From a virus, in the IMG/VR virus record IMGVR_UViG_3300045141_000036, positions 1-44,959 of that record: DNA of 44,959 nucleotides, one strand, 5' to 3'. Of this stretch, positions 1 to 44,959 are shown piece after piece. The position numbers and the translations under genes were made by a program. The stretch's first letter is position 1; the number at the start of each line of letters is the position of its first letter. The notes under the pieces are model-generated. The model searched no databases. It saw only the letters and a program-made list of their open reading frames with translations, and had not been told where the DNA came from.

Positions 1-234
1 AATGGTGGAAGGAGTCTGATGGCGAGTCTCGCCCTCGGCGACAGACTCAAGGGGCTGCATCTCCCATGGAGTCATGGCCATACCGGCAAGCGTGTACCAC
101 GGGCCAGTCTTGGGATGATCAGGGAATACGCCAGAAGCGAGACCATCAACCTCTGGAGCGGAACTGTTGGTCTGGTAGACACCGCCAGCAGTGGCGTTGC
201 CATCAGAAGTGACACTCAGTCCATCAGTAGCCAT
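1..234 (-). CDS. Hypothetical virion-region protein, second copy cut by window edge
   Basis: This is the N-terminal 78 codons of the 108-residue gene seen whole at 44526-44852; the rest is lost at the window start because the map is circular. The ATG at 234-232 follows an AAGGAAG ribosome site. It differs from the complete copy at six bases (19, 37, 130, 145, 148, 214), all synonymous third-position changes. Function unknown; it sits just after the portal gene in the late operon. Confidence 0.7.
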   Translation of the reverse strand, partial: MATDGLSVTSDGNATAGGVYQTNSSAPEVDGLASGVFPDHPKTGPWYTLAGMAMTPWEMQPLESVAEGETRHQTPSTI

Positions 235-341
235 GTTTACTTCCTTACTGTCTTGGTGGCAGCAGCCTTGGCTACTGGCTTACTCTTCGGTTCATGACAC
301 CAGACGCAGACCGTTAAACCATCTTCATCAGTCTGCCATGC
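2..341. repeat. Terminal overlap, left copy
   Basis: Bases 2-341 match 44620-44959 with a constant offset of 44618. There are six mismatches and no gap. All six are A/G differences on the plus strand and are silent in the leftward gene. This is best read as the overlap that closes a circular map of about 44,618 bases, joined from two closely related strains, not as a true terminal repeat. Confidence 0.9.
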
Positions 342-389
342 TGGATCGCGGCCTATAAGGGCCGCGTACTTGCACTTATGATCAACCAT
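237..389 (-). CDS. Small cysteine-containing protein (50 aa)
   Basis: A 50-codon frame whose ATG (389-387) overlaps the portal stop as TAATG and whose TAA lies two bases before the next ATG at 234. Cys6 and a CVWC pair (Cys28, Cys31), with a histidine next to it, suggest a small metal-binding fold. The C-terminal end is rich in Lys and Ala. It is too short for common gene-calling cut-offs, but both junctions fit the coupled style of the operon. The specific function is unknown. Confidence 0.6.
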   Translation of the reverse strand: MVDHKCKYAALIGRDPAWQTDEDGLTVCVWCHEPKSKPVAKAAATKTVRK

Positions 390-2188
390 TAAATGGGAAC
401 CTGTCGCCTAGTCTTACTATTCATGGTTGCCTCACCGGAACTCTTCAGGTTACTGAGGAGCTGAAGCATATCCTGCGGTCCACCCTGAGAGGCCCCAGGA
501 GGGCCCGTAGGCGCTCCGCCAGGGCCTGGCTGACCAGGAGGACCAGGCTGCCCAGGAACGGCCCCTGGAGGGCCGTTCTGTCCCTCTGGTGGTGCCACTG
601 TCTTGAATGCCTCAAGGACTGCTTCATGAGTCTGCTTGCCACCCTCGCGAAGCTTGATCACCTTGGCGAACTTCGTGAGTAGATCCGTTGGATCCTGACC
701 CTGCATGGCGAGCTGACCAACGGACTGCATCATCTGCTGAAGGCCAGCCTTCATGGCGTCTTCGAATTGCTCATTGTCGATCTGGGTCTGCATCTGCACA
801 ACGTCGATTTCCATCGGCAGTTGACGCTGTACAAAGTCGCGAGACACAAGCTGATCTCCACGGAGCTGGAGGAGTGCGACAATCGCTCGCGCTGGATCCT
901 GGCCCGCAGCAAATCCATAGGTGATATCGACAGTATGGTTTCCATTGATATCCTTGCTCGGTACATAGGTCTCCTCAAAAGGAGACCCTTGCACTACGCC
1001 ACGAATGGTCTTCTTCTCTTCGGGCCACAGCTTCTCGTCCATGTCGAAGGCCATCTCAATAGCGACACGGAGTGCTTCACTGATGACTTGCTGGCCAGTC
1101 GTGATGACAGTATTGAAGCCACCCATCAAAGCCTGGACACCCTTGCCAGTGATGATGCTGGCATCAAGGTTTCCGGACCTTACCTCAGGAGAACGCGTTC
1201 CAAGTCGCAACTCCCTCTCAAGGAGCTGCTCTTCCTGGGCAGCGAACTGAGGCATGTCCACGCCGACATACTTGATCTTGTCAGGGTTGTCGGTACGGAT
1301 GATGGCATCGCCACCGAAGTTCATGGTCTGAACATCGCGAGGCACTGCCAGTGGTGCACGTACAGCCTTCTCGGTTGCCTCAAGGCCAAGCATGGCCATA
1401 CGAGACTTGGCAAGGTAAACCCAAGCGGCGTCATCGTAAGCACCACGAATCTGGTGATCGAAGCCAGGACGCTTCGCCACACTGATAGTCAGCCTGCCCA
1501 TGGGATTGGGCATCGTGTCAATCAGTCTGTTGCTATGGGCTGGGAGGTACATGTAGATGTCATCGGCATCAATGTACTTGACTACCTCGATCTCACGCTC
1601 GGCCCAGCCCTCATCACTGCCATAACCATTGCTGGTACGCAGAACCCTGAGAAGGCTTGGATACTTCGCTACGAGGCTGATGGCCTCTTCGCGCCAGACC
1701 TTCGTATAGGACTTCAGGTAGCCGAACAGGTCGAACTCTGGATAGACGCCCATCGGGGATTCAACCCTGATGATTGGCATCTTCCTTTCGAAGTCCGGCT
1801 CAACCGAATAGACAGCCATGCCGAACGTTGAGTAGTGATCACAGAACTCAACCTGCTTACCAGCTGGAAGCCTGGAGATCAGAGCATAGTGATTGGCAAT
1901 CTTGGTCTTCTTGCTTGAGAACTTCCGGCTACGGTCGGAAGTCTGCAAGCTGTTGTTGCAGTTGATAGAAGGCATCTGACCCATAACCTCTGAAGTGTCA
2001 CGAGCAGATGTATCGATCAGGTTGGCAACGATTGGCCGGGGCCATGCATCAGGCATGGACCCGGGCATGACAGTATCGATATCACCGGAGCGGATGTCAT
2101 TGACATCCCGCATTCGCTGGTCACGATCCCTGGCAGCAGTACGAAGGGTTTGAACCTTCTTGGCCACCTCATCTAGAGTGCGAGCCAT
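389..2188 (-). CDS. Portal protein
   Basis: A 599-residue protein preceded by an AAGGAG site. Position (directly after terminase and endolysin), length and sequence texture (charged N terminus, an N-terminal region of the PIVANLID type, long mixed alpha/beta body, then a Pro/Gly/Gln-rich tail from about residue 540) fit a podovirus-type portal. The portal ring is the DNA gate at one capsid vertex and docks the terminase. Two perfect stem-loops lie inside the gene (556-578, 9-bp stem; 968-987, 8-bp stem). No catalytic motif was expected or seen. The family assignment rests on context and overall resemblance, so another head-vertex protein is possible but less likely. Confidence 0.75.
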   Translation of the reverse strand: MARTLDEVAKKVQTLRTAARDRDQRMRDVNDIRSGDIDTVMPGSMPDAWPRPIVANLIDTSARDTSEVMGQMPSINCNNSLQTSDRSRKFSSKKTKIANHYALISRLPAGKQVEFCDHYSTFGMAVYSVEPDFERKMPIIRVESPMGVYPEFDLFGYLKSYTKVWREEAISLVAKYPSLLRVLRTSNGYGSDEGWAEREIEVVKYIDADDIYMYLPAHSNRLIDTMPNPMGRLTISVAKRPGFDHQIRGAYDDAAWVYLAKSRMAMLGLEATEKAVRAPLAVPRDVQTMNFGGDAIIRTDNPDKIKYVGVDMPQFAAQEEQLLERELRLGTRSPEVRSGNLDASIITGKGVQALMGGFNTVITTGQQVISEALRVAIEMAFDMDEKLWPEEKKTIRGVVQGSPFEETYVPSKDINGNHTVDITYGFAAGQDPARAIVALLQLRGDQLVSRDFVQRQLPMEIDVVQMQTQIDNEQFEDAMKAGLQQMMQSVGQLAMQGQDPTDLLTKFAKVIKLREGGKQTHEAVLEAFKTVAPPEGQNGPPGAVPGQPGPPGQPGPGGAPTGPPGASQGGPQDMLQLLSNLKSSGEATMNSKTRRQVPI

Positions 2189-2197
2189 GTGGACTCC

Positions 2198-2983
2198 TTA
2201 GCTGGTAACTGGAGCACTCCACGTAGCATTCCAGGTAATGGGACCAACGACACCGTCGGAGGTCAGTCCCTTCTCGGACTGGAACTGCTTGCAGATACTC
2301 GCCGAACCCGGGCCATACCAGCTGTCCACAGTGATAGGCCAACCTCGATCGGACATCTTCTGCTGCCAGGTTCGAACATTGCTGTCGTGAAGCATGGGAG
2401 ACTGAAGCTTCAGATACTCACCAGGAAAGTCAGGAGCCTTCGGCACCGGAACGGGGGAAGGAGTCGGAGTGACTACGCCACCGCTGGCACGTCGGATGAT
2501 CTCGTTGAACTGTGCACGCACTGCATCACCTGGGCAGTCAAAGTGACCTCCCCAGGAAGATCCACCCATACCATGCCATCCGAGTCCACGTTCACCCGGC
2601 TGGTTCGCAAGAGCGAGAGGCACTCCATACACACGGTGCGCCCAAGATAGAATCTCTGCCACACGAGTGAGCTGTCCATCGGTGAGGGACTCTCCACTGA
2701 CTGCCTCATTCTCCACGCTGATGTAGTTCGGGTTGCCTGCCATCTCGGCCCAAGCCTTGTCCTTGGTGTCTACCCACTGCTCGGCATAGCCATCCTTGCG
2801 AGTGCCGAAATGGGCACTCGCCTGAGCCGTTGGGTTATTGAACCAGGACTTGGAACCATCAAAGGTTCCATCCATGATGTGCACAACGACGCCATAGACC
2901 TCGCTCATGCCATCGACAGTCTTGTTGACGACCGGGCTGTAAGTCCAGCCAAGGTCAGTGAGTGCCACTAGTTGCTCCACCAT
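2198..2983 (-). CDS. Endolysin: N-acetylmuramoyl-L-alanine amidase with peptidoglycan-binding domain
   Basis: A 261-residue lysin that cuts the amide bond between muramic acid and the stem peptide. Residues about 28-160 form an Amidase_2/PGRP domain: His35 (VVVHIMDG), His137 (GWHGMGG) and Cys150 (FDCPGD) are the likely zinc ligands, with His147 as an alternative. After a Pro-rich linker (about 172-190), residues about 193-255 match a PG_binding_1 repeat ending in GPITWNATW. The ATG lies 13 bases inside the terL end and has only a weak ribosome site, so coupling to terL is likely. An endolysin between terminase and portal, far from the holin at 24528-24734, is an unusual order. Confidence 0.9.
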   Translation of the reverse strand: MVEQLVALTDLGWTYSPVVNKTVDGMSEVYGVVVHIMDGTFDGSKSWFNNPTAQASAHFGTRKDGYAEQWVDTKDKAWAEMAGNPNYISVENEAVSGESLTDGQLTRVAEILSWAHRVYGVPLALANQPGERGLGWHGMGGSSWGGHFDCPGDAVRAQFNEIIRRASGGVVTPTPSPVPVPKAPDFPGEYLKLQSPMLHDSNVRTWQQKMSDRGWPITVDSWYGPGSASICKQFQSEKGLTSDGVVGPITWNATWSAPVTS

Positions 2984-4872
2984 TCCATAGTTGAATCGCC
3001 GTGCATGGCCGACTGTGCCATGTAGTCAAGGTCGACTGAAGTTTGTTTACGCTTGTCACGCTCACTGGCCCAAGGATTCTTCACGTGATACTCCACGGCA
3101 GAAACCTCTTCGACCAGCTCCCTGCAACGGATCTCCGCGAACCACAGAGCCATGACAGTATCAGTCTTGCGCTTGGTTCGCTGACCAGGCTGATCAGGTT
3201 CCCATGTGGTCAGCTGCTCGATCAGGGCACGCATACCCTCGCTGGTCTTGTTGGGGAGCCTGATCAGGTTCTTCTTGCTCTCCCAGCCATCGAAGAGCAT
3301 GCTCATGGACGCGACTCCGAAGTCCGCGTCCCACTTGTTCGATCCCGTGAAGTGCTCCTTCAGAAGACATCCTCTGGATGCCAAGAAGCTCCTGATCTCA
3401 CGGTTCTGGGTAACCATGAGGTTCATGGCGTTCTTCTCGATACGCCACTCGTTCATCTTGTACTTCACGGTCCACTCTTTGATCTTGTCAAAGAGATCAT
3501 CAGGCTTGCAGTGCCCCTTGGCCCAGACCTCCAGGACCCACCTACAGCCAGTCATTCGGTCAAGTGCAATCACGACAGCAGCACTGTCGCCAGTCATGGC
3601 AGGGTCGAAACCACCAACGATATAGCAGCCCTCGGTTCCGCGAGGTCTGCCGTTCACTGTCTCCCCGTTCATGGGACCTGGCTGCCTGCCTCCATCGATA
3701 CAGCCCATGACCGCCTTCTGATTGAAGATGGCATCATCGACTACTCGCTCTTGCTGATAGACAAGAGCCCAGTTTCGAGGAGACATAGCAGCCCTGCGCT
3801 TTTTGAGCGCAGGGCCAATCCACATGGGATACAGGCCATCCTCATTCTTCTGAACGAGACTACGACCCGCCAGTGAAACAGGTGGACGGTTCGTGTAAGG
3901 CCAAAGGGTCTTCCAGTCCTTTGCATCCTCTGCGTACTCCAGGACTGCTGGCTGAGTCAGGTATGTCCACGGAGAAGTCTCATCTCCGTAGTACTCATCC
4001 TTGATGATCTCGCCATATAGATCGACCGGCGCAAGCCGTGTGCCGACTAGGAGGGTGCAGCCACCCGGATACGAGAGACGGTTGTAGACCTCACGCTGAA
4101 GCCAGTCCATCTGTTTCTGGTACTCGTGTGCGTTCTTGCCAGTGACACAGTCATCAAGGATGATCAGGTCTGCACGAGAACCATAGATCTGGCCACCAAT
4201 GCCAAGGGCCTGAACCGTGGGACTTGCCTCACCGGAGTCACGCATTTCCGAGCTGAGGTAGATCGAGTCAGCAGTCCATGCGGCTGAATTGGCATCGAAG
4301 CCACCGTCCGGAGCGAAGTCAATCTGAAGTTTGCGATAGTTGACGTTCTGTCCTGCCAGACGATCCTTGATGCCTCGAAGGAACCTCTTGGCCATCTCCT
4401 GAGTCTGAGACACGATGATGATACGGATGTTCGGATCCTCACAGATCCGGTACGTCACGTAGTTGATCGTGATGGTCGTGGACTTGGCATGCTCAGGAGG
4501 AGTGTTGATCAGAAGGAACTCTGGTTCACCCTTGATGTAGACCTGACTGGGATGAAGGTTCCTTGGCTCACGACCTTCAAGCAGGTCGACCCACTGTTTG
4601 TGATGATTGAACAGTTGGGTATTCAAGTACTTCTTGCAGAACTCCTCGAAGGACGGCATGTCCTTGTTGACTTCAGGCTGCACCTCTACACGTGCAAGCT
4701 TGATCCTGTCATCCTGACGACGGAACTCTTCATCCTGACGTCGCCAGTACTGAACAGCCTGGAGAGTGACGGTAGCCTCCTCTGCCGCCTTCGTACGACC
4801 AACACCCATCTGAGTGAGTCGCAGGAAGGCCCGCTTCTTCTCGGGTGTGGTCAGTTCTCGAAAGTTTGACAT
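2968..4872 (-). CDS. terL: Terminase large subunit with N-terminal helix-turn-helix
   Basis: A 634-residue packaging motor. Residues 123-132 (NTPPEHAKST) form a variant Walker A loop and 236-242 (LIILDDC) form Walker B. A C-terminal RNase H-like nuclease begins near residue 420 with GGFDPAMTGDSAA and continues through WRIEKNA. Residues about 24-50 look like a helix-turn-helix (TKAAEEATVTLQAVQYWRRQ), a job normally done by a separate small subunit, and no small terminase gene was found nearby. It is the first gene of the leftward late operon, with AAGGGCC upstream of the ATG. A perfect 10-bp stem-loop lies inside the gene at 3791-3815. Confidence 0.95.
   Translation of the reverse strand: MSNFRELTTPEKKRAFLRLTQMGVGRTKAAEEATVTLQAVQYWRRQDEEFRRQDDRIKLARVEVQPEVNKDMPSFEEFCKKYLNTQLFNHHKQWVDLLEGREPRNLHPSQVYIKGEPEFLLINTPPEHAKSTTITINYVTYRICEDPNIRIIIVSQTQEMAKRFLRGIKDRLAGQNVNYRKLQIDFAPDGGFDANSAAWTADSIYLSSEMRDSGEASPTVQALGIGGQIYGSRADLIILDDCVTGKNAHEYQKQMDWLQREVYNRLSYPGGCTLLVGTRLAPVDLYGEIIKDEYYGDETSPWTYLTQPAVLEYAEDAKDWKTLWPYTNRPPVSLAGRSLVQKNEDGLYPMWIGPALKKRRAAMSPRNWALVYQQERVVDDAIFNQKAVMGCIDGGRQPGPMNGETVNGRPRGTEGCYIVGGFDPAMTGDSAAVVIALDRMTGCRWVLEVWAKGHCKPDDLFDKIKEWTVKYKMNEWRIEKNAMNLMVTQNREIRSFLASRGCLLKEHFTGSNKWDADFGVASMSMLFDGWESKKNLIRLPNKTSEGMRALIEQLTTWEPDQPGQRTKRKTDTVMALWFAEIRCRELVEEVSAVEYHVKNPWASERDKRKQTSVDLDYMAQSAMHGDSTMEWWSN
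3791..3815. repeat. Perfect 10-bp stem-loop inside terL
   Basis: GCCCTGCGCT (3791-3800) is followed by the five-base loop TTTTG and the exact reverse complement (3806-3815). It lies wholly within the terminase reading frame and has no T-run in the direction of transcription, so it is not a normal terminator. It is one of several dozen such elements in this genome. Confidence 0.85.
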
Positions 4873-4889
4873 GAGGCCCTTATTAAAGA

Positions 4890-4920
4890 GTTCGCATTAT
4901 GACGAAGTCATCTGGCGAAC
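4890..4920. promoter_or_regulatory. Interrupted palindrome upstream of terL
   Basis: Outer arms GTTCGC (4890-4895) and GCGAAC (4915-4920) enclose inner arms ATGAC (4899-4903) and GTCAT (4907-4911), symmetric about a GAA centre. It ends 18 bases before the terL ATG, on the start side of the whole late operon. It could be an operator for late gene control or a hairpin in the terL leader. A TAAT-containing -10-like sequence lies within it on the minus strand. Confidence 0.5.
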
Positions 4921-4952
4921 AACGGACTGACAGGATAGTTACATGACTAAGA

Positions 4953-4979
4953 CGCAGCCCTCTAGGGGCTGCGCTTTTG
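4953..4979 (+). terminator. Terminator-like hairpin in the control region
   Basis: CGCAGCCC (4953-4960) and GGGCTGCG (4966-4973) form a perfect 8-bp stem with a TCTAG loop, followed by CTTTT. It is oriented as a rightward intrinsic terminator although no rightward gene ends here. It could end a short untranslated RNA or block transcription coming back into the control region. Confidence 0.5.
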
Positions 4980-5049
4980 GAACGGGGGGAGAATCCCGTC
5001 AGGGTATAGGTAGTCCTGAGATTGAAGACAGAAGCAAGCTTGTCAAGAA

Positions 5050-5152
5050 GGCTGCCCCCTGAAGGGCAGCCATGTAAGCCTGTTAGATAGTTAGGCTTGC
5101 TAACCTTTTATCCAGTCAAGCTTTAAGCAGGAACCCCTTTTGGGGGGTTCCT
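5050..5152. other. Triple-hairpin element, copy 1
   Basis: Three stem-loops follow one another: 5050-5057/5064-5071 (GGCTGCCC stem), 5076-5081/5093-5098 (AAGCCT stem, loop containing TTAGATAG) and 5129-5137/5144-5152 (AGGAACCCC stem, loop TTTTGG). The same order, with different stems but similar loops, recurs at 14461-14594. It may be a structured leader, a tandem terminator or a small RNA. Confidence 0.5.
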
Positions 5153-5391
5153 GTTAATCAATGCTTAAGTCTTTCTAAGCATGATTATCTTTATAACCTC
5201 CAGGGCAGAGTTCTCCTGCCAGAGGTGCTGGACAGGGTATCACACCTGTCAAGTACTGCAACCCGGACCGTCAAGCTCTATGCCTCTGGTGGTCGTTCCT
5301 GACCCCTGCTGGCCGTCTTGTCCTTGAGACTCTGTGGAAAAAGTCTTCTCACTATATATACGTATGTCCGAGGCACTTTTCCAGACTACAG

Positions 5392-5420
5392 TGTGACGAA
5401 GGTCATATCTACTATAGAAT
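5392..5420 (+). promoter_or_regulatory. Candidate sigma-70-type promoter
   Basis: TGTGAC (5392-5397) and TAGAAT (5415-5420) are separated by 17 bases in an AT-rich part of the control region. It is oriented toward the early genes, about 580 bases ahead of the first one. Sequence match only. Confidence 0.3.
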
Positions 5421-5691
5421 AGAATCTACACAAGTTAGGGCAACTCGGACATGTATGCAAGATTTGTGAGGGGACTCACCCACCCACGATGATCATGGAT
5501 TTAAAACCCCCGGGTCATGGACACGTCAGGACATGTTGACCTTGGAATGAAGGGTGATCATGGGCATGGATCATGGGATCGAAGGCTGCACAGGTGGATG
5601 ACCATGGATTCCAAGGCTGGCAGGGCGTGCACGGGTGTGCATGACTGCGCATGAGTATGTATGCGCGTGCATGGACAGGCATAGCGTCACA

Positions 5692-5721
5692 TTGACGATA
5701 AGGGCAGGGCAATGGTAAAGA
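5692..5721 (+). promoter_or_regulatory. Candidate sigma-70-type promoter
   Basis: TTGACG (5692-5697) and TAAAGA (5716-5721) are spaced by 18 bases, pointing toward the early genes. The -35 element is good and the -10 element is moderate. Confidence 0.3.
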
Positions 5722-5937
5722 CTTGGCAAAGAGATCAGTGCAATGTCACATGGTGGGGGCGATAGTACACCCTGGACTATCAATGTAGCCATTGCCAACA
5801 TTCTCACACGCGCGCGTGCGCGTTCCTATACACATTACGCATGATGATTCAGGGAGTGAATCATCTACAACGGAACAATGTATCCGATGCAGGAGATGCC
5901 GACGAAAGGTTCATCACATGAAGTATCCAACTTAGGC

Positions 5938-5967
5938 TTGCCTTACCAGGGGGCTTGGCCCTAGATT
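5938..5967 (+). promoter_or_regulatory. Candidate promoter of the first early gene
   Basis: TTGCCT (5938-5943) and TAGATT (5962-5967) are spaced by 18 bases. This would place the transcript start about 30 bases before the ATG at 6003, which makes it the best-placed promoter for the early operon. Confidence 0.35.
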
Positions 5968-6002
5968 GATGACATCAACCGAACGAGTGGAAGGCAGTGA
6001 GC

Positions 6003-6278
6003 ATGAACCGTCACCTTGCCCTTGTGGAGCGAGCCATTGAGGCTGGCCCCACCGAGGACCAGCAGGAGAGCATGAGCGAGATGGACGCCTACCTCGCTGG
6101 CTTCGATGCTCGCAATGAGGCCAAGCCCACCTGCCACCTTGTCTGGTCTCGTGAGGATGGCGAGAGCGTCCAGCACGAGGGCTGCTGGCGTGACGTCTTC
6201 ACTCGCAACAACGGCATCTCCTGCTCCATCGAAGCCCCTCAGGGTATCGATGTCCTGAGGGGGCTGCTGACCCTGTGA
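6003..6278 (+). CDS. Hypothetical early protein (91 aa)
   Basis: First rightward gene. ATG 6003 sits 8 bases after AAGG; an in-frame GTG at 5997 is only 2 bases from that site and is less likely. The N-terminal half is acidic and helical (residues about 15-40), and the C-terminal half contains two cysteines in a CHLVW and a GCWRD setting. No family was recognised. Its stop overlaps the GTG of the next gene (GTGA), so the two are probably translated together. Confidence 0.65.
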   Translation: MNRHLALVERAIEAGPTEDQQESMSEMDAYLAGFDARNEAKPTCHLVWSREDGESVQHEGCWRDVFTRNNGISCSIEAPQGIDVLRGLLTL

Positions 6279-6451
6279 GATGGGTACAGGACGCCATCAA
6301 GCCTGGCAAGCTCACCGGTGCGCAACGTCTGGAAATCCAGGTGAAGCGTGCGCAGGGACACAGGGCCGTGGACCTCGCCAAGGAGTACAACGTCAGTCTT
6401 GGCACCATCTACAGGTGCCCACCATCACTGGGAAGGATCGAAGACCTATGA
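6275..6451 (+). CDS. Small helix-turn-helix DNA-binding protein (58 aa)
   Basis: A GTG-start gene overlapping the previous stop by four bases. Residues about 30-47 (RAVDLAKEYNVSLGTIYR) form a textbook helix-turn-helix of the resolvase/Xis-like type, preceded by a basic helix (GAQRLEIQVKRAQGH). Such proteins usually bind promoter or origin DNA, and its place at the head of the early operon suggests early control. The frame is shorter than usual gene-calling limits and is shadowed by a longer frame (6280-6534) that does not look like protein. Confidence 0.7.
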   Translation: MRWVQDAIKPGKLTGAQRLEIQVKRAQGHRAVDLAKEYNVSLGTIYRCPPSLGRIEDL

Positions 6452-6534
6452 GGGCATACAGGCTGCTTCACTCCTTCTGGTCGGCTCAGGGAGCCATCTG
6501 GGCCATGGCATGGCTTACCGATAACCACATCTGA
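6448..6534 (+). CDS. Small hydrophobic peptide (28 aa)
   Basis: The ATG overlaps the helix-turn-helix gene stop as ATGA. The 28 residues have one short hydrophobic stretch around FWSAQGAIWAMAWL, which could lie in a membrane. A hairpin follows directly (6540-6561). It is supported only by coupling and the clean stop-hairpin arrangement. Function unknown. Confidence 0.45.
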   Translation: MRAYRLLHSFWSAQGAIWAMAWLTDNHI

Positions 6535-6539
6535 TCAAG

Positions 6540-6561
6540 GGGAGCGCTTCACGGCGCTCCC
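6540..6561 (+). terminator. Hairpin ending the first early operon
   Basis: GGGAGCGC (6540-6547) and GCGCTCCC (6554-6561) form a perfect 8-bp stem with a six-base loop six bases after a stop codon. It has no T-run, so termination may be weak or factor-assisted. Confidence 0.55.
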
Positions 6562-6659
6562 TAAGATCTGATCATAAGGTTGAATCTTCAACAGTCCATG
6601 TATGAAGAAATCGCCGGCAAAAGCTTCACCCCATGTAATAACTGAAAGTAATCAAAAGA

Positions 6660-6991
6660 ACTACTCTCTGCTGCTAGGCAGACCTCTGGAGAACCCGTAG
6701 TGTTCTGGGTGTCGGCAAGGGGAAGCCTGAACCGACAGGCAGTAAGCCTGAAGATCCAAGCGTATGGCGTAACCAGTCAGCCCTTAGGGGCCTAAAACAC
6801 GGTGAAGCTCGCAAGGATTCAAGGGTTCCTATCGGATCTTCGATCCGAGAGGGTTACGTAGGAACCTGGTTCCTACGTATTGACACACAGATTCACCTAG
6901 CAGTACGGTTCTACCAGCACCAAAGCTTGACGTTGCAGGTTCCGGCCACCGATGGAAAACCTGCGCTACTGCATCCGGAGACACTGCATCC
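6660..6991 (+). ncRNA. Candidate structured non-coding RNA
   Basis: About 330 bases without a convincing gene but dense in perfect pairings: AGAAC/GTTCT (6690-6706), TGTCGG/CCGACA (6710-6737), CAGGC/GCCTG (6736-6750), TCGGATC-TTC-GATCCGA (6832-6848), an 11-bp stem TACGTAGGAAC with a CTG loop (6855-6879) and GCAGGTT/AACCTGC (6935-6964). Two segments can each pair with an upstream or a downstream partner. A GTTGAA/TTCAAC palindrome at 6579-6592 may be its operator. Strand is a guess. It did not match tmRNA, RNase P or group I/II intron cores by eye. Confidence 0.45.
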
Positions 6992-7024
6992 ATGGATTTG
7001 GGTGTAACTCAAAGGAATCATTCG

Positions 7025-7192
7025 TTACTTGATCCAATATGGGTCTGGCATCATCGGAAAGATGCTTGGCAATGAGTCCCGAACAGCCACCAGACGATAC
7101 ACGCTGGTCAGCTGGGTACGGCTCAGGCCAGAGGCTATGTAGTACAGCCTCAAACTTCTCTCTTTCTTCCTGAGTATCAGGTTGATAGACAT
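7025..7192 (-). CDS. Possible small leftward protein (55 aa), doubtful
   Basis: An ATG-TAA frame of 55 codons on the strand opposite to the early genes. It has a basic N terminus (LILRKKERSLRLYY) and a helical segment (IASGLSRTQLTSVYRLVAV) that could be a helix-turn-helix. There is no good ribosome site. It lies between the candidate RNA and the next rightward module, where a divergent regulator would make sense. Equally, it could be chance. Confidence 0.3.
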   Translation of the reverse strand: MSINLILRKKERSLRLYYIASGLSRTQLTSVYRLVAVRDSLPSIFPMMPDPYWIK

Positions 7193-7218
7193 GCTTACAT
7201 AGATGTCTATCTTCCTGA

Positions 7219-7242
7219 GAGCACACCTTCAGGGGTGTGCTC
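7219..7242 (+). promoter_or_regulatory. Leader hairpin before a GGGAGAGA ribosome site
   Basis: GAGCACACC (7219-7227) and GGTGTGCTC (7234-7242) form a perfect 9-bp stem with a TTCAGG loop. A GGGAGAGA ribosome site and ATG 7260 follow. The same hairpin-then-GGAGAGA layout precedes four other early genes. Confidence 0.6.
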
Positions 7243-7259
7243 CTAAGATCAGGGAGAGA

Positions 7260-7436
7260 ATGGCCAAGATTGAGGCACAGTTCGTGGTCAAGGGTGACAT
7301 CATTGACCTCGGCTATGAGAAGCTTCGAGTCATCGCTGATCCACTCCCTTATGGTGAGAGGGTCCTCGTTAAGCTTGACGATCTCAGTTCCATGATGATG
7401 TGGGGCACCGAAGAGGTCGAGTTGGTGAACCTGTGA
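7260..7436 (+). CDS. Small beta-rich protein of the GD family (58 aa)
   Basis: Start ATG 7260 follows GGGAGAGA directly. The pattern VKGDIIDLG...RVIAD...VLVKLDD...EEVELV suggests a small SH3-like barrel: a GD turn, alternating hydrophobic strands and an acidic end. The next gene and the one at 7894 show the same pattern, so these are probably diverged duplicates. Function unknown; the stop overlaps the next GTG. Confidence 0.6.
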   Translation: MAKIEAQFVVKGDIIDLGYEKLRVIADPLPYGERVLVKLDDLSSMMMWGTEEVELVNL

Positions 7437-7591
7437 AGGCATGGGAGGTCGAGCCTGGTGATTTCATCATCTTCAGTGATGGACTCCCACGCAAGGTGGA
7501 ATGGATCGATGATGGCATCAATACCATCACGTTCCACTGCTTCGATCACTTCATCTCCCTCCATGGTGATGATGAGGTGAAGGTCCCGTGA
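7433..7591 (+). CDS. Small beta-rich protein of the GD family (52 aa)
   Basis: GTG start in a GTGA overlap with the previous stop. VEPGDFIIFSDGLPRKVEWID...HFISLHGDDEVKV has the same order of elements as its neighbour at 7260 (GD turn, strand, V-x-x-ID, acidic EV-KV end). This suggests tandem duplication and a shared SH3-like fold. Function unknown. Confidence 0.6.
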   Translation: MKAWEVEPGDFIIFSDGLPRKVEWIDDGINTITFHCFDHFISLHGDDEVKVP

Positions 7592-7797
7592 GTGTTGCCG
7601 TGTACATCAAAGCTCACAATGAAGCCAAGGGTGTCAGTCCTCTTCGTGGGTGGCTGATCCTCCAAGCTGAAGGCAATGTCTTCATGGAGGAAGAGCACTG
7701 GTCCGAAGACTCCCTTCCCCCGTTCACCAAGGTGCTTGCCACCTTGAATGTCTCCAAGAGTGAGTATCGTCGCATTCGCAGGGAGTGTGGAGTGTAA
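7588..7797 (+). CDS. Hypothetical protein (69 aa)
   Basis: GTG start overlapping the previous stop. Mixed alpha/beta composition with a basic C-terminal helix (VSKSEYRRIRRECGV). No family was recognised. It is the last gene of a three-gene module and is followed by hairpin leader copy A. Confidence 0.55.
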   Translation: MSVAVYIKAHNEAKGVSPLRGWLILQAEGNVFMEEEHWSEDSLPPFTKVLATLNVSKSEYRRIRRECGV

Positions 7798-7814
7798 GCA
7801 ACCAGAAGGCCCTG

Positions 7815-7873
7815 AGTGAGTGAAGTGAAGCGCATCCTTTGGGGATGCGCCTTGCTTGATCTACTCAGATCAC
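7815..7873 (+). promoter_or_regulatory. Two-hairpin leader element, copy A
   Basis: GAGTGAAGTGAAGC leads into hairpin 1 (GCGCATCC 7830-7837 with GGATGCGC 7843-7850). CCTTGC follows, then hairpin 2 (TGATCT-ACTC-AGATCA, 7857-7872). The flanks and hairpin 2 are nearly identical to copy B at 9415-9473, while the hairpin 1 stem differs with paired changes on both sides. A GGAGAGA ribosome site follows at 7883. It probably acts as RNA in the 5' leader. Confidence 0.65.
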
Positions 7874-7893
7874 CTTTCAGGAAGGAGAGAATC

Positions 7894-8109
7894 ATGATGA
7901 TGACTGCGGAGCAGCTTGTCATGGGTGACTACATTCAGCTCTCTAGCTATGGCGAGAGAGCTGTCCAGCCGGAATACGAGGATGTCTACTACGTGGACTT
8001 CATCGACTGGTATCCGGCTGGATATGTCGTGCTGTACCTCCTGGAGACCTACAGCAATGACATCGCAGTCATGCCCTGCAAGCTGTCCGAGAAGGTTGAG
8101 GTCATCTGA
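7894..8109 (+). CDS. Small beta-rich protein of the GD family (71 aa)
   Basis: First gene after leader A; ATG 7894 follows GGAAGGAGAGAATC (two more ATG codons follow at once, so the exact start may be 7897 or 7900). EQLVMGDYIQL...VYYVDFIDW...VVLYLLE...CKLSEKVEVI repeats the GD-barrel pattern of the 7260 and 7433 genes in a longer form. Function unknown. Confidence 0.65.
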   Translation: MMMTAEQLVMGDYIQLSSYGERAVQPEYEDVYYVDFIDWYPAGYVVLYLLETYSNDIAVMPCKLSEKVEVI

Positions 8110-8336
8110 TGTTCGGCAAGAAGAAGTCCGAAGGAACCAGTCAGCCGAGCACTACGCCGGTCAAGATTGAGTTCCAGCTCACCACCGAGAACATGCTTGC
8201 ACCTAAGCATGTCGTTGAGGTCACCATGAACTCACATGAGGTCAATGACCTGGACAGGCTTCGCGAGAAGGCTGCTTGGGCTGAGAACCGCAACCCCAAT
8301 CAGGTTGAGGTCACCAAGTGGTGGACCCGTGGCTAA
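8109..8336 (+). CDS. Hypothetical protein (75 aa)
   Basis: The ATG shares its A with the previous stop (TGATG). Lys-rich start (MFGKKKSEG), a Ser/Thr/Pro linker, then a strand-helix segment (KIEFQLTTENM...EVNDLDRLREKAAWAEN). No family recognised. Confidence 0.55.
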   Translation: MFGKKKSEGTSQPSTTPVKIEFQLTTENMLAPKHVVEVTMNSHEVNDLDRLREKAAWAENRNPNQVEVTKWWTRG

Positions 8337-8523
8337 GCTTGAACGCTTCGAGGTGTTCTACATGAACACCGAGGAGAAGACAGCCAAGCAGGATCTCTTC
8401 ACTGTGGACAATGAGGAGACATGGTGCTCTGCGCCTGTCTTCAAGCGTCTCGTGGCTGGGTACGAAAGTACCAGCCCTGACAACATTGAGATCCACGGAT
8501 GGACAAAGGTGGATGGACCTTGA
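8329..8523 (+). CDS. Hypothetical protein (64 aa)
   Basis: GTG start 8 bases inside the previous gene. Residues 1-20 (AKLERFEVFYMNTEEKTAKQ) and the repeated aromatic/acidic pattern suggest a small beta-rich protein. Nothing more specific can be said. Its stop overlaps a TTG start. Confidence 0.5.
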   Translation: MAKLERFEVFYMNTEEKTAKQDLFTVDNEETWCSAPVFKRLVAGYESTSPDNIEIHGWTKVDGP

Positions 8524-8783
8524 AAAAGCTGCCGCGCATTCCGTTCAAGCCCTTCAGCATGGGTCACCAGATGATTGCGAAGAAGCCGCAGGTTGGCGAC
8601 AAGAGCATGACTCGTAAGGTCTACATGCTTTCAAGGCGCAGGGAAGTTCTGGTTGGGTACATCTTCCTCCCCGATCCCAAGGTCATGAGGTATGCATTCA
8701 AGACCAATTGGATGGATCACCCCAGCACGGAGCGCTTCAAGACGCTTCGTGAGGCCAAGGATGGATTGGGAGCGAAGCTGTGA
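8520..8783 (+). CDS. Hypothetical basic protein (87 aa)
   Basis: The TTG at 8520 is chosen: it forms a TTGA overlap with the previous stop and sits 8 bases after AGGTGG. An in-frame ATG at 8499 is the alternative. The protein is basic (KKLPRIPFKPF, SRRREVLVGY) and ends in a short helix (FKTLREAKDGLGAKL). Function unknown. Confidence 0.5.
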   Translation: MKKLPRIPFKPFSMGHQMIAKKPQVGDKSMTRKVYMLSRRREVLVGYIFLPDPKVMRYAFKTNWMDHPSTERFKTLREAKDGLGAKL

Positions 8784-8971
8784 GGATGTTCAAGTGGCTG
8801 GGATCATTTAGTGATCCCGATGAGGCTGAACTGTTCATGATCAGTCAGGCCAAGAAGCTCAAGGGTCTTGGCCTGACCAATGAGTACCGAGTAGACATCT
8901 CTTCCGATGCCACTGGACATCATGTCCAACTGTGGAAGCGAAGTGATGTAGATCTACGCAAGAAGCACTGA
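8780..8971 (+). CDS. Hypothetical protein (63 aa)
   Basis: GTG start in a GTGA overlap. An acidic helical N-terminal part (SDPDEAELFMISQAKKLKGLG) is followed by two strands (EYRVDISSD, HHVQLWKRS). No family recognised. It contains a 7-bp stem-loop (8800-8818). Last gene before leader D. Confidence 0.5.
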   Translation: MRMFKWLGSFSDPDEAELFMISQAKKLKGLGLTNEYRVDISSDATGHHVQLWKRSDVDLRKKH

Positions 8972-8982
8972 CATTGCCTATG

Positions 8983-9073
8983 GTGCTCACTTTTGGTGAG
9001 CACTGTGGAGTATGCCAGTACTGGTGTACGCAAAACCATCCCTTCGGGATGACCTTTGAATCAGAGATTCAAA
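8983..9073 (+). promoter_or_regulatory. Multi-hairpin leader element, copy D
   Basis: Four perfect structures precede the ribosome site at 9077: GTGCTCAC/GTGAGCAC with loop TTTTG (8983-9003), the palindrome CCAGTACTGG (9015-9024), CATCCC-TTC-GGGATG (9037-9051) and TTTGAAT/ATTCAAA (9055-9073). Same position and ribosome site (AGGAGGAGAGAATATG) as the other early leaders. Confidence 0.6.
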
Positions 9074-9089
9074 CGCAGGAGGAGAGAAT

Positions 9090-9419
9090 ATGCTTACCGT
9101 GGAACAGCGGGTTCAGCGTGGCATCGCCTATCTGGATCTCTTCGGGCCCGAGAACTGGCGCAGCCTGATCGACAAGCAGTACATCAACATGTCCAGCAGG
9201 CTCGACTGCCCCGGCGGACAGGTCTTTGGCAATTACACTGACATGCCTCGCTTCTACGGCTTCAGTCAGGATGACTACGGCTTCACTATGACTTACGTCG
9301 AAGAGACCGAGTACAGCCAAGCCGCAAGCGACTGGTACGCAAGTGATGCAGAGGATGATTTCTTCCCCGTTTGGGGTAAGGCCCTGCGTGATGAATGGAT
9401 CAAGCAGCTGTCTGTGTGA
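9090..9419 (+). CDS. Conserved actinophage-type hypothetical protein (109 aa)
   Basis: ATG 9090 follows GGAGGAGAGAAT. The N-terminal layout (VEQRVQRGIAYLDLFGPENWRSLID, then LDCPGGQVFGNYTD) resembles a hypothetical family common in actinobacteria and their phages (pattern: WLD...W...ID...L-S..C.LGQ.FG), recalled from experience rather than searched. Biochemical role unknown. Its stop codon lies inside leader copy B. Confidence 0.65.
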   Translation: MLTVEQRVQRGIAYLDLFGPENWRSLIDKQYINMSSRLDCPGGQVFGNYTDMPRFYGFSQDDYGFTMTYVEETEYSQAASDWYASDAEDDFFPVWGKALRDEWIKQLSV

Positions 9420-9473
9420 GTGAAGTGAAGCACGCCCCTAAAGGGCGTGCCTTGCTTGATCTACACAGATCAC
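9415..9473 (+). promoter_or_regulatory. Two-hairpin leader element, copy B
   Basis: Hairpin 1 pairs GCACGCCC (9430-9437) with GGGCGTGC (9443-9450) around CTAAA. Hairpin 2 is TGATCT-ACAC-AGATCA (9457-9472). Compared with copy A, the sequence around hairpin 1 and all of hairpin 2 except one loop base are conserved, while hairpin 1 changes on both strands and stays fully paired. This supports selection on RNA structure. Confidence 0.65.
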
Positions 9474-9494
9474 TGACGCAACATGGGAGAGAGA

Positions 9495-9896
9495 ATGAGC
9501 GACTACAGCGATCTCGTCACGCTTGCCGAGTTTGGCGAGGAGATTGAGGTCACTGCCCAGACCGTCAAGGGCTGGATGGATAAGTACGCAAAGGACTTCA
9601 CGGGAGACATGGCCGACTTCAAGCCCGTCATTCCCGTGAAGACGTTCGGCAACACGAACGTCTACAGCCGCCAGGAGCTGCTGCATTTCGCCGCCCAGCG
9701 TGGCAATACGCAGGCAATCAAGACTGCTGGCTATGTCCATCCGGACAAGTTCAAGGAGTCCGAGGATGCTCGTATCCGCCTTGCTGGCGAGAATGCGATG
9801 ATGGAGACCGAGCTTTCCTGGCTTCGCACCGAGTATTCTCGCGCCGCCGAGGAATTGGGTTGGACACACAACTACCACCAGTATGCGTCTGAGTGA
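9495..9896 (+). CDS. MerR/excisionase-like DNA-binding protein (133 aa)
   Basis: ATG 9495 follows GGGAGAGAGA. Residues about 6-30 (LVTLAEFGEEIEVTAQTVKGWMDKY) and VYSRQELLHFAAQR (about 55-70) look like a winged helix-turn-helix with the typical order helix, turn, recognition helix, wing, helix. The C-terminal part (ARIRLAGENAMMETELSWLRTEYSRAAEEL) is probably a coiled coil for dimerisation. A regulator or small DNA-structuring protein is likely. Confidence 0.6.
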   Translation: MSDYSDLVTLAEFGEEIEVTAQTVKGWMDKYAKDFTGDMADFKPVIPVKTFGNTNVYSRQELLHFAAQRGNTQAIKTAGYVHPDKFKESEDARIRLAGENAMMETELSWLRTEYSRAAEELGWTHNYHQYASE

Positions 9897-9915
9897 GCTG
9901 AATCGTTGACATGGT

Positions 9916-9958
9916 TCACATCTTCGGATGTGAGCTGTGTGATCCATTTAGTGGGTCA
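9916..9958 (+). promoter_or_regulatory. Two-hairpin leader element, copy C
   Basis: TCACATC-TTCG-GATGTGA (9916-9933, a C-UUCG-G tetraloop in RNA) is followed by TGATCC/GGGTCA (9940-9958, one G-U pair). This is a diverged form of the A/B architecture, again followed by an AAGGAGAGA ribosome site. Confidence 0.55.
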
Positions 9959-9974
9959 AAACCAGAAGGAGAGA

Positions 9975-10376
9975 ATGATGATCGAGCTGACTCTTGAGAA
10001 GGCTTTCGAACTCGCCAAGAGCTTCGTGGAGCCGAATCCCGACTTCATCTACAAGGACGAGGAGGGATTGTCTGGCTTGACTGCCCGGTGCCACTACATT
10101 CACGGTGCTGACACTGATCTTGAGAAGCCTGGCTGCATTGTGGGCTTCATGTTCGACGCTCTTGGCGTCGAGCGGAGCAAGCTCATCAAGTTCGATGATA
10201 ACTCTCACACTGCGAGTCAGGTCATGCGACTCCTGCGCGAACATGGCGAGATGAGCTTCGATCAGGACGCCTTCACCTTCATCGACTGGCTTCAGCAGAA
10301 GCAGGATGCAGGGCACAGCTGGGGCAAGTCCCTGATCGATGCCGCCAAGATCGCTGGCATTGACTACCAGGGCTGA
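9975..10376 (+). CDS. Hypothetical early protein (133 aa)
   Basis: ATG 9975 follows AAGGAGAGA (a second ATG comes at once). A helix-rich protein with TLEKAFELAKSFVEPNPDFIYKDEEG at the start, a CHYIHGAD...PGCIVG segment and a helical end (FTFIDWLQQKQDAGHSWGKSLIDAAKIAG). Its architecture recalls the 9090 gene (helix, conserved Cys/Gly segment, partner helices), but homology cannot be claimed. Function unknown. Confidence 0.6.
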   Translation: MMIELTLEKAFELAKSFVEPNPDFIYKDEEGLSGLTARCHYIHGADTDLEKPGCIVGFMFDALGVERSKLIKFDDNSHTASQVMRLLREHGEMSFDQDAFTFIDWLQQKQDAGHSWGKSLIDAAKIAGIDYQG

Positions 10377-11058
10377 GCTGGAAGCCGTCAGGTTCATTCT
10401 GGACAAGGAATGGCCTGACGGCACCACCAGCGACTCAGTAGCAAGGGCTGCGATAAAAGCCTTGGATGACCTGAGAAAGACGTCTCAGCGGCCCCTTGGA
10501 GGGCCGCCTAAGCCTGGTATGGCATTCAAGCCGTACTGGTCCAGTGATACGCACTATGTGCGATGGATCGGGGACGAGAGGGGCAAGACCCTAGTGTGGG
10601 CCGTGACGAAGGATTCCGACAACGGGATCATGACTCATGTCAATTCCCCGATCTGGCAGTATTCAACTCTGGTTCCTCCAGCCGAGGAGAGGACCAGGAA
10701 ATACAAGATCATTGATCCTGAGACTGGCGAACAGGCCATGGACATGACCAAGACCAGGAAGTACAAGATCATTGATCCTGATACTGGTGAGCATGCTGTT
10801 GATGGTGATGGCAACCTGATGTATGACGTCAGGGGTGAACTGATGTATGACGTCAGAGTCATTCCACCCATCACTGACACTCTGTTCACCAGCACCCTTG
10901 GTCTCGTCCCTGGCGACAAGCTGTCCGTCAAGAATGTAGGCAACTATGTCGTTGAGGAAGTCTTCAGTGGCGGAGCGTTGATCAGATTCCAGAATGGTTC
11001 AATCTGGGGGGAGAGCAATCACGATCTCCAGAGGTACTACAAGGATGGTTGGATATGA
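10339..11058 (+). CDS. Repeat-containing hypothetical protein (239 aa)
   Basis: The frame starts at ATG 10339, 38 bases inside the previous gene; a TTG at 10360 is the alternative start and neither has a strong ribosome site. The middle carries two tandem 20-residue units beginning TRKYKIIDP, then two LMYDVR units. The C-terminal part (LVPGDKLSVKNVGNYVVEEV...) has the GD-turn barrel pattern of the small proteins upstream. A stem-loop lies at 10488-10507. Function unknown; the repeats could be flexible spacers. Confidence 0.6.
   Translation: MPPRSLALTTRAELEAVRFILDKEWPDGTTSDSVARAAIKALDDLRKTSQRPLGGPPKPGMAFKPYWSSDTHYVRWIGDERGKTLVWAVTKDSDNGIMTHVNSPIWQYSTLVPPAEERTRKYKIIDPETGEQAMDMTKTRKYKIIDPDTGEHAVDGDGNLMYDVRGELMYDVRVIPPITDTLFTSTLGLVPGDKLSVKNVGNYVVEEVFSGGALIRFQNGSIWGESNHDLQRYYKDGWI
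10692..10811 (+). repeat. Tandem 60-bp repeat inside a gene
   Basis: Two in-frame 60-bp units start at 10692 and 10752 and encode TRKYKIIDPETGEQAMD... and TRKYKIIDPDTGEHAVD.... A shorter 24-bp repeat follows at 10816-10856, with CTGATGTATGACGTCAG in both units. Both repeats preserve the reading frame. Confidence 0.8.
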
Positions 11059-11228
11059 GCAGTCTGGTTATCAAGCTCACGACTGGCGAAGAGCTTTCCT
11101 ATGTCCACCAGTCATCCATGGGGATCAAGGAGATCGGCAAGTCTATCCGTGAGGCTGGAACCATCCAGATCAACGGTAAGATTGTCATCAATGTGAGTCA
11201 CATCGTGTATGCAAAGGTGGTCGAATGA
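11055..11228 (+). CDS. Hypothetical small protein (57 aa)
   Basis: ATGA overlap with the previous gene and ATGA overlap with the next. Beta-rich (SLVIKLTTGEELSY, IQINGKIVINVSHIVYAKVVE) with a short central helix; the C-terminal strand pair again recalls small barrel proteins. No family recognised. Confidence 0.6.
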   Translation: MSSLVIKLTTGEELSYVHQSSMGIKEIGKSIREAGTIQINGKIVINVSHIVYAKVVE

Positions 11229-11527
11229 GGATCAAGCTCATTGCGGCAGCCCTCTTGGGGGCTGCCGTTCTCACCGGTTGCAACTCTCATGGAACCAGAA
11301 CCAATCCCATTCAGGCCGGTCAGGTCATTGGCAAGGAGTATGTTCCTGCCTTCGATGAGCCGATCTCGTACGAGCAGCAGGACGGCTCGTATTCTTCCCC
11401 CGTTCTGGAGCATCACCCCGAGTGTTGGAGTGTTGCATTCAGTGCCAAGAATGACTGGAACTTCTCTTGCGTGACGAGGGATAAGTTCGACTCTATCAAG
11501 ATTGGAGACTGGTATGTCGCAGGATAA
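11225..11527 (+). CDS. Phage-encoded lipoprotein (100 aa)
   Basis: A signal peptide of lipoprotein type: basic start (MRIK), hydrophobic core (LIAAALLGAAVL) and lipobox LTGC with the lipidated cysteine at position 19. The mature part of about 80 residues should sit on the outer face of the membrane. Phage lipoproteins made early often block superinfection at the receptor or DNA-entry step; that role is inferred from class and position only. A 9-bp stem-loop lies in the signal peptide codons (11244-11267). Confidence 0.7.
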   Translation: MRIKLIAAALLGAAVLTGCNSHGTRTNPIQAGQVIGKEYVPAFDEPISYEQQDGSYSSPVLEHHPECWSVAFSAKNDWNFSCVTRDKFDSIKIGDWYVAG

Positions 11528-11636
11528 GGCCCGCTGGACCCTGGAGGATGTCCTTGAAAAGTCCGGGCTCTCCTTCCCTGAGATTGACGCCCTCCTTGAG
11601 CGATTCCTGAATGAGGAGGATGAGGATGCCTCCTGA
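11514..11636 (+). CDS. Small acidic protein (40 aa)
   Basis: An ATG-TGA frame overlapping the lipoprotein end by 14 bases. Predicted helical (RWTLEDVLEKSG, FPEIDALLERFL) with an acidic end (NEEDEDAS). It fits the coupled gene chain. Function unknown. Confidence 0.45.
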   Translation: MSQDKARWTLEDVLEKSGLSFPEIDALLERFLNEEDEDAS

Positions 11637-11808
11637 GATGTGGATCCTCGGTGGCTATGCAGTCCTGGTAACCATCACCAACGTCTTCCTTTGGCGTCGC
11701 ATGTTCGACGCCGAGATCACTGTCCAGTTCAAGGATGACTGGATTGCGGAGTTGAACGAAGAGCGTGCGCACTTGAACTCGATCATCAATACCCTGGAGA
11801 AGAAGTGA
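11626..11808 (+). CDS. Single-span membrane protein (60 aa)
   Basis: ATG 11626 lies 6 bases after AGGAGG; in-frame ATG codons at 11611 and 11638 are alternatives. One membrane segment (WILGGYAVLVTITNVFLW) is followed by a basic stop and a charged helix (DDWIAELNEERAHLNSIINTLEKK) that could form a coiled coil. The layout resembles small membrane-anchored phage proteins, including some spanin- or holin-like ones, but the early position argues against lysis. Confidence 0.55.
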   Translation: MPPEMWILGGYAVLVTITNVFLWRRMFDAEITVQFKDDWIAELNEERAHLNSIINTLEKK

Positions 11809-11891
11809 ACGGTTACCAGCTGATTGACGATATCAGTTTCACGATCTTCATGGCCTTCTGTATCTGGATCTGGAATCGCAAGAAGGACTGA
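11805..11891 (+). CDS. Small membrane peptide (28 aa)
   Basis: GTG start in a GTGA overlap. The 28 residues contain FTIFMAFCIWIWNRKKD, a short membrane segment with a basic cytoplasmic end. Last gene before a strong terminator. Function unknown. Confidence 0.5.
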   Translation: MNGYQLIDDISFTIFMAFCIWIWNRKKD

Positions 11892-11902
11892 CGCATGAAA
11901 TT

Positions 11903-11931
11903 GAGCCAGGAACCCTGAAGGTTCCTGGCTC
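11903..11931. terminator. Strong terminator between converging operons
   Basis: A perfect 12-bp stem GAGCCAGGAACC (11903-11914) with its complement (11920-11931) around CTGAA, followed rightward by TTCTTCCT. It closes the first early block and separates it from the leftward sigma-like gene that ends at 11943. Confidence 0.85.
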
Positions 11932-11942
11932 TTCTTCCTATG

Positions 11943-12638
11943 TCACTCTCCATCCCATGCATGATCTGTCCTGGCCCGAGCAGTTGCATTACTCACGACA
12001 CGTCGACCAGATGTGCGAGTGTCAAACTGCCCGTTAACGGCCTCGTATGGATCCGTTGGACGTGGACCACCAAGCTTGTCCCTGACGACGTACACGGCCC
12101 TGTCCAGGCGCTTCCTGCATGTCTCAGTGGAGATGCCAAGCTTCTCGGCAGCAGCCTCAACGCTGCTGCCTTCACCATAGACTTCCTTGAGAAGGCTGTA
12201 CTGTACATGGTTCATCTTCTCAAGGGCGGACTTGACGTCCAGAATAGAGGCGAGCCTGTCTCCACTCGCATTAACGAGTGGCTTGCTCCCTCGACCATCC
12301 GAAGATCCGGACTGAAACGACTGCCAATCCTCGTAGTCGAAGACGTCCGGCAGGATCTTTCGGATGCTGGCAGGCGAGTACCACGAGAGATCTTCTGGCG
12401 AGTAACCGGTCACTGCTGCGCGCTCCTTAATTGCGTATGTACGTGCCTCCTGGTTCAAGATTGAGCGAACGATCCGTTCGCCATCCTCGCGGCTCATATA
12501 CTCCTGAGCCCTCTCCTCGTTCTCCACAAGCCAGAGCCACAGCTGGTTAGCCACGTCTGGGAAAGAGACTTGAGGATAGGCGCGAGACGTGGCGCCAGCT
12601 GCACTGTTGACAATGGACACATAGTCCTGACGGTTCAA
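11943..12638 (-). CDS. Sigma-70 region 4-like transcription factor (231 aa)
   Basis: The start chosen is TTG 12638: it forms a TTGA overlap with the upstream gene and sits 4 bases after GGGAGG; GTG 12659 is the alternative. Residues about 140-200 (DVKSALEKMNHVQYSLLKEVYGEG...VEAAAEKLGISTETCRKRLDRAVYVVRDKLGG) match a sigma region 4 helix-turn-helix with the usual lead helix. The N-terminal part is helical and could be a reduced region 2. It could redirect host RNA polymerase to phage promoters. Confidence 0.7.
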   Translation of the reverse strand: MNRQDYVSIVNSAAGATSRAYPQVSFPDVANQLWLWLVENEERAQEYMSREDGERIVRSILNQEARTYAIKERAAVTGYSPEDLSWYSPASIRKILPDVFDYEDWQSFQSGSSDGRGSKPLVNASGDRLASILDVKSALEKMNHVQYSLLKEVYGEGSSVEAAAEKLGISTETCRKRLDRAVYVVRDKLGGPRPTDPYEAVNGQFDTRTSGRRVVSNATARARTDHAWDGE

Positions 12639-12871
12639 GACACCTCCCTCGTTGCCCACTCTTTTGTATAACCGAGTGCATCGAATGCTTCATTGATGAT
12701 GGTCAACCGGAAAGTCTTCACTGCGTCATCAGGTGCAGGCCAGTTCCAGAACTTGTTCACTGAGGAATGGCACAAACACACACAAATCGCATCACAATAT
12801 TTGCAAGTGAAGCGGCACTCTTTGTGCCGCTCATGATGACATGCTGTCGATGTGTACTGATGATCAGTCAC
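12635..12871 (-). CDS. Cys/His-rich zinc-binding protein (78 aa)
   Basis: GTG 12871 overlaps the phosphoesterase stop (TAGTG) and lies about 10 bases after GGGAGAG. The first 30 residues carry a dense cluster (ACHHERHKEC...CKYCDAICVCLCH) with seven cysteines and several histidines, enough for two zinc sites. The C-terminal half is helical (DDAVKTFRLTIINEAFDALGY). A longer frame from 12931 exists but would overlap the neighbour by 61 bases. The role is probably nucleic-acid or protein binding. Confidence 0.6.
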   Translation of the reverse strand: MTDHQYTSTACHHERHKECRFTCKYCDAICVCLCHSSVNKFWNWPAPDDAVKTFRLTIINEAFDALGYTKEWATREVS

Positions 12872-13653
12872 TAGTACTTCTCTCCCTTGAACATGAACGA
12901 TCCACGCTTGGCCACGATCAGCTCCGGCCATGTGGTAACTCCATCATCATGGAGTAGTCCGAAGGAGTGAGTCCAGTTGACCGCTCCATCCTTGACATAG
13001 TCAGCAGTCTCGGGACGCATGATGGATCCGACGTTCATGATGAATCGATTGCTGATGTCTCCTGCGAAACCGAAGCCGCTCGTAGTCAGGAATCCTTGGT
13101 GAGTATGCCCAAAGACTACCGACCACTCAGAACCATGGCGACGGAGAAACTTCAGGTCCCACGCTGCCGGTGATGCGGCATAGCCTCCTGCCTCATGTCC
13201 ATGAAGGCCAAGGACTCCAGGAGCTATGACCATTGGACCCTTGACGTACTCAATCCTGAGGGGATTGAGTCCGAACATGCTCTCCATCGATAGTGTGGGT
13301 TCATTGTCCTCCCACCGTCGAATGGATCCAAGGGGGAAGCCGTATTGTCGAACGAAGTCCTTGATGCGAGAGCAGTGATTGCCCTCAATCCATACGATCT
13401 TCGATTCCGGTGCGGCGTCTCGCAGTTGGACAAGGACATCCGAGCGAAAGCCAAGGATGTTCTCACCAAGCGTCGTCTTGTACTCCTCCGCTGTGCCCTT
13501 GGACCAGCGAGAAACTTCCTTGAAGTCTGGCCCATCACCGATCAGGACTATCTGATCAGGCTGAATGTCGTCAGCCACGTCAAGGAGCTTGTCCAGCATT
13601 GAAGTGTCATGGTATGGATACTGAATGTCTGGGATCAGTAGGGTCGTCTTCAT
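12871..13653 (-). CDS. Calcineurin-like metallophosphoesterase (260 aa)
   Basis: Motifs run in order: D9-x-Q11 (IPDIQYPYHD), GD40G (VLIGDGPDF), GNH93 (IEGNHCSR), LHGHE and GHTH (VVFGHTHQG). These bind a two-metal centre that hydrolyses phosphodiesters or phosphomonoesters; the first motif has Gln in place of the usual His. Phage members act on nucleic acids or nucleotides in some cases, but the substrate here cannot be told. It heads a leftward three-gene island and has a leaderless-type promoter at 13660-13689. Confidence 0.9.
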   Translation of the reverse strand: MKTTLLIPDIQYPYHDTSMLDKLLDVADDIQPDQIVLIGDGPDFKEVSRWSKGTAEEYKTTLGENILGFRSDVLVQLRDAAPESKIVWIEGNHCSRIKDFVRQYGFPLGSIRRWEDNEPTLSMESMFGLNPLRIEYVKGPMVIAPGVLGLHGHEAGGYAASPAAWDLKFLRRHGSEWSVVFGHTHQGFLTTSGFGFAGDISNRFIMNVGSIMRPETADYVKDGAVNWTHSFGLLHDDGVTTWPELIVAKRGSFMFKGEKY

Positions 13654-13659
13654 GCATAC

Positions 13660-13689
13660 ATATTACACACACGGAATGAGGCATTGCAA
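13660..13689 (-). promoter_or_regulatory. Leaderless-type promoter of the phosphoesterase island
   Basis: On the minus strand TTGCAA (13689-13684), 18 bases, TAATAT (13665-13660), then six bases to the ATG at 13653. The gene lacks a ribosome site, so the transcript probably starts at or next to the ATG. This layout is common in actinobacteria. Confidence 0.55.
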
Positions 13690-13692
13690 GTT

Positions 13693-13842
13693 ATGGCAGA
13701 AGTGGTTGAGAACATCAGGTCGGTTACGGTCAAGCTCACACTCGAAGAGGTGACCGAGATTCGTGGAGCGCTTAACAGTACTGCAAACGACACCCTATGG
13801 AACTTCTTCGACAAGCTCGAAGACAAGATGATGGGACGATAG
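13693..13842 (+). CDS. Hypothetical small protein (49 aa)
   Basis: An ATG-TAG frame starting 40 bases from the divergent phosphoesterase. Helical with an EVVENIRSVTVKLTLEEVTEIRGAL segment and ending DKLEDKMMGR. The VKLTLEE phrase is typical of small helical proteins that start with a strand. First of four tightly spaced small genes. Confidence 0.5.
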   Translation: MAEVVENIRSVTVKLTLEEVTEIRGALNSTANDTLWNFFDKLEDKMMGR

Positions 13843-13845
13843 GTC

Positions 13846-14004
13846 GTGTCCAATCCACTCTGCTGGAAGTGTGACGAAGAGATCACGGACCGTAATCAGA
13901 TGATCAGTTTCGGTCGCAAGATCCAGCACTTCCACTGCCCACGAGACGTCCGCCAGGAGGAGTGGGACAAGCTGATGGACCAACTGTCCAGGGGGCAGCT
14001 GTGA
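13846..14004 (+). CDS. Small zinc-ribbon protein (52 aa)
   Basis: GTG start. Cys6 and Cys9 (LCWKCDEEI) with His28/His30 and Cys31 (QHFHCPRD) form a LIM/treble-clef-like metal site. An acidic helix follows (RQEEWDKLMDQL). Its stop overlaps the next GTG inside a 34-bp direct repeat. The function is probably binding of nucleic acid or protein. Confidence 0.6.
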   Translation: MSNPLCWKCDEEITDRNQMISFGRKIQHFHCPRDVRQEEWDKLMDQLSRGQL

Positions 14005-14030
14005 GCCAGCGAGAGGGGCCATTCTGGCCC
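13997..14030 (+). repeat. 34-bp direct repeat at a gene start, copy 1
   Basis: Identical to 14161-14194 over 34 bases. It contains the end of one gene, the GTGA junction and the first ten codons (VSQREGPFWP) of the next. GGGGCC-AT-TCTGGCCC within it can also form a small hairpin. Confidence 0.85.
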
Positions 14031-14168
14031 GTCTGTAGCTATCTGGGCTGCTCTCACGGCTGGCTGTCCTTCCAGGCTTGCTGGACTGGCAGTCATGATC
14101 ACTGTCTGGAAGTCCGAGAGGACTACTGGTGTGGCTGTTGGTGCCATCTATCCGACAGTGAGCTGTGA
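14001..14168 (+). CDS. Cysteine-rich zinc-finger-like protein (55 aa)
   Basis: GTG start within the 34-bp repeat. After VSQREGPFWP come Cys12, Cys17, His19, Cys27, His32, His34, Cys35 and a CGCWCH cluster near residue 44-49: enough ligands for two metal sites in 55 residues. Trp-rich. It shares its first ten residues exactly with the next gene, which is otherwise unrelated. Function unknown. Confidence 0.55.
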   Translation: MSQREGPFWPVCSYLGCSHGWLSFQACWTGSHDHCLEVREDYWCGCWCHLSDSEL

Positions 14169-14194
14169 GCCAGCGAGAGGGGCCATTCTGGCCC
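14161..14194 (+). repeat. 34-bp direct repeat at a gene start, copy 2
   Basis: Second copy of the unit at 13997-14030, 164 bases downstream. It again spans a stop/start overlap and the codons for VSQREGPFWP. Confidence 0.85.
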
Positions 14195-14281
14195 TGGTTG
14201 GTCTATCTGGCTTGCATGCTCATCTGGGCTGCCCTCTTGGGGGCAGCCCTTCGGGGATGGATTGACTCTTCCTGTACATGA
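14165..14281 (+). CDS. Small membrane protein (38 aa)
   Basis: GTG start in a GTGA overlap, with the first ten residues identical to the preceding gene, then a membrane segment (WLVYLACMLIWAALLGAAL). The AALLGAA codons form a 9-bp stem-loop (14226-14249) almost the same as the one encoding AALLGAA in the lipoprotein signal peptide at 11244. Function unknown. Confidence 0.5.
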   Translation: MSQREGPFWPWLVYLACMLIWAALLGAALRGWIDSSCT

Positions 14282-14382
14282 CAACCTGGATTGACTTGTC
14301 AAAACGGGGCTCAAAAGAAGATCGGGGAGGAAGTTAGCCGGATCCAACCAGCTGGCCAGCCCAAGAAGTTCTGTAACAGTTT

Positions 14383-14422
14383 GGTCTCAGACCTTGACAG
14401 GTTTCTGGAGTCAGATTAAACT
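14383..14422 (+). promoter_or_regulatory. Strong promoter with adjoining palindrome, upstream of the WhiB operon
   Basis: TTGACA (14394-14399), 17 bases, TAAACT (14417-14422): a near-consensus sigma-70-type promoter. The palindrome GGTCT-C-AGACC (14383-14393) touches the -35 box and is a good operator candidate. It is the clearest promoter in the window and should drive the 9.7-kb operon from 14625 to 24147. The WhiB-like product, first gene of the operon, may act here. Confidence 0.7.
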
Positions 14423-14460
14423 GATCTTAAAGGGTTTCAGACATGCAGTCATGGCAGAAT

Positions 14461-14594
14461 GCGACCCCCCTAAAGGGGTCGCTTGAAGCATGGTAGTACA
14501 TGGAAACATGGAAGAGATCAAGCAGGACAAGCTTGAATAGATAGTCAAGCTTGTAAGGTTTAAGGACAAGACCGCCTTTGGGGGCGGTCTTGTC
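14461..14594 (+). other. Triple-hairpin element, copy 2
   Basis: GCGACCCC/GGGGTCGC (14461-14482), ACAAGCTTGA/TCAAGCTTGT around ATAGATAG (14527-14554, perfect 10-bp arms) and GACAAGACCGCC/GGCGGTCTTGTC around TTTGGG (14565-14594, perfect 12-bp arms). It lies between the strong promoter and the WhiB ATG, so it is in the mRNA leader, where it could attenuate or stabilise the transcript. It mirrors the element at 5050-5152. Confidence 0.65.
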
Positions 14595-14624
14595 TGTCTA
14601 TGGATAGAAAGTTTAGGTGGTTGA

Positions 14625-15068
14625 ATGACTCAAGACTGGATAGATCAAGCTCTTTGCAGAGGTCAAGATGTTAAGTACTTCACTCTTGGAGTAAAGGATG
14701 ATGGAGTATCAAGAGACTGGCTAACCAGGACAGCTGATCAGTTCTGTTCCGTCTGTCCAGTCAAGCAGTCCTGCTTGGATTCAGCATCAATAGAGGATCT
14801 TCAGCACACCCTTAGGGGTGGGCTGATTCCCTCCGAGAAGAAGAAGCTTCCCGAGGAATTTGCTTCAGCTGATGAAGCGATAGCCAAGTGGATGGCCAGG
14901 GGGAAGTGTTCAAGGAAGCGTGCTCCTCATCGGATCATCAGCCCTGATGATGTCCTGGTCTATCTGGATTCCGGCAGGAGTAAGGGATTCAGGCTTCGTT
15001 GCCTCACCTGTCAGAAGGAGGCAACTGTCAAGTACGCTTCTGCCAAGCGTGGTACAATTGATGCATGA
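14625..15068 (+). CDS. whiB: WhiB-family iron-sulfur transcription regulator (147 aa)
   Basis: Cys11-X29-Cys41-X2-Cys44-X5-Cys50 is the exact WhiB cluster-binding spacing, followed by the RGGLIPSEKKKL turn (residues about 63-75) typical of the family. WhiB proteins bind a 4Fe-4S cluster and region 4 of the main sigma factor and occur in actinobacteria and their phages. This one is longer than the usual 80-110 residues: a basic region (GKCSRKRAPHR) and an extra CLTCQK pair near the end suggest an added metal site. ATG 14625 follows AGGTGG. First gene of the replication operon. Confidence 0.9.
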   Translation: MTQDWIDQALCRGQDVKYFTLGVKDDGVSRDWLTRTADQFCSVCPVKQSCLDSASIEDLQHTLRGGLIPSEKKKLPEEFASADEAIAKWMARGKCSRKRAPHRIISPDDVLVYLDSGRSKGFRLRCLTCQKEATVKYASAKRGTIDA

Positions 15069-15916
15069 CAGTTCCCGATCATCTCTCGTACAGCAGTCTC
15101 TCTACATACAATCAGTGTCCACGAAGGTACTATCTTGGTCGAGTCAGGAAGGCTGAAGCCTTGCCTGCCTGGTACTTCGCCATCGGTACCGCAGTCCATA
15201 CATCCATTGAGCAGTACCTCAAGAACTCCGAGGATCAGTGGAGTGTTGAACAGTTCTTTATGGCTGAGGTCGAACGGCTCATGGAGATCGAGCCAGACAC
15301 TTCACTCTGGCTTCACGGTGGATCCAAGGATGAACCCATCATCGAAGAGCGCGCCTTGAAGCGCGCTCAGGAGTGCTTTGAAACAGCAGTGACAATCCTT
15401 CAGGACATCGATGTCTACGAAGTTGAGCCCGACATCACTGGCTATCTGCCAGGATGCGATCTACCGATCATGGCCTTTCCGGATCTTCTCGGAGAACACA
15501 AGAAGCATGGTCCAATGATCGTTGACTGGAAGAGCGGGGCAAGCAAGCCAAAGGATCAGCTTCAGCTTGAGACCTATGGTGCTCTGCTGAAGGTTCGATA
15601 CCAGGGCGTGCCAGTCGCGCGGATGGGTTGTAATTCTTCCCCCGTTCAGTACCCGAAGGGTGCTTGGGCCATGCTCAAGCCTAATCTATACAAGACTGGT
15701 CCACTCCGAGTCGTCTCCCTTAAGGAGACACCGGAGAGCATGGGCAAGATGTTCCATGCAGTTGAAGAGAAGATCCAGAAGAAGATATGGCCTACCCTTT
15801 CAGGGTTTGGCTGCAAGTTCTGTGAGCAGCAGCTATCATGTAAACTGTACTCGGGGAGCACTCCTCAGAGCAGGTACTATGATACGGTGGAACAAGATGG
15901 CGGATACCCTTTTTGA
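15065..15916 (+). CDS. RecB/Cas4-like PD-(D/E)XK exonuclease with iron-sulfur site (283 aa)
   Basis: Order of motifs: LSYSSLSTYNQCPRRYYL (Cys18), GTAVH45, FPD140, VDWK156SG (D154-x-K156) and QLETYG (169-172), then Cys250, Cys253 and Cys259 (GCKFCEQQLSC). The four cysteines should hold a 4Fe-4S cluster as in Cas4 and AddB. It likely resects DNA ends during recombination or replication. The last 25 residues are not the original end of the gene: a second, diverged version of that tail lies at 16411-16491 beyond an HNH gene. Confidence 0.85.
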   Translation: MTVPDHLSYSSLSTYNQCPRRYYLGRVRKAEALPAWYFAIGTAVHTSIEQYLKNSEDQWSVEQFFMAEVERLMEIEPDTSLWLHGGSKDEPIIEERALKRAQECFETAVTILQDIDVYEVEPDITGYLPGCDLPIMAFPDLLGEHKKHGPMIVDWKSGASKPKDQLQLETYGALLKVRYQGVPVARMGCNSSPVQYPKGAWAMLKPNLYKTGPLRVVSLKETPESMGKMFHAVEEKIQKKIWPTLSGFGCKFCEQQLSCKLYSGSTPQSRYYDTVEQDGGYPF

Positions 15917-16415
15917 TCAATGGATAGCATGTAGGACGGTTCGAGTTGGTGACTGCCTCGAATACAATGGGGCGCTCAATTCTACCGGCTATGGATGCAT
16001 GACCTTTGCACAGAAGAACTACTCAACTCACAGGTTCTCGTTCGAGCTAAAGCATGGCCGTCCGCCTGTCGGGCACCTACTTCACTCCTGTGACAATCCT
16101 CCGTGCGTCAACCCTGATCATCTTCGGGAGGGGAATGCGAAGGACAATGCGAACGACATGGTCATCAGGGATCGTGCCCTTCGGGGGCATCGAAATTCGC
16201 AGACCAACTTTACGCCAGAGCTGGTCCGCGAGATGCGGATGGCTTACGCTAACGATGGAGGCATGACCTACCTGAAGATGGCAGACAGGTTTGGAGTCAA
16301 TAAGAATTCCATCGCATCCATCATGCAGGGGCGAAGCTGGATGCATGAAGAGTACATACCTGAAGGTTGGCACCCTGGCATTGGCCATGAGCGAACCGGC
16401 AAGGGTAAGAAGTAA
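15897..16415 (+). CDS. HNH homing-type endonuclease (172 aa)
   Basis: ATG 15897 overlaps the exonuclease end by 20 bases, after GGTGGA. Residues about 45-85 (HRFSFELKHG...HLLHSCDNPPCVNPDHLREGNAKDNANDM) match the HNH_3 type with a Cys pair. The C-terminal part (TPELVREMRMAYANDGG...MADRFGVNKNSIASIMQGRSW) is a helix-turn-helix that sets target choice. Such enzymes cut a homing site and spread by repair. It separates the exonuclease from its old tail. Confidence 0.9.
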   Translation: MADTLFDQWIACRTVRVGDCLEYNGALNSTGYGCMTFAQKNYSTHRFSFELKHGRPPVGHLLHSCDNPPCVNPDHLREGNAKDNANDMVIRDRALRGHRNSQTNFTPELVREMRMAYANDGGMTYLKMADRFGVNKNSIASIMQGRSWMHEEYIPEGWHPGIGHERTGKGKK

Positions 16416-16491
16416 TTGCAAGCTCAAGAGCGGGTCCAACGAGAGGACCCGCTACTATGACAAGGCCGAAGAAGAAGGATATCCTTACTGA
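16411..16491 (+). pseudogene. Displaced original 3' end of the exonuclease gene
   Basis: The frame reads NCKLKSGSNERTRYYDKAEEEGYPY-stop and parallels the present exonuclease end (SCKLYSGSTPQSRYYDTVEQDGGYPF-stop). DNA of the two tails is clearly diverged. Its stop overlaps the next ATG (TGATG), as expected for the original operon junction. The piece lacks a start and is presumably not made. A 9-bp stem-loop (16429-16453) lies in it. Confidence 0.75.
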
Positions 16492-16757
16492 TGGACACTT
16501 CAGACATGATTAACCTGGGACTCAAGAGCATGTACGAGCAGCTTGAGATGCGTACCCTCACTGCCGAGAGCAAGGGCAAGGAGTACTACTCTGGATTCCA
16601 TGAGGGATTCCTGGTTGGCCTGGCCGCTGGTGGTATGACTGCCCTTGAGTATGCCCGAGACATCGACTCGGATGAGATCAAGAAGGCCATGGCGGCAGTC
16701 AGTCGAGAGATCCGTATGGCATACCTCGTTGCCGGTGGTGGAGTGGAGGACATCTGA
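16491..16757 (+). CDS. Hypothetical helical protein (88 aa)
   Basis: The ATG shares a base with the stop of the displaced exonuclease tail. Helix-rich with a Gly-rich centre (YYSGFHEGFLVGLAAGGMTALEYARD) that may pack like a helical hairpin, and a final GGGVEDI. No family recognised. Confidence 0.6.
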   Translation: MDTSDMINLGLKSMYEQLEMRTLTAESKGKEYYSGFHEGFLVGLAAGGMTALEYARDIDSDEIKKAMAAVSREIRMAYLVAGGGVEDI

Positions 16758-16758
16758 G

Positions 16759-16902
16759 ATGAGTCACCGTCGCAATAGTTACAAGAAGCTTCGTAAGATT
16801 GTTCGATTGGGTAAGGGGCTTGATGATCTTGCCTATGTCAAGACCCTCACGAGTGCACAGCAGAAGCGTCTGATCTTCTGGACTCTCACACTTCCGGAGT
16901 AG
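16759..16902 (+). CDS. Small basic protein (47 aa)
   Basis: ATG 16759 after a short gap. Strongly basic (SHRRNSYKKLRKIVRLGKG) and then helical (SAQQKRLIFWTLTLPE). A nucleic-acid contact is possible but unproven. Confidence 0.55.
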   Translation: MSHRRNSYKKLRKIVRLGKGLDDLAYVKTLTSAQQKRLIFWTLTLPE

Positions 16903-16904
16903 TG

Positions 16905-17030
16905 ATGAACGACAACTGTCCCATCTGCCACAAGGTTGTCATTCTCGATGATCGCCGCATCGTTGTCTCCAATGGTGTCGGCATCGTCTACTGTCGAGAC
17001 TGCTACAAGACCTTCCTTGAGGGCGAGTAG
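16905..17030 (+). CDS. Mini zinc-ribbon protein, tandem copy 1 (41 aa)
   Basis: ATG 16905 lies 5 bases after GGAG. CPIC near the start and CRDCYK near the end give a four-cysteine zinc ribbon in 41 residues. It is clearly related to the next gene (NCPxCH...YCRxCYKxxxEG), which points to a tandem duplication. Confidence 0.65.
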   Translation: MNDNCPICHKVVILDDRRIVVSNGVGIVYCRDCYKTFLEGE

Positions 17031-17173
17031 TGAACTCAAACTGTCCCTGCTGCCATCGCTTCCTGCTGAAGAGCGAGAGGTGCATCATGAACCAGAAGGG
17101 CATTGATGTTGCCTACTGTCGAGAGTGTTACAAGCTTCTATTTGAAGGGTATCTAGATGACCTACTCGGTTGA
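17030..17173 (+). CDS. Mini zinc-ribbon protein, tandem copy 2 (47 aa)
   Basis: GTG start in a TAGTG overlap. SNCPCCHRF and YCRECYKLLFEG give the same four-cysteine ribbon as the 16905 gene, with a slightly longer end (YLDDLLG) that overlaps the start of the next gene by 17 bases. Function unknown. Confidence 0.65.
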   Translation: MNSNCPCCHRFLLKSERCIMNQKGIDVAYCRECYKLLFEGYLDDLLG

Positions 17174-17600
17174 GTATATCGTCAACACTGGCGATTACGA
17201 GCATGCCCTGTTCAGGATTGAAGCTCCTACGCTCTATGAGTTTCATATAGACCTTGATGTGGTCACTGCTGAGCTGCTTGAGAAGCTTGGCCAGTTGGGC
17301 GCCCTCTCGAAGGGCGCCATTACCTACGGCTACAAGAATCCTGACAGTGTCCAGTCAAGTACTGAAGAGCTGATCAAGAGTGAGCTGAAGGCCAAGGTCC
17401 TGGAGACCACCCAGAAGCCCGCAGAACTGGAGCCTGGACCAGTTGCCCAGTCTGCTCCTGCTGGGCCGTCAGAGGCCCCTTCACGGCCCTGGAAGAAGCA
17501 GCCTGAGGCCAAGCAGGACAAGCCGTGGACGGCAGGCAAGGTAGCACCCACATCCAAGCCCGTCAAGCAGGCCGTAGACTCGGACGACTTCTTTGATTAG
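17157..17600 (+). CDS. Protein with SSB-like acidic tail (147 aa)
   Basis: Residues 1-60 form a compact alpha/beta part (TYSVEYIVNTGDYEHALFRIEAP...). Residues about 85-135 are a Pro/Ala/Lys/Gln-rich linker and the end is DSDDFFD. Long disordered linker plus an acidic-aromatic tip is the hallmark of bacterial SSB C-termini, which recruit replication proteins. The N-terminal part is not a recognised OB fold. It may serve as a recruiting partner next to the SSB-like protein at 17814. A 7-bp stem-loop sits at 17298-17318. Confidence 0.55.
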   Translation: MTYSVEYIVNTGDYEHALFRIEAPTLYEFHIDLDVVTAELLEKLGQLGALSKGAITYGYKNPDSVQSSTEELIKSELKAKVLETTQKPAELEPGPVAQSAPAGPSEAPSRPWKKQPEAKQDKPWTAGKVAPTSKPVKQAVDSDDFFD

Positions 17601-17616
17601 AGAGGAATGCAGTATA

Positions 17617-17811
17617 GTGGATCTTGCAGAACTGCTAGCATTGCAGCTATCGGCGGCAGCAATCGAAGGTGCCACGGAGGACTATGTCGGCATCTTCGTT
17701 GATGAGCACAGTGAGACTCAGGGCATGAGTCATGCCGAGCAGGCAAGCCTGACTCGTGAGGTCGAGCACGTCATGAACAACCGAATCATTCTCAAGCTGA
17801 AGGATAACTAA
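17617..17811 (+). CDS. Hypothetical helical protein (64 aa)
   Basis: GTG 17617 follows AGAGGA; the frame is open further upstream but without a better start. Predicted nearly all helix (VDLAELLALQLSAAAIEGATEDYVGIF...QASLTREVEHVMNNRIILKL). It lies between two DNA-metabolism genes. Function unknown. Confidence 0.5.
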   Translation: MDLAELLALQLSAAAIEGATEDYVGIFVDEHSETQGMSHAEQASLTREVEHVMNNRIILKLKDN

Positions 17812-17813
17812 CA

Positions 17814-18308
17814 GTGCCTCTGGATCCGAAGTACGCTCAGTTCATGACCGGTGGCGGAGACCGTGGGGACAAGTTCCCCTCCATCCCTGGCCTTGAGATC
17901 GGTGAGGGCTTCGTCGCTGAGATCACCTTCGTTGGTGATACCTTCGAGAAGAAGAACAACCTGCACGTTCCGGCTACCTACTCTGCCGACGGTCAGGTTC
18001 TCAAGGAGGCGCAGGGTCGAGAGACTGTGACCACCATGAAGGTGAACGTCATCCTCAAGAAGCTTCGAGTCATTGGCGACAATGGCATGGAGACCAAGGA
18101 ACTGAACGAGCCTCGCACTGTCTGGGTGCAGAAGTGGGGTCAGTTCAAGTCCATCGTTGAGGCTGTCGCTGCCGCCAACGAGAAGTACGGTTCCGAGCTG
18201 AGCGATCTGACGGTTGGCTGGACCTGGAGCATGCAGCGAATCAAGCAGACCGAGAAGAACAGCAATGCTCACGCCTTCAAGTCCAAGCTTGATGCTCCCT
18301 CCGAGTAG
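17814..18308 (+). CDS. Probable single-stranded DNA-binding protein (164 aa)
   Basis: GTG start after AAGGA. Beta-rich with alternating strands (EGFVAEITFVGDTFEKKNNLHVPATY..., TMKVNVILKKLRVIG...) and a QKWGQFKSIVEAVAAANEKYG helix near the end. It resembles small ssDNA-binding/recombination-helper proteins of actinophages in size and gene context (beside exonuclease and helicase). No classical OB motif was read with certainty, so the call is mostly contextual. Confidence 0.45.
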   Translation: MPLDPKYAQFMTGGGDRGDKFPSIPGLEIGEGFVAEITFVGDTFEKKNNLHVPATYSADGQVLKEAQGRETVTTMKVNVILKKLRVIGDNGMETKELNEPRTVWVQKWGQFKSIVEAVAAANEKYGSELSDLTVGWTWSMQRIKQTEKNSNAHAFKSKLDAPSE

Positions 18309-18318
18309 CATGTAGTTG

Positions 18319-18342
18319 AGGGGCGGCTTCAGGGCCGCCCCT
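18319..18342 (+). terminator. Hairpin after the SSB-like gene
   Basis: AGGGGCGGC (18319-18327) and GCCGCCCCT (18334-18342) form a perfect 9-bp stem with a TTCAGG loop, followed by TTC. It is probably a partial terminator or mRNA-end stabiliser between the SSB-like gene and the inserted HNH gene. Confidence 0.6.
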
Positions 18343-18354
18343 TTCGGAGGAACC

Positions 18355-18606
18355 ATGAGCGGTCGCAATATGAGTTCGGCACACGTCAGGCGAGTCAAGA
18401 CCAAGCTGTTCAAAATGAGTAGCTTCTGCCCTGGGTGCTGGAAGTACTTCACATACGAACAGCTTACCCTGGATCACATCAAGCCCAAGTCTCTTGGCGG
18501 ATCGAATGCCATCACGAACCTTCGCTTGATGTGTGCACCGTGCAATCGTGAAAGAGGTAACGATCTTGAATGGAAAGTTTCCAAGGCTTGTCGACCAAGA
18601 TGGTAG
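18355..18606 (+). CDS. Small HNH endonuclease (83 aa)
   Basis: ATG 18355 follows GGAGGA. FCPGC, LDHIKPKSLGG, NLRLMCAPCN: a complete compact HNH fold with two CxxC pairs and the catalytic D-H. It sits between the SSB-like and helicase genes and probably arrived as a homing gene, although some phage HNH proteins of this size help packaging; those lie beside terminase, unlike here. Confidence 0.85.
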   Translation: MSGRNMSSAHVRRVKTKLFKMSSFCPGCWKYFTYEQLTLDHIKPKSLGGSNAITNLRLMCAPCNRERGNDLEWKVSKACRPRW

Positions 18607-18611
18607 CCTGA

Positions 18612-19448
18612 ATGCGTAGTCTCACTAGGGCAGTCATGGAAGGTATGGATAACTCCATGCCATTGCCTGCTCCGTATCAGGTCTTCGAAACCAATCAGGC
18701 ATTGCTCTATCGTGGAGCGGTAAGCCTTCTCGCTGGTGGTCCTGGTTCCATGAAGACCATCACTGCATTGAACTTCGTAGAGAAGATCAGCGTACCTACG
18801 TTGTACATCTCCAACGACAGTACCAAGTTCACCATCATCACTCGCGTACTTGCCATGCTGAATCAGATGGATATCGCTGATGCTAAGGTAATGGTTGAGA
18901 AGGATCCACAGGCAGCCTCAATCATCCTGTCCCATTGGAAGGATGTAAGGTTCGAGTTCCATTCGAAGCCTTCCATTGAAACCATCGGCATGAACGGTGA
19001 AGCCTTCAGGGAACTATACGGTGAGTATCCACCACTTACGGTGGTGGATATCCTCATGAACTTGGACCATGAGGGAGTGTCGGAACAGAACTACTGGCGA
19101 GTCATGCCGGAGTTGAAGGCTATTGCAGCAGAGTGGAACACGGCCCTGCTGGCCGTGCACCATACTAGTGAATCGGCCAAGGGCAATCCCTGTCCTCCCA
19201 TGTCAGCCATCATGGGTAAGGCCAATCAGCTACCAGAGCTGATCATCACTACTGCTGCCGGTAAGTACTCGGTAGTCAAGAACAGGAACGGTCCATCGGA
19301 TCCTGCTGGTGTGAAGTACTTCGAGCTTGAAGTCTTTGCCGAGCAGTCCAGGATGGAAGACATGCCGGAACCGGAGAAGGTCTTCCCTGGTTCAAGGGTC
19401 TATGAGATCGGGGTAAAGAGTGGCAGTGGATCGTTGTTCGAAGAGTAG
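18612..19448 (+). CDS. RecA-fold ATPase/DnaB-like helicase (278 aa)
   Basis: Walker A GGPGSMKT at residues 42-49, a Walker B-type VVDILM near 142-147 and a LAVHHT segment, as in RepA/DnaB-type hexameric helicases (AAA_25). The short length (most DnaB proteins have about 450) means no N-terminal primase-binding domain. It likely unwinds DNA at the phage fork together with the primase encoded 1.3 kb downstream. The ATG has a weak ribosome site; M9, M12 and M16 are alternatives. Confidence 0.8.
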   Translation: MRSLTRAVMEGMDNSMPLPAPYQVFETNQALLYRGAVSLLAGGPGSMKTITALNFVEKISVPTLYISNDSTKFTIITRVLAMLNQMDIADAKVMVEKDPQAASIILSHWKDVRFEFHSKPSIETIGMNGEAFRELYGEYPPLTVVDILMNLDHEGVSEQNYWRVMPELKAIAAEWNTALLAVHHTSESAKGNPCPPMSAIMGKANQLPELIITTAAGKYSVVKNRNGPSDPAGVKYFELEVFAEQSRMEDMPEPEKVFPGSRVYEIGVKSGSGSLFEE

Positions 19449-19560
19449 CGACGGCAATCACATCTACGAGATGACCGATGATGGCGAGTCCGTCATCTAT
19501 GTCTGCGTCTACTGTGACAACGTCAAGAGGTTTAATGCCATGACGAAGGAGTGGAGGTGA
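19426..19560 (+). CDS. Small protein with one CxxC pair (44 aa)
   Basis: GTG 19426 lies in the helicase end; ATG 19471 is a shorter alternative. NHIYEMTDDGESVIYVCVYCDNVKRF resembles small phage zinc-knuckle proteins (strand-strand-CxxC). Its stop overlaps the next GTG. Function unknown. Confidence 0.45.
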   Translation: MDRCSKSSDGNHIYEMTDDGESVIYVCVYCDNVKRFNAMTKEWR

Positions 19561-19727
19561 GGCTGACTCGAACTCCTTCGTCATATCGTGTACATGATTA
19601 CAGTCTGGCGTTGACTGAGGAGGAAGTGCGCCTGATTGCGCACGACTCCATCACTGATTACTTCTATACCAACAAGCTTCTCGATCTCATTAAGAAGGAG
19701 GCTGATCGACTTGAGTCACGAGAGTAG
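19557..19727 (+). CDS. Hypothetical helical protein (56 aa)
   Basis: GTG start in a GTGA overlap. Basic start (VRLTRTPSSYRVHDY), then a long helix (LALTEEEVRLIAHDSITDYFYTNKLLDLIKKEADRLESRE cut into two by a turn). No family recognised. Confidence 0.55.
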   Translation: MRLTRTPSSYRVHDYSLALTEEEVRLIAHDSITDYFYTNKLLDLIKKEADRLESRE

Positions 19728-19899
19728 CAGTGAGATGCACAGGCTTCACCAGAAGTTTGAGCGACTTGAGAAGTACCTTGACATGAAGAGTCTCGCTATC
19801 AAGGATCTCAAGGCACTACCTCATGGCGAGTGGGATGCGTACTACGCATCTGGCATGGCTAATGTCATCTTCGGAGCAAGGGAGATCATCAATGATTGA
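19711..19899 (+). CDS. Hypothetical helical protein (62 aa)
   Basis: TTG 19711 is 9 bases after AAGGAGG; ATG 19735 is the alternative start. Amphipathic helices (HRLHQKFERLEKYLDMKSLAIKDL) and a WDAYYASGMANVIFGAREII end. Function unknown. Confidence 0.5.
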   Translation: MSHESSSEMHRLHQKFERLEKYLDMKSLAIKDLKALPHGEWDAYYASGMANVIFGAREIIND

Positions 19900-20065
19900 G
19901 GTAAAGCTTTCCGAGGATCGCAATAAGACCTTGACCACTAACGATCTCCAGTGGTTCCAGGATGCGGTACTCGCCTCCTGCGGTCATATGGGTGACCCGA
20001 TCCACATCTCCGTCATGGGTGGAACCATCGTGGCCCTTGTTCCTGGGGGCGAGGACAGTGACTAA
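19892..20065 (+). CDS. Hypothetical protein (57 aa)
   Basis: ATG overlapping the previous gene end. Strand-helix-strand pattern (IEVKLSEDRNKTLTTNDLQWFQDAVLASC...HISVMGGTIVALVPGG). Acidic end (GGEDSD). No family recognised. Confidence 0.5.
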   Translation: MIEVKLSEDRNKTLTTNDLQWFQDAVLASCGHMGDPIHISVMGGTIVALVPGGEDSD

Positions 20066-20216
20066 TCTGACCGACTTCATTGCCTACCTTGAGAAGCGAC
20101 TCAAGGCAGAGGAGACAGTCCCCGACTGTTGCCATCAGCATGATGACACGCGCGATGGTATCATCTACATCCTTGAAGAGATGATCCAGGTAGGCAAGGA
20201 CATGAGCAGTGACTGA
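20058..20216 (+). CDS. Hypothetical helical protein (52 aa)
   Basis: GTG start 8 bases into the previous gene, after a GGGGGCGAGGA site. Two helices separated by DCCHQHDD, which could bind a metal. Function unknown. Confidence 0.5.
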   Translation: MTNLTDFIAYLEKRLKAEETVPDCCHQHDDTRDGIIYILEEMIQVGKDMSSD

Positions 20217-20628
20217 CAATCGAGTGAGTCGGGGACGCAGGACTCAGGTCCTTGTGGCTGACTGGTTCAAGAAGGCTGGCGTCTTTCCGGACGCCAGCAG
20301 TAATCCGGCAAGCCTTGCAGGCAAGGACATCCTTGATACTCCTGGCTATGCCTGTGAGGTGAAGGCTCGAAGGGAGTTCAATCCCAAGGAATGGGCCAAG
20401 CAGGCAGCCAAGAACGCTGCCGATGGTGAGCTGCCCTTCGTGGTCATGCGACCTGATGGCCTTGGCGAAGAGAGCGTTGCGCAGTTCCTTGCCTTCATGA
20501 CTCTTGATCGATTCACTTGGATGGTGAATCGTATCCAAGCTCTTGAGTTGAAGCTTGAGCTTGTCGAGTCCGAGTTTGGAGATGCACTTCACGAACTTGA
20601 GTATCTTGAAAGTGGGCATCATAACTGA
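20209..20628 (+). CDS. PD-(D/E)XK nuclease, Holliday-junction resolvase-like (139 aa)
   Basis: GTG 20209 (GTG 20224 also possible). Starts RGRRTQVLVADWFKKAG; then LAGKD40ILDTPGYACE50VK52ARREF is a compact PD-(D/E)XK core (D40, E50-x-K52), as in Hjc-type resolvases and VSR-like enzymes. The C-terminal half is a coiled-coil-like helix (RIQALELKLELVESEFGDALHELEYL) suited to dimerisation. It probably resolves branched DNA before packaging or in recombination. A 9-bp stem-loop lies at 20275-20298. Confidence 0.75.
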   Translation: MTDNRVSRGRRTQVLVADWFKKAGVFPDASSNPASLAGKDILDTPGYACEVKARREFNPKEWAKQAAKNAADGELPFVVMRPDGLGEESVAQFLAFMTLDRFTWMVNRIQALELKLELVESEFGDALHELEYLESGHHN

Positions 20629-20786
20629 TGGACTACGGTAATCCGAACAACGCCTACGCAGTCTTCGTGTCAGCAAAGTTCTACTGCAATGAGTGTGACA
20701 GTCACATCTTCTCCAATGACTGGGCGCAGGTTGGCGAGAGCTACATGATCCATTGCCCCAACCATGAGCCGGAGGACGATGAGTGA
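20628..20786 (+). CDS. Small zinc-ribbon protein (52 aa)
   Basis: ATG in a TGATG overlap. YCNEC (residues 19-23) and IHCPNHEPED give a C-x2-C/C-x2-H metal site, with an acidic end that carries the ribosome site of the primase gene (GGAGG). Function unknown; the coupling to primase may be meaningful. Confidence 0.6.
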   Translation: MDYGNPNNAYAVFVSAKFYCNECDSHIFSNDWAQVGESYMIHCPNHEPEDDE

Positions 20787-21153
20787 GTTTGCCTTCATTC
20801 CCATCGGACCAATCCTTGAGTACTATGGCTTCGATGCCATAGAGGATGGATGGGTGTGGCATGAAGTTCGCTGCGCCTTCCACGGGGAGAAGAATCCAAG
20901 TGCGGCAGTGACAACCACTGAAGATGAGCAAGTGTTTAATTGCCACGCATGTGGCATGAAGGGCAATGCCGCTCAGATCATCATGAAGAAGGAAGGAGTC
21001 AGCTACAAGGATGCTGTCAAGCGAGCAGAGGGAATCCTTGGAGGTAGCAGCGGCACGCTACATGGATTCCGTGGAACCGGCTCTTCCCTACCTTCTGACA
21101 AGAGGGATCGACAGAGCTACAGCGAGTTCAAGAGGACTTGGCTACGTAGCTGA
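20779..21153 (+). CDS. DnaG-type primase, N-terminal zinc domain frame
   Basis: ATG 20779 is 4 bases after GGAGG. Residues 32-58 (CAFHGEKNP...FNCHACG) are the CHC2 zinc finger (C32, H35, C55, C58) that reads the template for primer synthesis. The likeness to primase ends near KRAEGILGG (residue about 88); the remaining residues to the stop at 21151-21153 look random. The Toprim catalytic domain follows in the +1 frame, so the two frames are probably joined by frameshifting at 21037-21040. Confidence 0.85.
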   Translation: MSEFAFIPIGPILEYYGFDAIEDGWVWHEVRCAFHGEKNPSAAVTTTEDEQVFNCHACGMKGNAAQIIMKKEGVSYKDAVKRAEGILGGSSGTLHGFRGTGSSLPSDKRDRQSYSEFKRTWLRS

Positions 21154-21643
21154 TCCAATCCCTGGCCACAAGCCAGCCTCTGGAAGGCTGGCTATTCCCT
21201 ACATCACGAACAGTGGCGTTGTAGCCATATCCTTCCGTTGCATCAAGGAGCATTCATGCAAGGAGGAGAAGCACCCGAAGTACTGGAAGCCGAAGAGTCA
21301 GAGTGCGGTTCTCTATGGGGTCCAGGATGCCTTTACAGACAGCTTGGACATACATGTTTCGGAAGGGGAAATGGATGCCATTACCCTTTCTGCACTGTGT
21401 GGATTGCCAGCCCTTGGCGTTACCGGAGCGCAGTACTGGAAGCCGTGGTGGACGCTGATCCTAAAGGACTTCCGTAGAGTCTTCGTGTATGCTGACGGAG
21501 ATGAGGCAGGTAGGCATCTCTGTGAGAAGCTTCAGAAGGAAGTCGGGATGAGCGTGATCCCTGTTCTTCTCCCCGATGGAGAAGACGTGAACAGTCTGTA
21601 CCTGAAGCATGGTGCAGAGTATCTAAGGAGCATGGCTAAGTAA
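21011..21643 (+). CDS. DnaG-type primase, Toprim catalytic frame
   Basis: RYMDSVEPALPYLLTRGI begins the region that normally follows the zinc finger. VSEGEMDA supplies the catalytic Glu and VYADGDEAG the D-x-D of Toprim, then VLLPDGEDVN. The ATG at 21011 has no ribosome site. If joined to the upstream frame by a +1 shift after CTT (21037-21039), the product is 87 + 200 = 287 residues, a normal size for an actinophage primase. Two stem-loops sit inside (21171-21193, 21565-21585). Confidence 0.85.
   Translation: MLSSEQRESLEVAAARYMDSVEPALPYLLTRGIDRATASSRGLGYVADPIPGHKPASGRLAIPYITNSGVVAISFRCIKEHSCKEEKHPKYWKPKSQSAVLYGVQDAFTDSLDIHVSEGEMDAITLSALCGLPALGVTGAQYWKPWWTLILKDFRRVFVYADGDEAGRHLCEKLQKEVGMSVIPVLLPDGEDVNSLYLKHGAEYLRSMAK
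21028..21045 (+). promoter_or_regulatory. Candidate +1 frameshift site in primase
   Basis: GAG GGA, one codon (ATC), then CTT, then GGAGGT. A Shine-Dalgarno-like sequence exactly one codon before CTT is the geometry of the +1 site of release factor 2; a slip from CTT to TTG puts the ribosome in the Toprim frame. Unlike release factor 2, the next zero-frame codon is GGA and not a stop. Confidence 0.5.
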
Positions 21644-21906
21644 TGACGCACGCAGTTTTCTACGACTACACCCTCGATGGTGTTGACAGTGTCAGCAACC
21701 TGATTCCCGAGAGTCAGTACACTGACCCTGACGGCGATGACATGGTCGAGATCCAGCTCGCCAACAACTTCCTGAAGCAGCTTGCTGCTGACGCCTCCTG
21801 TCTCTATGAGGTTCAGTACAACAAGTTCGACGCCTTCTGGGATCTCACTGGCGAGAAGCTTGGTACGTATGAGCGCTTCATCTACTACGTGACCTACATC
21901 GACTAG
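21643..21906 (+). CDS. Hypothetical acidic protein (87 aa)
   Basis: ATG in a TAATG overlap with the primase. Acidic and aromatic (MTHAVFYDYTLDG...YTDPDGDDMVEI...FYYVTYID-like end). No family recognised. A strong palindrome follows 10 bases later. Confidence 0.6.
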   Translation: MTHAVFYDYTLDGVDSVSNLIPESQYTDPDGDDMVEIQLANNFLKQLAADASCLYEVQYNKFDAFWDLTGEKLGTYERFIYYVTYID

Positions 21907-21916
21907 CATGCCAATG

Positions 21917-21940
21917 GGGGCCACCCCTAGGGGTGGCCCC
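21917..21940. terminator. Perfect palindromic terminator-like hairpin
   Basis: A 24-bp sequence equal to its own reverse complement (GGGGCCACCC, CTAG centre, GGGTGGCCCC), followed by TTCT. It lies after the primase block and should act on transcription from the left, separating replication genes from the small-protein tail of the operon. Confidence 0.75.
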
Positions 21941-21999
21941 TTCTAATCCTGGAGATTCACCTTCGATCGAAATGACAAGGGAAAGTGGGAGTCTCTGTA

Positions 22000-22107
22000 A
22001 TGTGTGACATCGAGAAGCCTTCAGGCGGAGCCACTGAAGACATGTGGATGGAAGACGGCATGTATGAGCCCGACCTTGAGGAGTGTGGAGATGCAGAGTC
22101 CGAATGA
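22000..22107 (+). CDS. Small acidic protein (35 aa)
   Basis: ATG 22000 about 9 bases after GGGAG. Very acidic and Met-rich (TEDMWMEDGMYEPDLEECGDAESE). Supported mainly by its place in the coupled chain. Function unknown. Confidence 0.4.
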   Translation: MCDIEKPSGGATEDMWMEDGMYEPDLEECGDAESE

Positions 22108-22195
22108 TGACGGCCTCTTGGCCGGAATCTTCCTGATCGTGCTAACCGTATTAGGTCTTGTAGTTCTGTTCATCGCTGCACATGGAGCAAAGTAA
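22091..22195 (+). CDS. Small membrane protein (34 aa)
   Basis: ATG 22091 follows GGAG. One membrane segment (LLAGIFLIVLTVLGLVVLFIAAH) fills most of the protein. The stop overlaps the next ATG (TAATG). Function unknown. Confidence 0.55.
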   Translation: MQSPNDDGLLAGIFLIVLTVLGLVVLFIAAHGAK

Positions 22196-22368
22196 TGGCT
22201 GAGAAGTATTTCATGCCGCCCACGAATAAGCAGATGCATGGCTGGAAGAAGAAGCCTTGCCCCTTCGATCCCGAGAAGCTTCACCGCTGGGAGAAGATGA
22301 CTGGAAGGTATCCTGACGGCAGGGAGGTTACGTGGACGGCATGCAAGAACTGCATGAACCTGCCGTGA
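22195..22368 (+). CDS. Small zinc-binding protein (57 aa)
   Basis: Basic N-terminal part (NKQMHGWKKKPCPFDPEKLHRW) and ACKNC near the end, giving three cysteines and two histidines. Likely one metal site. Stop overlaps the next GTG. Function unknown. Confidence 0.55.
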   Translation: MAEKYFMPPTNKQMHGWKKKPCPFDPEKLHRWEKMTGRYPDGREVTWTACKNCMNLP

Positions 22369-22559
22369 GCAAATACGAAGGCACTGGTCCCGGTGGTGGC
22401 TGGGACATTCATGCTATGGCTGAGGCGATCGAGCATCTTCAGGATGCTGTGATCAATCTTACTCAACAGCAGGATGAGACGAACAAGAAGCTTGAAGACC
22501 TGGCGCTCATTGCGCCAGGTCGTTCCACTGCATACCTTCCACGCAACAGGAGGACCTGA
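22365..22559 (+). CDS. Coiled-coil protein (64 aa)
   Basis: GTG start in a GTGA overlap. Gly-rich start (YEGTGPGGGWD), then a heptad-patterned helix (MAEAIEHLQDAVINLTQQQDETNKKLEDLALI) likely to form a coiled coil, and a basic end (PRNRRT). A 9-bp stem-loop lies at 22498-22520. Confidence 0.55.
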   Translation: MSKYEGTGPGGGWDIHAMAEAIEHLQDAVINLTQQQDETNKKLEDLALIAPGRSTAYLPRNRRT

Positions 22560-22762
22560 TGGGCGAGTACTATGCACAGTTCCGCAATGCTGACACCGGT
22601 AAGTTCCAGGCATCCGGTCCTTACGTCACCCTCAAGGGTGCAGAGATTCAAGCCATGAAGATCGTCAAGGGTAAGGACTGGCGAGAGGTTCCCAGTCCTG
22701 AAGTATTCAAGCTGTGGAAGCACAAGGATGGTCACGAGGTTCAGATTGTGGGGTCCGAGTGA
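22559..22762 (+). CDS. Hypothetical protein (67 aa)
   Basis: TGATG overlap. GEYYAQFRNADTGKFQASGPYVTLKGAEIQAMKIVKGKDW suggests a small alpha/beta domain; similar short frames occur in actinophages. Function unknown. Confidence 0.55.
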   Translation: MGEYYAQFRNADTGKFQASGPYVTLKGAEIQAMKIVKGKDWREVPSPEVFKLWKHKDGHEVQIVGSE

Positions 22763-23007
22763 AGGCGCAGATTGATGACCTGGTCATCTGGTCGACCAAC
22801 TCAAACTGGAAGCTTGGCATTGGTATTGTCTATGCCATTCATGGTGATCGACCTTACGTGATACCGATCGTGAGTGATGGCACCTTCGGCCGTAAGCAGG
22901 AGATTGGGGCCAATCACATGGTGATCCGTCGATACGCCAAGGATCCATGCGAGCGACTGGTTCAGGCTGAAGAGATCTGGCTTAACTACCTTGGGCAGGA
23001 TCGATGA
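22759..23007 (+). CDS. Hypothetical beta-rich protein (82 aa)
   Basis: GTG in a GTGA overlap. Strands typical of a small SH3-like barrel (IDDLVIWSTNSNWKLGIGIVYAI...YVIPIVSDGTF) followed by a helix (CERLVQAEEIWLNYLG). No family recognised. Confidence 0.55.
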   Translation: MKAQIDDLVIWSTNSNWKLGIGIVYAIHGDRPYVIPIVSDGTFGRKQEIGANHMVIRRYAKDPCERLVQAEEIWLNYLGQDR

Positions 23008-23162
23008 AGTGTAGGCAGTGCGGCAATACCATTCCATACCATAAGCTTGACTGCTCTTACGATCATGCTCGCTTCTACTGCCCCCACTGTGAAGAGAAGC
23101 CTTCCACCTACACGTACGCTCCATACTGTTCCGACTACTGCAAGAAGGCACACGAGAAGTGA
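23004..23162 (+). CDS. Multi-CxxC zinc-binding protein (52 aa)
   Basis: ATGA overlap. CRQC, CPHC, CSDYC and an extra Cys/His (KLDCSYDH) give at least seven cysteines in 52 residues, enough for two zinc sites. Function unknown; one of many such mini-proteins here. Confidence 0.65.
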   Translation: MKCRQCGNTIPYHKLDCSYDHARFYCPHCEEKPSTYTYAPYCSDYCKKAHEK

Positions 23163-23374
23163 TCCACTACTGGAGCTACATTCTTGCACCCTTCGGTCTC
23201 GTTGGCATGTTCATGGCTGGGCGGAAGAGTAAGAACGGTTGGCTGCTTAGCATCTTCACTCAGGTGCTATGGCTTGCCTATGCAGTACAGACCAAGCAAT
23301 GGGGATTCATTCCAGGATCCCTGGCATACGGAGCCGTGTACATGAAGAACTACATCAACTGGAGTAAGAAGTGA
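23159..23374 (+). CDS. Two-span membrane protein (71 aa)
   Basis: GTG in a GTGA overlap. Two membrane segments (YWSYILAPFGLVGMFMAG and LLSIFTQVLWLAYAVQTKQWGFIPGSLAYGAVY) around a basic loop (RKSKNG). The sequence resembles a small membrane family common in actinophages, recalled and not searched. Role unknown; possibly host-membrane modification. Confidence 0.65.
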   Translation: MIHYWSYILAPFGLVGMFMAGRKSKNGWLLSIFTQVLWLAYAVQTKQWGFIPGSLAYGAVYMKNYINWSKK

Positions 23375-23709
23375 CCATCAAGAAGGACGACAGGGTCAAG
23401 GCCAATAACTACCCCGGCATCTGGACCGTTCGAATGGTTGAGGATGAAAATGCTTGGTGCAGGAACGGGAAGGGCAATCACCTCACCTTCCAGCTTGGTG
23501 CACTGACGAAGGTTCCTGACTTCTTTGAGGTTGGCAAGACCTACGAGAACAGTTCCGGCGGCATCTTCTTCGATTGTCACTACGTTGGTCAGATTGGTAG
23601 CACCCTCTCCGGCTACAAGTATGCCGCCGGCCAGGTGAACCAGGACTATCGCGACTCATTTGCGGACATCAAGGTCCAGGAAAACTTTCAGTACTGGACG
23701 GAGATCTGA
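23371..23709 (+). CDS. Hypothetical protein (112 aa)
   Basis: GTG in a GTGA overlap. IKKDDRVKANNYPGIWTVRMVEDENAWCRNGKGNHLTFQLGALTKV looks like an SH3-like barrel, and PDFFEVGKTYENSSGGIFFDCHYVG like a second small beta unit. No family recognised. Confidence 0.6.
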   Translation: MTIKKDDRVKANNYPGIWTVRMVEDENAWCRNGKGNHLTFQLGALTKVPDFFEVGKTYENSSGGIFFDCHYVGQIGSTLSGYKYAAGQVNQDYRDSFADIKVQENFQYWTEI

Positions 23710-23870
23710 TGCCTGAGCGTACTGCTGAAGAGTGGGGCGATTATATTGAGGCAGCCATCAAGTCTGCCGAGCAAGACGGCTGGATTGTTTACGTGGACGA
23801 TGAGAATGATCTGGTGATCGGCGTCGATACCGACATGCCTGGCGATGAAGTATGGGTGGTGGAGTGGTGA
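23709..23870 (+). CDS. Small acidic protein (53 aa)
   Basis: TGATG overlap. Helix (TAEEWGDYIEAAIKSAEQDGW) then strands (IVYVDDENDLVIGVDTD, EVWVVEW). Strongly acidic. Function unknown. Confidence 0.55.
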   Translation: MPERTAEEWGDYIEAAIKSAEQDGWIVYVDDENDLVIGVDTDMPGDEVWVVEW

Positions 23871-24064
23871 GTGCTTGCCCTAGTTGTGGTCAGCAGAATG
23901 GAGTCCATGGTCTAGGTTGTCCTGTCGGTGGACCAGCAACCCCAGTGCCAATCAGGCAGGTTACGCACTACCTCACGGATCTCAACGGCGGACTGAAGTA
24001 TTGGATTGTCAATACTGACAACTGGCTTGACCGTGTGGAGATTCCCGAAGGACATCGAGTATGA
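23867..24064 (+). CDS. Small zinc-knuckle protein (65 aa)
   Basis: GTG in a GTGA overlap. CPSCGQQNGVHGLGCPVGG resembles a zinc knuckle (C-x2-C...H...C). The rest is beta-like (THYLTDLNGGLKYWIVNTDNW). Stop overlaps the next ATG. Confidence 0.55.
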   Translation: MSACPSCGQQNGVHGLGCPVGGPATPVPIRQVTHYLTDLNGGLKYWIVNTDNWLDRVEIPEGHRV

Positions 24065-24147
24065 CGTGGATGGACGTACTCAAGTCGCTGGTTGCGATAA
24101 CATGGCTGATCATCATGCTGGCCCTGGTTCTGTACTTCTTTGAGTAG
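24061..24147 (+). CDS. Small membrane protein (28 aa)
   Basis: ATGA overlap. A single hydrophobic helix (VLKSLVAITWLIIMLALVLYFF) makes up nearly the whole peptide. Last gene of the rightward operon, 10 bases before the bidirectional terminator. Function unknown. Confidence 0.5.
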   Translation: MTWMDVLKSLVAITWLIIMLALVLYFFE

Positions 24148-24157
24148 AATGCAAGAA

Positions 24158-24187
24158 AGCCCCCAGTCCAATATTGGACTGGGGGCT
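24158..24187. terminator. Bidirectional terminator between early and late operons
   Basis: A 30-bp sequence that equals its own reverse complement (AGCCCCCAGTCCAA, then TATTGGACTGGGGGCT), followed rightward by ACTTGTTTT. It lies between the converging operon ends at 24147 and 24202. Confidence 0.9.
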
Positions 24188-24201
24188 ACTTGTTTTAGAT
24201 C

Positions 24202-24528
24202 TTAGTACGAAGCCTTGACGAACCAGGCAACACCATCGGTGAAGAAGATGGCACCATGGAATGCGGAAGCCGCAAGCACCAGAGTTGCAGCACCATTGAT
24301 GGTCTGTGCACCAGCAGGGTCAATGGTTACGGTGAACGCTGCCGCATCCTTGACCACGCTGTAAGGTCGACCTGGAGTCAGTGTAGTGGCGTCAGGCAGG
24401 TTCACGGTAACAGCCGCAGTGGCGCCAGTGACCAGGACGTCATAGTCGTTGTTGGTCAGAGTGGTAGTGAAGACAGTGGCAGCACTGAAGGTGCGTACCG
24501 TCTCGGAAGTGTTGTCATTGCCGGACAT
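24202..24528 (-). CDS. Small fibre/adhesin-domain protein (108 aa)
   Basis: ATG in a TAATG overlap. Residues about 30-100 (YDVLVTGATAAVTVNLPDATTLTPGRPYSVVKDAAAFTVTIDP...INGAATLVL) match the short beta-solenoid/adhesin segments often found at the ends of tail or head fibres. As a free small protein it may be a fibre tip or decoration. Last gene of the late operon. Confidence 0.55.
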   Translation of the reverse strand: MSGNDNTSETVRTFSAATVFTTTLTNNDYDVLVTGATAAVTVNLPDATTLTPGRPYSVVKDAAAFTVTIDPAGAQTINGAATLVLAASAFHGAIFFTDGVAWFVKASY

Positions 24529-24734
24529 TAATTCTCCTTGGGCAGTAGTGCAGCGCTGCTCTTGTCACCGATCTGACCGGCAATAAGAGTCTTGACCACC
24601 GTCAGGATCACAGTGCCAACCGGAATCCAGATCGATGGAAGCTTGTCAACATAGACACCGCCAGCCGAAAGGCCAGCAGCCAGAGAGGTGAAGAGGACGC
24701 GTTCAAGCGCGTCCTTCCAGAACTTGTTAAGCAT
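24528..24734 (-). CDS. Holin, r1t-like (68 aa)
   Basis: Start ATG 24734 after AGGCAGG; an upstream ATG (24779) would overlap the neighbour more. FWKDALERVLFTSLAAGLSAGG...IWIPVGTVILTVVKTLIAGQIGD shows two membrane segments and the FWKD-ERxxxT start of actinophage r1t-type holins. It makes lesions in the cell membrane that let the endolysin reach the wall. A perfect 8-bp stem-loop lies inside (24694-24715). Confidence 0.75.
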   Translation of the reverse strand: MLNKFWKDALERVLFTSLAAGLSAGGVYVDKLPSIWIPVGTVILTVVKTLIAGQIGDKSSAALLPKEN

Positions 24735-24972
24735 ATGCCTGCCTGATCCTTTCAAGGGCGATGGCTGTTTGTAGATCAAGGACGCCAGTGACCTTCAGCT
24801 TGAAGAGTCCCTGGATTCCCTGGATGTGCGAACGAGTCTTCTCGTCCATCAGGCCGGACTCTTCGAGTCGAAGCACCCGCTGAGCATGCCTGACTGCTTC
24901 ATGGTCGAACTCACTGGCCGGAAAGATGATGTCACGGTCAAACCATTCGGGCGAATCCTTACGCTTGGGCAT
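24727..24972 (-). CDS. Peptidoglycan-binding-like small protein (80 aa)
   Basis: Start ATG 24972 after GAGGCGAAGC. HAQRVLRLEESGLMDEKTRSHIQGIQGLFKLKVTGVLDLQTAIALERIR follows the PG_binding_1 pattern (helix, G-x-D-x-x-T, helix, tG-x-l-d-x-x-T). There is no signal peptide or catalytic domain. Between a membrane-anchored coiled coil and the holin, it probably helps lysis or tethers virions to the wall. Confidence 0.6.
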   Translation of the reverse strand: MPKRKDSPEWFDRDIIFPASEFDHEAVRHAQRVLRLEESGLMDEKTRSHIQGIQGLFKLKVTGVLDLQTAIALERIRQAYA

Positions 24973-25255
24973 TAAGCTTCGCCTCAATTCGAAGGACAGT
25001 ATCCTTGACCATCTCAACTTCAGCCCTCTGAGTCACCAGTGCCTCAAGGATCTTGATGCGGTCACCCTGCTGGGCGAGAATCTCCTTGAGTGCAGCATTC
25101 TCGGTCCTGAGGATTCCCAGTTGAGCATTGAGTAGATCCACAGTGTTCACGGCAAGCTGTGAGTCGTTCGTCTTGAGGGTCTTCCTTCCACTATAGAAGG
25201 ATCCTGCTGCCAGTCCGACGCCACCAATGGCAGTGACCACAGTGCCAATATCCAC
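24959..25255 (-). CDS. Membrane-anchored coiled-coil protein (98 aa)
   Basis: GTG 25255 in a TAGTG overlap. An N-terminal membrane segment (IGTVVTAIGGVGLAAGSFYSG) is followed by a long coiled coil (QLGILRTENAALKEILAQQGDRIKILEALV...VKDTVLRIEAKL). Similar proteins next to actinophage holins act as a second holin-like component; a spanin-like role is another option. Confidence 0.6.
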   Translation of the reverse strand: MDIGTVVTAIGGVGLAAGSFYSGRKTLKTNDSQLAVNTVDLLNAQLGILRTENAALKEILAQQGDRIKILEALVTQRAEVEMVKDTVLRIEAKLNAQA

Positions 25256-27372
25256 TAGTCCACTTCCGCTGGTAGTTGGGGAACGGGGGGGACAGAGTCC
25301 GCCACAGTCCTCATGTCGATGGTGAGATAGCCACCATAGTTCTCCTTGTTGGGACCTGGTGGTGCCAGCATGGTGAACTGATAGTCATCAATGATGACCT
25401 GTGTGGCGATGTTGTTCACGAGATCCTGAAGGGTGATCGTGTCACCACGCTGAGCCATCTGACGGATGGCAGTCAGGATATCAAGGGACTGAGTGTCACC
25501 CTGAATGATCTGACCGGACTTGTCCTTCATGGAGTTGAAGCACAGGAAGTTCCGAGTGATGTGGCGCTGCTTCAGGACGCCAGGCAGTGCCTTGATCTGC
25601 CAAGCATCAAGCTTTGCACCAACCGTTGGGTCGGTTGCTCCACGCTTCAGCGTGAACCTGAACGCTTCCCAGTTCCTTGGCCCCGTTGGAGTTGAGGTGC
25701 TGATGTCGGATGTTCCAGGATCAAGGGTCGGACCGTACGTGATGTAGTTCGTGATACCGCCGGTATCGTCAAGCAAGGTTACAGTCAACTCCCCCTGAAG
25801 GGGAGTTGGTGTCTTCACTGATAGATACTTGAACAGCTTCGGTTCAATGGTATTGAACCTGCATCGACCAGTGTCGAGGTATCCACTGGCTATGTAGTTG
25901 TTCTGGTGTTCAAGGAAGATCTTGGCAGTGCCGTCGGATCCACTGCTGAACACGCACCTACCTGTAGCAGTGACCGTCACGTCGGTGATAGGTAGTACAG
26001 TATTCGCAGCATAGTCCCATGTACAGTAGGGATTGAATGTTGCACCTGTGTTGTTGTTCTGTACAAGGGTGGAAAGGTCCACAGCCATGAGGCCGAATAG
26101 GCCATCATGCTGTGGAGTTCCTTGTGTGGTGATGTATGCCTTAGCTCCGTAGAAGGCGATCCTGCCGAAACCTGAACCGCTCTCCGGTCCACCGAACAGC
26201 GTGCCAGTCCTTGGTACGGTGATAATCTTCGGACCATAGGCCAGCACTGCGCCACTGAATCCAGCAGTGAAGTTACCAATCCTGATGCCGATGGTAGTGC
26301 TGATCACCATGAAGGTGTTAATGTAAGCCTGAGCATCACAGATCAGTTCTCCTTCGGGGAGAACTGCCGTAAGCGAGAGGCCATTGATGACACCATTGTT
26401 GTCTACAGTAGTCTTGTAGATGTATCCCTGATTAAAGCTGTTCGCTCCGATGTAAGCGGCATCTGGTCCATCAGTGATGGAGACGATCATCTGACCCTGA
26501 GGGATCTGCGCATTAACCACTGGCAGTGCGCTACCTGGCGCAGCGTATGGATCCAGCGAGTACAGCTTGTTGTCCTGCGCAAGCAGCAGGGATCCACGGG
26601 ATGCGCCAAGAGTGATGCCAAGACCGCTGGCACTGGTGGGCGGCACCACGTAGATCCTGTTGGAAGTAGGCAGACCAATGCCACGAGTCAGGCGGTAGAC
26701 ACCTGTCTGTGGGCCACCAACAGTGCTATCATTCAGGAAGCAGTAAGCATTGGCGAACTGCTGACCGGCCGAAGCGATAGTGACCAGTCCACCGGATAGA
26801 ACGGAAGAAGCTCCTGCCCCTGGTGCCATGTTGATGGGAGCCATAGCCGGAAGATCCGACACTCCAACAGTCTGGCTGTACCAGTATGGTGCCTGAGCGG
26901 CGAATACCAAGTCACCGAAGAGTGAACTGGTCAAGCCTTCCAGATAGACTGGGCCAACGCCCAGTCCATTCAGCAGTGTGGTTGGGTTGGATTCCTTCAG
27001 CAGGATGGCATTATCCACATCACTGAATGGGTCAATGCCAATGCTCTTGCCATAGCGAATGTTGAGCGAGTTACCCTGAGTATCAGGATCCTGGTAGATG
27101 ACTCCAGCTCCTCCAATGAAGGAGGACTGGGAGCGAAGCCACCATTGAGTCAGGGAGTATTCGCCAGGCTCTTTGTAGTTGTCGAACTGTTGCTTCTTCT
27201 GATCGGCAAGCTTCTCGGTATCCGGCCTGCTGTCGGTTGTTGCCGACAGCAGTGGCTGACCACCTAGAGCGTAGTCGTACTGATAGCTGCTTGGAGTATA
27301 GAGACCTGATGAAGTACTGGTCCTGCCGGATACCTTGTAGGTGATCCGCTGAATGAGGGTTCCGAAGCCCAT
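25255..27372 (-). CDS. Large tail/nozzle protein (705 aa)
   Basis: Start ATG 27372 (GFGTLIQRITYKVSG) after TAGGAGG; the frame opens 30 codons earlier inside the previous gene. Beta-rich with repeated Ile/Val-Gly strands, a propeller-like middle (about 180-560) and a C-terminal part that ends in a disordered Pro-rich tail. Size and place after a connector and fibre-like gene fit a tail nozzle/tubular or receptor-binding protein of a podovirus. At least four perfect stem-loops lie inside (25786, 26344, 26947, 27227). Confidence 0.6.
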   Translation of the reverse strand: MGFGTLIQRITYKVSGRTSTSSGLYTPSSYQYDYALGGQPLLSATTDSRPDTEKLADQKKQQFDNYKEPGEYSLTQWWLRSQSSFIGGAGVIYQDPDTQGNSLNIRYGKSIGIDPFSDVDNAILLKESNPTTLLNGLGVGPVYLEGLTSSLFGDLVFAAQAPYWYSQTVGVSDLPAMAPINMAPGAGASSVLSGGLVTIASAGQQFANAYCFLNDSTVGGPQTGVYRLTRGIGLPTSNRIYVVPPTSASGLGITLGASRGSLLLAQDNKLYSLDPYAAPGSALPVVNAQIPQGQMIVSITDGPDAAYIGANSFNQGYIYKTTVDNNGVINGLSLTAVLPEGELICDAQAYINTFMVISTTIGIRIGNFTAGFSGAVLAYGPKIITVPRTGTLFGGPESGSGFGRIAFYGAKAYITTQGTPQHDGLFGLMAVDLSTLVQNNNTGATFNPYCTWDYAANTVLPITDVTVTATGRCVFSSGSDGTAKIFLEHQNNYIASGYLDTGRCRFNTIEPKLFKYLSVKTPTPLQGELTVTLLDDTGGITNYITYGPTLDPGTSDISTSTPTGPRNWEAFRFTLKRGATDPTVGAKLDAWQIKALPGVLKQRHITRNFLCFNSMKDKSGQIIQGDTQSLDILTAIRQMAQRGDTITLQDLVNNIATQVIIDDYQFTMLAPPGPNKENYGGYLTIDMRTVADSVPPVPQLPAEVD
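27227..27252. repeat. Perfect 10-bp stem-loop inside the large tail gene
   Basis: CTGCTGTCGG (27227-27236), loop TTGTTG, CCGACAGCAG (27243-27252). Within coding sequence and without a T-run on the transcribed strand. Confidence 0.85.
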
Positions 27373-27380
27373 GAACCCTC

Positions 27381-28310
27381 CTAGCCCATCAACGGGATGA
27401 CTGAAATGTTCCGGTAGTACAGGTTGTACGTAGGTCCGGCACTGAAGAGCCTGTGCTGCCACTTCACGGTGAGCGTCTCGCCAACGTTGGCGCTCGTGAT
27501 AATGAAGCCCAGGAATTGCGTGGTATCAACGGTCAGGGTTGGATATCCGGTCTGTGCAGCAGTGTTGTCGCTCGATGCATGAAGCGAACCGGATATGGTA
27601 CCAGTGACATTGATTGCCGAGTAGCCGTATGCGCCGGACGCGGTAAGGCCATGCCTGACCTGCCCAGAAACATAGACCTTTCCACTTGGTGGAACAACTA
27701 TAGTGGTTGACAGGAGGCTCACGTCTGCATAGGTCAGTGAGGTCGTCGTCCTGGTTGTAGTGTCTTCCGTGTATGCCGATATGAATGTAGTTGAAGACGG
27801 CCTACCATTTACATCAACGGCGAACTGACTGGTAGATCCGGCGGTAAGACCACCAAGGTGACCGTTGACATTCACGAATGAAGACGTTCCACCGATATTG
27901 CCATTGATGGCCGGAGCCGTGAGGGTCTTACTCAGAAGAGTCTGAGTATCATTCACGCCAACGACTGCACTGCCGATGGCCAGTCCATGGACTCCAGTAC
28001 TCGCGGCCTCATGGGCCCGCGAGTCATTGCCATCCATTGCAGTCCAGGTGTGACGAACTCCAGCACCAGCGTTATGACTGGTAGCACTCGTGCCATCATA
28101 GGCACGAGTGACTGTCAGGTTCGTACCTGCCTGAATGGTGACAAGGACGATCTCTTCGGATGGAGTGTTGTAGTCAAGGGCAAGGATGAACGGGGTGGAA
28201 GCAGGGAAGCCGGTAGCTGCCAGGACATTGATGACAGTAGTGGCGTTTGTGATACCGGCAGTGAGAACGGTAGGTTGGGCTGTCGCAGAGTAATAACGAC
28301 TCTGAGCCAT
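27381..28310 (-). CDS. Tail fibre-like structural protein (309 aa)
   Basis: AGGAG ribosome site. N-terminal residues 10-90 (TVLTAGITNATTVINVLAATGFPASTPFILALDYNTPSEEIVLVT...LTVTRAYDGTSATSHNAGAGVRH) form a beta module common at the start of actinophage minor tail proteins. The middle has the KTLTAPAI...G fibre repeat, and the C-terminal domain is beta-rich. It probably forms part of the tail or adsorption apparatus. Stem-loops at 27999-28024 and 28085-28110. Confidence 0.65.
   Translation of the reverse strand: MAQSRYYSATAQPTVLTAGITNATTVINVLAATGFPASTPFILALDYNTPSEEIVLVTIQAGTNLTVTRAYDGTSATSHNAGAGVRHTWTAMDGNDSRAHEAASTGVHGLAIGSAVVGVNDTQTLLSKTLTAPAINGNIGGTSSFVNVNGHLGGLTAGSTSQFAVDVNGRPSSTTFISAYTEDTTTRTTTSLTYADVSLLSTTIVVPPSGKVYVSGQVRHGLTASGAYGYSAINVTGTISGSLHASSDNTAAQTGYPTLTVDTTQFLGFIITSANVGETLTVKWQHRLFSAGPTYNLYYRNISVIPLMG
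28085..28110. repeat. Perfect 10-bp stem-loop inside the fibre-like gene
   Basis: CACTCGTGCC, loop ATCATA, GGCACGAGTG. In coding sequence. Confidence 0.85.
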
Positions 28311-28319
28311 TGATTACTC

Positions 28320-29237
28320 CTAGGCCAGGAAGGTTTGGTAAGAGGGAAAAAGCTCATGCAGGCGATCGACTTCTTGATTGAAGCGATCGTTGTACATCTT
28401 CCAGAAGTACTGTGAAGCATTGGAAGCTGCACCAGTAGGAACAAGTGGAGCACGCTCCGTAGATTCCACTGCCTTCTGCTGAAGACGGGCCGACTCGACT
28501 CCTGAAAGGAGTCGAGCTGTAGCACCGTACATAATCATGTCGATGGTTCGCTCTGGATAGCCAACGATAGTCGTATAGTCGTCAGTGTCATTGACCAGTG
28601 AGCCAGGCGGCAAGGTGTACATCACCCTGATCTGACGACCTGGAACAATGGCATCCATGATCTGAAGAGACTTGCCGGTGTTCGAGCCGTCGATAGGATC
28701 GGTGCTTGCCTGAGGGTTGTACCGCCAGGACTGAGCCGGGAACCAGACACGGGAAGGGCCGATGGTGTCGCAGGTAACCCGAAGGATTCCTTCGACATCA
28801 GTTGGGATTGGGTACTCGTATCGTGCTGCGATCTTCGGAAACTGATAGCTCTTCATCTGATACAGATCTGGGTATGTAGCCTGAATCGTCTGGTTGATAG
28901 CCTCAGTGATTCGCTGCTGAGGATAGTCCGGATCAAGAGTGACGATGTCATTGATGGAGTGAGTGGTGGCAGTAGTGTTCTCCACTCCTCTCCCGTTCAC
29001 GCCAGCGGCGACAGAGACTGTTCCCGTGGAAGTGTTGACCGTGTTGACGAGGAGCAGTTCATTGCCGATCTCAGCAAAGCCACGCGTGACGCCAGGAGAA
29101 GTGCCCAGATCTACAGTGAAGCTTGTATCAGTGGCAAGCATGGGAGCAGCCAGCCATGTGATCTGCTCCTGGTTACGCGAGTAACCCTGAAGCAGTTGCT
29201 TGATCCTCCCCTTGATATCGCCAAGCGTGGTAGTCAT
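28320..29237 (-). CDS. Head-tail connector/tail tubular A-like protein (305 aa)
   Basis: AGGAG ribosome site. Starts TTTLGDIKGRIKQLLQG; has a SPGVTRGFAEIGNELLLV beta module (as in the next gene), then DYPQQRITEAINQTIQATYPDLYQMKSYQFPKIAARYEYPIP, which resembles podovirus adaptor (gp11/gp4-type) proteins that ring the portal. The C-terminal helices (ERTIDMIMYGATARLLSGVESARLQQKAVES) fit that fold. A 10-bp stem-loop lies at 28494-28516. Confidence 0.65.
   Translation of the reverse strand: MTTTLGDIKGRIKQLLQGYSRNQEQITWLAAPMLATDTSFTVDLGTSPGVTRGFAEIGNELLLVNTVNTSTGTVSVAAGVNGRGVENTTATTHSINDIVTLDPDYPQQRITEAINQTIQATYPDLYQMKSYQFPKIAARYEYPIPTDVEGILRVTCDTIGPSRVWFPAQSWRYNPQASTDPIDGSNTGKSLQIMDAIVPGRQIRVMYTLPPGSLVNDTDDYTTIVGYPERTIDMIMYGATARLLSGVESARLQQKAVESTERAPLVPTGAASNASQYFWKMYNDRFNQEVDRLHELFPSYQTFLA
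28494..28516. repeat. Perfect 10-bp stem-loop inside the connector gene
   Basis: CTCGACTCCT, loop GAA, AGGAGTCGAG. In coding sequence. Confidence 0.85.
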
Positions 29238-29245
29238 TGATACTC

Positions 29246-29620
29246 CTAGAGCATGCAGCCGTTGATGACACAGGAGGCGCCCGAAGCGCCTCCGATATTG
29301 AAGTCCAGGGTTCCACCATTATTGCCAGAGTATCCGGAGAACTCGATCACAGCATCAGACTGCACGCTCACGAGTGCCAGTCCAGACAGGTCAAGGCGGG
29401 CCACAATGGCACCCGTAGCGGGCGAAGCGGTTCCGCCCGTACTGGTAGTAGTCCAGGTCACGCGAGGCGTTGCAGCACCAGCTACGGTCACGTTGGCAGA
29501 CAGCTGAATGTCGACCGAGAAGTAGCGTCCCGCTGGAATGGTGACAACGCCAGCAGTGGTGGCAAGGGCTGAACCATTAATGAAGTCAGTCGTGTTGATG
29601 TTTGCCGGATTGTACAGCAT
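29246..29620 (-). CDS. Beta-rich structural protein (124 aa)
   Basis: ATG in a TAATG overlap after GGGAGAGA. LYNPANINTTDFINGSALATTAGVVTIPAGRYFSVDIQLSANVTVAGAATPRVTW: a small beta-sandwich with Thr/Ala/Gly repeats, typical of head decoration or fibre parts. One of three similar beta proteins in a row. The 8-bp stem-loop at 29273-29293 lies near its 3' end. Confidence 0.55.
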   Translation of the reverse strand: MLYNPANINTTDFINGSALATTAGVVTIPAGRYFSVDIQLSANVTVAGAATPRVTWTTTSTGGTASPATGAIVARLDLSGLALVSVQSDAVIEFSGYSGNNGGTLDFNIGGASGASCVINGCML

Positions 29621-30207
29621 TAGATCTCTCCCCAGACTACGCTGATATTCCACGTCTGACTGACATTGCCAGCAGCAGTCCTGATGACAAGACCCTCGCC
29701 CGGAGCGAGAGTCAGCGGACCTGACGCAGTAGATGCTCCACCGCCAACAGTATGAACAAACTGACTGGCGGTAACACCAATGGCCGGAGGACTATTGAAC
29801 AGGTTGGCACCAGGGGTTGCCGCTGGATTTCCAGTACGAAGTTCAGCAACGGCATTCGGCATGGAACTGGCGAACTTTCCAATGGCAGACGCACTTGCGA
29901 GAGAACCACCGCTTACGGCGGTGGCTTGCATGCCTTGGAGGGAGTTCCTGGTAGCAGACGCCCCGGTTGCAACGTAGGTGCTGACGAATGTGCCGAGAAT
30001 AATGACAGTCTTGCCTGATCCAACGGGATTGACGAGAGTCATGAAGTTGTTGGCGGCAATAACGCCGGGAGCATCAGTAACACTGAAGATGTAGGCACCC
30101 TTGACCACTGGCGACTGAGCCAGGAAGGTTGCCACAGTACCCGTAACGGTTGTCGGTAGCGGGTTGGTTAAGTTCTCGATCGTAATGGTCTGACTGGACT
30201 GAGCCAT
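29620..30207 (-). CDS. Beta-rich structural protein (195 aa)
   Basis: ATG in a TAATG overlap. Thr/Ala/Gly/Val-rich with GAYIFSVTDAPGVIAANNFMTLVNPVGSGKTVIILGTFVSTYVATG and a final LAPGEGLVIRTAAGN...WNISVVWGEI. The end is typical of phage beta-sandwich surface proteins. It probably forms part of the head decoration or tail surface. 7-bp stem-loop at 29906-29924. Confidence 0.55.
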   Translation of the reverse strand: MAQSSQTITIENLTNPLPTTVTGTVATFLAQSPVVKGAYIFSVTDAPGVIAANNFMTLVNPVGSGKTVIILGTFVSTYVATGASATRNSLQGMQATAVSGGSLASASAIGKFASSMPNAVAELRTGNPAATPGANLFNSPPAIGVTASQFVHTVGGGASTASGPLTLAPGEGLVIRTAAGNVSQTWNISVVWGEI

Positions 30208-30680
30208 TAAGCCCCCATCATGTTGACCGTGACGGTGCCAGCGCCAGCAACACCGGACAGAGAGACGCGCGCATAACGCGCGGCTCGACCAGTACTGAAG
30301 ATGCCAACATTGGTTGCGGCGACAATGGAGGCAGTGGTTCCAGATGGAACCCAGTTGCCACCATCGTAGGAAAGTTCAAGAGTAAGCGTGCCGGTCAGGG
30401 TTCCAGTGGGAACGGCGAAGCCTGCCCAGTTGGAACGAGCGGCACCACCATCAATGGATGCACCGGTAGTATTGGCGGATACTCCGGTGAGAGTGGCGCC
30501 AGGCAGCACGAAGCCAGACTGAACCGACAGGGCATTGCCAGTGAATCCATTGGAGCTGACGGATACGGTAGAGACACCATCAGTGATCTTGACATTGCTT
30601 GCAGTGGCTGGAGTATTGGTGCTGGTGACTGCGATCGGGTTATTCAGTTGGTTGTCTACGAAGACATGCATCTCACCCAT
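30207..30680 (-). CDS. Beta-rich structural protein (157 aa)
   Basis: ATG 30680 is 6 bases after GGAGAG and overlaps the previous stop by 8. SVSSNGFTGNALSVQSGFVLPGATLTGVSANTTGASIDGGAARSNWAGFAVPTGTLTGTLTLELSYDGGNW... resembles a phage beta-sandwich. The GTLTGTLTLELSYDGGNWV segment recurs in phage head/tail surface proteins. Confidence 0.55.
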   Translation of the reverse strand: MGEMHVFVDNQLNNPIAVTSTNTPATASNVKITDGVSTVSVSSNGFTGNALSVQSGFVLPGATLTGVSANTTGASIDGGAARSNWAGFAVPTGTLTGTLTLELSYDGGNWVPSGTTASIVAATNVGIFSTGRAARYARVSLSGVAGAGTVTVNMMGA

Positions 30681-30945
30681 TGAGACTCTCCATTACGTTT
30701 GCGGAGTCGAATGCTTTCCCCGTTCGCTGAGAGATTTCGACTGCGTCATTGATCTGCTTCATGCTTGTGCCAGAAGGCTGGATACCCTGATCGGTTGCAG
30801 CCTTATAGGCGTGCAGTTCTGCATCCCAATGCTTCTGAGCAGAAGAGAAGATGGTAGGTGCATAGCCTACGCCTTTAGAGCGTAGGCATTCGGCATAGGA
30901 TGCATGGTTCTTGCTCTTGCAACCAGAGGCACACTTACTAGTCAC
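30673..30945 (-). CDS. Hypothetical virion-region protein with cysteines (90 aa)
   Basis: GTG 30945 is 5 bases after GAAGG and overlaps the previous stop. CASGCKSKNHASYAECLRSKG near the start is a Cys-x3-Cys...Cys motif; the middle (FSSAQKHWDAELHAYKAATDQGIQPSGTSMKQINDAVEISQRTGKAFDS) is helical. Genes of this look occur beside actinophage structural genes. Function unknown. Stem-loop at 30865-30887. Confidence 0.55.
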   Translation of the reverse strand: MTSKCASGCKSKNHASYAECLRSKGVGYAPTIFSSAQKHWDAELHAYKAATDQGIQPSGTSMKQINDAVEISQRTGKAFDSANVMESLNG

Positions 30946-31219
30946 GCATGCCTTCAGTGCTTGCGAAACTGTGAGTCTTGTAGATGCCCTCAGCAAAGCC
31001 GTCATGATTGGAAGGAAGGCTTTCGCCTCGAATGCCCTGAGCAAGTCGAAGAGGGATGCTGTCAAGCATCCCCTTTTCATCGTTCTCAATGTTGGTAGTC
31101 TTACCACCGGGACCGACGATGTAGCAGCAGGGACAATCGCAGGTGGAACTATGGAAACCTGCATAGTTCTTCGATGCGGCAGTCTGGGACGGATCCACGT
31201 TACGATCGTAAGCGGTCAT
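30938..31219 (-). CDS. Hypothetical Cys-cluster protein (93 aa)
   Basis: ATG shares its A with the previous stop. STCDCPCCYIVGPGGKTTNIENDEKG has four cysteines in a tight cluster, a likely metal or disulfide site. The rest is loop-rich. It overlaps the next gene by 8 bases. An 8-bp stem-loop (31053-31072) lies inside. Function unknown. Confidence 0.5.
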   Translation of the reverse strand: MTAYDRNVDPSQTAASKNYAGFHSSTCDCPCCYIVGPGGKTTNIENDEKGMLDSIPLRLAQGIRGESLPSNHDGFAEGIYKTHSFASTEGMRD

Positions 31220-31401
31220 TACTTCGCCTTCTTCTTTCCAGCGGCAGCCATCTTGGCCATCTTCGCATTGCCATACTTCTTGCGACCAGCGGCAGCGGCA
31301 ATAGCCGCACCCTTCTCGCCACCACCAGCAGCCTTGGCTACAGCAGCGAAGCGGCCACCCTGGCCAAGTGGCGCCTTCTTGTTCGGCTTAGCAGCCATCA
31401 T
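31219..31401 (-). CDS. Lys/Ala/Gly-rich basic protein (60 aa)
   Basis: Composition dominated by K, A and G (AAGGGEKGAAIAAAAGRKKYGNAKMAKMAAAGKKKAK), like histone H1 tails and Lys/Ala-rich nucleoid proteins. In the head-gene cluster it may neutralise packaged DNA or act as a small capsid/scaffold helper. A second ATG follows the first, so the exact start is uncertain by one codon. Confidence 0.6.
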   Translation of the reverse strand: MMAAKPNKKAPLGQGGRFAAVAKAAGGGEKGAAIAAAAGRKKYGNAKMAKMAAAGKKKAK

Positions 31402-31406
31402 CCATC

Positions 31407-31730
31407 CTAAGGTGCTGGAGTGAAGTTGGCATTGGTGATTCCAATGCCACTGTTGATCAGGTCTGCCTTGGTGGCATCATTGACAATCCAGTCGTATCCA
31501 CCACGGAAGACATTCAGTCCAGTCTCAGGGAACTGATGGTCAGTACTGACTGGAAGGTTTGCCGCTCCAAGCTCATTGGTGTAAGCGTCATAGCGGGTAG
31601 TCGTATAGTTGGGACCCGGAGCTGTCTGGTGAACAGTGACACCACGGTCCATCCGATAGCGTTCATGGAGTGGATTCCAGGCCATCGGAGCTTCGGTAAC
31701 AAGCGGTGTAGCAAAGTGCCAGTTGGCCAC
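31407..31730 (-). CDS. Structural-region protein (107 aa)
   Basis: GTG 31730 is chosen, after GGGGGTGGCCAG; the frame is open to 31802, but that part is antisense to the inserted endonuclease gene. ANWHFATPLVTEAPMAWNPLHERYRMDRGVTVHQTAPGPNYTTTRYDAYTNELGAANLP...GGYDWIVNDATKADLINSGIGITNANF looks like a head completion or connector-type protein. Position just after the capsid gene supports this. Confidence 0.55.
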   Translation of the reverse strand: MANWHFATPLVTEAPMAWNPLHERYRMDRGVTVHQTAPGPNYTTTRYDAYTNELGAANLPVSTDHQFPETGLNVFRGGYDWIVNDATKADLINSGIGITNANFTPAP

Positions 31731-31752
31731 CTGGCCACCCCCATGATATAGT
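31723..31752 (+). promoter_or_regulatory. Private leaderless-type promoter of the endonuclease gene
   Basis: TTGGCC (31723-31728), 18 bases, TATAGT (31747-31752), then six bases to ATG 31759 without a ribosome site. It has the same -10-to-ATG distance as the phosphoesterase promoter at 13660. Confidence 0.5.
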
Positions 31753-31758
31753 TTAGGT

Positions 31759-32220
31759 ATGGAGAATGAATTGAAGTACTGCCGCAAGTGCGATGCAACC
31801 AAGGGCCTTGACGACTTTCACCGAGACTCGTCATCCAAGGATGGACGCTGCGTCTGGTGCAAGGAGTGCAAGAAGGCGGTATCACGAGAGTGGAGTAGGA
31901 ATAATCCTGATAAGGTAAGGGAGCACGGACGCAAGCGCGTGGAGTCTGGCGCACATCGCACATATCAACTAAAGAAGAAGTATCAACTGACGGATGCCCA
32001 GTACTGGGATATGCTTGCCGATCAGGGCGGCTGCTGTGCAATATGTGAAACCGAAGAGCCCGGCCGTGGCAACAAATACTTTGTTGTAGATCACGATCAT
32101 GGCACTGGAAAAGTTCGCGGACTGCTCTGCAACAATTGCAATCGAGTCCTAGGGCTCTTCGGTGATTCGATCGAGACGATCGAGAGCGCCATAGCTTATC
32201 TGGATCATTACAGCAAGTAG
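31759..32220 (+). CDS. Endonuclease VII-like homing nuclease (153 aa)
   Basis: Transcribed against the surrounding late operon. Residues about 8-42 hold a four-cysteine zinc knuckle (CRKCDATKG...CVWCKEC). Residues about 75-130 (YQLTDAQYWDMLADQGGCCAIC...FVVDHDHGTGKVRGLLCNNCNRVLG) match the recombination endonuclease VII family. It sits exactly between the capsid gene and the next gene with its own promoter and terminator, as expected for a free-standing homing gene. Confidence 0.9.
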   Translation: MENELKYCRKCDATKGLDDFHRDSSSKDGRCVWCKECKKAVSREWSRNNPDKVREHGRKRVESGAHRTYQLKKKYQLTDAQYWDMLADQGGCCAICETEEPGRGNKYFVVDHDHGTGKVRGLLCNNCNRVLGLFGDSIETIESAIAYLDHYSK

Positions 32221-32223
32221 AAA

Positions 32224-32249
32224 GAGGGGAGCCCTTTGGGGCTCCCCTC
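32224..32249. terminator. Two-way hairpin between endonuclease and capsid gene ends
   Basis: GAGGGGAGCCC (32224-32234) and GGGCTCCCCTC (32239-32249) form a perfect 11-bp stem with a TTTG loop. It follows both the rightward endonuclease stop and the leftward capsid stop, so it can serve both strands. Confidence 0.75.
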
Positions 32250-32255
32250 AATCAG

Positions 32256-33260
32256 TTACGCGTTAGGGCGCGGAGTAGCAATCGTCTGGCTCATAATGAG
32301 TGCCTCCGGCCTGTATAGGCTCCATCCGGCCACACCGTACCAGCCAAGAGGCTGGAAGCGGGTCAGCTTGTCAACGACCGGACCACGAATGGTGTGGAAC
32401 TCTTCAGCGCAAGCCTCAGCAAGAGCCTGCTGACCAACGGTGTACGTGTTGTACACACGAGTCTGAGTCGCACCAGCGCCAGCACCAACCTGAGCATTGA
32501 TGGCACGAGGAGTCTCAATGAAGACGGAACCCTCGTACTCGCCAATCTCGCCAGCCCAGATGTTCTCAGCTGCCGAGTAGTTGTGCGGGTCACGCCAGGC
32601 AGCAGCACCAGTCTCAGACCGAAGGTCATAAGAGACCTGCGGGTGAATGTACGTGGTGTAGAAGCTGCCCTTGTTCGGATGAACCTTGTTGGTCCGCAGC
32701 TGAACGACAGCAGTACGAGCCATGCTCGAACTGAAGGTGTTGTTAGCGTTGGTACCAGCAGAGGTAATGGCAGTCAGAGCAGTAGGCTGAGTAGGCGTGG
32801 TACCGAAACCATAGGTCACGTTACCGGTAGCCGGATCACGACGCAGAGTCTGGGTCGTGGTAGCCAGAACGTTCTGAACAACCAAGTCGACAGAGTCAAC
32901 GAGGTTCCATGCCACCTGATTGACGAGACCAGCGGTCACATCGGTGAAGCTGAACAGGTCGAGCTTATTCGAGACCAGGATCGCGTTACCGTACTCATTG
33001 AGAGTAACGGACACGGTGGTCGGGTTACCGGCCGCGACAGCGTCCGGATCGACAAGCTCATTCAGTGGGGTGATCTGCTGAGCAAGGTCAGCATAGATCT
33101 CGAAAACGACACTGGAGCCAGGCATAGCCTGCTGAACAGGTCGCTTGTCCGCAACCATGCGGAACATGGGCTGAGCGCGCAGTGCGAACTCAAGAGCCCT
33201 GTCATACGCGGTCTGAACCAGGTTCGCCATTGCGGCGGTACCGGTAAACGCGTTTGCCAT
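32256..33260 (-). CDS. Major capsid protein, N4gp56-like (334 aa)
   Basis: AAGGATG ribosome site. Starts ANAFTGTAAMANLVQTAYDRALEFALRAQPMFRMVADKRPV; contains the SVVFEIYADLAQQITPLNE beta region, then TTYIHPQVSYDLRSETGAAAWRDPHNYSAAENIWAGEIGEYEGSVFIETPRA, which is the N4gp56-family capsid signature (HPQ..DL...W....GEIG...G..FIETPRA). HK97-type fold. The scaffold-like gene lies directly upstream. Confidence 0.9.
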   Translation of the reverse strand: MANAFTGTAAMANLVQTAYDRALEFALRAQPMFRMVADKRPVQQAMPGSSVVFEIYADLAQQITPLNELVDPDAVAAGNPTTVSVTLNEYGNAILVSNKLDLFSFTDVTAGLVNQVAWNLVDSVDLVVQNVLATTTQTLRRDPATGNVTYGFGTTPTQPTALTAITSAGTNANNTFSSSMARTAVVQLRTNKVHPNKGSFYTTYIHPQVSYDLRSETGAAAWRDPHNYSAAENIWAGEIGEYEGSVFIETPRAINAQVGAGAGATQTRVYNTYTVGQQALAEACAEEFHTIRGPVVDKLTRFQPLGWYGVAGWSLYRPEALIMSQTIATPRPNA

Positions 33261-33322
33261 GTCACATCCTTAGGGGAGTCATTGGACTTGTTCAATGTCC
33301 AACGGGATGCAGCCCTTCGCGG

Positions 33323-33787
33323 TTAGATGTTTAGATTCTGGAAGGCTGCAATCAACTGTGCGGGAGTCTGGGCATCCTTGATGCTGAGAGTTGCAGCATC
33401 AACATTGCCCATCGTTGCGCCACCCTGTCCTGCATTGTTCATGCGCTCGTACTGTGCCTGAGTGTTGGAATCTAGTACAGGCTGAGCAGGCTCGACAGAA
33501 GTGGCTGGAGCAGCGCCGAAAGCGCTGCGGAGGTCATTGACCCATGCGGTTACCTTCTCGGGTTCCGCTTCGCCCTGGTAGTACTTTGCTGCGGAGCGAG
33601 CAACTCCCTGGGATTCGAGTAGATCAGCTGCGGTATTACGTGCACGGTCAGCTTCAAGCTTCTCAAGGCGTTCGATGAGTTGAGCGTTGAGATCCTTCTG
33701 TACCTTGTACGCATCACGCAGAGCCTTGGGACCATCGGTCGAAGGCTCATTCTGCTCATTGTCGTTGTAACCCCATGCGTCATTCAT
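33323..33787 (-). CDS. Scaffolding-like protein (154 aa)
   Basis: GGGAGAAG ribosome site. Acidic disordered start, a helical central coiled coil (LRDAYKVQKDLNAQLIERLEKLEADRARNTAADLLESQG) and a helical end (AATLSIKDAQTPAQLIAAFQNLNI). Composition, size and place just before the capsid gene fit a scaffold that guides shell assembly and leaves. A stem-loop lies at 33510-33528. Confidence 0.7.
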   Translation of the reverse strand: MNDAWGYNDNEQNEPSTDGPKALRDAYKVQKDLNAQLIERLEKLEADRARNTAADLLESQGVARSAAKYYQGEAEPEKVTAWVNDLRSAFGAAPATSVEPAQPVLDSNTQAQYERMNNAGQGGATMGNVDAATLSIKDAQTPAQLIAAFQNLNI

Positions 33788-33824
33788 GACGACTTCTCCC
33801 TAGTTATGTGAGTGCAAACGCTAA

Positions 33825-33848
33825 AGGCACCACTGGGGAGTGGTGCCT
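33825..33848. terminator. Hairpin between tRNA-Pro and the scaffold gene
   Basis: AGGCACCACT (33825-33834), loop GGGG, AGTGGTGCCT (33839-33848): a perfect 10-bp stem. On the minus strand it is followed by TTTAGCG. It may trim or attenuate the transcript after the tRNAs. Confidence 0.6.
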
Positions 33849-33906
33849 AGACTCGTTCTACCGGACTTGAATATGTACAGCACATCGGGGCCGGTCGGTC
33901 CTGTGC

Positions 33907-33981
33907 TGGTCTGACTGGTAGGAGTCGAACCTACTGCTTCTTGCTCCCAAAGCAAGCGCCCGTCCGTTGGGCTTCAATCAG
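33907..33981 (-). tRNA. tRNA-Pro (UGG)
   Basis: All arms fold: acceptor CTGATTG/CAGTCAG (one G-U), D stem GCCC/GGGC, anticodon stem CTTGC/GCAAG with loop TTTGGGA (anticodon TGG, G37 as in proline tRNAs), T arm GTAGG-TTCGACT-CCTAC, discriminator A and an encoded CCA. 75 bases in total. It lies inside the late operon. Confidence 0.95.
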
Positions 33982-34014
33982 TTAGTGGCCTTTTATAGAC
34001 CTGCCCGGGTCTTG

Positions 34015-34087
34015 TGGCGGGAGCTGGATTCGAACCAGCGACTAACACCTTATGAGGGTGCTGTTCTGACCACTGAACTATCCCGCT
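34015..34087 (-). tRNA. tRNA with CAT anticodon (Met-type)
   Basis: 73 bases: acceptor AGCGGGA/TCCCGCC (first pair A-C mismatched), D stem GTTC/GAAC, anticodon stem GCACC/GGTGT with loop CTCATAA (anticodon CAT), T arm GCTGG-TTCGAAT-CCAGC, discriminator A, no encoded CCA. A mismatch at pair 1-72 is a mark of initiator tRNA, but the three G-C pairs of the initiator anticodon stem are missing. Elongator Met or lysidine-type Ile remain possible. Confidence 0.9.
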
Positions 34088-34187
34088 TGGAATGGTCCCT
34101 CGCTTTGCGGGCGAGTGTTTATAGCATGCTGTTCGCAACCATACTTCATCCGTCGATGAAGTGAGAGACGTCTCCCTCACTTTGATG

Positions 34188-35060
34188 TTACACGTTTATA
34201 TCAGTTCGTGCAAGTCCTCCGGCTGCTCCGCCAGCCTTACCCTCTTGCCTTGCTCGGTTGAATGAAGCAAGACGATCGAGCTTGGCCTGAGGGGATTCAG
34301 CCATGAAGCCTTCCTCCGCCTGATTGCCAGTCGTGTTGTTCTCAAGCAATGCACGTTCGAAGTCAGTCTGAGTAACGTTCTCGCCATAGAGGTGAGAGAA
34401 CTGGCTGTACTGTGGAAGCTGCATTGCTATCTGACCATAGGCAGTAGCAGCCTGACTAGCTGTTACTCCAGCAGTAGCATAGGCTTCGCTATAGGGCGAA
34501 GCCGTTAGTCCACGCTTCAAGGCTTCAGCGCCAATAGCGGCAGCACTAGCCTGCTTCTGAAGAAGCGGCAATGCCTTGTCCTCATCAAGGAAGTAGGCAG
34601 TGATGTTACTGTCATCAAGGCCATACATCTGCTGAAGGGCACGCTTGTAGTTTGGATTGGCAAGGGTGGTTGCCTGGCTTGCCAAGTCCACTCGACTCTT
34701 CAGTTCGGTGGGACTTACATCCTTACCGATGAAGTCATTGAAGTCGGAAGGCTGATCATAGAATCCCTGAGGAAGACCAGCCTGCTGCATGGTCTGCCTG
34801 TAGTTGTCCTCCGTGGCAAGATACTGAGCGGGGGAAAGAACAGGAAGACCCTTCTGCTTCCTCACTTCATTGCCCGCGAACCTCTGCTTGTACTCGTCGG
34901 AATCCTGAAGAAGGATGGAAACAGTATCGGCAGAGTAGCCGTTCTGGATGTAGCTATAGATCTTCGGTGCCAGGGACTGGAGACCGTACGAGGAGAACAG
35001 GTTGTTCACAGCCTCGAAGGCGTTCCTCTGGTCGCCGGAGAGATTGTCTCCGAGTGCCAT
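34188..35060 (-). CDS. Virion/ejection-type protein (290 aa)
   Basis: Ribosome site CGGGAG lies in the end of the upstream homing gene. Helix-rich; contains SYGLQSLAPKIYSYIQNGYSADTVSILLQDSDEYKQRFAGNEVRKQKGLPVLSPAQYLATEDNYRQTMQQAGLP, a module often seen in phage internal or tail-lysozyme-associated proteins, and ends in a Gly-rich basic tail. It probably belongs with the three other ejection-type proteins upstream. Stem-loop at 34492-34513. Confidence 0.6.
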   Translation of the reverse strand: MALGDNLSGDQRNAFEAVNNLFSSYGLQSLAPKIYSYIQNGYSADTVSILLQDSDEYKQRFAGNEVRKQKGLPVLSPAQYLATEDNYRQTMQQAGLPQGFYDQPSDFNDFIGKDVSPTELKSRVDLASQATTLANPNYKRALQQMYGLDDSNITAYFLDEDKALPLLQKQASAAAIGAEALKRGLTASPYSEAYATAGVTASQAATAYGQIAMQLPQYSQFSHLYGENVTQTDFERALLENNTTGNQAEEGFMAESPQAKLDRLASFNRARQEGKAGGAAGGLARTDINV

Positions 35061-35063
35061 TGT

Positions 35064-35444
35064 CTACTCCCGTACTTCGAGATAGTCGGCTGCTCGTCGC
35101 AACCTTTCTGGATCGTCGTTCATATTCCCTAGGGTCGTGTTGCAGTTTCGGCATAGCAGTCCCCTGACCCTTCCGGTTATATGATCATGGTCTACGGCCA
35201 AGCGATTCGTGCCACCATATCGACCGGTGGATACGGTTTCTGGCTCAAGACATATAGCGCAAAGTCCACCCTGCGCATCGCTCATCTCATGGTATTGATC
35301 AATATCTATGCCATACTTGCGCACTAGGGTCTTGCTCTTGATGTTCTCCATGTTGATGCGAGCATAGTTTCGATAGTGCTCAAGATGCTTTGTGCATCGG
35401 GAACGATCAGGCTCAGCCTCTAGCCTACAGTCACGACACTTCAC
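35064..35444 (-). CDS. Endonuclease VII-like homing nuclease (126 aa)
   Basis: GTG 35444 overlaps the upstream stop (GTGA); ATG 35459 is a longer alternative. An N-terminal zinc knuckle (CRDCRLEAEPDRSRCTKH) and YGIDIDQYHEMSDAQGGLCAIC...LAVDHDHITGRVRGLLCRNCNTTLG place it in the endonuclease VII family, clearly related to the gene at 31759. Here it is co-oriented with the operon and uses coupling instead of its own promoter. Confidence 0.9.
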   Translation of the reverse strand: MKCRDCRLEAEPDRSRCTKHLEHYRNYARINMENIKSKTLVRKYGIDIDQYHEMSDAQGGLCAICLEPETVSTGRYGGTNRLAVDHDHITGRVRGLLCRNCNTTLGNMNDDPERLRRAADYLEVRE

Positions 35445-36502
35445 GAGTACAGACCCCAATCCTGCAACACCTTGTGTGCTGTTCCCATCGCGGCGTCTTG
35501 TGCATTCTGAGTCTTACTCCATCTGGGATCCTGGCGAAGACTGTTCTGGAACTGCCAGAGTGGCTGAGCAGAACCGGAACCATCAGGGTTCCGGTATGAC
35601 ATGGCACTCCTGATCGTTGGATCGAACAGGTTTACCTGACCTGCTGGCACTTCAAGGATCTGCTGCATGGACTGAGTATACGGTTGAGCCAGAGCCTCAA
35701 CCGTCATGCCAGACCTGATCTGCTGCTCATACTGAGGGAAGGCGGAGATGGCCTGAGTCATGATCTGATTCTTGGCATCCTGATCAGTGGCAGTGCCGCG
35801 AACAATGTTCATGACGTTCTGCCTGATCCAGTCGTCAGAGTTCTTGATACCCATGGAGTATGCATAGGAGTTCAGGTTCTGGACTTCCTGACCGGCAGCT
35901 CCTCCCACCATTCCCCCGTTCCCGAAGTTCAGGTGCAAACCCAGCTCATTGTTGGTCCGCTCATCGGACCAACCTTCCATGATGACCTTCTGTGCCACGG
36001 CATTGACGGTCGTTGAATCATTCGGATCAACGCCCATGGATGCAGCGAGAGTCCTGACATGCATCTGAGTATCCGACTGAAGCTTGGCGTACGATGCGGG
36101 ATCTGCATACTGCATGACAATGGCCTTGCGGCCAGTGTCACTAAGAGTCTGGAACCATTGAGTGTTCTTGACTGCTGCACCGAACCTGTCAGCAGTCCAC
36201 TGCTCTCGTGCTGCCTGATCGAAGAGCTTGCCCAGTTCAGGATAAGCGTTCATCAGACTGAGAGTGAAGCCGTACTGCTGAGCAAGAGTAGTACGATCAA
36301 TGTTTGCAGGAGCTGCCGCCTGAGCGGCAGCCTTTGGAGCTGCCGCTACAGACTTGCCAGTACCTGGCTTCGATGGAGCAGGAGGCTGCGTAGTTGATGG
36401 AGCATCTTTCCTGGCTGCATCTCCCGCATAGTCAGGAGCATTCCTAGCCTTCTCGGCAGCAACGTATGGAGCGTTCTCAGCCAGGTCTGGATTACGTGCC
36501 AC
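35441..36502 (-). CDS. Ejection-type protein, paralogue of the NlpC/P60 protein (353 aa)
   Basis: GTG 36502 in a TAGTG overlap. A Pro/Ala-rich N-terminal part (PPAPSKPGTGKSVAAAPKAAAQAAAP) leads into a helical region (about 70-353) similar to residues about 150-429 of the next-upstream gene: QYGFTLSLMNAYPELGKLFDQA..., WFQTLSDTGRKAIVMQYADPASY, and the end QFQNSLRQDPRWSKTQNAQDAAM. It lacks a peptidase domain. Likely ejected with DNA. Stem-loops at 35573, 35951 and 36312. Confidence 0.65.
   Translation of the reverse strand: MARNPDLAENAPYVAAEKARNAPDYAGDAARKDAPSTTQPPAPSKPGTGKSVAAAPKAAAQAAAPANIDRTTLAQQYGFTLSLMNAYPELGKLFDQAAREQWTADRFGAAVKNTQWFQTLSDTGRKAIVMQYADPASYAKLQSDTQMHVRTLAASMGVDPNDSTTVNAVAQKVIMEGWSDERTNNELGLHLNFGNGGMVGGAAGQEVQNLNSYAYSMGIKNSDDWIRQNVMNIVRGTATDQDAKNQIMTQAISAFPQYEQQIRSGMTVEALAQPYTQSMQQILEVPAGQVNLFDPTIRSAMSYRNPDGSGSAQPLWQFQNSLRQDPRWSKTQNAQDAAMGTAHKVLQDWGLYS
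35573..35595. repeat. Perfect 9-bp stem-loop inside an ejection-type gene
   Basis: ACCGGAACC, loop ATCAG, GGTTCCGGT. In coding sequence. Confidence 0.85.
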
Positions 36503-37791
36503 TAGCTCATCAACCCCATCTGACTGAGTACCTGCTTGGAGATGGACATAGCCTGATCCTGAGCCTGCTGAGTAGAATTCCATCGTGGATCTCCACGCAA
36601 CTGCTGCTGGAAACTGGTGATGGTCTTACCTACTGGCTTGCCGTTCGCGTCCAATCCATTGAGTGCGGAAGTGATGGTTGGATCCTTCAGGCTAATGCTG
36701 TTCGGATTCATCTCAAGACTCTGGGCCATCGTCTGCACGTAAGGATTGGCAATCTGCTTCATGGTCTGACCGGCATCAAGCTGAGAACTGAAGGCAGGAT
36801 ACTGGGACTGTGCCTGCTGCTTGATGAAGTTCTGAAAGTCCGACTCGGTGGAAAGGCCGCGCGTTATGAGCGCGGCCTGCTGCTTATAGGCATCATCATT
36901 CAGGTCGACACCCATGCTTCCGGCGTACTGCCTCATGTTGTGCTCAAAGACTCCAGCCTGACCCTTGAGAGTTCCATTGACGAAGTCGATGTAGCCACCG
37001 AGAGTATTGTTGATCTGTTCTGGTGTCATACCGAACATGACCACATGATCAGCTATCTCATTCAGCTGCTTGTCCGTCACTGCTGCCCCGACCTTCGCGG
37101 CTTCGGCTGTGACTTGATCCTTTGCTGCTTGGACTTGAGCATTGTATGTGGCCGGATCCGTGGTCTTCAGGACCATGGCATTGCGAGTAGTCTCGGAGTT
37201 CTTCTGATACCAGGGGGTATCCTTGATGGCAGCCTGGAACTTGTCGGGAGTCCAGCTACCTGCTACTGCCTGATTGAATACGTCTTTCACTCCAGGATCA
37301 GACTGCATGAAGCTGTACGCCCAACCGTACTTACTGGCCATCTCCTCAGGAGAAAGCTTGGCAACAGTCTCGGCACTGGCTGGTGCGCCAGTGCCATTGT
37401 CGGTCATGTCACCCATCCGCCTACCGCCCATGAAATGGGAAGTGTAGTAGTTGGATGTAATGTCGGTCATGCGGACAGAGGCGCCCGTATGGGGCGCCTC
37501 AATCATCTGACCATTGCCAGCGTATACGCCAACATGGTCTGGGCCGGAAGTATTGGGATCAGTGTCAAAGAAGACAGTATCTCCGACTTGGAGATTGTCG
37601 AAGTCGACAGCCTTGCCCACATTGATCTGATCATAGGTGACTCGGGGAACGCTCACTCCGAAGTGAGCGAGACCCTGCTGAACCAGACCCGAACAGTCAA
37701 TGCCACCGCTCAGGGAGTTGCCTCCCCAAACGTATGGCGTACCGAGATACTGCTGAAGATAGCTGACCAGATCCTGACCGGAGAATGCCAT
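36502..37791 (-). CDS. NlpC/P60 peptidase-containing ejection protein (429 aa)
   Basis: Start ATG in a TAATG overlap. Residues about 10-130 are an NlpC/P60 cell-wall peptidase: YVWGGNSLSGGIDCSGLVQ (catalytic Cys in DCSG), GDTVFFDTD...GPDHVGVYAGNGQMIEAPHTG (catalytic His in HVGVY). The rest is helical and parallels the 353-residue neighbour, ending FQQQLRGDPRWNSTQQAQDQAM. It should cut wall peptides locally during DNA entry. Stem-loops at 36854, 37372, 37478 and 37650. Confidence 0.85.
   Translation of the reverse strand: MAFSGQDLVSYLQQYLGTPYVWGGNSLSGGIDCSGLVQQGLAHFGVSVPRVTYDQINVGKAVDFDNLQVGDTVFFDTDPNTSGPDHVGVYAGNGQMIEAPHTGASVRMTDITSNYYTSHFMGGRRMGDMTDNGTGAPASAETVAKLSPEEMASKYGWAYSFMQSDPGVKDVFNQAVAGSWTPDKFQAAIKDTPWYQKNSETTRNAMVLKTTDPATYNAQVQAAKDQVTAEAAKVGAAVTDKQLNEIADHVVMFGMTPEQINNTLGGYIDFVNGTLKGQAGVFEHNMRQYAGSMGVDLNDDAYKQQAALITRGLSTESDFQNFIKQQAQSQYPAFSSQLDAGQTMKQIANPYVQTMAQSLEMNPNSISLKDPTITSALNGLDANGKPVGKTITSFQQQLRGDPRWNSTQQAQDQAMSISKQVLSQMGLMS
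37372..37395. repeat. Perfect 9-bp stem-loop inside the NlpC/P60 gene
   Basis: GGCACTGGC, loop TGGTGC, GCCAGTGCC. In coding sequence, 83 bases from a second one (37478-37500). Confidence 0.85.
37478..37500. repeat. Perfect 9-bp stem-loop inside the NlpC/P60 gene
   Basis: GAGGCGCCC, loop GTATG, GGGCGCCTC. In the codons of the peptidase active-site region. Confidence 0.85.
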
Positions 37792-38624
37792 TAGATCCCC
37801 TTAATGGCATTGACCAGTGCACCCATGTAAGTAGTGGCTGCCTGATAGGCTCCATACTCTGGGTTCTTCTCTGCCTCCTGCTGGGCCAGCAGCTGAGCGG
37901 CAGCACTGCTCACACCACCAGTCGTATTCCTACTGGTGTTGGTCGTATTGCCAAGACTGTCAGTCGTGGTAGTGATGGTTGCCTGCGTTGGGTTGGCAGA
38001 CTCCTGAGAGTTCAGCAGACTGGCGAACTGGGCAGACTCATCAGCTGTAGGCGCACGCCCCAGGAGGGACTGTGCCGCACTCTTGAAGATGGCATTGGCA
38101 TCCACTCGACTGGTCAGTGAAGTATCACTGGTCGTCTGAGTCTTGGTGCCAGCGAGACTGGCAGCAGGACCGCTCTTCGCAGAAATGTCCTTGGCCAAGA
38201 TATCCAACGGGGTAACAGTCATACCACCGGCAAGATAGTTGGCGGACTGCTGAACATAGTCACCCCAAGCCTGTGCAATTGTACTGTCGGGCGCCGTGAG
38301 GGCGCCCTTGTCAATCAGTGCAAGCTTGGATCTGAACTGCTGGCGCTGGTCATCGCTCCACTTGTAGTACTCGTTGGACATGTCAGTGACGGACTTTGTG
38401 GAGCCCCTGAATGCCTGAGACTGAAGATAGCTGCCATGCTCGTAGTCACTGAGTGGTCGACTCTGCGGTCCATAGGTCTTGCCACCGAAGGCAGTGGTCG
38501 GCTTGCCGCCAACATTGGGAACAGCCTGATTGCCAACGAACTGATTGAATGTCTGATCCTGCGAGCTTGGCTGTGGTGCTGATCCGGTAGGACCAGCACT
38601 TGGCTGTGGTAGTGGAGTTGTCAT
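37791..38624 (-). CDS. Virion/ejection-type protein (277 aa)
   Basis: ATG in a TAATG overlap. N-terminal Pro/Ser/Gln-rich part, then a helical middle (STKSVTDMSNEYYKWSDDQRQQFRSKLALIDKGALTAPDSTIAQAWGDYVQQSANYLAGG) and a Thr/Gln-rich end with many TTT runs. No catalytic motif. Position between the 1631-residue protein and the NlpC/P60 protein suggests an internal virion or ejection role. Confidence 0.6.
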   Translation of the reverse strand: MTTPLPQPSAGPTGSAPQPSSQDQTFNQFVGNQAVPNVGGKPTTAFGGKTYGPQSRPLSDYEHGSYLQSQAFRGSTKSVTDMSNEYYKWSDDQRQQFRSKLALIDKGALTAPDSTIAQAWGDYVQQSANYLAGGMTVTPLDILAKDISAKSGPAASLAGTKTQTTSDTSLTSRVDANAIFKSAAQSLLGRAPTADESAQFASLLNSQESANPTQATITTTTDSLGNTTNTSRNTTGGVSSAAAQLLAQQEAEKNPEYGAYQAATTYMGALVNAIKGI

Positions 38625-41600
38625 TACTGGTTCACCGCCTGCTGGCTCAATGCCGGATCGTAGTGATTGAACATGTCATGAACAAGGAACCTGTCATGCA
38701 GAGACTGGAACTTGGTGTTGCTCTGGATCAGATCCGCGACGGCGTCATGGAATCCCTGAAGGACATCCTGATTGCCCTTCGCGTTGATGTCAGCAGAACC
38801 ACCGAGCTTGTTCCTGTTGACAAGGATCTCCTTGGCAGAGTTGCGATAGATCATATACTGAGCCAGTCCCTGAATGTCCTGCCTCATGGGATCCTTCACG
38901 AGGGATCCTTCAGTGACAAGCTTCTCCATGGCAAGAGCCTGCCTGTCGTCCTTATTCTTGTCGACAGTGTTGAATGCCTTGTCGAACTGCTCATTGTACT
39001 GCTTGTTCGGAGTCACACCATCAGGCATGAAGGGACTGGTAAGCATGGCGATGAGACCCTTACGCTGGTTGTCATACAGGTCTGCCCCCTTGTCCTGGAA
39101 GTGCTGGAAGCCAGCCTGATACAGACCGGCAGTGATGTTGTTCATGTACTTCTGGAAGGTTGCCCAACCAAGGTTGGCCTTGGCTTGATCCATTGAAGTC
39201 TGAGGATCGACCTTCTGTCGCTCGCCTGAAGCGAGCTGCTGAGCGTAGGCAGTCTGACTGAATGCGTTATTGTTGCCATACTGACCGATAATCAGTGAAG
39301 CAAGCTCAGGATCCTCATTGGTAAGGTATGCGTACTTCTGGTCAGCCTGTACTGCTTCACGAGTGGCAGGCAATCCCTTGGCGCTCTTCGTGAGAGCGCC
39401 CGTGAAACTGAATGCAGCATCGCCGTACTTGGCCATGAACACCTGATCAGCAGTCTTGGGATTCGCCTGCTGGAGTTCCTGGTAGCGATCCCTGAAGAAC
39501 TGGTAGGGATCCTTGAAGGATGCACTGACAGGAAGAGCGGTCTTGAACAGTGCACGAAGATCAGCGCCATTCTGGGCGCGGTCCTTAACCTCTTGCCAGG
39601 TCGGCTCCTTGTCACGCATACCGTTCTTGAACTTGTAATCCTCGGCCTGCATGATCTGAATCATGTCCTTGCGTTCCTGATCGGGGTCACCAGTGACGAT
39701 CTGATTCAGGAACTTAGGAGCTGCACCAGCAAGCTGACTCATTGGATTCTGCTGAACCTGCTGAAGAATGCCAAGGTTCTTCAGCGTGTCGCCAACCTTG
39801 GGGTCCGCCCTCAAGGCGGCCCAGTTGGCGGGGACCTGAACGAATGGACCCTCGCCAGGGTTGTACCAAGGATCATTCTGGAGGACCAGGTTCAAGGTAT
39901 TGATAGGCATGTCTACGACACTTCCACCATCCTGACCCAACCCCTTCTGTGCCCAGGCGGGAATCTGGAACTGGATGTGCATCTGATCCTTTGGTACCAG
40001 AGTCCTGGTTCCATCGGCATTCGTGGTGTATCCATCCTGATCAACAGGATTACCATTCTGATCAACAGTGTGTCCAGCCCTGATGGGGCTGGTATAGATG
40101 TTGGCAGCATGAGCCACGACGTCAGGACGATCAGCAATGATCCTTCCCCAACGCTGAAAGGACTCCTGGGTTGGACCGAAGAACGGGGCAATGAAGCGTA
40201 GCTTGTATGCAAGCTTCCCTTCGAAGTCCATGTTGAATGTGAACCTCTTGACATCCTTAAGTGCGAACTGCCTGGCCTGCTCGGTGATGGCCTGCTGCTT
40301 CATTGGGGACAGCTTGGCTACTCCCTGCTCCGCAGCGTTGTTCCACAGTTCGGATACGTGCTGACGGTACAGCTGGAAGAACAGTGGATTCCTGGACATG
40401 ACCTCAGCAGGCATCTGGTTCATCCACTTGTACCAGCCAGTCATGACATTGTCCATGTGCTGAATGATATCCGACTTACCCATGGCATAGGCCAAGCCTT
40501 CGGACTGAACCGCTGGCCTATCCACCTGATCAACCTGCTTCATCAGGTCGCCAACGGTCTTGTCGTCAGCACCGGAAGCGATGGCCTTCCTCAGCTCCAT
40601 GGCTTCTGGAGTATGAGTGGGAAGGTAGTGCTCAACGTGAGCGGCGATCCTGTCGGCATGCTCAGTGTCAGACATGTTCTTCAGTGGGAACTGAGCACGA
40701 TAAGCCCTGCCCTGCTGAGTTCCGAACCACTGCTCAAGTCCCTTGGCGTCAGCACCCTTGACCACTCGCATAGCTGCTGGATCGTTGGCGATCTGGTACT
40801 GAACATCCTTCAGCCAGGACTTCAGATGATTCGGATCGCTGTTCTCCAGTACCTGCCAGTTCCCCGATCGGTAGTTGTTCCAGATGTCGGAAGCAGTTCC
40901 ACCCATGATACTGTCGATGGTTCGACGGCCAGTGTTCATATCCTTGAACATGGCACCACGCGTCCCCTCGAAGGGACGCGCATAGGCAGTGCCATCAGGC
41001 ATGATGGTGTAGTTGTCACCAAGGGCATTCTTGGTTGAACCAAGAATATTCCTTCGGTTCTTCAGGTCCTCAATGATCTTCTCATTGTCGGCGAGACGCT
41101 GAGTGTAGTTCTTGACAGCATTGACCTGCATGGCACCGAGGACCTTGCCGCTAGGAGTCTGCTCGATTCCCCCGACCAGACCGCTGGTCAGCTTGTCGAT
41201 TCGATCCTGATAGAACTGGCTTCGGCTGGTGAGATTCGAGATACCGGATTCAAGGCTTGCCGCCTGCTGTTCGAAACCCGTTGGGTCTCCCATAATGTGG
41301 TTCATCTTGCGAACCATCATGTTCCTGCCGCCGACAAGGGTTCGCTCGGCAAACAGGTTCCATGCACCAAGCCTGGCAGCCTGACCCATGAAGTCATCAG
41401 CGATAGCGCGAGGGCCATAACCAAGCCTCAGGAGGACATTGAACTTCCAGAGCCTGCCCATCAGGTCAAGAGACTCCTTGCCCATCTGAGCGGCATTGTA
41501 GGTCTTTGCCCCTATGGTCTTGGGAAGTGCTCCAGCTGCCAAGTTGGTAGCCTCAGCAGTTGCTCCAGCAGTCAGAGGACCTGGAACACCAGCACGCATA

Positions 41601-43519
41601 CGGATGGACTCCTCATTGAAGAGCTTCTTGAATCCACCGGCAGTGTACTTGAGGACATTGTTCAGGTGTTCGTAGTCGGTCATGATGTGTGTATTCTCAA
41701 GCTGAGTACCGAGAACGGGACCGACAGCAATGATATTACCGGCGTCATCGACATGGTCAGCTCGAATGGATGCACCAGAAGCAGTGGTAATCCTTGCGGC
41801 CGAGTAGACTCGACCGTCCTTTGCCTGACCCTTCAGTCCACCAATGGTCTTATAGATGGACTGAGCCTGATCGCTGGTCAAGCCATGCTGTGCGGCAATA
41901 CGACCGACAGTCGTATTGTCCATGATATCAAGAATGGTTCCACGGTCACCCGCATCGGCATGAAGGTACCGAGAGACAAGCTGCTGTCGCTCTGCCGGAT
42001 TCCACACCTTCGACTGGTCGAGACTTGCATCAAGTGCACGATGACTGTCGTCGGCGAAGACGTCGATATGGCCAGGTGCACGAACGGCATTGAAGGTATT
42101 GCCACTGACGACACGAAGTGGACGAACCCACAAGTTGTTATACAGGAGACCAAGGCCAGGCTTCATGTCTCCACGAGACACGGTCTCCAGTCCACGAACC
42201 TTCTGTCCGATATTGGACAGAACCGGAGAGATTCCAGGAGTGAAGTACAGACCGTTCTTCAGGCTGGACTCGAGGGCAAGCTTCTGATCGAGATTGCCCG
42301 ACTGCTTGGCTATCAGGCTTACCTGGTTGGCTACAGTGTCAAGCTGCTGGGCATGGATCAATGCCTGAGTGGGATCAGGATTGGCAGGGAAGTTGGAGAT
42401 CAATCCCTTCCTCTGATCATCAAGCATCTTCATCTGAGCACCAAGCTCAGCGTTCTTTGCGGTCAGAGCCTGAAGTGCACCCTGATCGCCCATGCTTACA
42501 GCAAGAACCTGATCAACCTCTGAACGGTCCACCGCCTTACCAAGAGCCGCCGATAGGGCGGCTCCTTGAGGAGAGTTCTTTGCCCAGTTCTGACGAGAAG
42601 CCCAATCCTCGAAGGTGCTACCCATCTGAGTGGCGGCACCACCAGAAGGGCCGGGCAGTAGATTGCCAAGCTTCGCCTTCTGCTTCATGATGAGATCACC
42701 CATGGAAGCGAAGGCAGTGCTCTGGAGATTCTTGTCCAGGTTGGAAGTGACCTTCTCGCCAGCAGTGAAGAAACCAGGACGACTGGTCTCTGTTACCGGC
42801 CTGACATAGGCAAGCTTGCGGGTAAGGCCAAGAGCCTTACCGCCCAGTGCAAGCGGATCGGCATACCAACCAGCAGCTGCGTCAAGCCCACCGGAGATCC
42901 ACTTCTGTGCACCACTGTCGTAGTACTGAGCCACAGCCTGAGGATTGTCCCAGAGGTAACCCTGAGCATTGAGGTTCACATTGATGGGCTTGCCATTGGC
43001 ATCAACCGCAGGCTTGCCATACATGTCCTTGGGCTTGTAATCAACAGGCTTTGTCAGAGCCTTCTCGATATCGGCGTTGGTGTCACCGAAGTGCATGAGA
43101 CCGAAGGTCAGAGCCTGACCGGGGGAAACGTGAGCAGCGTCCTGATAGGCGCGATCCCACGTAGAGGAGTCGAATAGGCTTCCCCATGCCTGAGTATTGA
43201 AGATCCCAAGAGTCTTCTCGTCACTGGTCGTCTGGGCCGCCTGGATCTGTGTGGCGATGAAGGGGGTGGCGAGACCACGAGAGACGAACGAGTATGCAGA
43301 GTGTGCGGCAGAACCGAACGCCTCAACGGGAGTCTTGATCCAATCAGGAATCCAGTCAGCAGAAGACTTGGCAGCCTGCGCCCTGTAGGCGGTGGCTGCC
43401 TGTTGGGCCTGAGCATTGGCCTCAATGACCTGAGCATTCCACTGGGTGGAGTTGACCGGCGCAGGAGCGAAGCCAGGCGTAGGCGCAGGCACATTCCCAG
43501 TGTAGCTCTGGTCAGTCAT
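38624..43519 (-). CDS. Very large internal virion/ejection protein (1631 aa)
   Basis: The largest gene in the window. Mostly alpha-helical with long Gln/Ala-rich segments and a Pro-rich disordered start (residues 1-25). The N-terminal third contains YDSGAQKWISGGLDAAAGWYADPLALGGKALG, and a middle part AFFGPTQESFQRWGR-type phrase (RFIAPFFGPTQESFQRWGRIIADRP). Such large internal proteins in podoviruses leave the capsid with the DNA and form a channel through the wall and membrane. No transglycosylase or peptidase motif was recognised. Stem-loops at 39380, 40074, 40959, 42201 and 42544. Confidence 0.7.
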   Translation of the reverse strand: MTDQSYTGNVPAPTPGFAPAPVNSTQWNAQVIEANAQAQQAATAYRAQAAKSSADWIPDWIKTPVEAFGSAAHSAYSFVSRGLATPFIATQIQAAQTTSDEKTLGIFNTQAWGSLFDSSTWDRAYQDAAHVSPGQALTFGLMHFGDTNADIEKALTKPVDYKPKDMYGKPAVDANGKPINVNLNAQGYLWDNPQAVAQYYDSGAQKWISGGLDAAAGWYADPLALGGKALGLTRKLAYVRPVTETSRPGFFTAGEKVTSNLDKNLQSTAFASMGDLIMKQKAKLGNLLPGPSGGAATQMGSTFEDWASRQNWAKNSPQGAALSAALGKAVDRSEVDQVLAVSMGDQGALQALTAKNAELGAQMKMLDDQRKGLISNFPANPDPTQALIHAQQLDTVANQVSLIAKQSGNLDQKLALESSLKNGLYFTPGISPVLSNIGQKVRGLETVSRGDMKPGLGLLYNNLWVRPLRVVSGNTFNAVRAPGHIDVFADDSHRALDASLDQSKVWNPAERQQLVSRYLHADAGDRGTILDIMDNTTVGRIAAQHGLTSDQAQSIYKTIGGLKGQAKDGRVYSAARITTASGASIRADHVDDAGNIIAVGPVLGTQLENTHIMTDYEHLNNVLKYTAGGFKKLFNEESIRMRAGVPGPLTAGATAEATNLAAGALPKTIGAKTYNAAQMGKESLDLMGRLWKFNVLLRLGYGPRAIADDFMGQAARLGAWNLFAERTLVGGRNMMVRKMNHIMGDPTGFEQQAASLESGISNLTSRSQFYQDRIDKLTSGLVGGIEQTPSGKVLGAMQVNAVKNYTQRLADNEKIIEDLKNRRNILGSTKNALGDNYTIMPDGTAYARPFEGTRGAMFKDMNTGRRTIDSIMGGTASDIWNNYRSGNWQVLENSDPNHLKSWLKDVQYQIANDPAAMRVVKGADAKGLEQWFGTQQGRAYRAQFPLKNMSDTEHADRIAAHVEHYLPTHTPEAMELRKAIASGADDKTVGDLMKQVDQVDRPAVQSEGLAYAMGKSDIIQHMDNVMTGWYKWMNQMPAEVMSRNPLFFQLYRQHVSELWNNAAEQGVAKLSPMKQQAITEQARQFALKDVKRFTFNMDFEGKLAYKLRFIAPFFGPTQESFQRWGRIIADRPDVVAHAANIYTSPIRAGHTVDQNGNPVDQDGYTTNADGTRTLVPKDQMHIQFQIPAWAQKGLGQDGGSVVDMPINTLNLVLQNDPWYNPGEGPFVQVPANWAALRADPKVGDTLKNLGILQQVQQNPMSQLAGAAPKFLNQIVTGDPDQERKDMIQIMQAEDYKFKNGMRDKEPTWQEVKDRAQNGADLRALFKTALPVSASFKDPYQFFRDRYQELQQANPKTADQVFMAKYGDAAFSFTGALTKSAKGLPATREAVQADQKYAYLTNEDPELASLIIGQYGNNNAFSQTAYAQQLASGERQKVDPQTSMDQAKANLGWATFQKYMNNITAGLYQAGFQHFQDKGADLYDNQRKGLIAMLTSPFMPDGVTPNKQYNEQFDKAFNTVDKNKDDRQALAMEKLVTEGSLVKDPMRQDIQGLAQYMIYRNSAKEILVNRNKLGGSADINAKGNQDVLQGFHDAVADLIQSNTKFQSLHDRFLVHDMFNHYDPALSQQAVNQ

Positions 43520-43717
43520 CTACTCTCCGTAAGGTGTGGTTCCAGATTCCATGATGGCCCTGGATAGGGTATTGACAGCATCCCTGGATCCAGGGGTATT
43601 GGCCAGACTGAAGGCCAGGGCCGGATAGTTCGGCATCGCCACATTCAGTGAGGCCATTTCCGAGAAGGCCTGGCCAGGATAGATATAGTAGGGCACATGT
43701 GAAACGGGAGGTTCCAC
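43520..43717 (-). CDS. Hypothetical virion-region protein (65 aa)
   Basis: GTG 43717 overlaps the previous stop (TAGTG) after AAGGGGG. VEPPVSHVPYYIYPGQAFSEMASLNVAMPNYPALAFSLANTPGSRDAVNTLSRAIMESG: loop-rich start then a helix. Function unknown. Confidence 0.5.
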   Translation of the reverse strand: MEPPVSHVPYYIYPGQAFSEMASLNVAMPNYPALAFSLANTPGSRDAVNTLSRAIMESGTTPYGE

Positions 43718-44118
43718 TACAGTGCCCCCTTGATGGAGCGAACCTGGTTGCGCAGGCCCCATGGAGCATTAGGCTGATTAGCCATCCACTCAAGCACGGG
43801 AAGCTGATTGGCCATCTGTGCCAGATCCTGCTGTCCCTGCGGTGGACCGGATACAGGGCTGGTAGTTACAGGCTCATTGGGGTTCTGACTATCGGCACCA
43901 ATGGGAACTACCCGACTGGCAGGATCACCGAAGAGAGACTTGAAGTCCATGCCAGTGACATCGACAGAAGGAGCGGACGCCATAGGGGCGCCGCTCTGTT
44001 GAGCCTGGTAAGCCTTCTGCTCGCCATAGTCAGCATTGGGAATGTCCTGCTTGGGCTGGCCGATATCAGTTCGCTGAGAGAACCTTCCAGGCCCGGAGAC
44101 CTTAGCCGGTGTGCTCAC
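43717..44118 (-). CDS. Proline/glutamine-rich virion-region protein (133 aa)
   Basis: GTG in a GTGA overlap. Low-complexity Pro/Gln/Ala/Ser composition (KQDIPNADYGEQKAYQAQQSGAPMASAP..., NPNEPVTTSPVSGPPQGQQD) with a short helical end (QMANQLPVLEWMANQ). Probably disordered; may link internal proteins to the portal. Function unknown. Confidence 0.5.
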   Translation of the reverse strand: MSTPAKVSGPGRFSQRTDIGQPKQDIPNADYGEQKAYQAQQSGAPMASAPSVDVTGMDFKSLFGDPASRVVPIGADSQNPNEPVTTSPVSGPPQGQQDLAQMANQLPVLEWMANQPNAPWGLRNQVRSIKGAL

Positions 44119-44309
44119 TTGAATACCTGCACTTCATTCATTGAGCGAGTCTGTAGCTCTCGCTCGTACCAGTCACTACCGACTAGATCTTCCTGGCACA
44201 GGATGCGGTCATGTCGAGAGGCGAACAGCTGATGGCCCTGATGAACCACCTTCACAGTCTTGCCATAAGGGATGACAATGAGGTAGTCGGCCTCCTTCTC
44301 GTACTCCAT
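44115..44309 (-). CDS. Hypothetical protein (64 aa)
   Basis: ATG in a TAATG overlap. EYEKEADYLIVIPYGKTVKVVHQGHQLFASRHDRILCQEDLVGSDWYERELQTRSMNEVQVF: small beta-rich domain, then acidic helix. Function unknown. Confidence 0.55.
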   Translation of the reverse strand: MEYEKEADYLIVIPYGKTVKVVHQGHQLFASRHDRILCQEDLVGSDWYERELQTRSMNEVQVFK

Positions 44310-44509
44310 TAGAATCCCTCCGTGATCTTCTGGAACTCTCGATCGTACTCACTGATCATGCTGTGTTGCATCGCCATCATCGAGTACATGCTGAACATGT
44401 TCGACAGGGCGGCAGCTCCGCTGGCTGCCGCCTGTAGAGCGGGGACAAGAACAGAGAACCTGTCATGCCTGGCTGGTCGCAATTCGAACTCGGTCTCTTC
44501 CTCGTCCAT
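44309..44509 (-). CDS. Small helical protein (66 aa)
   Basis: ATG 44509 follows GAGGAAGAG. An acidic start (MDEEETEFELRPARHDR) is followed by a hydrophobic, Ala/Met-rich helix (SVLVPALQAAASGAAALSNMFSMYSMMAMQ), which could insert in a membrane or pack in the portal vertex. A 9-bp stem-loop (44409-44433) lies in the Ala-rich codons. Function unknown. Confidence 0.55.
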   Translation of the reverse strand: MDEEETEFELRPARHDRFSVLVPALQAAASGAAALSNMFSMYSMMAMQHSMISEYDREFQKITEGF

Positions 44510-44525
44510 GCTCTTCCTCGCCGTT

Positions 44526-44852
44526 CTAGTGGTTGGGCAGATCCGAGTCGCCGAACTCGCTGGAGCCACCCTTGGTCATGCCAGTGGAGACAATGATGTC
44601 ACTGTCCCACTTCTGGGTGATGGTGGAAGGAGTCTGGTGGCGAGTCTCGCCCTCAGCGACAGACTCAAGGGGCTGCATCTCCCATGGAGTCATGGCCATA
44701 CCGGCAAGCGTGTACCACGGGCCAGTCTTGGGATGATCAGGGAATACACCAGAAGCGAGACCGTCGACCTCTGGAGCGGAACTGTTGGTCTGGTAGACAC
44801 CGCCAGCAGTGGCGTTGCCATCAGAAGTGACGCTCAGTCCATCAGTAGCCAT
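44526..44852 (-). CDS. Hypothetical virion-region protein (108 aa)
   Basis: Complete copy of the gene cut at the window start. ATG 44852 follows AAGGAAG. Residues 1-60 (ATDGLSVTSDGNATAGGVYQTNSSAPEVDGLASGVFPDHPKTGPWYTLAG) are Gly/Ser/Thr-rich, and the end is polar with a GMTKGGSSEFGDSDLPNH tail. It follows the portal and a 50-residue gene in the circular order. Function unknown. Confidence 0.65.
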   Translation of the reverse strand: MATDGLSVTSDGNATAGGVYQTNSSAPEVDGLASGVFPDHPKTGPWYTLAGMAMTPWEMQPLESVAEGETRHQTPSTITQKWDSDIIVSTGMTKGGSSEFGDSDLPNH

Positions 44853-44959
44853 GTTTACTTCCTTACTGTCTTGGTGGCAGCAGCCTTGGCTACTGGCTTA
44901 CTCTTCGGTTCATGACACCAGACGCAGACCGTTAAACCATCTTCATCAGTCTGCCATGC
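44620..44959. repeat. Terminal overlap, right copy
   Basis: Matches 2-341 at 334 of 340 positions. See the left copy for interpretation. Confidence 0.9.
44855..44959 (-). CDS. Small cysteine-containing protein, copy cut by window edge
   Basis: The C-terminal 34 codons and stop of the 50-residue gene seen whole at 237-389. The start is missing because the window ends. No base differs from the complete copy here. Confidence 0.6.
   Translation of the reverse strand, partial: AWQTDEDGLTVCVWCHEPKSKPVAKAAATKTVRK

What the first reader, a model, noticed from the sequence alone, without database searches (positions are those of the whole stretch)
1..44959. Dozens of perfect short stem-loops buried inside coding sequence
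Reading by eye I find about 50 perfect inverted repeats with stems of 8-14 bp and loops mostly of 3-7 bases. About 33 lie wholly inside genes: 556-578, 968-987, 3791-3815, 11244-11267, 14226-14249, 15347-15368, 20275-20298, 21171-21193, 21565-21585, 22498-22520, 24694-24715, 25786-25808, 26344-26366, 26947-26966, 27227-27252, 28085-28110, 28494-28516, 29273-29293, 30865-30887, 31053-31072, 34492-34513, 35573-35595, 35951-35973, 36312-36331, 36854-36878, 37372-37395, 37478-37500, 37650-37669, 39380-39400, 40959-40980, 42201-42222, 42544-42564, 44409-44433. For equal base use, a rough expectation for stems of 8 or more with 3-7 base loops is about 3-4 in 45 kb. The stems all differ, so this is not a repeat family; selection seems to act on the fold. 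They lack T-runs on the transcribed strand. Possible roles: RNase or ribosome control points in long coupled mRNAs, transcription pausing, or protection of mRNA during host takeover.
Basis: partly seen in the sequence, partly recalled or inferred. Interest (0 to 1): 0.85.

Follow-up and report, generated by a model that had tools for sequence, protein, structure and literature searches.

The report
Phage genes packed with perfect hairpins
This soil phage and its relatives carry about one perfect, GC-rich, short-looped hairpin every 600 bases, most of them inside genes and over ten times more than chance, and evolution keeps them; what reads them is unknown.

Summary
The window is a Beephvirinae podovirus (relatives infect Streptomyces). 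It has 73 perfect inverted repeats (stem >=8, loop 3-7) against 4.1 +- 2.0 in dinucleotide shuffles. Inside called genes there are 50 against 4.8 +- 2.1 in shuffles that keep protein and codon use. The whole group shares the trait: CDS hairpins 11x background. In 1.6 Mb of unrelated viral CDS the ratio is 1.3. Enrichment peaks at stem 8-12, loop 4-6, and rises steeply with stem GC. Stems change 2-2.5 times more slowly than flanks at third codon positions; loops do not. Positions turn over beyond about 80% identity. So selection on the fold is supported. Its molecular level inside genes is not settled. Noncoding copies are clearly RNA elements (UNCG loops 39 sense: 2 antisense, U downstream, just after stop codons). 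Inside genes, one G-U pair at equal predicted stability costs most of the enrichment, as much as A-C, and strand signals are weak. Best guess: nascent-RNA hairpins of the U-poor terminator/pause type. Rivals: a DNA-level hairpin, an mRNA-decay barrier, template switching (loop inversions seen in noncoding copies).

The parts
556..578 (-). hairpin 9 bp/loop 5, in portal gene
968..987 (-). hairpin 8/4, portal gene
2798..2821 (-). hairpin 9/6, endolysin gene; identical in L006, L007
3475..3495 (-). hairpin 8/5, terminase gene; identical in 3 relatives
3791..3815 (-). hairpin 10/5, terminase gene; compensatory change in L010 and L019
4953..4973 (.). noncoding hairpin 8/5
5050..5071 (.). noncoding hairpin 8/6
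5128..5153 (.). noncoding hairpin 10/6
5843..5865 (.). noncoding hairpin 9/5
6540..6561 (.). noncoding hairpin 8/6
6855..6879 (.). noncoding hairpin 11/3
7219..7242 (.). noncoding hairpin 9/6
7830..7850 (.). noncoding hairpin 8/5
8191..8212 (+). hairpin 8/6 in gene; lost in L009
8983..9003 (.). noncoding hairpin 8/5
9055..9073 (.). noncoding hairpin 8/3
9430..9450 (.). noncoding hairpin 8/5, just after a stop codon
9640..9663 (+). hairpin 9/6 in gene
11244..11267 (+). hairpin 9/6 in gene
11903..11931 (.). hairpin 12/5 in a doubtful small ORF; probably between converging genes
12147..12170 (-). hairpin 9/6, sigma-factor gene
12811..12831 (.). noncoding hairpin 8/5
13248..13270 (-). hairpin 9/5, metallophosphoesterase gene
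14226..14249 (.). noncoding hairpin 9/6
14461..14482 (.). noncoding hairpin 8/6
14565..14594 (.). noncoding hairpin 12/6
15347..15368 (+). hairpin 8/6, PD-(D/E)XK exonuclease gene
16429..16453 (.). noncoding hairpin 9/7
17298..17318 (+). hairpin 8/5 in gene
18319..18342 (.). noncoding hairpin 9/6, just after a stop codon
19026..19050 (+). hairpin 10/5, DnaB-like helicase gene
20275..20298 (+). hairpin 9/6, RusA-like resolvase gene
20509..20531 (+). hairpin 8/7, RusA-like resolvase gene
21171..21193 (.). hairpin 9/5, called noncoding
21565..21585 (.). hairpin 8/5, gene assignment doubtful
21917..21940 (.). noncoding hairpin 10/4, just after a stop codon
22497..22521 (+). hairpin 10/5 in gene; stem kept in L054
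24158..24187 (.). noncoding hairpin 13/4 between converging gene blocks
24694..24715 (-). hairpin 8/6 in gene
25786..25808 (-). hairpin 9/5 in structural gene 25255-27372
25841..25859 (-). hairpin 8/3, same gene
26344..26366 (-). hairpin 9/5, same gene
26947..26966 (-). hairpin 8/4, same gene
27227..27252 (-). hairpin 10/6, same gene; compensatory G-C to C-G flip in L054 and L055
27929..27948 (-). hairpin 8/4 in gene; absent in L054 and L055
28085..28110 (-). hairpin 10/6 in gene
28494..28516 (-). hairpin 10/3 in gene
29273..29293 (-). hairpin 8/5 in gene; absent in relatives
30865..30887 (-). hairpin 8/7 in gene; identical in 3 relatives
31053..31072 (-). hairpin 8/4 in gene
31427..31449 (-). 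hairpin 9/5 in gene
32224..32249 (-). noncoding hairpin 11/4 just after the capsid stop codon; loop nearly inverted in L054
33378..33402 (-). hairpin 9/7 in gene
33825..33848 (.). noncoding hairpin 10/4; two compensatory pair changes in L054-L056
34143..34162 (.). noncoding hairpin 8/4
35573..35595 (-). hairpin 9/5 in gene
35680..35704 (-). hairpin 9/7 in gene
35951..35973 (-). hairpin 9/5 in gene
36312..36331 (-). hairpin 8/4 in gene; differs from L054 by a 9-base indel
36323..36347 (-). hairpin 9/7 overlapping the previous one
36854..36878 (-). hairpin 9/7, NlpC/P60 gene
37372..37395 (-). hairpin 9/6, same gene; compensatory C-G to G-C flip in L054
37478..37500 (-). hairpin 9/5, same gene
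37650..37669 (-). hairpin 8/4, same gene
39380..39400 (-). hairpin 8/5 in 1631-aa gene
40959..40980 (-). hairpin 8/6, same gene
41027..41047 (-). hairpin 9/3, same gene
41896..41918 (-). hairpin 9/5, same gene
42201..42222 (-). hairpin 8/6, same gene
42544..42564 (-). hairpin 8/5, same gene
42821..42841 (-). hairpin 8/5, same gene

Best explanation
SHOWN: a phage-subfamily-wide trait. Selection maintains many short, perfectly Watson-Crick, GC-rich hairpins (stem about 8-12 bp, loop 4-6) along the genome, in genes and between them, spaced more evenly than random. Each is conserved among close relatives, and individual sites are gained and lost over longer times by ordinary substitutions in both arms. 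INFERRED: they work in the nascent transcript. Those after stop codons act as terminator/3'-end hairpins, and those inside genes are U-poor hairpins of the same build that pause RNA polymerase or end transcription when no ribosome follows, so that long phage transcripts are made only while translated. Sequence identity would not matter, only quick formation of a stable perfect stem.
For: Excess over codon- and protein-preserving shuffles. Group-wide 11x CDS enrichment against 1.3x in unrelated viruses and none in T7, lambda, phiC31 or R4 CDS. Strong dependence on stem GC and on loop 4-6, as for terminator hairpins. Third-codon-position stem divergence 0.072/0.050 against 0.175/0.128 in flanks and 0.218/0.164 in loops at 90-94/94-97% identity. 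Compensation follows broken intermediates with distance. When a relative lacks a hairpin the differences lie in both arms, mostly at third positions. Even spacing, CV 0.795 against 0.917. Noncoding copies: UNCG loops 39 sense: 2 antisense, T 0.59/0.48/0.36 at +1..+3, typically 0-20 nt after a stop codon. CDS copies have a weak excess of T at +1 on the sense strand (1.38x, p 3e-9) over the antisense equivalent (1.10x). Stable local folds exceed shuffles slightly more on the sense than on the antisense strand. U-less terminators are described for actinobacteria (review PMC12288462).
Against: Inside genes a single G-U at equal RNA free energy removes most of the enrichment and is no better than A-C. 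GU-versus-AC tests disagree (p 8e-5, 0.04, 0.30). Loop orientation in CDS is symmetric after codon-phase control. Compensated pairs are not dominated by GU-mediated transitions, even in noncoding copies. No U-tract in CDS. No expression data. U-less termination is disputed (Czyz 2014 is cited as requiring a U-tract).
Confidence: 0.4

Rival explanations
1. DNA-level function: the selected object is a DNA hairpin or cruciform in either strand, for example in single-stranded replication or recombination intermediates, read by a structure-specific protein (the phages encode a RusA-like resolvase).
For: Only Watson-Crick pairs count, on both strands alike; loops and most flank signals are strand-symmetric in CDS; DNA stacking energies fit stem enrichment better than RNA ones in CDS.
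Against: Simple GC count fits better than either energy set, and noncoding hairpins, which are clearly RNA elements, show the same stacking shares. Noncoding copies are strongly sense-oriented. 8-bp stems extrude poorly from duplex DNA (general knowledge).
Confidence: 0.22
2. mRNA-decay or processing barriers: hairpins block exonucleases or limit RNase cleavage along long phage mRNAs.
For: Distributed, fairly even placement with no sequence motif; occurs in all gene classes, less in the capsid and the gene upstream of it (0.64 and 0.41 per kb); noncoding copies follow stop codons.
Against: Same wobble intolerance; no decay data.
Confidence: 0.18
3. Mutational origin: replication template switching perfects imperfect inverted repeats, so hairpins accumulate without function (as proposed for coding palindromes of Nematomorpha mitochondria and for RNA stems).
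For: Exact loop inversions between close relatives at noncoding hairpins: 6 aligned pairs (about 3 sites) against 0.06 expected. Few imperfect stems: perfect 11.2x, one mismatch 1.6-1.8x. Compensated pairs follow the single-substitution spectrum, with many G-C/C-G flips. The mechanism is described in PMC8794818 and PMC8604942.
Against: Stems evolve more slowly than flanks, which unbiased copying does not give. No compensations in the roughly 510 pairs above 94% identity although broken stems occur. In genes, differences to hairpin-less relatives are spread over both arms, with no one-arm excess (11 observed, 17.7 expected); the same in an unrelated phage group.
Confidence: 0.15
4. Chance, composition or codon usage.
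For: None.
Against: 73 against 4.1; CDS 50 against 4.8.
Confidence: 0.01

Closest known systems
Coding palindromes in Nematomorpha mitochondrial genes (PMC6649704)
   Same: Perfect inverted repeats inside coding sequence, scattered, gained and lost between species, few imperfect copies, and an unequal use of codon phases for pairing (compare).
   Different: Those are up to 284 bp and in mitochondria; these are 8-13 bp with 4-6 nt loops, about 1.3 per kb of CDS in a dsDNA phage, and show both-arm point changes and stem-specific constraint.
Intrinsic terminators, including the U-less 'I-shaped' type of mycobacteria (PMC12288462)
   Same: Stem of about 8-10 bp, GC-rich, loop 4-6; noncoding copies lie after stop codons with UNCG loops and a short U stretch.
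   Different: Most copies lie inside genes without a U-tract; termination not tested.
Template-switch-generated hairpins (PMC8794818, PMC8604942)
   Same: Perfect stems and loop inversions at noncoding copies.
   Different: No one-arm multibase changes at CDS copies; stems are constrained.
Selected mRNA structure in viral coding regions (for example the survey PMC6563262, seen only as a search hit)
   Same: Local folding conserved inside coding sequence.
   Different: Discrete, perfect, wobble-free stems at very high density rather than a diffuse folding bias.

Membership tests
Canonical intrinsic terminator | GC-rich hairpin with short loop | tested here: met
   Stem 8-12, loop 4-6, enrichment rising with GC
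Canonical intrinsic terminator | U-tract directly downstream | tested here: not met
   CDS copies: >=4 T in 8 nt in 5.0%; noncoding copies 27%
Canonical intrinsic terminator | Ends transcription | not testable with these tools
   No RNA data
U-less (I-shaped) terminator | Hairpin without U tail shortly after a stop codon | tested here: inconclusive
   Noncoding copies sit after stops; most copies are inside genes
Coding palindromes (Nematomorpha type) | Perfect inverted repeats embedded in coding sequence | tested here: met
   50 in window CDS; 1084 in 1.03 Mb of group CDS
Coding palindromes (Nematomorpha type) | Long arms (tens to hundreds of bp) | tested here: not met
   Stems 8-13 bp
Template-switch products | Spacer (loop) inversion between close relatives | tested here: met
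   Noncoding: 6 exact pairs against 0.06 expected; CDS: none at or above 85% identity
Template-switch products | Multibase change confined to one arm at gain | tested here: not met
   One-arm 11 against 17.7 expected; mean arm difference below expectation
Functional RNA secondary structure | Compensatory changes and tolerance of G-U | tested here: inconclusive
   Compensation present; G-U no better than A-C at equal energy
Dispersed repeat family (REP/MITE-like) | Shared sequence among copies | tested here: not met
   1006 distinct cores among about 1080

The most novel reading that the evidence does not exclude
An undescribed process in some phage lineages reads perfect Watson-Crick hairpins irrespective of sequence, in coding and noncoding DNA alike. 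The trait can be switched on or off quickly: in an unrelated phage group it is present in some loci and absent from relatives whose terminase is about 82% identical.
Probability: 0.35. Interest if true: 0.9.

Novelty: new variant of a known kind. Interest (0 to 1): 0.75.

Why it matters
A second code overlaid on phage genes at this density is unusual and is now quantified with controls. It implies a strong, lineage-specific process that sees hairpins rather than sequence. The trait can be on or off between fairly close relatives, and cultured Streptomyces phages (Zeigle, RosePharie, FlowerPower, JXY1) have it, so it can be tested directly: transcription pausing, mRNA decay, DNA structure or polymerase template switching.

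Tried and rejected
Chance and codon-use explanations. Repeat family or Rfam family. Host-wide property: phiC31 and R4, also Streptomyces phages, lack it. Strand bias of CDS loops looked strong (92:32) but vanished with a codon-phase-matched background. G-U preference looked significant against distant-loop background but not against synonymous shuffles. The DNA-versus-RNA stacking test favoured DNA, but noncoding copies behave alike, so I discount it. One-step arm copying in genes: no one-arm excess. No published description found in the held library; most subscription papers are not held. The 1631-aa protein has no informative family match, so I could not test an N4-like hairpin-promoter idea.
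Full report
WHAT IT IS. The window is a 44,959-base phage record. Its terminase and capsid match Streptomyces podoviruses of the subfamily Beephvirinae (podovirus and virulent by PMC11536984). Late genes read on the - strand (1-4872 and 24.2-45 kb) and early genes mostly on the + strand.

OBSERVATION. 73 perfect inverted repeats (stem >=8, loop 3-7) are present against 4.1 +- 2.0 in dinucleotide shuffles. In called CDS there are 50 against 4.84 +- 2.13 in shuffles that keep each protein and its codon use. Stricter shuffles that also keep dinucleotides, and can move few codons, give 9.4 +- 2.6.

HOW GENERAL. I fetched more than 130 related loci, including four annotated relatives. Nearly all have 0.4-2.4 hairpins per kb against a background near 0.1; the most distant relatives by terminase (L049, L052, L053; 47-49% identical) have almost none. 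In 1.03 Mb of group CDS the ratio to background is 11; in unrelated viral CDS it is 1.27, with phiC31 1, T7 0, lambda 2 and R4 4 hairpins. The window's CDS density (about 1.3 per kb) exceeds all 155 unrelated loci with at least 5 kb of CDS (maximum 0.95).

SHAPE. Enrichment is 9-31x for stems of 8-12 with loops 4-6 and 1-2x for stems under 6 or for 8-bp stems with loops of 8 or more. For 7-bp stems it rises from 1.4x (two G/C pairs) to 93x (all G/C). Median predicted RNA energy is -14.8 kcal/mol. Spacing is more even than random. All gene classes carry them, with lower density in the capsid gene and the gene upstream of it.

EVOLUTION. Against 86-94% identical relatives most window stems are identical while loops drift, and 27227, 33825 and 37372 show compensatory changes. 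Over 11,431 aligned cases, CDS stems differ at third codon positions 0.072 against 0.175 in flanks and 0.218 in loops at 90-94% identity, and 0.050, 0.128 and 0.164 at 94-97%. The kept fraction falls from 0.86 (97-99.5%) to 0.09 (70-75%), so sites turn over while density is kept. Noncoding stems keep pairing longer (0.44 at 70-75%), mostly by compensation. Compensations are absent above 94% identity, where broken stems are present, and accumulate later: a two-step, selected process rather than instant copying. When a relative lacks a CDS hairpin, differences lie in both arms and follow the normal codon pattern. Cells in these tallies are not independent, because relatives share history; I removed identical pairs only.

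WHICH MOLECULE. Noncoding hairpins are RNA elements: UNCG tetraloops 39 sense: 2 antisense, T-rich at +1 to +3, typically within 20 nt after a stop codon. For CDS hairpins the evidence conflicts. For RNA: T at +1 favoured on the sense strand, 1.38x against 1.10x; slightly more excess stable folds on the sense strand; GU over AC in two of three tests (not). Against RNA thermodynamics: at equal RNA energy, perfect stems are enriched 2.4-22x and one-G-U stems 1.4-3.2x, the same as one-A-C stems; no loop orientation; compensations not GU-mediated. Noncoding copies, certainly RNA, share the last feature, so it does not exclude RNA. In other viruses' terminators G-U exceeds A-C (13:2).

TEMPLATE SWITCHING. 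Exact loop inversions occur at noncoding hairpins between relatives at 94% identity or more (6 aligned pairs, about 3 sites, 0.06 expected), the signature described in PMC8604942 and PMC8794818. It does act here, but slowed stem evolution and both-arm changes in genes are not explained by it.

A SECOND GROUP. By chance the controls contained L311, a distant phage (terminase about 26% identical) with 21 hairpins in 14.3 kb, 10 of them in CDS. Its relatives with 88-100% identical terminase have 0.65-1.4 CDS hairpins per kb; sisters near 82% have essentially none (3 in about 55 kb). Hairpin sites in the former differ from the latter by several changes in both arms. The trait can therefore be gained or lost over short times and outside Beephvirinae.

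VERDICT. A real, selected, lineage-wide layer of perfect hairpins in genes. The mechanism is open; I favour nascent-RNA pause/terminator-type hairpins (0.4) over DNA-level structure (0.22), mRNA-decay barriers (0.18) and a mutational origin (0.15).

Noticed in passing
L311 (14314 b) and L382-L393: Unrelated phage group in which the hairpin trait is present in loci with 88-100% identical terminase and absent in sister loci near 82% (L387-L392).
   Followed up: partly
window 32224-32249; L003/L004, L013/L051, L002/L033: Loop sequences of noncoding hairpins are exactly or nearly inverted between close relatives, a template-switch (or cruciform inversion) signature.
   Followed up: yes
window 36312-36347: Two overlapping hairpins; relative to L054 the first is associated with a 9-base indel.
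   Followed up: no
window 1-4872 and 24202-44959: Late genes are split between the two ends of the record, so the record looks circularly permuted relative to isolates such as Zeigle.
   Followed up: no
L002 30160-31033, L003 29919-30795; window 20779-21153: The primase is annotated as two overlapping genes in relatives; the window gene matches a primase family.
   Followed up: no
L175: Unrelated viral locus (GC 0.40) with about 28 palindromes, mostly noncoding, several sharing TTATCTGTTAAACAGATAA: a repeat family, unlike this finding.
   Followed up: no
group CDS hairpins: A-G mismatches are the commonest single mismatch in near-perfect CDS stems (107 against 31 expected), partly one conserved terminase site.
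   Followed up: partly
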